Positions 1 to 46,167 of a DNA stretch of 46,167 nt are shown piece after piece (position 1 is the stretch's first letter; each line of letters begins with the position of its first letter). The DNA is from Hymenobacter sp. (GTDB taxonomy: Bacteria > Bacteroidota > Bacteroidia > Cytophagales > Hymenobacteraceae). Under the pieces are notes generated by a model, which did no database searches, was not told the DNA's origin, and worked only from the letters and a program-made list of their open reading frames with translations. Position numbers and translations under genes: made by a program. The stretch spans positions 1-46,167 of the forward strand of contig JANXNW010000266.1 of NCBI GenBank assembly GCA_025353905.1, given 5' to 3'.

Positions 1-47
1 GTGCGATTGCTTCGTCCCTTGCTCGATGCGCAACATGCTCGCAATGA
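1..47. repeat. REP-like dispersed repeat, partial copy (GTGCGATTGCTTCGTCCCTTGCTCGATGCGCAACATGCTCGCAATGA), truncated by window start
   Basis: Nearly identical to the reverse complement of the left arm of the element at 34988-35039 (GGTGCGATTGCGTCGTCCCTTGCTCGATGCGCAATATGCTCGCAATGA). Confidence 0.85.
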
Positions 48-67
48 CGGACGCTTTGCGTGAGTTC

Positions 68-123
68 TCACCTCTTCACCCAATTACCACCTCACCTAAT
101 CACCTCCTCACCCAATCACTGAT
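68..123. repeat. 8-nt phased degenerate tandem array, 7 units (TCACCTCT TCACCCAA TTACCACC TCACCTAA TCACCTCC TCACCCAA TCACTGAT)
   Basis: Read directly; strict 8-nt phase, ends immediately before the putative TTG start at 124. Confidence 0.85.
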
Positions 124-1470
124 TTGGCCGATATTTTTCCCTTGCGCGGCTGGCGCTACAATTCGGCCCTGAGCGCTGAGATTGACGCCGTTGTTTCGCC
201 GCTCTTCGACGTGGTGAGCGCCCGGCAGCGCGCTGCGCTTTACCAGAATCCGCTTAATTCGATTCACTTGTCCGTGCCGCGCGCCGAGCCTGGCTTGCCG
301 CCCGGGGCGGCGGCGGCCCGGCGACTGGCGGCCTGGCAGGCGGCGGGGGTGCTGCAGCAAGACGCGCTGCCGGGCATTTATGCCTACTACCAGTATTTTC
401 GATTGCCTGGCGAGGCGCGTGAGCGCTGCCGCAAGGGCTTCATGTGTTTGATTCGGGCCACTGATTGGGGTGCGGGCGGCGTGGTGCGCCACGAGAGTAC
501 GCTGCCGGCGGCCGTGAGCGACCGGGCCGCGCTGCTCGCTGATTTGGAGCTGCAAACCAGCGCCACCCACGGCCTGTACCGCGACGAGACCTTCGGGCTG
601 GAAGCGCTGCTGGACGCGGCCATCGCCGACCCGCTCTGCCAGACGGAGGAGGATTACCAGGGTGCGCGCGACGTGTTGGCCGTGGTGCAGGACGCGGCCG
701 CCATCCGGCAGTTTCAGCGGGTGCTGGCGGGCCAAACCGTGCTGCTCGCCGACGGCCATCACCGCTACGAAGGCTCGCTTACCTATCGCCGCGCCCGCGA
801 GCAGGCCGCCGGGCCGGGGGGCTACTCCGGCCGCGAGCCCTGGAACTACCACCTGATGTATCTGACCAACGCGGCCAGCGACGACTTGCGCATTCTGCCC
901 ACCCACCGGCTGCTGCTCGATTTGCCCGGCCCGGCCGGCCCGCTCACCGATGCCGAACTGCTGGCCCGCCTGAGCGAGTTTTTCACCGTGCAGACCCAGG
1001 CCGAAGCCCAGGACCTGCCCGATTTGCTGGCCGGTAAGCGCTGGGCGTTCGGGCTGTATTTGCCCGGCGGGGCGGCCTACAAATTGCGGCTGCGCCCGGA
1101 AGTCCACCCCCAGCTCGACTGGCCCACCACGCCCGAAGTCAAGGACCTGGACCTGACCGTGCTCCACTACTTCGTGCTAGAGCGGGTGCTGGGCATTGTC
1201 GGGGCCGCGGCGCAGCGGGCCTGGCCGAGCGTGGCCTACGTGCGCGGCCTCACGGAGTGTCTCCAGCAGGTGGACCGGGGCCAGGCCCGCGCCGCGCTGC
1301 TCACCAACGAGGTGACCATGGCCCAGGTCGAGGCCGTGTGCCGCTCCGGGGCCGTGATGCCGGCCAAGTCCACTTTTTTCTATCCCAAAACCCTGGCCGG
1401 CCTGCTCTTCGCCAGCCTGCGCGACGAGGCCGCCGGCTCGGTATTCGACGAAGTATTTGCCGCCCAATAA
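124..1470 (+). CDS. DUF1015 family protein
   Basis: 448-aa ORF; N-terminus MADIFPLRGWRYN and internal LLADGHHRYE typical of DUF1015; TTG start. Confidence 0.85.
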   Translation: MADIFPLRGWRYNSALSAEIDAVVSPLFDVVSARQRAALYQNPLNSIHLSVPRAEPGLPPGAAAARRLAAWQAAGVLQQDALPGIYAYYQYFRLPGEARERCRKGFMCLIRATDWGAGGVVRHESTLPAAVSDRAALLADLELQTSATHGLYRDETFGLEALLDAAIADPLCQTEEDYQGARDVLAVVQDAAAIRQFQRVLAGQTVLLADGHHRYEGSLTYRRAREQAAGPGGYSGREPWNYHLMYLTNAASDDLRILPTHRLLLDLPGPAGPLTDAELLARLSEFFTVQTQAEAQDLPDLLAGKRWAFGLYLPGGAAYKLRLRPEVHPQLDWPTTPEVKDLDLTVLHYFVLERVLGIVGAAAQRAWPSVAYVRGLTECLQQVDRGQARAALLTNEVTMAQVEAVCRSGAVMPAKSTFFYPKTLAGLLFASLRDEAAGSVFDEVFAAQ

Positions 1471-1484
1471 GCGGTTGTTCAGCA

Positions 1485-1519
1485 TCCTTAATCCCTAATC
1501 TTTCACCCTTCATCCCTGT
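1485..1519. repeat. 7-nt phased array (TCCTTAA TCCCTAA TCTTTCA CCCTTCA TCCCTGT) running into the maf GTG start
   Basis: Direct reading; last unit overlaps start codon 1518-1520. Confidence 0.7.
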
Positions 1520-2102
1520 GAAACTCGTGCTTGCTTCCGGCTCGCCGCGTCGCCGTCAGTTGCTGACCGACCTCGGGCTCACGTTTGAAATCCGCTTGCG
1601 GGACGTCGATGAAAGCTTTCCGTCCGAGCTGCGCGGGGCGGCCGTGGCCGAATACCTGGCCCGCCACAAAGCCGCCGCCTACGCCCCCGACCTGGCCGCC
1701 GACGAGCTGCTGCTCACGGCCGATACCATCGTCTGCCTCGGCGAGGAGGTGCTCAATAAGCCTGCCGACGCGGCCGAGGCCCGGGCCATGCTCACCCGTT
1801 TGCAAGGCCGCGCCCACCAGGTGCACACCGGCGTGTGCCTGTGGCCGGGCGATGGCCGCGCGCCGGTGGTATTTGCCGATACGACGACGGTCTGGTTCGC
1901 GCCCTTGTCGGTAGCCGACATCGATTTCTACGTCGCCCGGTACGCGCCCTTTGACAAAGCCGGGGCTTACGGCGCGCAGGATTGGCTGGGCCTGGTAGCC
2001 ATCGAGCGTCTGGAAGGCTCGTATTTTGGCGTGATGGGCTTGCCCACCCACCGCGTGTGGGCGGCTCTGCGTGAGTTGGGGCTGGAGGAGGCGCGTCGAT
2101 GA
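1518..2102 (+). CDS. maf: Maf-like nucleotide pyrophosphatase
   Basis: VKLVLASGSPRRRQLLTDLGL, ADTIVCLGEEVLNKP, FDKAGAYGAQDW motifs; GTG start inside the longer ORF 1257-2102. Confidence 0.92.
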   Translation: MKLVLASGSPRRRQLLTDLGLTFEIRLRDVDESFPSELRGAAVAEYLARHKAAAYAPDLAADELLLTADTIVCLGEEVLNKPADAAEARAMLTRLQGRAHQVHTGVCLWPGDGRAPVVFADTTTVWFAPLSVADIDFYVARYAPFDKAGAYGAQDWLGLVAIERLEGSYFGVMGLPTHRVWAALRELGLEEARR

Positions 2103-3964
2103 GCGCGGCCCAAACAGACCCCGAGGTGGGGTCAGAGCCAGGTTTGGAGCCGGGGCTGAAATCGGCTTCAGTGCCGGGCGGACTATTCTTTGGCTTGTTG
2201 AGTTTGGGTAGCCTGGCGGTTTGCGCGGCCCTGGCCGCCGGGCTGCTGTATTCGGCCGACTGGCCCGCGGTGGCGGCCCTGCGTGAGGCGTATCACTGGC
2301 AGCCTCGGGCCTACTCGCGCGCCGAGTTTGAGGGGTTGCGCCAGGGTTTGGCCTGGGCGGCGGGCGGGCTGGCGCTGCTGGGCTTGGGACTGGGCGGCAC
2401 GGCGGCGAGCCGCCGCGAGGGCCGGGCCTGGGCCGACGAGTGGCGGCAGCTGCGGCGAGGGCTGGTCGCGAGCTGGCGTGCCCTTCGCCCCGGCGAGCGG
2501 CGCGCGGCCTGGGTCGTGCTGGCGGCGCTGACGGCCCTGCGCCTGGGTCTGAGCCTGTACCTGGAACCCTACGACGACGCCGTGTCGTACGAATTATTCG
2601 TGCGGGCCGATTCCTGGCTGGCGGCGGCCGCGTTCTACCCCTTGCCCAATAACCACGTGGCGTCGAGCTTGCTCGACCAGGTGTTTTACCGGCTCCACCC
2701 TGGCTTTTGGTGGAGTATGCGCCTGCCCGTACTGCTGGTCAGCACGGGTGCCACGGCGGCTTGGTTCTGGGGTTTGGTGCGCGCGCGGGTCGGGTTTTGG
2801 GCGGCGCTGCTGGCGGCGGGCTGGTTCGGGTTGATGCAGGTGGGGCTGTACCACGCCGCGATGGGCCGGGGGTATTGGCTGCTGGTCGGCCTGGCTGGTC
2901 TGGGGTTTTTCGCGCTGCTGGACCTGACCCGGCCTCGCCCGTCTTTACCAGTTCCGCAGACGACCCCGGCCGGGGCGTCCGTTCTGGCTGTTGCTTTTCC
3001 CGCGCGAGCATTCGGGCAGCCGCGCCTGGCCTGGGCGACGCTTGTGGGCGGCGGTATGCTGGGGCTGTTCACGGTCCCGACGCACGCTTATTTCCTGTTT
3101 TCTGCTTACGGCTGGCTGCTGTGGCAGTCGCTGCGGCGGCGCGATAAGCTGCTGGGTAGCCTGGCGCTGGGCTTCGGAGGCGTGACGCTCCTCGGAGCCG
3201 GATTGCTCTACTCGCCGCTGCTGCTCGTATCCGGGCCGGCTAATTTTTTGGATAACGAATACGTGCAGCCCCTGGCGTGGGCGGAGTTCGGGCGGGGGTT
3301 GCCGCACTACGTTTGGTGGAGTGAGGGTTGGCTGGTGGGGCACCGCTGGCTGGGTCTGGGGCCGGGGCTGGTGGCGCTGGCGTTGGGCTGGCACTGGGGC
3401 CGGACCGGGCTAAACCTGGCGGACCGGCGCCTGGTCGGCCTCGCGTTGTGGCTGGTCATCACGCCCTACGCGCTCGTGCTGGTCCAACGCGTTCAGGCTC
3501 CCGAGCGAACGCTCTTTTACAAGGCGCAGTTCAGCCTGCTCCTGCTGGCGCTGCTCACCGATGCCGGACTTCGGCGGGCGTCTGTGGCCGCGGGACGCGT
3601 TCCGCGGATGCGCTGGCTCTTGGCGGGGTCGGTGCTGTACGCGGGTTTAAACCTGGGCCTGGTGCTGCGCAGCAACCGTTACCGGCAGCTCACCTGGGCT
3701 CCGTTTGAGGCGGCGTCCGATTGGTTGGCCACGCAGCCAGCCGGAGGGCCCATGTGGGTGCCGGGGCCCGGTACGCGTCTGGGATTGCGTTTTTACCTGC
3801 ATTATCGCTACCACGAACGGCCCTGGCAACTAGATAGCAAAGCGCGCCCCGGCGTACGTTACCGTTTCGTGGTGCTCTTGTCGGGCAGCGAGCGGCCCCC
3901 GCAGCTACGGCAGGCCCCCGTCCGCTGGCAGCAAGGCAGCCTGGTTATTCTAGAGGTTCCCTGA
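2099..3964 (+). CDS. polytopic membrane protein, putative glycosyltransferase family 39-like
   Basis: 621 aa, many hydrophobic helices; acidic loop YDDAVSYELF followed by YPLPNNH; ATGA overlap with maf. Confidence 0.6.
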   Translation: MSAAQTDPEVGSEPGLEPGLKSASVPGGLFFGLLSLGSLAVCAALAAGLLYSADWPAVAALREAYHWQPRAYSRAEFEGLRQGLAWAAGGLALLGLGLGGTAASRREGRAWADEWRQLRRGLVASWRALRPGERRAAWVVLAALTALRLGLSLYLEPYDDAVSYELFVRADSWLAAAAFYPLPNNHVASSLLDQVFYRLHPGFWWSMRLPVLLVSTGATAAWFWGLVRARVGFWAALLAAGWFGLMQVGLYHAAMGRGYWLLVGLAGLGFFALLDLTRPRPSLPVPQTTPAGASVLAVAFPARAFGQPRLAWATLVGGGMLGLFTVPTHAYFLFSAYGWLLWQSLRRRDKLLGSLALGFGGVTLLGAGLLYSPLLLVSGPANFLDNEYVQPLAWAEFGRGLPHYVWWSEGWLVGHRWLGLGPGLVALALGWHWGRTGLNLADRRLVGLALWLVITPYALVLVQRVQAPERTLFYKAQFSLLLLALLTDAGLRRASVAAGRVPRMRWLLAGSVLYAGLNLGLVLRSNRYRQLTWAPFEAASDWLATQPAGGPMWVPGPGTRLGLRFYLHYRYHERPWQLDSKARPGVRYRFVVLLSGSERPPQLRQAPVRWQQGSLVILEVP

Positions 3965-4048
3965 CCACTCAAGTCTAAGTTTTGCGGCCGGTTTAGTAAA
4001 GAGTTCGCTCTCAAGCTGCTATTCGAATAATCAACCCCTGATTCCCTC

Positions 4049-5929
4049 ATGCGCGTCCTGATTCGTACTACGTGGTGGCTTTTGCTGCTGAGCGCGGGGG
4101 GGCTGACGCTCAGCTTGAGTCAAATCAGCTACGCCCAGCTGCTGGAATATTTTCAGCAACCGAACGTGGCTTCGGCGGGGGGCGTTTTTCAAGGTTTCCC
4201 CGCCTCGGCGGCCCGCTGGTTGCTGTTGCGGAGCGCGCTGGCCGGGCTGACGCTCGTCAGCGCCCTGGCGTTGGGGCTGGATGCGCGCGCGCGCCGGGCA
4301 GCGGTGCGGATTGGGCGCGGTACTGCTCGCCCAGCCTCCACGGCCGCTTCAGAAGTTTCGAGTCGGCGAGCCGCCGGGCTGCCCGGCAGTTGGCAGGATG
4401 CCTGGCGGGCGCTGAGTCAGGTCGAGCGCGTTACGGCCCTGCTGCTGCTGCTGCTCATTACGGTCTGGCGCGGGTACTACGCCTGGACTTATCCCCTGAG
4501 TCTGGACGAAATAGCGTCCTTCGACTACGCCGTGCTGCCGGGCGCGGCCGTCACGGCGAGCTATTATCCGCTGCCCAACAATCACTTGCTGCCCAACTTA
4601 CTGGTGGCGGGCTTGCGGGTGCTGCTGCCGGCCGGTTCGTCGCCCGTGCTGTTGTTGCGCCTGCTGCCCACGCTGCTCAGCACGGCGCTGCTGCCACTCA
4701 GCTACGGGCTGCTGCTGCGCCACGCGCGTTTCGGGGTGGCCACGCTCGGGTTGGGTCTGTTCAGTCTTTCGCCGCTGGCCGTGTACTACGCCGTAGCGGG
4801 GCGGGGCTACGCCTGGGCCCTGGCAGCAACCGTGCTCGGCCTGGCCGCCGCGTTGGCGCTGCTGACGCCCGAAACCCGCCGTCGCGGCCGCGACCGGGCC
4901 TGGGCGGTATTCGTGAGCAGCGCCGTGGTCGGCCTCTTCGCCGTGCCGACCCACGCCTACGCGGTGCTGGCGCTGGTGGTAAGCCTGGCCATCGGCTTTA
5001 GCCACTGCCCTTTGCGCGTGCGCCGACAACAGTTGGGTCGGCTGGCGCTGGCGTTGGCAGGCGTCGGCGGGGTGGTGGTCGTGCTCTACGCGCCGGTGGG
5101 GCTGCTGTCGGGTTGGAATGCGCTGCTGCATAATCCGTACGTGGCCCGCCACCCGCTGGCTGAAATGCGGACCGAGCTCGGTCCGTTTTTGATGGGTACG
5201 GCCGCCGAACTGCTTGGTCAACGCGGCTGGAGCGCGGCTGCTTACCTGCTGCTGCTCATGCTGGCTCCGTTGGCGCTGCGTCGGCGGGCGGGTTTGTCGG
5301 CGTCGGCGCGCCGGCTGGGCTGGCTGCTCTACGCGCAGCTGGGTTGGTGGCTGCTGCTGGTATTCGCGCAGGGTGTGTACCCCCCGGCTCGAACGCTGCT
5401 GGTGGTCCTGCTGGCGTTCTTTCTGCTCGTCGCGTTATTTGCCGAAGTAGTCTTTACTTGGCTGAAGCAAGTATTCGAAAAGAGCAGCTTAATCAGCAGA
5501 CTACCAGTTAGAATATTCCCAACACTTCAGGTAGCTGCCTTGAGTTTGATTCTACTCGCGTACGGCGGTTACCGTTGGCACCGGGAGCAGCCGGTGCTGG
5601 CCATTCTGCGCGCCCAGCAAGTGAGCTTGCACCAGACTTACGCCTGGTTGCGCACCCAGCCATTTACGCGCATCTGGGTCGAACCGCGGGCCTTCGCTAT
5701 TTTCTGGCATCACTATGCGCTGACTGCCGGGCAGTCTCCCTTGCCGCTGCTCGTCGTCGATGATGGCGTGGCGCAGGGCCAGCGGCCGGGAATGGTGCCG
5801 GGCAGCGAAACGGAGATTCTGGCCGCGCCGCCCGATTCGGCGCGGCCGGGTCAGCCCGTCGTGGCCCTACCCGGTGGAGCTTGGGCGATGCCTGTTTCGG
5901 CGGGACAGCCGCTGCTTGTCTTGCCCTAG
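4049..5929 (+). CDS. polytopic membrane protein, paralog of the preceding gene
   Basis: 626 aa, LDEIASFDYAVL...SYYPLPNNHLLPNLL aligns with the upstream paralog; shared GRGYxW and VPTHAY motifs. Confidence 0.6.
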   Translation: MRVLIRTTWWLLLLSAGGLTLSLSQISYAQLLEYFQQPNVASAGGVFQGFPASAARWLLLRSALAGLTLVSALALGLDARARRAAVRIGRGTARPASTAASEVSSRRAAGLPGSWQDAWRALSQVERVTALLLLLLITVWRGYYAWTYPLSLDEIASFDYAVLPGAAVTASYYPLPNNHLLPNLLVAGLRVLLPAGSSPVLLLRLLPTLLSTALLPLSYGLLLRHARFGVATLGLGLFSLSPLAVYYAVAGRGYAWALAATVLGLAAALALLTPETRRRGRDRAWAVFVSSAVVGLFAVPTHAYAVLALVVSLAIGFSHCPLRVRRQQLGRLALALAGVGGVVVVLYAPVGLLSGWNALLHNPYVARHPLAEMRTELGPFLMGTAAELLGQRGWSAAAYLLLLMLAPLALRRRAGLSASARRLGWLLYAQLGWWLLLVFAQGVYPPARTLLVVLLAFFLLVALFAEVVFTWLKQVFEKSSLISRLPVRIFPTLQVAALSLILLAYGGYRWHREQPVLAILRAQQVSLHQTYAWLRTQPFTRIWVEPRAFAIFWHHYALTAGQSPLPLLVVDDGVAQGQRPGMVPGSETEILAAPPDSARPGQPVVALPGGAWAMPVSAGQPLLVLP

Positions 5930-5968
5930 CGCGTTATCGGGCGAGCCTGGTCTCCCTGCATAGTTGGC

Positions 5969-6964
5969 TCAGCGCAGCTTTTCTTTCAATAGCTCAAGTT
6001 CGATGGCCGGGGCGATGCGCTCGTAAAGCACGTTATACACGGCCGTCGTGATGGGCATGTGGACCTGCAGCCTCCGGTTGAGCTCGTGAATGCTTTTGAC
6101 GGCGTAGTAGCCTTCGGCAATCATGTTCATTTCCAGTTGGGCCGATTTTACGGAGTAGCCCCGGCCGACCATCGAGCCGAAGCTGCGGTTGCGCGAGAGG
6201 GGCGAATAGGCCGTTACCAGCAAATCGCCGAGGTAAGCCGAGGCCGAGAGGTCGCGCGCCTGGGGCGAAATAGCCTGCAGAAACCGTCGGATTTCCTGCA
6301 CCGCGTTGCTCACCAGCACGGCCAGGAAGTTGTCGCCGTAGCCCAGGCCGTGGGCGATGCCGCCGGCCAGGGCGATGATATTCTTCATCACGGCCGCGTA
6401 CTCGATGCCGTCGAGGTCGGCCGCCGGGTGGGCCCGCACGTAGCGGCAGGTCAGCAGCTCGCTGAATGCCCGGCCCAGGCCATTCACGTCGGGCGAGCCC
6501 AGGGTGAGGTAGCTCTGCTTTTCGAGGGCGACTTCCTCGGCGTGGCAGGGGCCGGCGATGACGCCGAGCCGGGTAGCCGGCAGCCGAAACCGCTCCCGCA
6601 CGTAGTCCGTCACGAGCATATTCCGACCCGGAATCATGCCCTTGATGGCCGAAATCACCCCGCGTTTGTGCCGCAGCGCGTCGCGGCCCAGCTTGTCGAG
6701 CACGGGCTGTACGAAGGCGGCGGGCACGGCCAGCACCAGCCAGTCGGTCTCGGCCACGGCTTCGGCCAGCTCGGTAGTCGGAAAAACCAGGCTGCGGTCG
6801 AAGGCCACGGCCGAGAGGTAGCGCGGGTTGTGGCCGGTGCGGGCCAGGTGCTGCACGTCGTCCTTGGCCCGCAGCCACCAGTCCACGCGGGCTCCGTTTT
6901 CGGACAGGATTTTGGTCAGGGCCGTGGCCCAGGAGCCGCCGCCGAGCATGGCAATTTTTTCCAT
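5969..6964 (-). CDS. gpsA: glycerol-3-phosphate dehydrogenase [NAD(P)+]
   Basis: MEKIAMLGGGSWATALTKILSENG, GPCHAEEVA, AAVMKNIIALAGGIAHGLGYGDN, EGYYAVKSIHEL. Confidence 0.95.
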   Translation of the reverse strand: MEKIAMLGGGSWATALTKILSENGARVDWWLRAKDDVQHLARTGHNPRYLSAVAFDRSLVFPTTELAEAVAETDWLVLAVPAAFVQPVLDKLGRDALRHKRGVISAIKGMIPGRNMLVTDYVRERFRLPATRLGVIAGPCHAEEVALEKQSYLTLGSPDVNGLGRAFSELLTCRYVRAHPAADLDGIEYAAVMKNIIALAGGIAHGLGYGDNFLAVLVSNAVQEIRRFLQAISPQARDLSASAYLGDLLVTAYSPLSRNRSFGSMVGRGYSVKSAQLEMNMIAEGYYAVKSIHELNRRLQVHMPITTAVYNVLYERIAPAIELELLKEKLR

Positions 6965-7091
6965 TAAGTAAAGAGAGTAGGGGGCCGAGCGCGGTCAAAA
7001 GACAGGTCCAGTCCGCGCGTGAATCAAGTTCGGCGCGCAAGCTAGGCCGCCGGGCCGCATCTTTGCGCCAGTACCTATTCTTACGCTGTTC

Positions 7092-7811
7092 ATGTCTGAC
7101 CTACTCACCGCCACGGCTGCTTTCATTGAGCAAAAATTCGCGGCCGAAGGCACGGGCCACGACTGGGCACACATTTACCGGGTGTGGCAGTTGGCGCGGA
7201 TTCTGGCCGCCGCCCCCGACGCGGTCCCCGGCCTCGACCCGGAAACGACCGAGCTGGCCGCTTTGCTGCACGATATCGCCGACTGGAAATTTCACGGCGG
7301 CGACTACGAGGCCGGCCCCAGGGCGGCCCGCGCCTGGTTGCGCAGCCAGGGCGCACCCGAGGTCCAAATAGCTCGCGTCGAGCAGATTATCCGTGAAGTC
7401 AGTTTCAAAGGCATGGGAGTGGCCACGCCGGTTACCTCGCCCGAGGCGGCCGTGGTGCAGGATGCCGACCGGCTCGACGCCATCGGGGCCATCGGGGTGG
7501 CGCGCGCTTTTGCTTACGGGGGTTACAAGGGGCGCCCGCTCCACGACCCGGCCGTGCCGCTCGTGGCGCACGTTGATTTCGAGCAGTATAAGCGAAGCAC
7601 TGCGCCCACTATCAATCACTTCTACGAGAAGCTGCTGCTGCTGCACGAGCGCCTGCATACGCCCGCTGCCCGTCGTTTGGCCGCCCCGCGTCAGGCGTTT
7701 ATGGAGAAGTTTGTGCGGCAGTTTTTGCAGGAGTGGGAGAGTCCGGCATTGGCCGCTCCTTCCGCCTCGGCGACGGGTTCTTTCGGGGTTGCGGCTACCT
7801 TTACGGCATGA
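7092..7811 (+). CDS. HD domain phosphohydrolase
   Basis: HDWAHIYRVW...LAALLHDIADWKF...VVQDADRLDAIGAIGVARAF. Confidence 0.9.
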   Translation: MSDLLTATAAFIEQKFAAEGTGHDWAHIYRVWQLARILAAAPDAVPGLDPETTELAALLHDIADWKFHGGDYEAGPRAARAWLRSQGAPEVQIARVEQIIREVSFKGMGVATPVTSPEAAVVQDADRLDAIGAIGVARAFAYGGYKGRPLHDPAVPLVAHVDFEQYKRSTAPTINHFYEKLLLLHERLHTPAARRLAAPRQAFMEKFVRQFLQEWESPALAAPSASATGSFGVAATFTA

Positions 7812-8098
7812 GTAACGGGGTTGTGAGCGCTGCCGGAAGTACGGTTAAACCGGGTCGCGGTTCAGTGAAGCGGGTATTGCTGGCGTATCTGGCCGGCGGA
7901 CTGCTGGTGCTGGCCGGTTGTCGCACTTGTCCTATCGATGAGTGCCACATCCGCAAGGCGCACTACCACGAGGGGGCTAAATACCGCGCCCGGCCCATCT
8001 GGAAGATGCAGTATCCGGCCATTGGCGAGCGCATCCGGGTAAATAAGGAAGGCGACGGCAAGCGCAAGAAAAGCGACCACAGTCGGCCCCTGAAATAG
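7808..8098 (+). CDS. small putative lipoprotein
   Basis: 96 aa from ATG overlapping the preceding TGA; hydrophobic stretch ending in lipobox LLVLAGC, basic C-terminus. Confidence 0.6.
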   Translation: MSNGVVSAAGSTVKPGRGSVKRVLLAYLAGGLLVLAGCRTCPIDECHIRKAHYHEGAKYRARPIWKMQYPAIGERIRVNKEGDGKRKKSDHSRPLK

Positions 8099-8137
8099 GG
8101 TAGGAGGGTACAAGGTTGAGAGGGCAGGAGGGTTTGT
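8098..8137. repeat. 8-nt phased array (GGGTAGGA GGGTACAA GGTTGAGA GGGCAGGA GGGTTTGT)
   Basis: Direct reading; first G is the last base of the upstream TAG stop. Confidence 0.7.
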
Positions 8138-8343
8138 TGATAATTCGGGGGTCAGCTCTCCTGATTTGCGATTCTAACGGGGGTAAGCCGCCAGCAAGCC
8201 CCTGCGTCGGGGGGTGGACGAGAGCGCCGCCAAAGTGGCCTAAAAGCTAGGAAAAACGGGTTTTTGGGCGTAACTTGCGCGGGCTTACGAGCATCCGTTT
8301 GGGGACCAGTTGTGCTGCCGATTTCGGTGGCCGTCGTCTCTTA

Positions 8344-8371
8344 TCCTAACTCCCTAATCCTAAATCCTTAA
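8344..8371. repeat. 7-nt phased array (TCCTAAC TCCCTAA TCCTAAA TCCTTAA) directly before the gyrA ATG
   Basis: Direct reading; same unit family as 1485-1519 and 35994-36028. Confidence 0.75.
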
Positions 8372-8372
8372 A

Positions 8373-10955
8373 ATGGCGGAAGGCGAAAAAATTATTCCGA
8401 TTAACATCGAAGACGAGATGCGCGGCGCGTATATCGACTACTCGATGTCGGTTATCATCTCTCGGGCCTTGCCCGATGTGCGCGACGGCCTCAAGCCGGT
8501 CCACCGCCGGGTGCTCTACGGCATGAGTGAGCTCGGCGTATCGTACTCCAAGAGCCATAAAAAGTCGGCCCGTATCGTGGGTGAGGTCCTGGGTAAGTAC
8601 CACCCGCACGGCGACAGCAGCGTGTACGACACGATGGTACGCATGGCCCAGGATTGGAGCCTGCGCTATCCGCTCGTGGATGGCCAGGGCAATTTCGGTT
8701 CGGTCGATGGTGATTCGCCGGCCGCCATGCGCTACACCGAAGCCCGCCTGAAGCGCTTGTCCGACGAGCTGCTCGGCGACCTCGACAAGGATACGGTGGA
8801 CTTTCAGCCCAATTTCGATGACTCGCTCGAAGAGCCGAGCGTGCTGCCGGCCAAGTTCCCGAACCTGCTCGTGAACGGTACCTCCGGCATTGCCGTGGGC
8901 ATGGCCACCAACATGGCCCCGCACAATATGACGGAAGTCGTGAACGGCATTATCGCCTACCTCGATAAGCCCGACATCACCATTCCCGAGCTGATGGAGT
9001 ACGTGACGGCCCCGGATTTTCCCACGGGCGGTATTATCTACGGCTACGAGGGGGTGCGACAGGCATTCGAGACGGGCCGCGGCCGGGTGGTGGTGCGGGC
9101 CAAAACCCATTTCGAGACGCTGCCCAGCGGCAAGGAGCAGATTATCGTGACCGAGATTCCGTACCAGGTCAACAAAGCCTCGATGATTGCCCGGACGGCC
9201 GAGCTCATCAACGACCGTAAGATTGACGGTATCGCCGCGCTACGCGACGAGAGTGACCGCGACGGGATGCGCATCGTGTACGAGCTGAAGCGCGACGCGC
9301 TGAACACGGTGGTGCTCAACAACTTATTCAAGTACACCCAGCTGCAAAGTTCGTTTGGCGTCAACAACGTTGCCCTTGTCAAGGGCCGGCCGCTGACGCT
9401 GAATCTGCGCGACCTCATCGTGTACTTCGTGGAACATCGGGCCGAGGTCATCGTGCGCCGGACGCGCTTTGAGCTGAGTGAGGCCCAGAAGCGGGCGCAC
9501 ATCCTGGAAGGCTTGCTCATCGCGCTCGACCACCTGGATGAGGTTATCAGTCTCATCCGCGGCGCGCGTGACCCCGAGCTGGCCCGGGCCAGCCTCGTCG
9601 AGCGCTTCGCCCTGAGCGAGGTGCAGGCCCGCGCCATCCTCGACATGCGTCTGCAGCGCCTCACGGGCCTGGAGCGCGATAAAATCGTAGCCGAGTACGA
9701 GGGTCTGATGCGCGAGATTGACCGCTTGAATGCGATTCTGGCTTCCGACGTCTTGCAGCGCGAGCTTATTAAGACTGAGCTGCTGGAGATGCGCGAGCGC
9801 TACGGCGACGCGCGGCGGACCCAGATTAACCACGCCGGCGGGGATTTCTCGATGGAGGACATGATTGCCGACGAGGCCATGGTCATCACTGTGAGCCGCG
9901 AGGGCTACATCAAGCGCACCGGTCTCGACGAGTACCGCACTCAGAGTCGGGGAGGAGTGGGCGCGCGCGGAGTGGGCTCGAAGCAGGATGACTTCACGGA
10001 GCACTTGTTTGTCGCCACGACCCACGAGTACCTGCTTATTTTCACTGAGCAGGGCCGTATGTTCTGGCTACGGGCCTATGAGGTGCCTGAAACGGCCAAG
10101 ACCAGCAAGGGTACGCCGCTGCAAAACCTGATTGATAAGCCCAAGGAAGACGCCGTGCGGGCCGTGCTCAACGTGCGTAACCTGCGTTCACCCGACTACC
10201 TCGAAAATACTTTTCTGTTGTTCTGCACCGAGCAGGGCACGGTCAAGAAAACGCCGCTCGTGGCGTATTCGCGGCCCCGAGCGGCGGGCATTAATGCCAT
10301 TACTATTAACGAGGGCGACCGGCTGCTCGACGTGCAGCTGCTGAGCGGTAATTCGGAGGTGGTGCTGGCCCTGCGTTCGGGCCGGGCCGTGCGCTTCCCC
10401 GAGACGAAGGTGCGCCCGATGGGTCGCTCGGCGGCCGGGGTGCGCGGTATTACGCTGGGTGAGGAGCCCGGCGACCGGGTCGTGGGCATGGTTTGCATTG
10501 CCGATGCCAGTCAGGAGCTGCTCGTGGTGAGCGAGCATGGTTACGGCAAGCGCTCGGCCCTGGATGAGTACCGCATTACGAACCGAGGCGGCAAGGGCGT
10601 GCGGGCCATGATGCTGACGCCGAAGACGGGTAAGCTCGTCGCCATCAAATCAGTTAGCGATGCCGACGACCTGATGATAATTAACCGTTCGGGCCTGACT
10701 ATTCGCTTGAGTGTGGCTGAGCTACGCACCATTGGTCGGGCCACCCAAGGGGTGCGCTTGTTCAAGGTGGCGGCTAACGACGAGATTTCGTCGGTGGCCA
10801 AGGTGGTCGCCGTCGTGGAGCCGGAAGTAGATACGCTGGCGGCTGAGCTCGTAGAGCCGTTGTTTGTTGAAGCTTCTGACGCTACTAATTCCACTTTTCT
10901 GGATGTTGATGCAGCCGACGCGGTATCGCCCGCAGAGTCCGTTGACGAGGTATAA
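8373..10955 (+). CDS. gyrA: DNA gyrase subunit A
   Basis: [64 protein letters not shown]; GyrA-box-like [10 protein letters not shown]. Confidence 0.96.
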
Positions 10956-10967
10956 CTGGACGTTCGC

Positions 10968-11012
10968 GTTTGGGTCGAGCTGACGCCTGACGCGGGTCAG
11001 TTGGACCCAAAC
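10968..11012. other. strong imperfect stem-loop between gyrA and the TPR gene
   Basis: GTTTGGGTCGAGCTGAC (10968-10984) / GTCAGTTGGACCCAAAC (10996-11012), 15 of 17 pairs, 11-nt loop. Confidence 0.8.
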
Positions 11013-11015
11013 ACG

Positions 11016-11023
11016 TAGTTTTG
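11016..11023 (+). promoter_or_regulatory. Bacteroidetes-type -7 element TAGTTTTG upstream of the TPR protein gene
   Basis: Matches TAnnTTTG; no convincing -33 seen. Confidence 0.4.
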
Positions 11024-11051
11024 CCAGGGTATCAATCTTTTTTCAATTCTC

Positions 11052-12275
11052 ATGAACAAACCATCCATACGGGCGGCCGCGCTGGTCGGCGTTGCCTTAG
11101 TCAGTGTTTGGGCCGCGCCGGCTTATGCCCAAAACTCTGCCGTTACCAATGCGCTCCTCAGCCAAAAAGCGGGTCAACTGGACAAAGCGCTGGTCAGTAT
11201 CAACGAAGCCACGGCCAACGAAAAAACCAAGGACAAGGCCAAAACCTGGTTCACGCGCGGCGAAATCTATTACCAGCTGCTCGACCCAAACCCCATCAGC
11301 CAGAAGCTTTACGGCAAGTATGCCGCCGCGCTCCAGCCGGGGGAGGCTCTCCAGAAAGCCACCGAGTCGTACAATAAAGCCGCTCAGCTGGACGGACCCA
11401 CTGGGGAGTTTGGTAAGCAAACGCCTGAGCGACTCAAGAATCTTTATATCATTGCCCTGAACGCGGGGGTAGTTGGCTATCAGGCTAAAGAGTATGATAA
11501 GGCCATCGCGGGCTTTAAGCAAGCGTCGCTGATTAACCCGCAGGATACGACAGCGCTTCTTTACAGTGCTTTTTCGCAGGATGCCAAGCAGGATTTTGCT
11601 GGGGCCAAAGCCAGCTATAATCAGCTCTTGGGGTTGGATGCCTACAAGACTAAACCAGCACCGGTAGCGGTGTATTCCCGGTTGCTACAAATCGCCCGCG
11701 AGGAAAAAAATACGGCGGAAGCCCAAAAAATAGTGCAGCGGGCCTTGGTAGCGTACCCGACCAACAAGACGTTTTTGATTGAGGACCTGACTCAGGCTAT
11801 GGCAGCAGGCGGTGGGGCCTCAGCGCTGGAAAAACTTAATAAGACTATCGCGGCCGACCCCAGCAATGCGAGTCTATACGCGGCCCGCGGCTCTTTTTAC
11901 GATTCGCAGGTTAAAACCGCGGCGACTCCGGCCGACAAACAGACTAAATCGGAATTGGCGCTGGCTGATTATCGCAAAGCAGTGGAGCTGGACCCGAAAA
12001 ACTTTGATTCGCAGTTCAACATCGGTGTCTTTGAGTTTAATCAGGCCGCCACGCTCTTTACCAAAACGAGTAAGATGGACTTGAAAACGTATCAGTTGAA
12101 AGGTAAGCCCATTGAAGTGGAAGCGCGTAAGCATTTTGAAACTGCCGCGCAGTACCTGGAAAAGGCCCTGAGTCTGCAGCCTGGCGACCAGGCTACGGTG
12201 GGTGCGCTGCAAAAAATCTATTCCCGGTTGAATCGTCCGGCTGACTTGCAGCGAATCAATGCGCTGAAGAAGTAG
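11052..12275 (+). CDS. secreted/periplasmic TPR-repeat protein
   Basis: Signal peptide (MNKPSIRAAALVGVALVSVWAAPAYAQ) followed by TPR-like helical repeats (YDKAIAGFKQASLINPQD; LADYRKAVELDPKNFDSQFNIGVFEFNQA). Confidence 0.85.
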   Translation: MNKPSIRAAALVGVALVSVWAAPAYAQNSAVTNALLSQKAGQLDKALVSINEATANEKTKDKAKTWFTRGEIYYQLLDPNPISQKLYGKYAAALQPGEALQKATESYNKAAQLDGPTGEFGKQTPERLKNLYIIALNAGVVGYQAKEYDKAIAGFKQASLINPQDTTALLYSAFSQDAKQDFAGAKASYNQLLGLDAYKTKPAPVAVYSRLLQIAREEKNTAEAQKIVQRALVAYPTNKTFLIEDLTQAMAAGGGASALEKLNKTIAADPSNASLYAARGSFYDSQVKTAATPADKQTKSELALADYRKAVELDPKNFDSQFNIGVFEFNQAATLFTKTSKMDLKTYQLKGKPIEVEARKHFETAAQYLEKALSLQPGDQATVGALQKIYSRLNRPADLQRINALKK

Positions 12276-12304
12276 CGCAGTAAAAGTGAATCTTAGTTAA
12301 ACGA

Positions 12305-12337
12305 AACCCCCGGCTTTAAGTAGTCGGGGGTTTTTTA
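12305..12337 (+). terminator. rho-independent terminator after the TPR gene
   Basis: ACCCCCG-GCTTTAAGTAGT-CGGGGGT followed by TTTTT. Confidence 0.85.
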
Positions 12338-12478
12338 TGCATGGGAGAGGGTCACAACCAGTTGAGTATAGCTAATTGGTAATAAGGATAAAGGAAGTCG
12401 CGAATCTAACTTAACATAATATAAATTATAGGACTAGAATAAAACTTCTTTTTTAGCCTGGATATTAGGTTTAGTTCA

Positions 12479-12504
12479 GTTCCTGAGTAATGTTCCTGAG
12501 TAAT
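12479..12504. repeat. perfect tandem duplication of 13 bp (GTTCCTGAGTAAT x2)
   Basis: Direct reading. Confidence 0.85.
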
Positions 12505-13118
12505 CGTTGCGCACCGTATTAACCCCGAGGGAATTTTGGCGACGAGGACATTAAAACAAGCAGGCTTGGCAGACTTGCCTGTCGAGTGATGCGTTCGTCT
12601 GCGTTCGTTGGGTATTTCGTTTGCATCGTTGAGTCGCGCCCATTAGCCGAAGCAAGTAACGTGACGCGAACCATTGACCCGCTATCCGTCAATTCAGTCT
12701 AGTGAGTTTGAAACCCGCGTTACGTCAGTCGCTTCCGTTTCTCATAATTCTTTTTTTCCGAACCCCAATTGATTTTTGAGTTGATTGTCATCGTAGGACT
12801 GCATCATAAGAGTCTTGATGAAGCTCAGCTTCAGTTAATGAATATGGTAGATAACGCAGAAGTTTGTGGAGCGCCTATTTCCCCAGGGCAAGGGGTAATT
12901 GTCGTTACTGTTGGATATGAATGAAAAACCTCTTTGGAGTCGGATTGTAGTCAATGGTCTTTCCTGAAAGCTGATATTTTGTTGGCTGAATGCTTGTTGG
13001 CGTTGGCTTGATCGACGTGAGATTGACAGCTCCCCTATTACTGTCACACTTGATTCATGGATAGCCTAAGTCATTGTTAGAGTCTGTCCTGAATGTTCTA
13101 TGTTGATGAAATTGAGAA

Positions 13119-13233
13119 AGTATAACAAGAGAGTATAAAAACAAAACAGCTTAAGCTAGAGTATAATAATAAAACAAGCTATAAAGTATAAAAAAGTATA
13201 AAAATTATAATTTATTTTATACTTTTTTATACT
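13119..13233. repeat. AGTATAA/TTATACT iteron-like motifs (five direct, two inverted)
   Basis: AGTATAA at 13119, 13132, 13160, 13185, 13195; TTATACT at 13217 and 13227. Confidence 0.75.
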
Positions 13234-13245
13234 TTATAGCTTGTT
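13173..13245. promoter_or_regulatory. perfect 31-bp inverted repeat with 11-nt AT loop upstream of the accessory gene
   Basis: AACAAGCTATAAAGTATAAAAAAGTATAAAA - ATTATAATTTA - TTTTATACTTTTTTATACTTTATAGCTTGTT. Confidence 0.9.
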
Positions 13246-13292
13246 AAATAGTGATTAACTACCTTCTCTTAGTATTTATTTATACTACCAAG

Positions 13293-14384
13293 ATGCCTAA
13301 ACTTATAGACTACCCTCGCACGAGCTACACCGGAGCCTGGGAAGTAGCAGAAGTTGTCGATGATACGGGTGGCAAATGCGCCCTGGAGACTTGTGCTCGC
13401 AAGCTAAATCGCAAAGTCAGTGGCTCATTTAAAGCCATCGTAGGCTCAGGAGTAAAGTTCGGCTTGCTAACTAGCAAACGAGAGCAACTAGCAACTACTA
13501 CCTTGTTCAGACGCATCAAACACGCCTATGATAAGCAAGAGGAGCTTTTATTTCACCGGGAGGCATTCCTTACTCCTCCACTCTTTACCCAGCTTTGCCG
13601 AAAGTTCAGGAGCCGTGAGCTACCCATCGGCATGCTTGATGTACTCCTGATTCGGGAATTCGAAGTAGAAGAGATTAACGCGCAAAGCGTCTCGAAAGCC
13701 TTTGTTGAGGGCGCCCGCATGGTCCGCTTATTGGACGAGAAAAACATAATGGCTGACATTGACCAATTGGCCAACGCACAACCCATTCGCCGGGAACTAG
13801 CTAGTCTACCATTACCGGAGAATAGTTTTAGAGCATCGGATACCGAAGACCAGCTTTCTATCAACTCAGCAACCCAAACCATTGACAGACTTACCTCAAC
13901 AAAAATGACGCAGCTTGACGTTGGTAACAAAAGCAACGAGGCGACGAGAGAAAGTCCTTTTCCTGACCGACACGACCGAGTCGGAGGTACTAACCTAACC
14001 AAGCTGCGTCAGGAGTCCATCAAGCAGACCCAATTCAACGAAGCATCACTTAATGCTCCAATAACGACTGCTACAACTTCCGATGTCGTCGCCAACTTGT
14101 TTGGTTTGTCTCAATCTCCAGGAGCAACCCGGGGCCAGGACCTGCCCTTGCTTTCGCCTGGCGCTACCCCGCCACTAACCCCTACCTTACCACCTGTATC
14201 GTTGGTGACCACTCTCGACAACCAAACTGGCAGTAAAAAGGACAATAGCGGAACTGACCAACACTTTAAGCTAGAGCTATCGGGACCGGGCATTCACACG
14301 CAGCTAGACCTAAACGACCCTGATGATTTAATACTGGCACGCGCCCTACTGAATAAAGTCGAACGACTCCTGTCTTTACGGTAA
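13293..14384 (+). CDS. uncharacterised accessory protein, possibly winged-helix N-terminus
   Basis: 363 aa from MPKLIDYPRTSYTGAWEVAEVV; low-complexity middle; C-terminal LELSGPGIHTQLDLNDPDDLILARALLNKVERLL; visibly lower GC than neighbours. ORF 13251-14384 has an alternative upstream start close to the inverted repeat. Confidence 0.75.
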   Translation: MPKLIDYPRTSYTGAWEVAEVVDDTGGKCALETCARKLNRKVSGSFKAIVGSGVKFGLLTSKREQLATTTLFRRIKHAYDKQEELLFHREAFLTPPLFTQLCRKFRSRELPIGMLDVLLIREFEVEEINAQSVSKAFVEGARMVRLLDEKNIMADIDQLANAQPIRRELASLPLPENSFRASDTEDQLSINSATQTIDRLTSTKMTQLDVGNKSNEATRESPFPDRHDRVGGTNLTKLRQESIKQTQFNEASLNAPITTATTSDVVANLFGLSQSPGATRGQDLPLLSPGATPPLTPTLPPVSLVTTLDNQTGSKKDNSGTDQHFKLELSGPGIHTQLDLNDPDDLILARALLNKVERLLSLR

Positions 14385-14455
14385 AATGCTGATTATTAAT
14401 TTTATGACCTTATCGATAGTAATTATGTTAAATTGGCTCTTGTCTCGGACTTTAA

Positions 14456-15145
14456 CTACTCCGGTAACGGACGCCGCTGACCAGCCCTAATGGAGACGTG
14501 ACGCTCACCCAAAACACGGACTACGTCCGCTAGCGATGAACCACTAGCCCGAAGAAGTACCAATAAATGGTACAACAGGTCGGCAGCCTCGCCAGACAAC
14601 CCAGCCAGGTTGCCACTGAGCGCATCCACCACGGTTTCGATGGCTTCTTCGCCCACCTTACGCGCAATGCGGGGTAGGCCTTGCTCAAACAAGCGCGCCG
14701 TATACGAACCGGGCTCCGCCGCCGGAAACTGCTGTCGGTAGGCAATAAGCTGGTCCAACTCGGCCAGCAAACTGATGGGCGGTCGCGGTTGCAGCACCAC
14801 TCCCCCATCAGTCGGCTCAGCCGTCGATGTCGAACCGATTGGCAGTTCAAAACAGCTGGTGGTGCCACGATGGCAGGTCGGACCGTTCGGGCGTACGAGC
14901 ACCAAAACCGTGTCCTGGTCGCAGTCCGGATGCAAGCTCACCACGTCCAGGTAGTGACCACTTGTTTCGCCTTTGGTCCATAAACGCTGCTTGGAACGGG
15001 AAAAAAAAGTAACCCGCCCTTCTGCCTGGGTACGCTGCCAGGCTTCGGCGTTGAAGTAACCCAGCATCAGTACCTGTCCCGTGACCGCATCCTGCACGAT
15101 GGCCGGTACGAGCTGGTCGGGCATCTTGGCGAAATCCAGTTGCAT
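14456..15145 (-). CDS. hisIE: bifunctional phosphoribosyl-AMP cyclohydrolase / phosphoribosyl-ATP pyrophosphatase
   Basis: VLMLGYFNAEAWQRTQAEGRVTFFSRSKQRLWTKGETSGH; EEAIETVVDALSG...EAADLLYHLLVLL. Confidence 0.95.
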   Translation of the reverse strand: MQLDFAKMPDQLVPAIVQDAVTGQVLMLGYFNAEAWQRTQAEGRVTFFSRSKQRLWTKGETSGHYLDVVSLHPDCDQDTVLVLVRPNGPTCHRGTTSCFELPIGSTSTAEPTDGGVVLQPRPPISLLAELDQLIAYRQQFPAAEPGSYTARLFEQGLPRIARKVGEEAIETVVDALSGNLAGLSGEAADLLYHLLVLLRASGSSLADVVRVLGERHVSIRAGQRRPLPE

Positions 15146-15224
15146 ATTAATTCCAGATACAAAGTGATAAATAGATGGTCAGCTAGTAGTTGTTAATTAG
15201 TGAGTGGGCTAATCAGTGAGTAGG

Positions 15225-16028
15225 CTAGTCAGTAGCCGGACCAACAGGCACCGGACGCATGGCGATGCCCCGCTCCAACAAATAGGCTTTCAGCCGGGCT
15301 GGGGCCAAGTCACCAAAATGAAAAACGCTAGCCGCCAGCGCCGCATCGGCCCCACCCGGAGCCAACACGGCGCTGAAATGAGCGGCCGCCCCGGCTCCGC
15401 CCGAGGCAATAACCGGCACGGATACGGCCGCGGCTACGGCCCGCGTCAAACTCAAAGCATAGCCGTCACGGGTACCGTCATGAGTCATTGAAGTAAGCAA
15501 AATCTCTCCGGCTCCGCGCTCCGCTGCTTCCCGGCACCAGGCAACAGTTTCGCGGCCAGCCGCCCGTGAGCCGGCATGCGTAAACACATCCCAACGTTCT
15601 CCCATTGGCTCCAAAACAACGTCGTTAGTTCGACGCGCATCTACGGCCACCACCAGGCACTGCGAACCAAAGCGCCGGGCCAGCTCGTCAATCAAAGCGG
15701 GCTCCCGCAGCACAGCCGAATTCAGGCTGACCTTGTCCGCCCCATTGAGCAGCAGCGCTTCGACATCGGCCACCGCGCCAATACCACCCCCCACGGTAAA
15801 GGGAATATTGACCTCGCGGGCAACCTGACGCACGAGCTCCAGAAGCGTACGCCGCTTTTCGAGCGTAGCCGAGATATCGAGCAACACCAGCTCGTCAAGT
15901 CCCTGCTGGGCGTAGCGAGCGGCCAGTTCGACCGAGTCGCCGGCATCGCGCAAGTCCTCGAAGCGCAAACCTTTCACGGTGCGGCCATTCTGCACGTCGA
16001 GACAGGCAATAAGTCGCTTGGTAAGCAT
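15225..16028 (-). CDS. hisF: imidazole glycerol phosphate synthase cyclase subunit
   Basis: MLTKRLIACLDVQNGRTVKG, PFTVGGGIGAVADVEALLLNGADKVSLNS, EILLTSMTHDGTRDGY. Confidence 0.96.
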   Translation of the reverse strand: MLTKRLIACLDVQNGRTVKGLRFEDLRDAGDSVELAARYAQQGLDELVLLDISATLEKRRTLLELVRQVAREVNIPFTVGGGIGAVADVEALLLNGADKVSLNSAVLREPALIDELARRFGSQCLVVAVDARRTNDVVLEPMGERWDVFTHAGSRAAGRETVAWCREAAERGAGEILLTSMTHDGTRDGYALSLTRAVAAAVSVPVIASGGAGAAAHFSAVLAPGGADAALAASVFHFGDLAPARLKAYLLERGIAMRPVPVGPATD

Positions 16029-16092
16029 AGGAATGAAATATTAGGCTGATGGTGGTCAAAGAAGTCGGGCAAAGAACCCCTGCTGGGAGCCG

Positions 16093-16833
16093 TTACCAGA
16101 CCGACGTCGCAGTAATCGCCAGCTCCGCGCGCAGCTCAGTTTCGGTAATGGTGCCTTCGTAGAGGGCCTTGCCGATAATAGCCCCGTCGAGACCCAGCTT
16201 ACGCAAGGCAATTAAATCGGCAACCGTCGTAATGCCCCCGCTGGCTACCAGGCGCGCCGCCGGAAACTGCTGACTCAGCTCGCCGTAGGTTACTAAGGCC
16301 GGTCCTTGCAGCTGTCCGTCCCGGCTTACATCGGTGCAGACGAAAGTAGTAGCTCCGGCCGTCAGATAGGCAGCAATGAACTCGGGCAGCGTCTGATTGG
16401 CTTGCTCGGTCCAGGCACTCAGGGCGATATAATCGCCCCGGAAATCCGCGCCAATCAGAATCCGCGCCGGACCGAACCGGACCAGCCACTCCCCCACCAG
16501 CGCCGGCTCGCGCACGGCCACGCTACCCGCCGTGAGCTGCGCCGCCCCGGCCGCAAAGGCTTGCTCAGCCGAGTGGGTGCTTTGGATGCCACCGCCAAAA
16601 TCAATGTGCAAGGCCGTGTGGCGGGCCAGGCGCTCCAGGACCGGCAACTGACGCGGCTCGCGGGCGCGGGCGCCATCAAGGTCCACGAGGTGCAGCCGAG
16701 TGGCCCCGAGCTGCTCGAAGTATTGGGCCTGGGCTAGCGGGTCAGTCGAATAAGTAGTCTGCTGACTGAAATCACCGCCCCGCAGGCGAACGCAGGCCCC
16801 CTGCACGAGGTCGATGGCGGGAATCAGGTTCAT
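16093..16833 (-). CDS. hisA: 1-(5-phosphoribosyl)-5-[(5-phosphoribosylamino)methylideneamino]imidazole-4-carboxamide isomerase
   Basis: MNLIPAIDLVQGACVRLRGGDF, LHLVDLDGAR, DFGGGIQS, TDVSRDGQLQGP, ASGGI. Confidence 0.95.
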   Translation of the reverse strand: MNLIPAIDLVQGACVRLRGGDFSQQTTYSTDPLAQAQYFEQLGATRLHLVDLDGARAREPRQLPVLERLARHTALHIDFGGGIQSTHSAEQAFAAGAAQLTAGSVAVREPALVGEWLVRFGPARILIGADFRGDYIALSAWTEQANQTLPEFIAAYLTAGATTFVCTDVSRDGQLQGPALVTYGELSQQFPAARLVASGGITTVADLIALRKLGLDGAIIGKALYEGTITETELRAELAITATSVW

Positions 16834-16891
16834 AGCTTTCTAATAAGTTGGTAGTAAAAAATTTGGTATCTTAAACCAAAGCGCTCAGCCT

Positions 16892-17530
16892 TCAGACAAA
16901 GCCCTCGGTCAGGAAATTACGCAGTATCTGCTCGCCGACCGAACCGCTTTTTTCAACGTGAAACTGGAGCCCGTAGAAATTACGGTACCGCACGGCCGCA
17001 CTGAAGGACTCCCGGGCCGGGTAGCGTGCTTCGGCAATGGTGTAGGCACCGACCGGCGCGTAGTAGCTGTGTACGAAGTAGACGTAGTCGGCCGCCACCG
17101 GGCTTTCGTCACCCGTCAGACCAGTAAACAACGGAGTTTGCAGGGCCTGAAGCGCGTTCCAGCCCATGTGCGGGACTTTCTGGGTGGGGTCAGTCGGAGC
17201 AAAACGCACGACATCGAAGGGGAGCATATTGAGCAGCGGCGTACCGGCCGCAGTCACGCCCTCGGCTGTGTGGCGACCCAGCAGCTGCATACCCAGGCAG
17301 ATGCCCAGAAAAGGCTGCTCCAGGGTGGGCAGTACCCGGTCGAGACCACTGGCCCGCAACGCCCGCATGGCCGAGCTAGCCTCGCCCTCACCAGGGAACA
17401 GCACCCGGTCGGCACTCCTAATCAAATCAGGGTCGGCCGTCAGTACGGCTTGCTCGCAACCGAGCCGCTGCAAAGCGAACAGTACCGACTGCACGTTGCC
17501 CCCCTGATAATCAACTACGGCAATTGTCAT
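16892..17530 (-). CDS. hisH: imidazole glycerol phosphate synthase glutamine amidotransferase subunit
   Basis: MTIAVVDYQGGNVQSV, PFLGICLGMQLLG, VPHMGWN, GLQFHVEKSG. Confidence 0.95.
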   Translation of the reverse strand: MTIAVVDYQGGNVQSVLFALQRLGCEQAVLTADPDLIRSADRVLFPGEGEASSAMRALRASGLDRVLPTLEQPFLGICLGMQLLGRHTAEGVTAAGTPLLNMLPFDVVRFAPTDPTQKVPHMGWNALQALQTPLFTGLTGDESPVAADYVYFVHSYYAPVGAYTIAEARYPARESFSAAVRYRNFYGLQFHVEKSGSVGEQILRNFLTEGFV

Positions 17531-17611
17531 GAGAATACCTGTTAATGCACTTACACCATTTGAGTACAATTTAAGTTACTCAAATGAATAATTCAGCAGC
17601 GATAAGTTTCC

Positions 17612-18718
17612 TTATAAGACGCCCTTGGTACTAGGTATCATCGCCGCCCCGGCAGGGTCGCGGTAGATGGCCTGCCGAATAGCTTTGGCAACGGCCTTGA
17701 AGATGGATTCAATCTTATGGTGCTCGTTGTCGCCCTCACACTTGATATTGAGATTGCAGCGGGCGGCATCACTAAAGCTCTTGAAAAAATGGTAAAAGAG
17801 CTCAGTAGGCACGTCACCGACCCGCTCACGCCGGAAATCAGCAGTCCAAACCAGCCAGGGCCGGCCCGAAAAATCAACAGCGGCCTGCGCCAACGCATCG
17901 TCCATGGGCAGCAAAAAACCGTAGCGGCTCACGCCCCGCTTGTCGCCGAGCGCTTCGGCAAAAGCTGCACCCAGCGCCAGGGCCGTGTCTTCGACGGTGT
18001 GATGCTCATCAATGTACAAATCGCCGGCGGTGCGCACGAACAAGTCGCAGTTGCTATGTTTACCCAATTGGTCTAACATATGGTCAAAAAAGCTGAGGCC
18101 GGTTTTCACGTCGGTTTGGCCGCTGCCATCCAGATTCAGGCGTACTTCGATGCGCGTTTCGTTCGTGGTGCGTGTGAGCTGCACCCGGCGCGGCGGACGA
18201 CGCAAATGCTCCAGCACCGCTGTCCAGTGCGGCGTACTGAGCGCGGCCCGCTCGTCGCTATCGGTCGGGTGCAGCAAGATGGCCTGGCAGCCCAGGTTCT
18301 GGGCCAGCTCGACGTCGGTGCGGCGGTCGCCGATGACAAACGAGCCCGCCAAGTCGTAGCCGCTGGCCGGGTCCAGGTAGCGCGTGAGCAAACCCGTGGC
18401 GGGCTTGCGCGTCGGGGCCGGGTCGTGGGCGAAGCTGCGGTCGATGAGCACCTCGGCAAACTCCACCTCCTCCCCCGCCAGGATGGTGAGCATCTTGTTT
18501 TGAAAGGGCCAGAACGTGTCCTCGGGGTAGCTCGCCGTGCCCAACCCGTCCTGGTTGGTCACCAGCACCAGCTCGTAGCGGCCCTCACGGGCCAGCGCGG
18601 CCAGCGCCATAATGGCACCTGGCACAAAATCAAACTTGTCCCAGGCATCCACCTGAAAATCGGTCGGCGGCTCGACCAAAATGGTGCCGTCGCGGTCGAT
18701 GAACAGAACTTGCTTCAT
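17612..18718 (-). CDS. hisB: bifunctional histidinol-phosphatase / imidazoleglycerol-phosphate dehydratase
   Basis: MKQVLFIDRDGTILVEP; SFFDHMLDQLGKHSNCDL; DEHHTVEDTALALG; CEGDNEHHKIESIFKA. Confidence 0.96.
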   Translation of the reverse strand: MKQVLFIDRDGTILVEPPTDFQVDAWDKFDFVPGAIMALAALAREGRYELVLVTNQDGLGTASYPEDTFWPFQNKMLTILAGEEVEFAEVLIDRSFAHDPAPTRKPATGLLTRYLDPASGYDLAGSFVIGDRRTDVELAQNLGCQAILLHPTDSDERAALSTPHWTAVLEHLRRPPRRVQLTRTTNETRIEVRLNLDGSGQTDVKTGLSFFDHMLDQLGKHSNCDLFVRTAGDLYIDEHHTVEDTALALGAAFAEALGDKRGVSRYGFLLPMDDALAQAAVDFSGRPWLVWTADFRRERVGDVPTELFYHFFKSFSDAARCNLNIKCEGDNEHHKIESIFKAVAKAIRQAIYRDPAGAAMIPSTKGVL

Positions 18719-19821
18719 GCGGCTGGAGAAGTGGAAATGGAAGCCTCACGAGTCACAGCAGTCGTAGAGGCCAATTCGAGCGCGGCAAGCGCGGCCAACA
18801 GGAGTTGGTTCTCCATCTCGGTGCCCACCGTCAGGCGCAGGCAGCCGGCGCACCCGGCCTGGGTAGTGCGGTTACGCACTACGATGCCGCGCGTGAGCAG
18901 ATACGCATACACGGCCGTCGCATCGGGACGGAAACGCACGAGCAAAAAATTCGTGTCCGACGGAAAAACGCGCTCGACCAGCGCCAGCTGGCTCAGGTCG
19001 GCGGCCAGCTGCTGCCGGCTCGTTACCAACTGCGCGCGCAAGGCCGCAAAGCGCGGTGCGTCAGCCAGCGCAGCCAGGGCGTGGCGCTGAGTGGTTTCGG
19101 AGATGTTGTAAGGCGGCTTGATTTTATTCAGGTACGCAATAAGCTCCGCACTGGCGAAGGCCATACCCAGGCGCAAGGCGGCCAGGCCCCAGGCTTTTGA
19201 GAAGGTTTGCAGCACTACCAGGTTGGGAAATTCGGCCAGACGCGTCGTCCAGCTCGGAGCGGCGGCAAAGTCGGCGTAGGCTTCGTCCAGTACAACCAGA
19301 CCCCGAAACGTGCCAAGCACCCGCTCGATGGCAGCGGGGGCGAACAGGTTGCCGCTTGGATTATTGGGCGAGCACAGAAACACGAGCCGGGCCGCCGAGT
19401 GCCCGATACTTACCAGCGCAGCCTCATCAAGCTCAAAGTCGGGCGTGAGCGGGACCCGCTCCACCGCCACATCATTAAGATTGGCAGCCACTTCGTACAT
19501 GCCGTAGGTCGGGGGCACGAGCAGTACGCTGTCCTGCCCCGGCCGGCAGCTCAGGCGCACGAGCAGGTCGATGGCCTCGTCGGAACCGTTACCGAGGAAA
19601 ATTTGCGCCGGGTCAAGGCCTTTGAGCGGAGCCAGGGCAGCCTTCACCGCCCGCTGCTGCGGGTCGGGGTAGCGGTTAAAGACCTCCGGGCCGGCGCTGC
19701 CCAGGCTGTTCTCGTTCGCGTCGAGCATGACCTGGGCCGCGCCCGCGAACTCGTCGCGGGCCGACGAATACGGCCGCATGGCCCGGATATTGGGACGGAT
19801 AAGCGTTTCTAAATCAAACAT
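18715..19821 (-). CDS. hisC: histidinol-phosphate aminotransferase
   Basis: ANENSLG, RYPDPQQ, LGNGSDEAIDLLVR, LCSPNNPSGN, TFSKAWGLAALRLG; start MFDLETLIRPN. Confidence 0.95.
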   Translation of the reverse strand: MFDLETLIRPNIRAMRPYSSARDEFAGAAQVMLDANENSLGSAGPEVFNRYPDPQQRAVKAALAPLKGLDPAQIFLGNGSDEAIDLLVRLSCRPGQDSVLLVPPTYGMYEVAANLNDVAVERVPLTPDFELDEAALVSIGHSAARLVFLCSPNNPSGNLFAPAAIERVLGTFRGLVVLDEAYADFAAAPSWTTRLAEFPNLVVLQTFSKAWGLAALRLGMAFASAELIAYLNKIKPPYNISETTQRHALAALADAPRFAALRAQLVTSRQQLAADLSQLALVERVFPSDTNFLLVRFRPDATAVYAYLLTRGIVVRNRTTQAGCAGCLRLTVGTEMENQLLLAALAALELASTTAVTREASISTSPAA

Positions 19822-19826
19822 ATTAC

Positions 19827-19861
19827 TGGCTGATGGCTCGTGGCTGTTGGCTATTGGCTGA
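19827..19861. repeat. 7-nt phased array (TGGCTGA TGGCTCG TGGCTGT TGGCTAT TGGCTGA) immediately upstream of the hisC start
   Basis: Direct reading. Confidence 0.8.
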
Positions 19862-19902
19862 TAGCCTTCCAGCAAGCCGGCTTTACTACCTCTGACTTCA
19901 CG

Positions 19903-21243
19903 TTAAACCTGCGCGGCACTTCGCGTCAAAACCGCTTCTGCGTGCTCCCCACTCAGCTCCCGCCGCACGCTGACCGCCCGCGCGTGGGCGGTCAGCCCTT
20001 CGGCTTCGGCCATCGCCTCCACTGTGGGGGCCAGCGCGGCCAAGCCAGCGGGAGTAAGCTGCTGGAAGGTAATTTTCTTGTAGAACGAATCGAGCGAGAC
20101 CCCGCTGTAGGCGCGGGCGTAGCCGCTCGTGGGCAGCGTGTGGTTCGTGCCCGAGGCGTAGTCGCCCACGGACTCAGGCGTGTAGTGACCCATGAATACG
20201 GAGCCCGCATTGATGACCCCGGCAGCATACGCGACCGGGTCGGCGACGGCCAGAATCAAGTGCTCCGGGGCGTACTGGTTGCTGAAAGCCAGCAGCTGAG
20301 CCGCGTCAGCCAGCAGCAGCGTGCGGCTCTCGACCAGCGCCTGGCGGGCCAACTCGGCGCGGGGTAAATCCAGCAGCTGACGGGCAATTTCAGCCTGCAC
20401 CTGCTCCAGCAGCTGCTCGGAATCGGTCAGCAGAATCACTTGCGAATCAGGACCGTGCTCGGCTTGCGAGAGCAGGTCGGCGGCCACGAATGCGGGATGG
20501 GCCGAAGCATCAGCGATGACGAGCACCTCGCTCGGGCCGGCGGGCATGTCGATGGCCACCCCGCGCTGGGCAGCCAGCTGCTTGGCGGCGGTCACGTAGC
20601 GGTTGCCGGGACCAAAAATCTTGTCTACGGCCGGCACCGAGGCCGTACCCACCGTGAGCGCCGCTACGGCTTGCGCGCCGCCGGCCTTGATAATCGTGGT
20701 CAGCCCCAGCTCGCGGGCGGCGAAGAGAATGGCCGGCGCGACGAGGCCCGTGCCCCGGCCGGGCGGCGTGCAGACCACCACCTGACGGCAGCCCGCCAGC
20801 CGGGCCGGTACGCCAAGCATGAGCAAGGTCGAAAACAACGGAGCCGAGCCGCCCGGCACGTACAAACCCACCCGCTCGACGGGCACGGCCCGCCGCCAGC
20901 AGCGTACGCCCAGCATGGTTTCGACCTCGGCTTCCTGGGCCGGCGGCCGCTGGGCGGCGTGAAAGACTTCGATATTATGCAACGCCTGCCGGATGGCGGC
21001 TTGCAGCGCGGGCGGCACCTGGGCGGCCCCGGCCGCCATCTCCTCCGCGCTCACCCGCAAGTCCGTCAGACCGGGCGCGCCATCCAACTCGGCCGCGTAG
21101 GCGAGCAGGGCCGCATCGCCACGGTGCGTTACATCATCAAAAATAGCGGCCGCGCGCGCCAACACCTCAGTCTGGGTGTCGGCCAGCGAGCGGCGCTGCA
21201 GCGCGGGCCAGGTGGAAGGGTCGGGGTAGCGAAAGACTTGCAT
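19903..21243 (-). CDS. hisD: histidinol dehydrogenase
   Basis: RVGLYVPGGSAPLFSTLLMLGVPA, DKIFGPGNRYVTAAKQL, MPAGPSEVLVIAD; start MQVFRYPDP; the ORF upstream extension is repeat-encoded. Confidence 0.95.
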   Translation of the reverse strand: MQVFRYPDPSTWPALQRRSLADTQTEVLARAAAIFDDVTHRGDAALLAYAAELDGAPGLTDLRVSAEEMAAGAAQVPPALQAAIRQALHNIEVFHAAQRPPAQEAEVETMLGVRCWRRAVPVERVGLYVPGGSAPLFSTLLMLGVPARLAGCRQVVVCTPPGRGTGLVAPAILFAARELGLTTIIKAGGAQAVAALTVGTASVPAVDKIFGPGNRYVTAAKQLAAQRGVAIDMPAGPSEVLVIADASAHPAFVAADLLSQAEHGPDSQVILLTDSEQLLEQVQAEIARQLLDLPRAELARQALVESRTLLLADAAQLLAFSNQYAPEHLILAVADPVAYAAGVINAGSVFMGHYTPESVGDYASGTNHTLPTSGYARAYSGVSLDSFYKKITFQQLTPAGLAALAPTVEAMAEAEGLTAHARAVSVRRELSGEHAEAVLTRSAAQV

Positions 21244-21253
21244 AGTTTTTTTA

Positions 21254-21369
21254 GTGCCTGGTGCCTGGTGCCTGGTGCTTGGTGCTTGGTGTTTGATGTA
21301 GTTTAGAAGGTTATAAAGAATTCCCGACACTAAGCACTAAGCACCAGGCACCAGGCACTAAGCACCAAA
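21254..21369. repeat. inverted pair of heptamer arrays in the hisG-hisD spacer
   Basis: GTGCCTG x3, GTGCTTG x2, GTGTTTG (21254-21295) versus CACTAAG x2, CACCAGG x2, CACTAAG, CACCAAA (21328-21369), both in exact 7-nt phase. Confidence 0.9.
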
Positions 21370-21372
21370 AAC

Positions 21373-22224
21373 CTACCCCACCATCTTCTCGATGCCCAGC
21401 ACGAGAATCCCTTCGGCGCCGATGGCCTGGAGCTGGCCGGTGAGGTGCCAGAAATTGTCCTCGTCCACGACCGACTGCACCGACACCCAGCCCGGCTCGG
21501 CCAGCGGGGTGACCGTGGGGGCCTTGATGCCGGGCAGCAGGGCCCGCACTTGGTCCAGGGCGGCGGCCGGGGCGTTGAGCACGATGTATTTCGAGCGGCG
21601 GGCGCGGCGCACGGCTTGCATGCGAAAGCGCAGCTGGTCGAGCAGCTCCTGCTTGTCGGAACTAAGGCCGGGGGCGGCGATGAGCACGGCCTCGGAGCGA
21701 AAGATGGTTTCCACCTCGCGCAGGCCGTTGCCGAGCAGCGTCGAGCCGCTGCTCACAATGTCACAAATAGCCTCGGCCAGACCGATGCTGGGCGCGATTT
21801 CGACCGAGCCGCTGATGGTATGCAAGTGCGCCTGCACGCCGTGGCCGGCCAGATAATCACCGAGGATATGCGGATAAGAGGTAGCGATGTTCTTACCCTG
21901 CAAGTCGGCCACCGAGCCGTAAGCATCGCCGCGCGGCACGGCCAGACTCAGCCGGCACTTGCTGAAACCCAGCGCCTCGATTTCGAGGTCGGCGGCCCCG
22001 GCCTCGACCAGCACGTTCTGGCCCACGATGCCCAGGTCGGCTACGCCGTCGCGCACGTAGCCGGGGATGTCATCATCGCGCAAAAACAGGATTTCCAGCG
22101 GGAAATTCGTCGCCTCGACCTTGAGCTTGTACGTGGACGAGGCGAAGCTGATGCCGCACTCGCGGATGAGGGCGAGCGAGTCGTCGGACAAGCGACCGGA
22201 CTTTTGAATGGCTAAGCGAAGCAT
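21373..22224 (-). CDS. hisG: ATP phosphoribosyltransferase
   Basis: MLRLAIQKSGRLSDDSLALIRECGI, DLGIVGQNVLVEAG, AICDIVSSGSTLLGNGL. Confidence 0.95.
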   Translation of the reverse strand: MLRLAIQKSGRLSDDSLALIRECGISFASSTYKLKVEATNFPLEILFLRDDDIPGYVRDGVADLGIVGQNVLVEAGAADLEIEALGFSKCRLSLAVPRGDAYGSVADLQGKNIATSYPHILGDYLAGHGVQAHLHTISGSVEIAPSIGLAEAICDIVSSGSTLLGNGLREVETIFRSEAVLIAAPGLSSDKQELLDQLRFRMQAVRRARRSKYIVLNAPAAALDQVRALLPGIKAPTVTPLAEPGWVSVQSVVDEDNFWHLTGQLQAIGAEGILVLGIEKMVG

Positions 22225-22571
22225 TATTTTTTGGAGGTGCGGATGGGCTAATGCGGAAATGGGCTGATGGGCTTCGCTGGACGAATGCGCTGTCGATTGA
22301 TTAAAACGCCGCCGTCGCTAAGCAACCGGGCTTTCGCTCATTCAACAACCCAAACCGAGAAAGGAAATACCCTGCGGGAGATGGCGGCGGAGACGCGGGC
22401 AACTAGTAGGGGGCGAGCTGCCCGCCAGGCGGAATCAGCCGGCCCGGTTGCCCGGCCTCCTAGCGATGACGATGATGCCAGGCCGCGACGCGGCGACCGA
22501 CAAGGCGGTCAGCGGGGCAAAGCGCGACGAGCGCGAACGAAGAGCGACGGGCGAAAAGCGACATAACGGGG

Positions 22572-22602
22572 CAAAGGTAGGACACCACGACGGGCTGGCC
22601 AA
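22572..22602 (-). promoter_or_regulatory. putative his operon promoter (TTGG-N19-TACCTTTG on the minus strand)
   Basis: Matches Bacteroidetes -33 TTG / -7 TAnnTTTG; about 350 nt upstream of hisG. Confidence 0.5.
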
Positions 22603-22705
22603 CTCCCCACGTAACGCGGGGAGCACGAGCGCGCAAACGGCCGTTTTCTGACGACCCGCCGGCTCGCTCCAAACGGCAAACCTGGCTGTATCAAACCTGG
22701 CTTGT

Positions 22706-24703
22706 GTGGAGCTGCGCGGCACTAGCAACGTGAGCGTACTCCTTAACAACAAACCCTCGGGCATCCTGGCAGGGTCGGTGGCCAACGCGCTGAGGCAGCT
22801 GCCCGCCGACCAGATTCAGCGCGTGGAAGTGATTACCTCGCCCTCGGCCAAGTACGATGTCGAGGGCACGGGCGGCATCATCAACATCGTGCTCAAGAAA
22901 AACACCCTGGAGGGCCTGAATGGCTCCGCTGGGCTGGCTGGGGGCACCCGCAGCTCCAACGCAAACGCCGCCCTAAGCTACCGTCGTGGGCAGCTCGGCC
23001 TGGGCAGCTCGCTTAGCTCGCTGCTCTACTACAGTCCCAATCGCAGCGATTTGCTGCGCTCCGAGCCCACGGCATCGGGTGGTTTCGGACCAACGCTTAC
23101 GCAGGCGGGCAGCGGCCGTACACTGGGCGGCAGCGGGTTCGGCCGCGTGAGCCTCGACTACGACCTCGCCCCCTACCACAACCTCACGCTGAGCGTATTG
23201 GGAAGCGTGGGGGGCAGCAACGGAGCGAACAGTCTCTACAACCTGCGCACGCCCGTGGCCCCTCCCGGCGGCCCGGCTCACGGGACCGCCGAGTTTCTGC
23301 GCGAGGAGGACTGGGGGGCGAGTTCCCGGAGCCTCGACCTGAGCGGCAGCTACACCCGCGCATTCGCCCAGCAGCGCCGGGAGTGGAGTACGCTGGCGCA
23401 GCACACCCGCCGGTTTACTATCCAGGGCTACGACCTCAGCCAGTATACTACCCAGGGCGGGGGCCTTGGTCGCACTAACGGCGTGGATTACCGGGAGCAC
23501 AGCCTCAACCAAGCCCGTAACCTCGAAACCACGCTGCAAACTGACTACACGCAGCCCTTTTCCAAAACCAGTACGCTGGAGGCCGGGGCCAAAGTCATTC
23601 TTCGGCAGGTGGGCAGCGTCTACGCCGTGGCTTCTGACCCGCTGGGGACAGGACCGCTCGTGCCCAGCGCCCCGCGCTCCAATGACTTTACCTACGCTCA
23701 AAATGTGCTGGCGGCTTATCTTACTCAGGGTTTCAACCTGAGCCCGAAGCTGAGCACCCGGCTCGGCCTGCGCGCGGAGCACACGCGCCTGACGGGCCAG
23801 TTTACCCGGCAATACCCCGGCGGTGACAAGCTGGCCCAGCAGTACATCAGCTTCCTACCCAACCTGAGCGTCAGCTACCAGCCCGGCAACCCCACGCAGC
23901 CCGGTCAGACGCTCCGTCTGACGTATGCCCGCCGCATCCAGCGCCCGCTGCTCTACTACCTCAATCCCTTCGTAAATGCCGTGGACTCGCTCAATATCCG
24001 GTACGGCAACCCGCAGCTGCGCCCCGAACTGACCGACTCGTACGAGCTCACCTACACCACTTTGGTGAAAGGAGCGGCCCTCAATGCCTCGGCCTACGCC
24101 CGTCGCACGGTCAATGCCATCGAAACCTACCGCTTTCTCGACACGGATGGGGCTAATAACCAGACCTACCGCAATATTGGCCGCCATACCGTCGTCGGGC
24201 TTTCGCTCTACGTCTCCGTAAAGCCGGTACCCCAGTGGGACCTGGGCGGGACGGTAAACCTCTACTACGTCTCGCTGGCCAGCCCGGCGCTCAACCTCAC
24301 CCAGACCGGCCTGATGTACAGCCTGAACGTGAATTCGGGCTACAAGCTTGGACGCGGCCTTAGCCTGCAGTTCTTCGGCAGCTTCAACTCGCCGCGTGTG
24401 CAGCTCCAGGGTACGCAAGCTTCCTGGGCGTTTTACTCGCTTGGATTACGTAAAAACCTGTTCCAGGACAAAGCCGACCTGACGCTAAACGCGGACAATT
24501 TCCTGACGGCCACCCGCAATCTGCGCACCGAGCTGATTACTGACCAGTTCAACCAGGTAAGCAACAGTTATGTGTACCTGCGCGGCGTACGGGTGGCTTT
24601 TGGCTACCGTTTTGGCAAGGTGGCAGCCCAGCCCGCCAAACGCAGCCGCCGCATCCAAAACGACGATGCCAAGCAAAGCGACAACGGGCAAGGCCAACCC
24701 TGA
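22706..24703 (+). pseudogene. 5'-truncated TonB-dependent receptor / outer-membrane beta-barrel family protein
   Basis: Starts within the plug domain (VELRGTSNVSVLLNNKPSGI...LPADQIQRVEVITSPSAKYDVEGTGGIINIVLKK); no signal peptide or regulatory-like domain upstream; in-frame TGA at 22649. Confidence 0.7.
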
Positions 24704-24783
24704 CCCGCCCGCCTGGAATGCAGCAAAACTACGGGCGCGGGAAAACCCTCGCCACAGCTAACGCCCACCTCGTAGCCGGAAGA

Positions 24784-25068
24784 CTAAGCCCCGTCCGCGG
24801 TTCTTTCTTCCCGTATTTGCTGGGCGAAGCCTTCCAGGCTGCGGGCGGCACTGACGATGAGCCGCGCTTTTTCGATGATGAGCCAGCCCTCGCGGGTGGG
24901 CTCGACGGGCAGGCACTGCCGGTTGAAAATCTCGATGCGCAGGTGCTCCTCCAAACTCTTAATCTGTTGGCTGAGCGTGGATTGGGTGATGCAGCAACGG
25001 TCGGCGGCTCGCATGAAGCTGCGCTCGGCCTCCACGGCAACGATGTATTCTAGCTGACGCAGAAGCAT
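24784..25068 (-). CDS. LysR-type HTH domain only (94 aa), probable truncated regulator
   Basis: MLLRQLEYIVAVEAERSFMRAADRCCITQSTLSQQIKSLEEHLRIEIFNR; no substrate-binding domain. Confidence 0.7.
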   Translation of the reverse strand: MLLRQLEYIVAVEAERSFMRAADRCCITQSTLSQQIKSLEEHLRIEIFNRQCLPVEPTREGWLIIEKARLIVSAARSLEGFAQQIREERTADGA

Positions 25069-25297
25069 GGGGTGGGAATTGGAGGGTGAGCTTGAATAAA
25101 CTCAGGTGTGCGCTAAGGTAGCGGTTCAGGGCGGTGCGAGCTTGCCAAAAACTTAAAATAATTTGCTAAACTGGTATAGCAAAAACCCCGCCCAGGCTAC
25201 AAGCGGACAGTTATTGATACTATCTATTTGACAGCTAGGCGTTGCGCTGAGCAGCTTTGAGGAGTTTTCTTGACTATCTCACCTCAGTCTCCCCACC

Positions 25298-26986
25298 ATG
25301 CGCTGCACTCCTACCGCAAAATTTCTCCGCGTTCTGACCCTGCTCTTACTGCTGACCGGGGCCGGTTTGTCAGCCCGGCCGGCGGCGGCCCAGGGCTTCT
25401 GGGCCGGGTCGAACTATAAGAACGGCCTGCGGCTGTATCTGAGCAAAGACAGCACGAGCTTCATTCGCCTGCTGATGTGGTCGCAAATCTGGACTCGCTG
25501 GCAGGAGCAGAACCCCGGCACGAGCATCGCCGGCAACAACAACGTGAACCAGACCTGGGACGTGGGCATCCGGCGGAGCCGGATTCTGATGCACGGGCAG
25601 CTCACGCCCCGCCTGCTGGTATTCTGGATTATCGGGGCCAACAACCAGACGTTTAATACAGGCGGGGGCGGCTTGCAAACCGGCCCCGACGGCGTGACGG
25701 ACGGCAAACGCCAGTCAGTGTTCGTGCACGATGCCTGGACCGAGTTCAAAGTCAGCCGGGCGTTTTCCATCGGGACGGGGCTGGTCACCTGGTCGGGTTT
25801 GTCGCGGCTCTCGAATACGGCCACGCTTAACTTTATGACGCTCGACTCGCCCCTCTACGGCTGGGCGCTGCTCGATGCCAACGACCAGTTCGCGCGTACG
25901 CTGGGCGTGTACGCGAAGGGCGAAATCGGCAAGCTCAACTACCGCGCCGTGCTCTCCAAGCCGTTCTCGATTCCGGAAGCCGCCACCGGCTGGACTACGC
26001 CCTACACGGATGCCCAGCGGGCCGGGGCCGCGCCCATGACCACGCTGCCGGGGCGCGGGGCGGGCTGGGCCGCCGGCCTGACGGCGCTGCCCAATGCCTA
26101 CAATGTCGCCCAATTCAATTCGCGCGCCTTCAACCAGCCGCTCTACCAGCTCTACACCAACTACGATTTTCTGGAGCAGGAAAGCCAGACGCTGCCCTTC
26201 ATGGTGGGCACCTACCTGGGCACCAAAAAGGTGTTCAATATCGGGGCTGGCTTCATGATTCAGCCCGACGCGATGTGGTACCGCTCGCGCCGCTCGGCCA
26301 CGCCCATCATCCCGGCCGGCGTCACGCTCAACGCCCAGCAGACGAGCGAGCTCAACGCGGGGCGCTATCCGGCGGCCATCGCCGGCTTCGGCGGTCTGCC
26401 CGAAATCCAGCGCATCCGGCTGCAACAGGCCAACGTCGATACGACCCGGGTCACGATGAAACACTTTTCGGTAGACAGCTTCCTGGAATTGCCCATGGGG
26501 CCGGCCGGCGAGCAGCGCTCGTCGCTCACGGCCTACGCCGTGCACTACTGGTTCGACTACGGCCCGAACTACGTGCGCAACGCCGGCACGATGAACCTGG
26601 CCAGCGCCCCGACGAGCCCCGGCTCGCAATCGCTGGCCTTCAACGGGGCGGGCAACGCCTACCCGACCTGGGGCAGCGGGCGCGTGTTTCACCTGCAGAC
26701 GGGCTACCTGTGTCCCCGGGCCTGGACGCGGGGCTTCGGCCAGTTTCAGCCCTACGTCTCGTACAGCCGCACCGATTTCAACCGCCTGAATCAAGGCGAC
26801 AACCTGGTCGAGGGCGGCGTGAACTGGCTGCTGGCCGGCCACAACGCCAAGATAACCATGCACTACCGCGCCCGCCCCATCTACTCGGCGGCGACGAATC
26901 AGGTGCTCGGCCAGGAAGGGCTGGGCGGCATGCAGGTAACGGGCCGCCGCTCGGAGGTTATCACCCAGTTCTTCATCTTTTTTTAG
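25298..26986 (+). CDS. outer-membrane porin-like protein
   Basis: Signal peptide to AAAQG; beta-rich, aromatic-terminated C-terminus (VITQFFIFF); porin O/P-like pattern. Confidence 0.65.
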   Translation: MRCTPTAKFLRVLTLLLLLTGAGLSARPAAAQGFWAGSNYKNGLRLYLSKDSTSFIRLLMWSQIWTRWQEQNPGTSIAGNNNVNQTWDVGIRRSRILMHGQLTPRLLVFWIIGANNQTFNTGGGGLQTGPDGVTDGKRQSVFVHDAWTEFKVSRAFSIGTGLVTWSGLSRLSNTATLNFMTLDSPLYGWALLDANDQFARTLGVYAKGEIGKLNYRAVLSKPFSIPEAATGWTTPYTDAQRAGAAPMTTLPGRGAGWAAGLTALPNAYNVAQFNSRAFNQPLYQLYTNYDFLEQESQTLPFMVGTYLGTKKVFNIGAGFMIQPDAMWYRSRRSATPIIPAGVTLNAQQTSELNAGRYPAAIAGFGGLPEIQRIRLQQANVDTTRVTMKHFSVDSFLELPMGPAGEQRSSLTAYAVHYWFDYGPNYVRNAGTMNLASAPTSPGSQSLAFNGAGNAYPTWGSGRVFHLQTGYLCPRAWTRGFGQFQPYVSYSRTDFNRLNQGDNLVEGGVNWLLAGHNAKITMHYRARPIYSAATNQVLGQEGLGGMQVTGRRSEVITQFFIFF

Positions 26987-26995
26987 CCCTGGCTT

Positions 26996-27481
26996 ATGCA
27001 AACTATTTTTCACCGGCGAGGGATGGGGAGCTGGCTGGCCCTGGGGCTGCTGGGCCTGCCAGCGCTGTCAGGGCTAACCGGCTGCGTCAATACCCGGCCG
27101 CGCCCCATGGCCATCGCGTGCACGATGAGCCAGGCGCAGTTCGTGGAGCGCTGCTCAGCACTGCTCACCGAGAACAACTACCAGCTGCTCGAAGCCGACC
27201 CCAGCACGAACCCGGCGCGGGTGCGGGCCACCCGGGGGCAACGGCAAACCAATATCGGTGAGAATATTCAGTACCACGGCCCGTATCTGCTCACGGCAAC
27301 CTATACCCAGGGCGGCCCCGTCACCGTCACCGTCGCGACCACCATGCGCAAGGGCTCGAACCCCGACGAGCAGCCGCTCATCCTGCACACCCACGATGAA
27401 GGCTCGGGCACGAATGCGGCCGACCGGCAGGCGTTCGCGCCCATCATGGAGGGCCTGCGCCGGGCCTGCGCCCAACCCTGA
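26996..27481 (+). CDS. putative lipoprotein
   Basis: Lipobox LSGLTGC; 161 aa; no recognised domain. Confidence 0.6.
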   Translation: MQTIFHRRGMGSWLALGLLGLPALSGLTGCVNTRPRPMAIACTMSQAQFVERCSALLTENNYQLLEADPSTNPARVRATRGQRQTNIGENIQYHGPYLLTATYTQGGPVTVTVATTMRKGSNPDEQPLILHTHDEGSGTNAADRQAFAPIMEGLRRACAQP

Positions 27482-27501
27482 GCTGGCAGAGTGACCCGTG
27501 C

Positions 27502-30084
27502 TCAGAACCGGGCCACCACCTTCACGTTCACCACCCGCTGCGAGAGGTAGCTTGGCACGGCGTAAGTGCGGCCATTCACGTCCTGCAGGTAGCTGTAGCC
27601 GGCCACGTTGTTGGCCCCGAGCAGGTTGAGAATTTCCAGGCCCAGCCAAAGGCTTTCCAGGTCGCCGCGGCGGGTTTTGGGACCGCCCGCGCGCAGGCTC
27701 ACCACCTTGGAAAAGCCCAGGTCCACGCGCTGGTAGGCGCGGGTCAGGGCCTCATCGCCCCGAAACTGGGGCAGGCCGGGCGGACTGAAGGGCAGGCCGG
27801 TGCCGAAGACCAGGTTCAGGTAGCCGCGCACCGAAGGGTTGTCAGGCAAATGGTCCTGGAAGAAGATGCTGGCCGTCAGGCGCTGGTCGGTGGGCCGCCG
27901 CAGCCAGCCCAGCGGGCGCACGCCGGTGCGCTGGGGCGGGTTCTGGTCGCTGTAAAGCGTCACGGTATCGCCCGGAGCAGTCCGGTTTTCGCGGCTCGTG
28001 AGCAAACCCAGGCTCAGCCACGACTCGACGCCCTTCACGAACTCGCCGCTGAGCCGCGTTTCCAAGCCCGCCACGTAAGCCGTGGCCGAGTTACGGGCCA
28101 GGTAGCGTAGGCGCACGTTGTCCACCTCATAGGGCACGACGTCGGTCAGGTGCTTATAATACGCTTCGGTATTGAGCTGAAACGGGCGGTCCATGATGCG
28201 CAGCCGTACCTGCCGGCCCACCACCACTTGCCACGAGCGCTGGGCGCGCAAGGCCGGGTTGAGCTGCCCGGCCGGGTCGCGCAGCTCGCGGTAAAACGGG
28301 GGCTGGTCGTAGGCCCCGCCCGCCAGCTTCCAGAACGAGGTCGGGTGGCGGCGGTCACGGCTCGACAGCTGCACCCGCGGGCTGACGAGCAGCTGCTGAT
28401 TCACGGACCAGTAGTGCGCCCGCACCCCAAAAGTGAGCGTCCGCAGCGAGTCGAGCTGCCAGCTGTCCTGCGCGTAGCCCTGGGTGCGCTGGCTTTGCAA
28501 ACCCAAATCAGCGGCCAGGCGGGTGCGGCACGCGTCGGGCACGTAGCCGGCCGAATCAGCGAAGCTGTACTCGTCGAGCTGGTCGCGGATGCTTTCGCGG
28601 CCGGTTTTCAGCCCGAAGCGCACGGTGTGGCGACTCGCGGTCGGGTCGCCCCCGGCAGTACCAGGCAGCCAGCGCCCGCGCAGCTCGGCCGTAAATATCT
28701 GGGCCGTGAGGTTATTGCGGGCGTGATTAAAAGCTGAGCCAATGTTGCGCTCACGCACCGTTTTGTTGAAGTCCAGGCTGGTCGGGTCACGGTTCACCTC
28801 GGCGAAGGTGTAGGCCGCCTCGACATCCCGAAACTCCAGCTCGCGCGTGAGCAGGGCCGAGCCGAGCGCCTCCACTTGCAGGCCGGGGCTGAAGTTATGC
28901 TTCAGGCTCAAGCCCCCCTGGTACGTGTCGTACTGCATCCGCTCCCGGCCGTCGTAGAAGATGCTGACCCTCGAAATCTGATTGTCGCCCGTCGAAAACG
29001 ACACCTGCCCGCTCACCGGCACGAAGCGGTAGTCGTTGTGGGCCAGCACCCCGAGCAGGCCCAGGCTGGTGCGTTGCAAGTCGCTTTTCGGCCCCAGGCC
29101 AATGTTTACGTACGTCTGCGCGTCGTAAAACGTCGGGTTGTACTGGCCCTGCTGCTGCCGCAGGGCGTTGAACACGTACTGCGCGTTGCGGTAGCGCACC
29201 CCGGCCAGGTAGCTCACCCGCCCGCTGGCCGAGCGGGCCTCCGCGTGGGCCGAGCCGCCGACAAGACTGGCCGTGGCCGAAGCCGCGAACCGCTCCGGCT
29301 CTTTGTACTGAATATCGAGCACCGAGGACAGCTTGTCGCCGTAGCGCGGCTGCCAGCCGCCGGTGCTGAAATCGACTTTGGCCACCAGGTCGGGGTTGAT
29401 GAAGCTGAGGCCCTCCTGCTGCGCCTGGCTGACCAGAAACGGCCGGTACACTTCGAAGCCATTGACGTAGAGCAGGTTCTCGTCGTAGTTGCCGCCCCGC
29501 ACCGAGTAAGTGCTCGTCAGCTCGTTGTTGCTCACCACGCCGGGCAGGGTTTTGAGCACGGCGTTGAAATCGCCGAAGGGCGAAGGCAGCACCTGGGCCG
29601 TGCGCGGGTCGAGCTGAATGAGGCTGGCCTGCTCGCGCGAGTCGGCCGTGGCCGAGCGGCCCCGCACCGACACGCTGCCCAGGGCCTGCACGTCGACTTG
29701 CAGCGTGAGCACGGGCACGGCCACCTCAGCAGTGCCCGGTGCCACGCGCAACAATTGCCGCAGCGGCCGGTAGCCGAGCCGCCGCAGCACGAGCACGTAC
29801 GCGCCGCCGCCCGCGCTCATCGGCCGCGCCACGCGCAGCGCAAACTGCCCGCCCGCGTCGGTGCTCGTGCCCCCGGCCTGGCCTTCCACCGCGACGGCCA
29901 CGAATTCGAGCGGCTGCCCGCGCCCGTCGCGGACGCTGCCACGCAGCGTTAGGTTGTCGGCCACCGTAGCGGCCGGCTGCTGGGCCAGGGCCGATTGCGC
30001 GGTCAGCAGCCAGGTTAGGTAAACAAAAAGGGAAAACTTGCGCGACACCGTAGAATTGAAAAGTAGTAACTGCCCGCCGCTCAC
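27502..30084 (-). CDS. TonB-dependent receptor with carboxypeptidase-regulatory-like N-terminal domain
   Basis: LRGSVRDGRGQPLEFVAVAVEG...TDAGGQFAL; plug SVRGGNYDENLLYVNGFEVYRP; long beta barrel. Confidence 0.9.
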   Translation of the reverse strand: MSGGQLLLFNSTVSRKFSLFVYLTWLLTAQSALAQQPAATVADNLTLRGSVRDGRGQPLEFVAVAVEGQAGGTSTDAGGQFALRVARPMSAGGGAYVLVLRRLGYRPLRQLLRVAPGTAEVAVPVLTLQVDVQALGSVSVRGRSATADSREQASLIQLDPRTAQVLPSPFGDFNAVLKTLPGVVSNNELTSTYSVRGGNYDENLLYVNGFEVYRPFLVSQAQQEGLSFINPDLVAKVDFSTGGWQPRYGDKLSSVLDIQYKEPERFAASATASLVGGSAHAEARSASGRVSYLAGVRYRNAQYVFNALRQQQGQYNPTFYDAQTYVNIGLGPKSDLQRTSLGLLGVLAHNDYRFVPVSGQVSFSTGDNQISRVSIFYDGRERMQYDTYQGGLSLKHNFSPGLQVEALGSALLTRELEFRDVEAAYTFAEVNRDPTSLDFNKTVRERNIGSAFNHARNNLTAQIFTAELRGRWLPGTAGGDPTASRHTVRFGLKTGRESIRDQLDEYSFADSAGYVPDACRTRLAADLGLQSQRTQGYAQDSWQLDSLRTLTFGVRAHYWSVNQQLLVSPRVQLSSRDRRHPTSFWKLAGGAYDQPPFYRELRDPAGQLNPALRAQRSWQVVVGRQVRLRIMDRPFQLNTEAYYKHLTDVVPYEVDNVRLRYLARNSATAYVAGLETRLSGEFVKGVESWLSLGLLTSRENRTAPGDTVTLYSDQNPPQRTGVRPLGWLRRPTDQRLTASIFFQDHLPDNPSVRGYLNLVFGTGLPFSPPGLPQFRGDEALTRAYQRVDLGFSKVVSLRAGGPKTRRGDLESLWLGLEILNLLGANNVAGYSYLQDVNGRTYAVPSYLSQRVVNVKVVARF

Positions 30085-30093
30085 CCGGCTGAA

Positions 30094-30636
30094 TCAAGAC
30101 GCGGCCCCCGCTGACAGGCCCGTCCGAAAGCCCACGGGTGGCCGCTCCATTGACTCAGGTTCCAGCAACTCCTTGAGCAAGGTATAGATTTCGCGGATGT
30201 GGTCGCTGCTGCGGCTCTGCTCGTTTTCCAGGGCTTCAATCTTTCCCAGCAGGTCCGCGTAGCTCGTCACCCACTGCCGCATTTTCACAAAGACCCGCAT
30301 AATCTGAATGTTCACCTCAATGGCCCGCTCGCTGCTCAGCACCGACGAGAGCATGGCCACGCCTTGTTCGGTGAAGGCAAACGGGGCATACCGCTGACCG
30401 CCCCAACTTGAGGTCACATTCTGTGACCTCAAGTTTTCGGTTTCGACTTTAGTCAGCTCAAACATGAAATCGGCCGGGAAACGCGCCCGGTTACGGCGCA
30501 CGGCTTGCTTGAGCTGCTTCGTCGCCACGCCGTAAAGCTCGGCCAGGTCGGCATCGAGCAGCACCTTTTGGTCGCGAACGCGGTGAATTTTGCGAAATAA
30601 GATTTCCTCTGGTAAAGCTTCCGATATTTCCAGCAT
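30094..30636 (-). CDS. ORF6N domain DNA-binding protein
   Basis: IHRVRDQKVLLDADLAELYGVATKQLKQAVRRNRARFPADFMFELT...YAPFAFTEQGVAMLSSVLSSERA. Confidence 0.9.
   Translation of the reverse strand: MLEISEALPEEILFRKIHRVRDQKVLLDADLAELYGVATKQLKQAVRRNRARFPADFMFELTKVETENLRSQNVTSSWGGQRYAPFAFTEQGVAMLSSVLSSERAIEVNIQIMRVFVKMRQWVTSYADLLGKIEALENEQSRSSDHIREIYTLLKELLEPESMERPPVGFRTGLSAGAAS
30405..30435. repeat. perfect 14-bp inverted repeat with 3-nt loop inside the ORF6N gene
   Basis: AACTTGAGGTCACA-TTC-TGTGACCTCAAGTT. Confidence 0.9.
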
Positions 30637-30665
30637 GGGTGATTAAGTTCAGTGATTTGGCATGG

Positions 30666-31379
30666 TCAAGTAAGCTCTGTCGTCCCCTCCCGCAGTTGCG
30701 CCCGCAGCGCGGCGAGCGTGGCCACCGGCCCGCCCGCCCCGCCCCGAAATACGAACGAGCCGGCCACGAGCACGTCGGCCCCGGCCTGCACGAGCGCACT
30801 GGCATTGGCCGCGCTCACGCCGCCGTCCACCTCGATGAGCGCATCGGAGCCGCAGTCGAGCAATAACTCCTTCAGAACGGCGACCTTGTGCAGCGTATGC
30901 GGAATAAAGGCTTGACCCCCGAAGCCGGGGTTCACGGCCATGAGCAGCACCACGTCGAGGTCGGCAACAATGTCCTGGAGCAGACTCACCGGGGTGGCCG
31001 GATTCAGGGCCACGCCGGCGGTGCAGCCCAGGCCGCGGATTTGCTCGACCACGCGGTGCAGGTGCGGGCAGGCTTCGTAGTGCACGGTAATGTTCGAGGC
31101 GCCCGCCTCGCGGAACTGCGCCAGGTAGTGCTGGGGCTGCTCTATCATCAGGTGCACGTCAATCGGCTGCCGGGCGTGGGGGCGCAGCGCTTCGAGCACG
31201 GGCAGCCCGAACGAGATATTGGGCACGAAACGGCCGTCCATCACGTCGAAGTGCAGCCAGTCGGCTTCGGCCGTGGCCAGCAGCTCGGCCGTGGCTTGCA
31301 GGTTGGCCAGGTCGGAAGCCAGCAGCGAGGGAGCCAGCAGCGGCTCGGGGCGGCGGCGAGCGGCGGAAGCGTGAGTCAT
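30666..31379 (-). CDS. rpe: ribulose-phosphate 3-epimerase
   Basis: LLAPSLLASDLANLQ, HFDVMDGRFVPNISFG, VDVHLMIEQP, LLMAVNPGFGGQAFIP, IEVDGGVSAANA. Confidence 0.95.
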   Translation of the reverse strand: MTHASAARRRPEPLLAPSLLASDLANLQATAELLATAEADWLHFDVMDGRFVPNISFGLPVLEALRPHARQPIDVHLMIEQPQHYLAQFREAGASNITVHYEACPHLHRVVEQIRGLGCTAGVALNPATPVSLLQDIVADLDVVLLMAVNPGFGGQAFIPHTLHKVAVLKELLLDCGSDALIEVDGGVSAANASALVQAGADVLVAGSFVFRGGAGGPVATLAALRAQLREGTTELT

Positions 31380-31385
31380 GGTGGG

Positions 31386-31393
31386 CAAAAGTA
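31386..31393 (-). promoter_or_regulatory. -7-like element TACTTTTG upstream of rpe
   Basis: Matches TAnnTTTG directly upstream of the rpe start. Confidence 0.35.
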
Positions 31394-31445
31394 CGGCCGC
31401 TCCCGCCTGCTGACCCGGCCTGCTGACCCGGCCTACGGACTCCGC

Positions 31446-32432
31446 CTACTGCCCGGTGCGCCCCAGGTAGCGCGCGGCCTGGGCTCGCAGCGGGGCGGTG
31501 TTGGCCAGCGAGATGATGTCGCGCAGCGCGGCACGCTTGTCGCGGGCCTGGGCGTAGTACGCTTCGCAAATGCGAAAGCCGATGAAGTAGCCCAGCGCGC
31601 CCGGCTGCCCGGTAGCAGGGTCGGCCGAGGTCAGAAACCACTTGGCCACTAGTGGCTGCTGGGCTTCGCGCGCAAACTGCCGCCGCAGCTCGGCCTCGTG
31701 GCGGCGGCCGTAGGCAAACGCCTCCCCCGACCCCAGCCGGCCACTCAGCCGGAAGGCGACATATTCGGCCGCGCCTTCCAGCAGGGCCCCGTCCAGGTTG
31801 GTGCGGGCATTTCGAAGCTGCTGCTGTCCGTGCACCAGCTCGTGCAGGCACACGGTGGGCAGCGCCGCCACCGGCGAAACGCCGCCCCGCAGGTCCGGCC
31901 GCAGCTCGGCCAGCGGCGGGGCGGGCGGGGCGCACTTGAGCTCGGCTCCCACGTAGAGCAAATTTCCGAAGCTCGTGCCGCCGACCTCAAACTTGCCAAT
32001 GGCGAAATACAAATCCGGAAACGTACTGGCCTCATACGCCCGCTTGAGCTGCCGGGCCGCCCGCAGAATGGCGGCTTTTTGCGAACCAATGCGCTGGGTG
32101 GCGGGCCGAATAGCAGCCAGGTAGCGCCGGTGCGTCCGCCAGGCCGCCAGAAAATCGGCGGCCGAGGCGTGGGCGGCTGCCACGTAGGTGCGCAAGCCGG
32201 GCGTGGCCGGGGCCAGGTACTGGGTCTCGACCAGGGCGAGGCTGTCGGCCCGGCTACCGGCCGTGGCCAGCTGGTCGTAGGTGCGCCAGAAACGGTCCAC
32301 GTCGGCCCACTCCACGCGCAGGCTGTCGGGGTTAGGCTGGGCCGGCCGGGTCGCTTGCCCGTGGGCGGGCCAGGCTCCGGTCAGCAGCCAGGTCAACCCG
32401 GTCAGGGACAGAAGCAGGAGTCGGGCGCGCAT
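31446..32432 (-). CDS. putative secreted Zn-dependent protease (DUF2268-like)
   Basis: Signal peptide; HELVH (HExxH) with downstream LLEGAAEYVAF. Confidence 0.65.
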   Translation of the reverse strand: MRARLLLLSLTGLTWLLTGAWPAHGQATRPAQPNPDSLRVEWADVDRFWRTYDQLATAGSRADSLALVETQYLAPATPGLRTYVAAAHASAADFLAAWRTHRRYLAAIRPATQRIGSQKAAILRAARQLKRAYEASTFPDLYFAIGKFEVGGTSFGNLLYVGAELKCAPPAPPLAELRPDLRGGVSPVAALPTVCLHELVHGQQQLRNARTNLDGALLEGAAEYVAFRLSGRLGSGEAFAYGRRHEAELRRQFAREAQQPLVAKWFLTSADPATGQPGALGYFIGFRICEAYYAQARDKRAALRDIISLANTAPLRAQAARYLGRTGQ

Positions 32433-32521
32433 GGCAGTAAGCGGGAGTAAGTGGAAGCACCCGAACGGGTTAGCCTCAACGAATGTACCGACCAGCCGGG
32501 CACGGCATCAGGCGCTTACTC

Positions 32522-32552
32522 AAAAAAGCCCACCAACACGGGTTGGTGGGCT
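32522..32552 (-). terminator. rho-independent terminator, minus strand
   Basis: AGCCCACCAA CCCGTG TTGGTGGGCT followed by TTTTT on the minus strand. Confidence 0.85.
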
Positions 32553-32631
32553 GATGGCAGGGATTGACGGACTGGTTTTAGGCACGCTGCCCGACGGCCC
32601 TGCACTGCCGGCTGGAGCTTACCGCAGAGGC

Positions 32632-32955
32632 TTACTCCGCCTTTTTCTCGAACGGGCGCCAGTCGAGCTCGCCGCTTTCCTTGCGACGCAGAAAGTACGT
32701 CTGGTCGTCGTCCTCGCGCTTGCCGAAGGTCAGGTCGGCCTTGCAGTCGCGGCACTTCACGCTGGTGTACTTGAACTTGCCCTGGGCCACGCGCGAGCCC
32801 AAATCGAGGTTGTCGGAGCCGCAGATGCCACAAGCGGCCACGTCGGTGAAGCTGAGCCGGTCGTACTCAGCCACCACTTCGTGAAAATTCTTGCCTTCCA
32901 CCGTGAAGTGAAACTGGCGGCGCCCGATGCGCTTGGTCGTCATCAACTGGAGCAT
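32632..32955 (-). CDS. small zinc-ribbon protein
   Basis: Two Cys pairs CGICGSD...CRDC; TYFLRRKESGELDWRPFEKK. Confidence 0.65.
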   Translation of the reverse strand: MLQLMTTKRIGRRQFHFTVEGKNFHEVVAEYDRLSFTDVAACGICGSDNLDLGSRVAQGKFKYTSVKCRDCKADLTFGKREDDDQTYFLRRKESGELDWRPFEKKAE

Positions 32956-33233
32956 AAAAAAGAATGGCTGATTGCCGGGGGAAAGGTACGACCAAGTTTC
33001 AGAATTCCCAATTTTACTGGCAATATCAGGCTTGATTCTTTAGTAAAAATATTGCGACTGACTACGCAAGCCCGCTCTATTTACCGCCTTGCGCCGTGGA
33101 TTCCATGGCTGCTTGAGCCGTTCGGGAAGTTGGCTACGCCGGCCTATGGCTCGCGCAGAGAACGCAAAGTTTAGCCGCAGAAGGCTGTAGAGCCGAGCGG
33201 TCAATCTGTTTTAAAGCCCTGTTGTACTGATGG

Positions 33234-34931
33234 CTACTCGACCACGAACCGCGCCGACCGCGCCGACTTGCCGCCCGGCAACCGCACCCGCGCCACGTAC
33301 ACCCCCGGCGCGAGGCCGCCCACTGGCAAGCTCAGCGCCACCGTCGCGCCGCCCCCGGCCGCCACCCGCTGCCCGGTCACGAGCCGGCCGCGCTCGTCGA
33401 ACACTTCCGCGCGCAACGCCTGCCCGCGCCAGGACAGCGGCAGGGCCAGCAGCAGCAGCGCCTGCCCCTGGCTGGGGTTCGGAAAGACGCGCAGCTCCTC
33501 GTCAGCGGCCGCGACGGGCGGCACGGCGGCCAGCGGCGCTTGCAGCAAACTCAGCGCCCGCACCCCGTCCACGATGCCGTAGCCGAGGGAGTTATCCGGA
33601 TTCGGGGCCTGGGAGCCGCTGTTGCGCAGGGCCAGCAGCACCTGCTGAGCCGTGAGCGCGGGGTTAGCCTGCCAGAGCGCGGCCGCCAGCCCGGCCAGCT
33701 CGGGGCAGGCGTAGGACGTGCCGTTGCCGCGCACGATGCCGCCGCTGGGCGTGAGCACGGCCGAGGCCACGCCCATGGCCGCCAGCGTGGGCTTAATCCG
33801 GCCGTCGGCCGTGGGGCCGTAGGAACTGAAGCCCGCCCGGTTGCGCAGCGAATCCACGGCCCCGACGGTGAGAATGCTGTCGGCGTCGGCCGGCGCGCTG
33901 ATGTAGCGCCAGCTCTGGTTGCCGTCGTTGCCGGCCGATACCACGACGAGCATCCCGGCGCGCGCCGCGCCGAGCGCGGCCCGGCTGGCAATGGTCGTGC
34001 GCCCGTCGAGCTCGGCGTAGCGGTGCGAAAGCCGCGGCAGGTCGAAAGCCGTGTAGCCCACCGACGAGCTGATGACGTCTACTCCCACCGAATCGGCGTA
34101 TTCGGCGGCGGCCAGCCAATTGGCTTCTTCCACCGGGGCCTCACTCGTGGCGTCTTCCGTCAGGCAGAGGTGGTAGCTGGCCCCCGGCGCGGTGCCCACG
34201 TAGTAGCCGGGCAGCTCGGCGGCCATCGTGCTCAGGCAGGCCGTGCCGTGGCCGTTGCGCAGAAACACCTGCCGGTTGCCGTCCACGAAGTTGCGGGTGC
34301 TGAGCAGCCGCCCCGGCGCCCGCAGGTTTTGCAGGCTCGTTATCTGGTCCACGCCCGGAAAGCCCGCGTCGAACACGGCAATCTGCATTCCCTGGCCCGC
34401 GAAGCCGGCCTGCTGCAAGGCCACGGCCCCGATGAGCTGATTCTGGGCAAAAGCCCGGCCGTAGCGCCCGCGCGGCGTGGTGGGCGCAGCCGGCACGGGC
34501 GTGGGCACCACGGCCGGGGCCGGCACCACGGCGCTCGGCGGGCGCAGGCTCAGCAGCTGCGAGCCAGCCACGGCCGGCAGCGCGGCCACCGCGTCGAGGG
34601 TAAGCGAGTCGCAGACCAGCACCGCCCCGTTGAGCCAGCGCGAGGTGAAAAGCACCCGCGGCGCGCCGCTCACGGCCCGCACCTGGGCCAGGTACGCGGG
34701 GCTGACGGGCAAGTCGCGCGTCCGCACCGCGATGCCCTGGCGGGTGCGTCGGGCCAGCGCCCGCGCCGACAAAAACGCTTCGGGCTGACTCACGCTGTAG
34801 GGCGTACCGGCTTTGTCCTTGAAAAAAACGAAGTAGCGCCGCTCCGAATCCGACCCCTGGGCCTGGACCGGGGAAGCCAGCAGACTCAGCAGCAGGCCGA
34901 ATAAAGTAAGGAGGAGCGGCGAAGATTTCAT
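33234..34931 (-). CDS. S8 (subtilisin-like) serine peptidase with C-terminal T9SS sorting domain
   Basis: VFDAGFPGVD, NGHGTACLSTMA, GNGTSYACPELAGLAAALW; C-terminal VFPNPSQG...LAPGVYVARVRLPGGKSARSARFVVE. Confidence 0.9.
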   Translation of the reverse strand: MKSSPLLLTLFGLLLSLLASPVQAQGSDSERRYFVFFKDKAGTPYSVSQPEAFLSARALARRTRQGIAVRTRDLPVSPAYLAQVRAVSGAPRVLFTSRWLNGAVLVCDSLTLDAVAALPAVAGSQLLSLRPPSAVVPAPAVVPTPVPAAPTTPRGRYGRAFAQNQLIGAVALQQAGFAGQGMQIAVFDAGFPGVDQITSLQNLRAPGRLLSTRNFVDGNRQVFLRNGHGTACLSTMAAELPGYYVGTAPGASYHLCLTEDATSEAPVEEANWLAAAEYADSVGVDVISSSVGYTAFDLPRLSHRYAELDGRTTIASRAALGAARAGMLVVVSAGNDGNQSWRYISAPADADSILTVGAVDSLRNRAGFSSYGPTADGRIKPTLAAMGVASAVLTPSGGIVRGNGTSYACPELAGLAAALWQANPALTAQQVLLALRNSGSQAPNPDNSLGYGIVDGVRALSLLQAPLAAVPPVAAADEELRVFPNPSQGQALLLLALPLSWRGQALRAEVFDERGRLVTGQRVAAGGGATVALSLPVGGLAPGVYVARVRLPGGKSARSARFVVE

Positions 34932-34946
34932 GAGGGGTGGTTTTTT

Positions 34947-35168
34947 GTCAGTTGTCAGTTGCTTGTTGTCAGTTGTCAGTTATTTGGTCATTGCGAGCAT
35001 ATTGCGCATCGAGCAAGGGACGACGCAATCGCACCTGTTGAGCCGTGCCTGACGAGTTGAACAATGAGCCGAACAGGTGCGATTGCTTCGCTGCGCTCGA
35101 TGCGCAACATACTCGCAATGAACAAATAACTGACAACGAATAGCTGACAACATGCAACTGACAACTAA
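34947..35168. repeat. composite REP-like element: about 50-bp inverted arms flanked by GTCAGTT heptamer arrays
   Basis: Arms 34988-35039 and 35072-35121; GTCAGTT at 34947, 34954, 34968, 34975 (7-nt phase); AACTGAC/GCTGAC copies inverted at 35127-35165. Confidence 0.9.
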
Positions 35169-35169
35169 C

Positions 35170-35922
35170 TCACAACACGCCCGTTTCTATGAGCACCTCC
35201 TGCCGGGAATCGCCGTTCTGCACCACGCCGGGCGTGAGCGTTTGCAGGCCATTGGAGTCGGTGGTGAAGGTGAAATAGCGAAAGCGGCGGCGCAGCACCC
35301 GGCCCACGTCGCGAGCATACACCTGGCGCAGCCCGCGTTGGTAAAAGGCATTGAGGTCTTCGACGGCCCGCTCGCCCGGCTTGGCCGGCAGCGTGGCGCG
35401 GGTGCTGAGCGTGACGGGGTAATTTTTGGCCGGCAACCCGCCCATCGCCGGCGTGGTGAAGGCCCCGCCCACGCTGGCCGCGTAGAAGCGGCTGCGGCTG
35501 GTAATCGTGTCGGGCGTGTTGGTGAAAGCGTTCGCGTTCCAGCCCCGGCTGGCCTGGGGCGGATAAATCAGCTCGACCGTGCGCACGTTGTCGCGGGTCA
35601 GCAGCACGGCTTTGGGCAGAGCTTGCACGACGAGCACCGAATCGTCGGCCCAGGCAGCGGCGGCCGAGGCCCGGCGCGCGCGCACCAGCCGGAATGCCGG
35701 CAGCCCGGCCGCGTCCGTAAACTGCTCGCGCACTACCTCGCGCAACTGGTAGTTGCTCACGCTCAACTTGCCGTTGGTCCAGCTCGAATCAGCCACGGCG
35801 TAAGTGCGGTACGCGTTCAGGGCCAGCGGGAAATAGTCGTCGAGCGCGGGCGCGACCACCGACTCGGTGCGGCAGCCTGCCAGCAGCAGCAACGCGCTCA
35901 GCAAATAAAAGCGGTTTTTCAT
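35170..35922 (-). CDS. putative lipoprotein
   Basis: MKNRFYLLSALLLLAGCRTE lipobox; 250 aa. Confidence 0.65.
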   Translation of the reverse strand: MKNRFYLLSALLLLAGCRTESVVAPALDDYFPLALNAYRTYAVADSSWTNGKLSVSNYQLREVVREQFTDAAGLPAFRLVRARRASAAAAWADDSVLVVQALPKAVLLTRDNVRTVELIYPPQASRGWNANAFTNTPDTITSRSRFYAASVGGAFTTPAMGGLPAKNYPVTLSTRATLPAKPGERAVEDLNAFYQRGLRQVYARDVGRVLRRRFRYFTFTTDSNGLQTLTPGVVQNGDSRQEVLIETGVL

Positions 35923-35935
35923 GCGGTGAAGTTAA

Positions 35936-36028
35936 GGGATTAGGGATGAGGGATTAGAGATTAGGGACGCAGGATGAGAGGCAGAAAACCGCATCCCTAA
36001 TCCTTAATCCCTCATCCCTCATCCCCAA
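35936..36028. repeat. inverted pair of GGGATTA/TCCCTAA-type heptamer arrays overlapping the mnmA 3' end
   Basis: GGGATTA GGGATGA GGGATTA GAGATTA ... (35936-) and TCCCTAA TCCTTAA TCCCTCA TCCCTCA TCCCCAA (35994-36028); mnmA stop at 36012-36014. Confidence 0.9.
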
Positions 36029-37151
36029 AATCCCCCATGACGTGGCGCGCAATCCAGCCGCCGCCGAGCACGTCGTCGCCGTCGTAGAAGACGGCCGCCT
36101 GGCCGGGGGTAATGGCGTGGACCGGCTCGGTGAAGTAGATGGTCACGGTATCGCCGACTTGCTCCAGCAGCGCCGCCGCGCCGGCGTGGTGGTAGCGCAC
36201 CTTGACGACGGCCGGCACCAGGCCGCGGCCTTCGAGCGAAGCCAGCTTGCCCAGGTTGAGCTTGTGAAGCGTGGTGCGGGTGCTGGCCAGCTCGTCGTAA
36301 TTGCCGAGCACCACTTCGTTCGTTTCGGGCCGAATGGCGAGCACGAACGCCGGGTAGCCCAGGGCCACGCCCAGCCCTTTACGCTGCCCGATGGTGTAGA
36401 ACGGGTAGCCCTCGTGCTGGCCCAGCACCCGCCCGCCGGCCGTCACGAAGTTGCCGCCCGCCACGCGCGCTTCGAGCCCCGGCACCCGCCGCCGCAGGAA
36501 GCCGCGGTAGTCGTTGTCGGGAATAAAACAGATTTCGTAGCTCTCGGGCTTGTTCACGAGGGCCGTGAAGCCGCGCCGCCGGGCCTCGTCGTAAATCTCG
36601 GTTTTGCGCAAGGCTCCCAGCGGAAACAGCGTCCGGCTCAGGCTTTTTTGCGACACGCCCCAGAGCGCGTAGCTCTGGTCTTTGGCCTCGTCGAGCCCCT
36701 TGCTGACCACGTAGCGGCCGGTTTCGGCATCGTGGCGGATGCGGGCGTAATGACCCGTGGCGATGAACTCGCAGCCGAGCTGGTCGGCGCGGCGCAGCAG
36801 CGCGTCCCACTTGATGTGGGTGTTGCAGAGCACGCAGGGGTTGGGCGTACGCCCGGCCAGGTACTCGTCGGTGAAATTGTCGATGACGAAATCGCCGAAC
36901 TCCTCCCGAATGTCGATAATGTAGTGCGGAAAGCCCAGGCGCACGGCAATGTCGCGGGCGTCGTTGATGGAATCGAGCGAGCAGCAGCCGGTTTCTTTTT
37001 TCGAGCCGCCGGCCGTGGCGTAGTCCCAGGTTTTCATCGTCATGCCGACGACTTCGTAGCCGGCCTCGTGCAGCAGCACGGCGGCCACCGAGGAGTCGAT
37101 GCCGCCGCTCATGGCCACCAGGACGCGGCCTTTGGTTGGATTGGGGTTCAT
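36012..37151 (-). CDS. mnmA: tRNA-specific 2-thiouridylase
   Basis: GRVLVAMSGGIDSSVAAVLLHEAGYEVVGMTMK, TPNPCVLCNTHIKWD, ATGHYARI, KDQSYALWGV, GQRKGLGVA. Confidence 0.96.
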   Translation of the reverse strand: MNPNPTKGRVLVAMSGGIDSSVAAVLLHEAGYEVVGMTMKTWDYATAGGSKKETGCCSLDSINDARDIAVRLGFPHYIIDIREEFGDFVIDNFTDEYLAGRTPNPCVLCNTHIKWDALLRRADQLGCEFIATGHYARIRHDAETGRYVVSKGLDEAKDQSYALWGVSQKSLSRTLFPLGALRKTEIYDEARRRGFTALVNKPESYEICFIPDNDYRGFLRRRVPGLEARVAGGNFVTAGGRVLGQHEGYPFYTIGQRKGLGVALGYPAFVLAIRPETNEVVLGNYDELASTRTTLHKLNLGKLASLEGRGLVPAVVKVRYHHAGAAALLEQVGDTVTIYFTEPVHAITPGQAAVFYDGDDVLGGGWIARHVMGDFGDEG

Positions 37152-37213
37152 GCGGGGGAAAGCCACCCAGGGAATTGAACGTTCCGGCTGGTTTCCGTTT
37201 GGCAAAGGTAAAT

Positions 37214-37354
37214 GTTTCTTGTTTCTTGTTTCTTGTTTCTTGTTTCCAGGGCGTACGTTCTCGCAGAGTTCCGCAAAGGCTTACTTTGAGGTTCGCAAGG
37301 GCCAACTGCCACTACCTCGCTTGGCTCAAGTTTGAAACAAGAAACAAGAAACAC
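37214..37354. repeat. inverted pair of GTTTCTT heptamer arrays in the mnmA / TrpF-like spacer
   Basis: GTTTCTT x4 + GTTTCCA (37214-37248); GAAACAA x2 + GAAACAC (37334-37354). Confidence 0.9.
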
Positions 37355-37356
37355 CC

Positions 37357-37896
37357 ATGCTCCTCCTTCCCGTTCTCGTGCGCGGCATCAATAACCTGTC
37401 CGACGCCCGCTACTGCGCCGGCATGGGGGCCAGTGGCCTTATTTTCACCCTCGACCCGGCCCTGCCCGGCGCCGTCGCGCCGGAAACAGTGCGCGAGCTA
37501 GCCGGCTGGGTGGCCGGGGTCGAGCTGCTGGGCGAATTTGGGGCCGATATGCCGCCGGCCGACCTCAACCAGCTCGTGGCCGACTGCGGCCTGAGCCGGG
37601 TGCTGCTGCGGGACGCGCCGACCACGCCAGACCCCGCGCGGACGCAAAAACTGGTGGTACCGGTGCTGCGCGTGCTTAAAAACCCCCTGCCTATCAGCGC
37701 GCTGCCCAGCCACGAAACCGCGTTAGCTGAGTTGAGCGGCTGCTGGCTCAGCGGCCCGTTCGCGCCGGCTCAGCTCCCGGACTTGCTGGCCGCCCGACCA
37801 GCAGGAATTATTTTGGAGGGCGGCGACGAGCTCCGGCCCGGCCTGCGCGATTTCACCGAGCTCGAAGCGCTGTTCGAGGCGCTTCAAACCGACTAG
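37357..37896 (+). CDS. TrpF-like (phosphoribosylanthranilate isomerase-like) protein
   Basis: VLVRGINNLSDARYCAGMGASGLIFTL pattern of the TrpF N-terminus; 179 aa. Confidence 0.6.
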   Translation: MLLLPVLVRGINNLSDARYCAGMGASGLIFTLDPALPGAVAPETVRELAGWVAGVELLGEFGADMPPADLNQLVADCGLSRVLLRDAPTTPDPARTQKLVVPVLRVLKNPLPISALPSHETALAELSGCWLSGPFAPAQLPDLLAARPAGIILEGGDELRPGLRDFTELEALFEALQTD

Positions 37897-38026
37897 CGGC
37901 ACGGACGGCGCGCGGGCCGCGAAAAAACTGGCCGGGTGGGCAATCCGGCCGGCGGCCGGCCGGCGTACATAGGCCCGCATTCGCTTCTTCTCGAAGCAGC
38001 CACTCACCTTCAACGCCTTACCCTGC

Positions 38027-38911
38027 ATGAAACTCGTCCTTACCCTGGCCCTGACGGCCGCCGTCACGACCGCCGTCCACGCCCAAAGCAGCCCCACTCC
38101 TAGCGCCTCTGCCGCCCCGGCCTCCCGCCTGCTGGCCTTACAGGAAACCGCCCCGAGCAGCCGGCCCGCCCAGGCCCAGCCCACCTACCGGCTCAGCGGA
38201 CAGGTACTCGGGCCAAGCGGCCAGCCGCTGCCTGGCGCGACGCTTCTGCTCAAGGGAACGCAGACGGCCGTCAGCACCGATGCCACGGGCAAATACAGCC
38301 TCGACGTACCTACCCGCACGGCCTTCATGCTCGTGGCTGGCTACGCCGGCTTTGCCGAACAAACCCTGAGCGCCGCCCCCAACCAAGCCGTGCTCAACGT
38401 GCGCCTGGGCCCCGCCCTGGCGAAAGCGGCCCCGACCAAAGCGGCCGGCCTCACGCGCGGCCTGCGAGTAGGTGATGTGGCCCCCGACTTCGCCCTGCCC
38501 ACCACCACGGGCACCACCTTCAAGCTCAGCGAGCACCGCGGCCACCCGGTAGTGCTCTATTTTTACCCCAAAGACGGCTCGTCGGGCTGCACCAAAGAGG
38601 CGTGCTCATTCCGCGACCAGTACCAGGATTTCCGCGACCTCGGGGCCGAGGTCATCGGCATCAGCTCCGACGATGCGGCCTCGCACCAGCAGTTCACGGC
38701 CAAGTACGCGCTGCCCTTCCCGCTGCTCGCCGACCAGGGCGGCCAGCTGCGCAAGCAATACGCCGTGCCCCGCGCCGTGCTCGGCCTGCTGCCCGGCCGC
38801 GTTACTTACGTGCTCGACGGCGAAGGCCGCGTTCGCTACGTGTTCAACTCGCTCACCGAAGCCAACAACCACGTTATCAACGCCCGGCAAATCCTCCAGG
38901 AGATTCAATGA
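38027..38911 (+). CDS. carboxypeptidase-regulatory-like domain fused to PrxQ/BCP-type peroxiredoxin
   Basis: Signal peptide; YRLSGQVLGPSGQPLPGATLLLKGTQTAVSTDATGKYSLDVP; then VGDVAPDFALPTTTG...VVLYFYPKDGSSGCTKEACSFRDQY. Confidence 0.85.
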   Translation: MKLVLTLALTAAVTTAVHAQSSPTPSASAAPASRLLALQETAPSSRPAQAQPTYRLSGQVLGPSGQPLPGATLLLKGTQTAVSTDATGKYSLDVPTRTAFMLVAGYAGFAEQTLSAAPNQAVLNVRLGPALAKAAPTKAAGLTRGLRVGDVAPDFALPTTTGTTFKLSEHRGHPVVLYFYPKDGSSGCTKEACSFRDQYQDFRDLGAEVIGISSDDAASHQQFTAKYALPFPLLADQGGQLRKQYAVPRAVLGLLPGRVTYVLDGEGRVRYVFNSLTEANNHVINARQILQEIQ

Positions 38912-38972
38912 GCGAATGGGTGAATGGGTGAATGAGTGATTGTTCGACTTCACCCATTCACCCATTGAATCT
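38909..38972. repeat. inverted 8-nt phased array spanning the stop codons of two convergent genes
   Basis: GAATGGGT GAATGGGT GAATGAGT (38914-38937) / TTCACCCA TTCACCCA (38949-38964). Confidence 0.85.
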
Positions 38973-39626
38973 GAACCGCACGTATTTGATTGGTACGCCG
39001 AGGGCGCGGTACTTGCTTTCGAAGTGGGTTTGGATGGCTTGGGCGGCGACGAAAGCCGGAGCGGTTTCGGCGTACAGGTCGCGGGTGGCCACCTCGACGA
39101 CGGCCCTCGGCCAGGCGGCGAGCGTTTCGAGGGTGTAGTCGAACAAGGCTTCGCTGTCGGTTTTGAGTTGGGCCGCGCCGCCGGGGGCCAGCAGCGCCTG
39201 GTACTGGGCCAGAAAGCGCGGGGCAGTGAGGCGGCGCTTGATGTCGCGCTCGCGCGGCCGGGGGTCGGGAAAAGTCAGCCAGATTTCACTCAGCTCGCCG
39301 GGGGCGAAGTGCTGGTCGAGCTCGTGGGCCATACTCCGCAGAAAGCCCACGTTGCGCAGGCCCAGGGCCTCGGCCCGCTGCGAACCGCGCCAGATGCGTT
39401 CGCCCTTGATGTCGAGGCCCAAAAAATTGCGGGCCGGCTCGCGCTGGGCCAGCCCCACCGTGTATTCGCCCTTGCCGCAGCCCACTTCGAGCACCAATGG
39501 GTTTTCATTACGAAAAAAATCGGTGCGCCAGCGCCCGCTCAGTTGGCCAAATTCAGGTTTGCCGGGCTCGACAATATCGGGCCGCCGGGCGTTGTCGGCG
39601 AAGCGCTGGAGCTTGATACGGGGCAT
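38958..39626 (-). CDS. trmB: tRNA (guanine-N7-)-methyltransferase
   Basis: PLVLEVGCGKGEYTVGLAQREPARNFLGLDIKGERIWRG, WLTFPDPRPRERDIKRRL. Confidence 0.93.
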   Translation of the reverse strand: MPRIKLQRFADNARRPDIVEPGKPEFGQLSGRWRTDFFRNENPLVLEVGCGKGEYTVGLAQREPARNFLGLDIKGERIWRGSQRAEALGLRNVGFLRSMAHELDQHFAPGELSEIWLTFPDPRPRERDIKRRLTAPRFLAQYQALLAPGGAAQLKTDSEALFDYTLETLAAWPRAVVEVATRDLYAETAPAFVAAQAIQTHFESKYRALGVPIKYVRFRFNG

Positions 39627-39705
39627 TATTATTCGGTGAGCAATGAGCGATGCTCGACCGCCGCGCAGGTTTCGTCGAGCATCAAGGACGCACCAGCAGC
39701 TTTTG

Positions 39706-41007
39706 CTACACGATTTCGGCCACCACGAACGTGCTGCCGCCGATAAAAACCACGTCGGCGGGCGCGGCAGCGGTGCGGGCGGCGGCCACGGCCACCGGCA
39801 CCGGGCCGTAAGCCTGGCCCCGCAGCCCGGCAGCGGCGGCCAGGGCGGCCAGCTCGGCAGCGGGCAGCGCGCGCGGGATGTCGGCCTGACAGAAATAATA
39901 AATAGCCTCACGGGGCAGCAGGGCCAGCAAAGTGCTGATGTCCTTGTCGCGGACGAAACCCAGCACCAGGTGCAGGCGCTCGTGGGGCAGCGCCAGTACC
40001 TGCGCCAACACGGCCCGCAGACCCGCCTCGTTGTGGCCGGTGTCGGCCACCACCAGCGGGTGCTCGGCGAGCACGCTCCAGCGTCCGCGCAAGCCGGTGA
40101 GGGTCGTTACCTCGCGCAAACCCCGGCGCAGGGCGCTTTCGGGGATGACAAAGCCCTGGGTTTGCAGCTCGTCCAGGGTGGCCAGTACGCCGGGCAGGTT
40201 CAGGCGCTGGTAGTCGCCGGGCAGGCCCAGCTCCACCCCGTCGAGCCAGGGCCGGCCATCGCGGCGCACGGCCACGCGCTGGCTCGTGGCGGCGGGCGCG
40301 GCGTGGGCAGCGGCGGGCTGCACGTCATAGCGCGCGTCGGCAAACAGCAGCGGGCTGCCCTGCTGCCGGGCTTTTTGCTCGAACACGGCGCGCACTTCGG
40401 GCTGGGTTTGCGAAACGATAACCGGCCGGCCGGGCTTGATGATGCCCGCTTTTTCGGCCGCGATGGCGGGCAGCGTGTCGCCGAGCAGCGCCTGGTGGTC
40501 GTAGCTGATGTTGGTGATGAGCGAGACGAGCGGCGCGGGAATGATATTAGTCGAGTCGAGCCGCCCGCCGAGGCCCACTTCCACTACGGCCACGTCGACT
40601 TGCTCGTGGGCGAAATAATCGAAGGCCAGGGCCACGCACATCTCAAAGAAAGAGGGCTCGACGCGGGCAAACAAGCCCCGATGCCGCGCCACCCAGCTCA
40701 CCAGAAAATCCGGGGCCAGCTCCTGCCCGTCGAGGCGGATGCGCTCGGTAAACTCCCGCAGGTGGGGCGAGGTGTAGAGCCCGACCCGGTAGCCCGCGCT
40801 TTGCAGCACCGCCGCCAACAAGTGCGCGCTCGACCCCTTGCCGTTGGTCCCCGCCACGTGGACGCTGCGAAACCGCGCTTCGGGGTGACCCAATGCTTCG
40901 GCCAGGGCCAGCGTATTGCCCAAGCCCGGCTTGAAGCCCGCCACCCCCACCCGCTGATACATGGGCAGTTGTGCGTAGAGCCAGGCTAGCGTTTCGGGGT
41001 AGGTCAT
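39706..41007 (-). CDS. folC: bifunctional folylpolyglutamate synthase / dihydrofolate synthase
   Basis: HVAGTNGKGSSAHLLAAVLQSAGYRVGLYTSPHL, VEVGLGGRLDSTN, VADTGHNEAGLRAVL. Confidence 0.94.
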   Translation of the reverse strand: MTYPETLAWLYAQLPMYQRVGVAGFKPGLGNTLALAEALGHPEARFRSVHVAGTNGKGSSAHLLAAVLQSAGYRVGLYTSPHLREFTERIRLDGQELAPDFLVSWVARHRGLFARVEPSFFEMCVALAFDYFAHEQVDVAVVEVGLGGRLDSTNIIPAPLVSLITNISYDHQALLGDTLPAIAAEKAGIIKPGRPVIVSQTQPEVRAVFEQKARQQGSPLLFADARYDVQPAAAHAAPAATSQRVAVRRDGRPWLDGVELGLPGDYQRLNLPGVLATLDELQTQGFVIPESALRRGLREVTTLTGLRGRWSVLAEHPLVVADTGHNEAGLRAVLAQVLALPHERLHLVLGFVRDKDISTLLALLPREAIYYFCQADIPRALPAAELAALAAAAGLRGQAYGPVPVAVAAARTAAAPADVVFIGGSTFVVAEIV

Positions 41008-41163
41008 ACGTTTTGTTGAGGAGGACTAGTCAGCTTACCCACTAATGGCCTGTCCCGATAAGCACGAGAAAACGGCCTGGCGCAGGTCCCCTACCCGCAA
41101 GGCTAGCTGACAGCAGGTTAGCGCCCCGCGCCACGCCACCCGCACCCCGTCGGAATCAGCTGA

Positions 41164-42753
41164 TTAATAGCGGTACACGCTCAGGCCCTGGTCGAAACCC
41201 GGCCGCTGGCGCAAGCGGGCGGCGGCGGCGTTAGCCTCAGCCAGACTAGCGTAGTCGGCGGCCGATACGCGGTAGAGTCGCGAGCCCGCCGGTGGCAGCA
41301 ATATCTTGGCCGGAAACCGACCCGCCGCAAGAGCACTCCGCTGCTGACAAGCCCCGGCGGGCGAGACAAACGCCGCCACCACCACGTAGAAACGGCCCGT
41401 ACGCACTTTCACTGTGGCCGCATCGGCTGCGAGCGGCGCGGCTGCTTTGGCGGGGGCAGCTGGACTCGGTACTGAGTGCGTAACCGCCGCTTCGACCGGG
41501 CGCGACGCGGCGGCCGGGACCGCCGCCGCACGAGGTACGACCGGAGCCACCGCCGCCCGGGGCACGGACGCCACCGGCAGCGGCAGTTCCCGGCCCGACG
41601 CGGCCGGGACCACGCCGGCCGACGCAACCAGGTCGGCGGGCGAGCCGGAGCCGGACTCGGGCACGGCGGTCGGCGTCTTGAACGCGCGGCGCATCGCCAC
41701 CGGAATGGGTCTGGCAATGTTGCGCTCGTCGGCCTTATTAACGGTGGCCTGCAATGGTAGCGGCATTTTGGTGCGCCGCAGCGCCAGCCCACCCGGCCCG
41801 AACGGCACCGGGGTGTGCCGCAGCGCTGGGGGCCGAACGCGGGCCGCCGCCCGCGTCGGCTTCGCTTTTGCCGCCGCGGCGGGCACCTGCGTCGCGCGGG
41901 GCACCACAGTAGCCTGGCTGACTGGGCTCACCAGCGGCTGATTCAGCGCCGGCTCACTCGGGTCGGGCGTGGGCAGAGCGGGCGCGGCGGCTATCGGCGT
42001 CGGGGCCGCTGGGCTAGCAGGTATCGACTTAGGCAACGACTCAGACTCGGGGGCCGGGCCGAAGCTGGGTTGGGCCAGCGAAGCTTGCTGCGTGGGCAGC
42101 GGCTGCGGGGCAGCTCGTACGAAGGCCGGCAAATGCCCGCGCCAGGCAGCCGGCAACGCGTCGGGGTACAAGCCGGCCATAAACAAGGCCCCTACTAACA
42201 GTCCGGCCAGCAGCCCCAACCCGGCACCGGCCACCACGCGCCGCCGACGGGCCGGCGGCAAGCTCTGGGCCACGGCCCGCAGCCGGGGCAGCAGCTCGGC
42301 TTGCTGCTGGCGCTGGGCCCGGGCATCGAGGGAGCGCACGGGGTGGGCCGTCAGCTCGGGCAGGCCGTAAGCGGCGGCCATCAGGCCGTCGGTCGCGGTC
42401 GACTCAAACTGCAAGCCTCGCCCGGCCAGCTGCCGAAATACGCCGATTCCGGGCAGCTCGGCGCGCTGCCCGGCCACCAGCTCCTGCTGCAGGCTGGCTA
42501 CGGCCTGCCGCAAGTGCTCGCCGGCTTCGGCCGCCGAGCAGCTCAACCGTTGGCGCAGGACATCGAGCAGCAGCCCGTCATTGCGGGTCAGGCCCTGATT
42601 GAAGGCCAGCTGCCGCCGGGGCGGACTCAGCACGTGCCGCCCACCGGGCTGCACCCGGGCCGGCACGGGGGCCGCCACCAACCCCCCAAAGCCCGGAATA
42701 ATGACGCAGTCGTGCGCGCGGAGCAGGGGAAGCAGGTAGTCGGCGAGTTGCAT
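41164..42753 (-). CDS. HU-CCDC81-like domain protein with C-terminal SPOR domain
   Basis: Start MQLADYLLPLLRAHDCVIIPGFGGLVA; TM segment; Pro/Ala-rich linker; C-terminal YYVVVAAFVSP...RLYRVSAADYASLAEANAAAARLRQ-like SPOR. Confidence 0.75.
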   Translation of the reverse strand: MQLADYLLPLLRAHDCVIIPGFGGLVAAPVPARVQPGGRHVLSPPRRQLAFNQGLTRNDGLLLDVLRQRLSCSAAEAGEHLRQAVASLQQELVAGQRAELPGIGVFRQLAGRGLQFESTATDGLMAAAYGLPELTAHPVRSLDARAQRQQQAELLPRLRAVAQSLPPARRRRVVAGAGLGLLAGLLVGALFMAGLYPDALPAAWRGHLPAFVRAAPQPLPTQQASLAQPSFGPAPESESLPKSIPASPAAPTPIAAAPALPTPDPSEPALNQPLVSPVSQATVVPRATQVPAAAAKAKPTRAAARVRPPALRHTPVPFGPGGLALRRTKMPLPLQATVNKADERNIARPIPVAMRRAFKTPTAVPESGSGSPADLVASAGVVPAASGRELPLPVASVPRAAVAPVVPRAAAVPAAASRPVEAAVTHSVPSPAAPAKAAAPLAADAATVKVRTGRFYVVVAAFVSPAGACQQRSALAAGRFPAKILLPPAGSRLYRVSAADYASLAEANAAAARLRQRPGFDQGLSVYRY

Positions 42754-43442
42754 CTGGTAGAGTAGCGGGAGGTAATCGGAAGGCAGGGCGCAGCCTACGT
42801 TGCGCTTTGTAGATGAGTAGCTTATCGGCCAACGCGGGCCGACCAAATTACCTGGCCGGCGCGCCTTGCGTGCGGGCCGACGGTGGGGTCTGACTGACCG
42901 TTTGGCTTGGCAGATGCCCACTACTGGCAGCAAGCCCGGCGAACTGGCGCGATAACAAGTGCAAAGATGCTGAACTTTTGGATTAACCCGGCGCTCAATT
43001 GGCCAAAATTTCGCCGACGCTGATTTTCGATGGGCTCCGCGCACTACGCCGCTCGTCCTCGCACCTCGCCCAAGTCTGCTCTCGCAGTCGGTCCGGGCAC
43101 GAGCAGCGTGTAATGGTCGGGCAATGGAACCCCTCCGCCAGCCCCTGACCTCCCATTTTTGGTGAGTGCTCCTGCCGCTGGCAGGCAACGGGTGGCTTGG
43201 CTCAACCGAAGTTTTTCAGGCCCGGCACCCTGGCTCGCCAGCCTGGCCTGGGCCCCGTTTGGTGCGACTAACCAGCCGGAGTTATGGTAGAGTCCAGGCT
43301 GTTTTACCTCATCAGTATGAACAGCTTATAGGGAGCACCTGGCTAATCAGCTTGGGGACGACCAGTGTCTCAAACCCAGCGCGCCGACCGGCCGGGCGGC
43401 GCGCGGGTAACCTCAGAGAAAAGCCGCAATAAAAAAATTTCG

Positions 43443-43489
43443 GTATGTCGTACATGTACAACATACTATGACGTACTTTTGCGACATAC
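43443..43489 (+). promoter_or_regulatory. ArsR-type operator/promoter region
   Basis: GTATGTCG...CGACATAC inverted 8-mers, perfect palindrome GTACATGTAC (43450-43459), TACTTTTG (43474-43481) matching TAnnTTTG. Confidence 0.6.
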
Positions 43490-43508
43490 TTTCTTTTGAC
43501 GCACTCGG

Positions 43509-43862
43509 ATGCCCGTTGCCAAGCTCACCGATTTCAGCGCTGCCCAGCAGCAACTCGCGCGTCTGGCCAAGGCCCTCGCCCACCCGGCCCGGATAGCGAT
43601 TCTGGAGCGCCTGGCCCGCCAAAACACCTGCATATCAGGCGACATTGCCGCCGGACTGCCCCTGGCCCGAACTACCGTCACCCAGCACCTGCGCGCGCTC
43701 CAAGCCGCCGGCCTCATCCGCGGCGACGTGGACGGGCTCACCGTCTGCTACTGCCTCGACCGGGCGCGCCTGGCGCAGGCCCAGGCGCTGTTTGCCGGCT
43801 TGTTTGCCCAGGTGCCGAGCGTTCCCGCCTGCGGGCCGGCTGTTGAGCAGTGCGCCTGCTGA
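43509..43862 (+). CDS. ArsR/SmtB family transcriptional regulator
   Basis: [57 protein letters not shown]; Cys-containing tail [11 protein letters not shown]. Confidence 0.92.
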
Positions 43863-43894
43863 TTTTCATTTTCAACCTCTTCGCTTCCACTCTC

Positions 43895-44362
43895 ATGACC
43901 ATCTCCGACATCAAAGCGGCCTTGCCCAAGCTGACGGCCATCAACTTTCGCCTGCCCGATGGCACGTACCTGCCCGCGCACTTTCACGTCACGGAAGTGG
44001 GGCTGGTGAGCAAGCATTTCGTAGACTGCGGCGGCACCGAGCGCCGCGAGGCGGCGGCCAACTTCCAGCTCTGGGAGGCCGGCGACTACGACCACCGGCT
44101 CGCGCCCCAGAAATTTCTGCGCATCCTGGAATTGTCCGACAAGCTTTTGGGCGACGAAAATCTGCCCATCGAAGTGGAATATCAGCAAGCCACCATCGGC
44201 AAGTTCGGACTGGAGTTCGACGGGACGGATTTCGTGCTGACCCCGAAACAGACTGCCTGCCTGGCCCAGGACGCCTGCGGCATTCCTGCCGCCCACCAGC
44301 TCATTGCCCTGCCGCAGCTGGCAACGGCCGCCTGCTGCGCGCCGGGCGGTGGGTGCTGCTGA
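43895..44362 (+). CDS. DUF6428-type protein with Cys-rich C-terminus
   Basis: MTISDIKAALPKLTAINFRLPDGTYLPAHFHVTEVGLVSKHFVDCGG; tail AACCAPGGGCC. Confidence 0.75.
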   Translation: MTISDIKAALPKLTAINFRLPDGTYLPAHFHVTEVGLVSKHFVDCGGTERREAAANFQLWEAGDYDHRLAPQKFLRILELSDKLLGDENLPIEVEYQQATIGKFGLEFDGTDFVLTPKQTACLAQDACGIPAAHQLIALPQLATAACCAPGGGCC

Positions 44363-44441
44363 TAGTTGATTTCCTATCGGCGGCTCCGCAACCTACGTTA
44401 CAAAACTGAATCGCAGCTGATTAGATAATCCTAACATCGCC

Positions 44442-45023
44442 ATGCATATTCAGCCCCTCACCGCCGGGCACTGGCCCCAGGTGTGCGCCATCTACGAACA
44501 GGGCATTGCCACGGGCCAGGCCACGTTTCAGACCGAGGCCCCGGTCTGGGCTGACTGGGACGCGGCCCACCTGCCGGTTTGCCGCCGGGTAGCCGTCGCC
44601 GCCGATGACCCGGCCACGGTGCTGGGCTGGGCGGCGCTCACGCCCGTCTCGGGCCGCTGCGTGTATGCGGGCGTGGCCGAGGTGAGCGTCTACGTGGCCG
44701 AGCAGGCGCGGGGGCGCGGCGCGGGCCGGCAGCTGCTGGCCGCACTGGTGAGTACCTCTGAGCAACATGGGCTCTGGACGCTTCAGGCGGGGATTTTTGC
44801 CGAAAACATGGCCAGCGTTAGGCTCCACGAGGCGGCGGGCTTCCGGTTGGTGGGTCGCCGCGAGCGCATCGGGCAGCTGCGCGGTGTGTGGCGCGACACG
44901 CTGCTGCTGGAGCGCCGCAGCGCCGTGGTGGGCGTGGCGGCCGGCTCTTCTCCCCTGCTTACCTCTTCTTTGGCCTGCCCGAAGCCGGGGCGCGCCCCGG
45001 CCCACGGCGTACACGGCCCGTAA
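44442..45023 (+). CDS. GNAT acetyltransferase, phosphinothricin/arsinothricin acetyltransferase-like
   Basis: IYEQGIATGQATFQTEAP, VAEVSVYVAEQARGRGAGRQLLAALV, GIFAENMASVRLHEAAGFRLVGRRERIG. Confidence 0.85.
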   Translation: MHIQPLTAGHWPQVCAIYEQGIATGQATFQTEAPVWADWDAAHLPVCRRVAVAADDPATVLGWAALTPVSGRCVYAGVAEVSVYVAEQARGRGAGRQLLAALVSTSEQHGLWTLQAGIFAENMASVRLHEAAGFRLVGRRERIGQLRGVWRDTLLLERRSAVVGVAAGSSPLLTSSLACPKPGRAPAHGVHGP

Positions 45024-45037
45024 CTTGCGCGCCGCTC

Positions 45038-46087
45038 ATGCTCGCGCCCCTGCTCCCACTCCCGCCGCCGCCCGCCCTGCGCGTAACTGACCTGCGCAAG
45101 CACTACGGCGCGCGCCCGGTGCTGGCCGGGCTGAGCTTTGAGGTGGCGGCCGGCGAAACGCTGGTGCTGCTCGGCCCCAGCGGCTGCGGCAAAACAACGC
45201 TGCTCAAAACCCTCAACCGCCTGCTTGAGCCCGACAGCGGCCGCATCGAGCTCCACGGCCAGGACGCGCGCCGGCTCGCGCCCGAGGCGCTGCGGCGCGG
45301 CATTGGCTACGTAATTCAGCAGGTGGGGCTGCTGCCCCACTACACCGTGGCCCAGAACGTGGGCGTGGTGCCCGGCCTACTGGGTTGGGCCCCGGCCCGC
45401 ACGGCGGCTCGCACGGCCGAGCTGCTCGCCCGCCTCGGCCTCGACCCGGCCCGCTTCGGCGACCAGTACCCGGCCCAGCTCTCGGGCGGGCAGCAGCAGC
45501 GCGTGGGTCTGGCCCGGGCCCTGGCCGCCGACCCGCCCCTGGTGCTACTCGACGAGCCCTTCGGCGCGCTCGACCCGCTGACCCGCGCCGCCGTGCGCCG
45601 CGATTTCCGCAAGCTCGACGAGCTGCGCCGCAAAACGGTGGTGCTCGTCACCCACGACGTGGGCGAGGCGTTCGAGTTGGCCGACCGGATTTTACTTTTA
45701 AACAACGGCCAGGTGCAGCAGCTCGGCTCGCCCCGGGAGCTGCTGCGCGCGCCGGCCAACGCGTTTGTGCGCAGCTTCTTCGCCGCCGAGCGCCTGGGCC
45801 TGGAAATGCGGGTAACGACGCTGGCCGAGGTTGAGCCGTTTTTAGCGGCTGAGTCTGCGGCTGAGTCAGCCGCCGGCCCGGTCCTCGCAGCCGCCGGGTC
45901 GGCGCTGCCTCCGACCGCCAGCGTGCAGCAGGCCCTAACCCAGCTGACTCAATTCGCGGCGGAGCCGGCCCAGTACCTGGATGGGGCCGGCGCTGCCTAC
46001 CCGCTCACGGCCGGCGCGCTGCTGGCCGCTTTCGGGCGGTTTTTCGCCACGCTCACCCCTCCCGCGCCTGATGCAAACCCTGACTGA
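45038..46087 (+). CDS. glycine betaine/osmoprotectant-type ABC transporter ATP-binding protein
   Basis: LLGPSGCGKTTLLKTLNRLLEPDSG, QLSGGQQQRVGLARALAADPPLVLLDEPFGALDPLTR, THDVGEAFELADRI. Confidence 0.88.
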   Translation: MLAPLLPLPPPPALRVTDLRKHYGARPVLAGLSFEVAAGETLVLLGPSGCGKTTLLKTLNRLLEPDSGRIELHGQDARRLAPEALRRGIGYVIQQVGLLPHYTVAQNVGVVPGLLGWAPARTAARTAELLARLGLDPARFGDQYPAQLSGGQQQRVGLARALAADPPLVLLDEPFGALDPLTRAAVRRDFRKLDELRRKTVVLVTHDVGEAFELADRILLLNNGQVQQLGSPRELLRAPANAFVRSFFAAERLGLEMRVTTLAEVEPFLAAESAAESAAGPVLAAAGSALPPTASVQQALTQLTQFAAEPAQYLDGAGAAYPLTAGALLAAFGRFFATLTPPAPDANPD

Positions 46088-46167
46088 GCTGCTGGCTTTC
46101 TGGCACGCGCAGGCCGGTAAGCTCGGCCAGCAGCTGGTGCAGCACGTGGCCCTGACGGCCGCCGCGC
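46071..46167 (+). CDS. ABC transporter permease, N-terminal fragment cut by window end
   Basis: ATG overlapping the ATPase 3' end; MQTLTELLAFWHAQAGKLGQQLVQHVALTAAA resembles OpuC-type permease N-termini. Confidence 0.6.
   Translation, partial: MQTLTELLAFWHAQAGKLGQQLVQHVALTAAA

Follow-up and report, generated by a model that had tools for sequence, protein, structure and literature searches.

The intergenic gaps of this Hymenobacter sp. genome contain hundreds of short hairpin-shaped elements in which both arms are stacks of 7-letter words, and most of the tandem arrays in the window (the whole stretch of 46,167 nt analysed) are not free-standing but are the paired arms of such foldback elements. 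This inverted pairing and the single polarity rule that accompanies it were missed in the first-pass annotation, which was made from the sequence only. We give about even weight, for and against, to the arrays being mostly the arms of non-autonomous palindromic (foldback, REP/MITE-like) elements that grow by slippage in 7-nt steps and whose edges are set by selection. For decades, heptamer repeats have been recorded from several bacterial phyla, with no agreement on how they originate. The grammar common to this genome and roughly 100 searched congeners, comprising paired arms, one polarity, a 7-nt step and cassette replacement, is dense enough to test origin models by comparing close relatives, and the orientation rule together with whole swaps between such relatives makes a puzzling, widely scattered kind of repeat testable.

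In the spacers, lag 7 (plus 14 and 21) was the sole strong autocorrelation, with lag 8 (plus 16) as a minor second class and no comparable excess at other lags. The lag spectrum gave 8 lag-7 arrays in the window spacers versus 0 in shuffles, and contigs chosen irrespective of hits contained 8 in 79 kb. For the window arrays, a lag-7/8 score was compared with 1000 dinucleotide shuffles of each local stretch, giving P ≤ 0.003 for 68–119, 1484–1515, 8343–8371, 19827–19859, 21254–21299, 21328–21373, 34945–34981, 35935–35967, 35993–36025, 37213–37246, 37334–37353, 38914–38939 and 38949–38966. The array at 8098–8137 was weaker (P = 0.025). TRF and lag analysis placed the arrays at or very near the positions first claimed for them, and most of the ten-plus listed loci were significant, but 15200–15231 (P = 0.74 at lag 7/8) is a 16-nt repeat with no 7/8 array and 35121–35165 (P = 0.12 at lag 7) is better fitted by a period of 14. 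A period of "strictly 7 or 8" was nearly right, the excess being 7 and its multiples with 8 only a minor class. Chance or composition might be invoked, as the AT content of the spacers is relatively high and certain AT-rich palindromes do score (e.g., 13180–13238), but dinucleotide shuffles yielded essentially none and reversed-pattern controls gave far fewer matches than the true heptamer patterns, refuting this origin and leaving it a negligible probability. The heptamer arrays are confirmed as real and non-random; they exceed shuffled spacers and recur through the genome and the genus, contrary to the two outcomes, parity with shuffles and absence from the rest of the genome, that had been named as counting against them. 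The features of the window are as follows.

68–119, + strand: C-rich array (TCACCYMA, period 8/16 nt) at the right-hand edge of the spacer preceding the DUF1015 gene
1484–1515, + strand: degenerate C-rich heptamer array (ATCCYTA), unpaired, in the spacer separating the DUF1015 gene from the + strand gene that follows it
8097–8137, + strand: weak G-rich octamer array (AGGGTAGG), beginning at the stop codon that ends the gene preceding gyrA
8343–8371, + strand: C-rich heptamer array (ATCCTAA/ATCCCTA), ending 1–2 nt before the gyrA ATG
15194–15233, + strand: 16-nt repeat (TAATCAGTGAGTAGGC) at the 3′ end of hisF; by the lag test no 7-/8-nt array
19827–19859, + strand: G-rich heptamer array (TGGCTGW), unpaired, in the hisD-hisC spacer close to the hisC start
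21248–21292, + strand: left arm (GTGCCTG/GTGCTTG) of the foldback filling the hisG-hisD spacer
21327–21371, + strand: right arm (CACCAAG/CACTAAG) of the hisG-hisD foldback; arms 89% complementary over 45 nt
34940–34981, + strand: left arm (TTGTCAG) of foldback 34940–35169
34989–35120, + strand: core of foldback 34940–35169, an inverted pair of the GTCATTGCGAGC...GCAATCGCACCTGTT palindrome, resembling CGTC-tagged REPs
35121–35169, + strand: right arm (AACTGAC, mainly 14-nt period) of foldback 34940–35169
35925–35970, + strand: left arm (AGGGATT) of the foldback upstream of gene 35170–35922 (− strand)
35991–36036, + strand: right arm (ATCCCTA) of foldback 35925–36036; mnmA takes its stop codon from this arm, which overlaps the gene's 3′ end
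37213–37246, + strand: left arm (TGTTTCT) of the family-I element between mnmA (− strand) and the + strand gene at 37357
37247–37333, + strand: family-I core, about 85 nt
37334–37353, + strand: right arm (GAAACAA) of the family-I element; it stops 3 nt short of an ATG
38901–38942, + strand: left arm (octamer AATGGGTG) of a foldback with 8-nt period, following the thioredoxin-like gene
38949–38972, + strand: right arm (TTCACCCA) of the octamer foldback 38901–38972, in a convergent spacer

The typical element was shown to consist of a tandem degenerate heptamer (sometimes octamer) array, a loop of mostly 6–150 nt, and an inverted array of the same word. Five pairs that had been counted as separate arrays are the two arms of single foldbacks (21254–21299/21328–21373, 34945–34981/35121–35165, 35935–35967/35993–36025, 37213–37246/37334–37353 and 38914–38939/38949–38966). 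Across 620 kb of the genome, an inverted partner was present in 83 of 102 array-bearing spacers, about a fifth lacking a detected one. At the same score, arrays paired within their own spacer in 81% of cases versus 7% with a random other array-bearing spacer, a control used in place of a complement-only/reverse-only one, which was dropped because near-symmetric words made it unreliable. In 106 of 120 informative heptamer arrays, irrespective of how the genes are oriented, the richer-in-G strand pointed 5′ to 3′ from the edge of the gene into the spacer. The rule was kept in each gene context (kept:broken, ++ 40:3, −− 46:2, +− 23:1, −+ 20:8) and by all 23 octamer arrays. The array at 68–119 follows it too, with no inverted partner found in the sequenced part of its spacer. 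When orientation was set by position in the spacer (a strand-free search had returned a mixed motif), inward-read units displayed a loose KKRYYWR pattern (2.54 versus 1.96 ± 0.02 nats per array in column-permuted controls). The first impression of a constant period with variable units holds, but in view of this pattern the units are not unrelated.

The claim that phased arrays dock on gene edges genome-wide was borne out, arms lying at most 10 nt from a gene edge in 66% of cases versus 24% under random placement. The enrichment is no stronger at starts than at stops. Arrays stop a few nucleotides short of start codons yet run into the last codons at stops, as purifying selection at a coding edge would leave them; at the arm that ends mnmA, matches among the relatives listed end at query residue 390–396 of 397. 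Docking as a sign of a role at start or stop codons is therefore not supported, since the edge pattern fits purifying selection and all spacer orientations are occupied. A related proposal is that selection keeps the elements as functional RNA hairpins, namely terminators, intercistronic stabilisers or 5′-UTR structures. Element spacers do fold strongly (median z −6.2 versus −1.1 in array-free spacers), arms lie near starts and stops, and convergent spacers are somewhat enriched (18 of 56, versus 13 of 76 divergent and 52 of 292 co-directional, in 620 kb). However, the elements also occupy the divergent and co-directional spacers, an Rfam search of the window returned no match, other species have a different element or none at the same spacer, and polarity is identical in all gene contexts and therefore not set by the sense strand, which together make selected RNA hairpins improbable.

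Some copies share a loop, and dispersed element families therefore exist, a point missed when the repeats were described as "not one mobile repeat family". The 85-nt family-I core occurs at 12 places in the genome, and the copies that were read have inverted heptamer arms on either side. Relatives contained only half-core palindromes with a longer unit, these likewise filling spacers. CGTC-like cores, including that at 34989–35120, lie inside some elements carrying several different arm words, and the same arm words recur at many loci. Among the longer loops, 17 of 57 have relatives in other elements and 40 have none in the sample even though their arms share words with arms elsewhere, which simple copying of whole elements does not predict. 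A conserved body between terminal inverted repeats, as in a MITE, was thus found for family I but not for these 40 loops. No match to element 34932–35175 was found in the plasmid collection, and a search of four genomes for the mnmA element of G069 gave arm-level or partial matches only, without a near-complete second copy.

The comparison of orthologous spacers proposed in the first-pass annotation revealed two kinds of change among genomes 97–98% identical in protein, some elements changing in place and others being replaced whole between near-identical flanks. G020 and G005 differ by two length changes of exactly one 7-bp unit, and in spacer 265665 their differences cluster in the left arm; the two length changes show that arm length can shift by entire 7-bp units among close relatives. 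In G069 and G095, unrelated elements occupy the interval that leads from the same stop codon to the same promoter, with flanks about 96% identical on both sides; at this spacer G045 has the G095-type element and G088 a third type, showing that whole elements are exchangeable between otherwise near-identical loci. Three close relatives, G014, G020 and G005, lack the arrays at 8097–8137 and 8343–8371 in their aligned spacers.

The in-place changes, the left-arm clustering and the unrelated loops would also be expected from slippage in place with no mobility, in which only spacers are free to vary, the polymerase prefers 7-nt slips, and arms arise and match through local inverted duplication (template switching). 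According to Mrazek 2007, as cited in PMC4679880 and PMC4692102, long simple repeats in many bacteria are most often heptanucleotides, for which a polymerase-contact hypothesis has been put forward. However, 12 armed copies of one core, CGTC-like cores within several arm words and whole-element replacement all argue against it. Moreover, a partner arm was the best match among same-word arms in only 10 of 59 cases, and own arms are barely more alike than same-word arms at other loci; since words also recur, the match does not come mainly from local inverted copying, and templated copying between own arms was rejected as its chief source. Slippage without mobility is thus a possible, though considerably less probable, origin than palindromic foldback elements.

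For the foldback elements, we infer that slippage during replication, in steps of 7 nt and aided by single-stranded DNA folding into hairpins, lengthens the arms and makes them uniform, and that elements spread and get replaced through an enzyme or through recombination. Arms would reach coding edges because spacer DNA is free to change, while selection removes insertions or expansions into essential codons. The elements would mainly be passengers, transcribed within operons as stable hairpins with at most incidental effects on mRNA. Against this explanation, replacements were seen but neither a target-site duplication nor a clean empty site was found, and no transposase with such ends was found. 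The 40 loops without relatives, the weak likeness of own arms and the array-bearing spacers lacking a detected partner also count against it, and slippage alone does not account for the step of 7 or the fixed polarity. If only slippage and mobile palindromes are at work, they still explain much of the fast spacer change in the genus and caution against taking such arrays as regulatory sites.

Related words turned up in 91 of 101 genus genomes and, across the phylum, in 139 of 297, the closest named relatives being mostly Bacteroidota-like MAGs and none cyanobacterial. RAYT (Y1 transposase) might drive the mobility, making the elements REPs in the strict sense: some cores resemble CGTC-tagged REPs (PMC3733652), pattern counts correlate with Y1 gene counts (Spearman 0.40, p = 3e-5, 101 genomes, not kinship-corrected), and all 16 genomes with at least 50 pattern matches have at least one Y1 gene. 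But the Y1 genes counted take in ordinary IS200, up to 38 matches occur even where a genome has no Y1 gene, CGTC-tagged REPs are themselves reported without a dedicated transposase (PMC3733652), and none of the 8 Y1/RAYT loci examined has heptamer arms beside the gene. RAYT was rejected as the dedicated mobiliser, no mobilising enzyme was identified, and we regard RAYT-driven mobility as distinctly unlikely.

More unlikely still, to the point of being a long shot, is a trans-acting, template-directed process that writes heptamers into spacer DNA, for example by adding one 7-nt word to each 3′ end at a break in a spacer, much as a telomerase-like enzyme might, before the ends are joined. A single such step would fix the polarity, put one word into both arms, leave the loops unrelated and keep the period constant, and genome-specific words and whole-spacer replacement would also follow. 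Nothing found in the analysis shows such an enzyme; a dedicated one behind the elements would be a new way of writing DNA.

We found no open-access paper linking Hymenobacter with palindromic intergenic repeats. The STRR sequences of heterocystous cyanobacteria are dispersed short tandem heptanucleotides and, as first suggested, a good analogue; to our knowledge, they are not usually described as forming inverted pairs, and the elements here differ in words and phylum, being neither the named cyanobacterial heptamers nor in a cyanobacterium. REP/BIME palindromes, including the CGTC-tagged REPs (PMC3733652) whose like forms the core of element 34940–35169, are similarly short, dispersed, intergenic and often paired, whereas the arms here are variable-length tandem heptamer arrays with no fixed stem sequence. 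The Nostoc trnL intron P6b loop likewise has a stem in which 7-nt motifs make up both sides. The motifs belong to one of two classes (TDNGATT or NNTGAGT) whose distribution does not match phylogeny, and the stem changes in length by 7-nt motifs (PMC4476775). By contrast with the genome-wide spacer elements here, this loop is one site in a group I intron with only two classes.

The Xanthomonas GGGAATC and Nostoc GGGGA(C/T)T repeats are intergenic 7-nt arrays near ORF edges, with 70–75 convergent inverted pairs per Xanthomonas genome and with length and sequence differing between close species (PMC4692102). The 7-nt period in spacers and the convergent inverted pairs, with the G-rich strand leading inward, recur here, but those repeats comprise one word family per organism with an emphasis on G-quadruplexes (PMC4692102), whereas here there are many words and only 11 of 154 arrays have at least 4 G-tracts. 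TAACTGA direct repeats, found in Beggiatoaceae, Cyanobacteria and some Bacteroidetes, are intergenic with a 7-nt period and often end 1 nt before a start codon, the flanking sequence occurring in relatives without the repeats; almost all are direct, with 169 sets and a single indirect repeat, and related heptamers were rarely or never repeated (PMC4679880). Unlike these, the arrays here are neither of one heptamer nor direct repeats only, but they also end within a few nucleotides of start codons, and the TAACTGA complement (AGTTATC in phase) fits their loose inward pattern.

The first-pass annotation proposed that spacers of the window carry short tandem arrays with a period fixed at 7 or 8 nt, and TRF together with lag analysis bore out the arrays themselves. 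Eight arrays were found at lag 7 (score 14) in the window spacers and none in shuffled sequence. Lag 7, with 14 and 21, stood out, lags 8 and 16 did so weakly and other lags were unremarkable, leaving the proposed period well founded for 7 nt and weakly for 8 nt. The array at 8098-8137 was weak by the lag test, and the supposed 8-nt array at 15200-15231 proved to be a 16-nt repeat. A larger spacer set from this draft genome (4.14 Mb in 435 contigs, 82% complete, with the window as contig C431) contained 31 lag-7 arrays, a density somewhat inflated because the set takes in pieces of contigs C31 and C215 picked partly for having hits. By the same measure, 79 kb of contigs chosen regardless of hits held 8 arrays, and arbitrary stretches of relatives held 11 in 400 kb; the shuffle baseline of ~1 in these analyses was apparently due to a masked run.

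The arrays are predominantly arms of foldback elements, in which a tandem heptamer (sometimes octamer) array is followed by a short loop and an inverted array of the same word. Across 620 kb of this genome, part of it selected through array hits, 83 of 102 array-bearing spacers contained an inverted partner, with a median arm identity of 91%, whereas a random other array-bearing spacer supplied such a partner in 7% of cases. Loops measured 6 to 185 nt, with a single outlier of 749 nt, and folding was stronger in spacers with arrays (median z −6.2) than in array-free ones (−1.1). Read from the gene edge inward to the loop, heptamer arrays were richer in G than C in 106 of 129 cases and the reverse in 14, the words fitting the loose pattern KKRYYWR; this polarity was kept in every gene arrangement and by all 23 of 23 octamer arrays. 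Genes in the window include DUF1015, gyrA, mnmA, the his operon (hisG, hisD, hisC, hisF and hisIE) and those for a subtilase and a thioredoxin-like protein; gene edges were called with a basic gene finder built for the present analysis, so individual start positions may be wrong. In 66% of cases no more than 10 nt separated an outer array end from a gene edge, compared with 24% under the null; of the ends at start codons most halted 1-10 nt before the codon, and of those at stop codons about half overlapped the last codons.

Within the genus, a four-unit pattern, ARTKRNY, gave 0 to 244 matches per genome and was present in 91 of the 101 genomes searched (this one and 100 congeners); it was also present in 139 of 297 genomes across the phylum, where low counts in single genomes are not readable as elements because the reversed control was equal or higher in several. 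Cytophagales and further Bacteroidota-like MAGs are among the named relatives of one stretch of the window, and gene content, G+C and the size of the genus suggest that the genus is probably Hymenobacter.

Several elements share cores. An ~85-nt core was present at 12 places in this genome, flanked in the copies read by GTTTCTT-like arms whose words vary and whose left and right lengths are independent. A second core, the GTCATTGCGAGC...GCAATCGC palindrome, lies within arms of several different words, including window 34940-35169, and resembles CGTC-tagged REPs (PMC3733652); a third, a 30-nt loop, is paired with ATTGCTC arms. Same-word arms recur widely, in contrast to the loops, as 40 of 57 loops of at least 25 nt had no relative within the sample. 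The match between the two arms of one element was not clearly better than their match to same-word arms at other loci. At the window edge (1-60), the GTGCGATTGCTTCG...GCTCGCAATGACGG palindrome half is present once more, beside the array at 68-119. Longer-unit foldbacks with CGCAGAGTTTCGCAAAGTTGG-type phased arms also occur in relatives (loci L226-L248; genomes G005, G020, G034, G042, G050 and G071), several spanning the spacer from stop codon to start codon.

Comparison of relatives shows element replacement. Upstream of mnmA, foldbacks differ by species or are absent; in genomes G069 and G095 the flanks are ~96% identical, yet the interval that runs in both from the same stop codon to the same TACCTTTG box is occupied by unrelated elements, while G045 carries the G095 type and G088 a third type. 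Such a pattern of replacement could equally be produced by import through homologous recombination. The two gyrA-flanking arrays were missing from the aligned spacers of G014, G020 and G005. Between G020 and G005 (median protein identity 97.6%), five of eight true foldback spacers, counted by eye, were in place and three were changed or absent, and two of the five differed by exactly one 7-bp unit. Array-free spacers of this pair had a median identity of only 84%, and spacers therefore change fast anyway.

The reading best supported here is one of palindromic elements, dispersed and non-autonomous, in which slippage would alter the arms and selection at coding edges would bound array extent. 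Y1-transposase gene counts correlated with pattern counts (Spearman 0.40, kinship not corrected for), and all 16 of 16 pattern-rich genomes had at least one Y1 gene; no heptamer arms were found at the Y1 loci examined. A putative template-directed heptamer writer would jointly account for the polarity, the shared words and the unrelated loops, but we regard it as very improbable. Xanthomonas GGGAATC repeats include 70-75 convergent pairs per genome, lie near ORFs and have the same strand preference as the arrays here (PMC4692102), TAACTGA arrays frequently end 1 nt before a start codon (PMC4679880), and the Nostoc trnL P6b stem is made of one of two classes of 7-nt motif (PMC4476775); the heptamer elements here are therefore a variant of something already described. 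Mrazek 2007, as cited in PMC4692102 and PMC4679880, proposed that 7 nt reflects a polymerase contact. Relative to the open-access literature, this case adds many words within one genome, arms that are generally paired, a polarity measured in different gene arrangements, and the replacement of whole cassettes among close relatives.

Between a TPR gene and the hisIE end, G+C falls to 44% at window 12001-14000, compared with ~65% in most of the window, possibly a recent insertion. Other repeats in the window are as follows.
13180-13238, palindrome rich in A+T and containing repeats of 9-10 nt (AAAGTATAAA / TTTATACTTT), in the low-G+C region
31405-31456, 13-nt tandem array of GCCTACTGACCCG, ~4 copies, between two minus-strand ORFs
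43444-43490, spacer with a two-copy 23-nt repeat, TATGACGTACATGTACAACATAC
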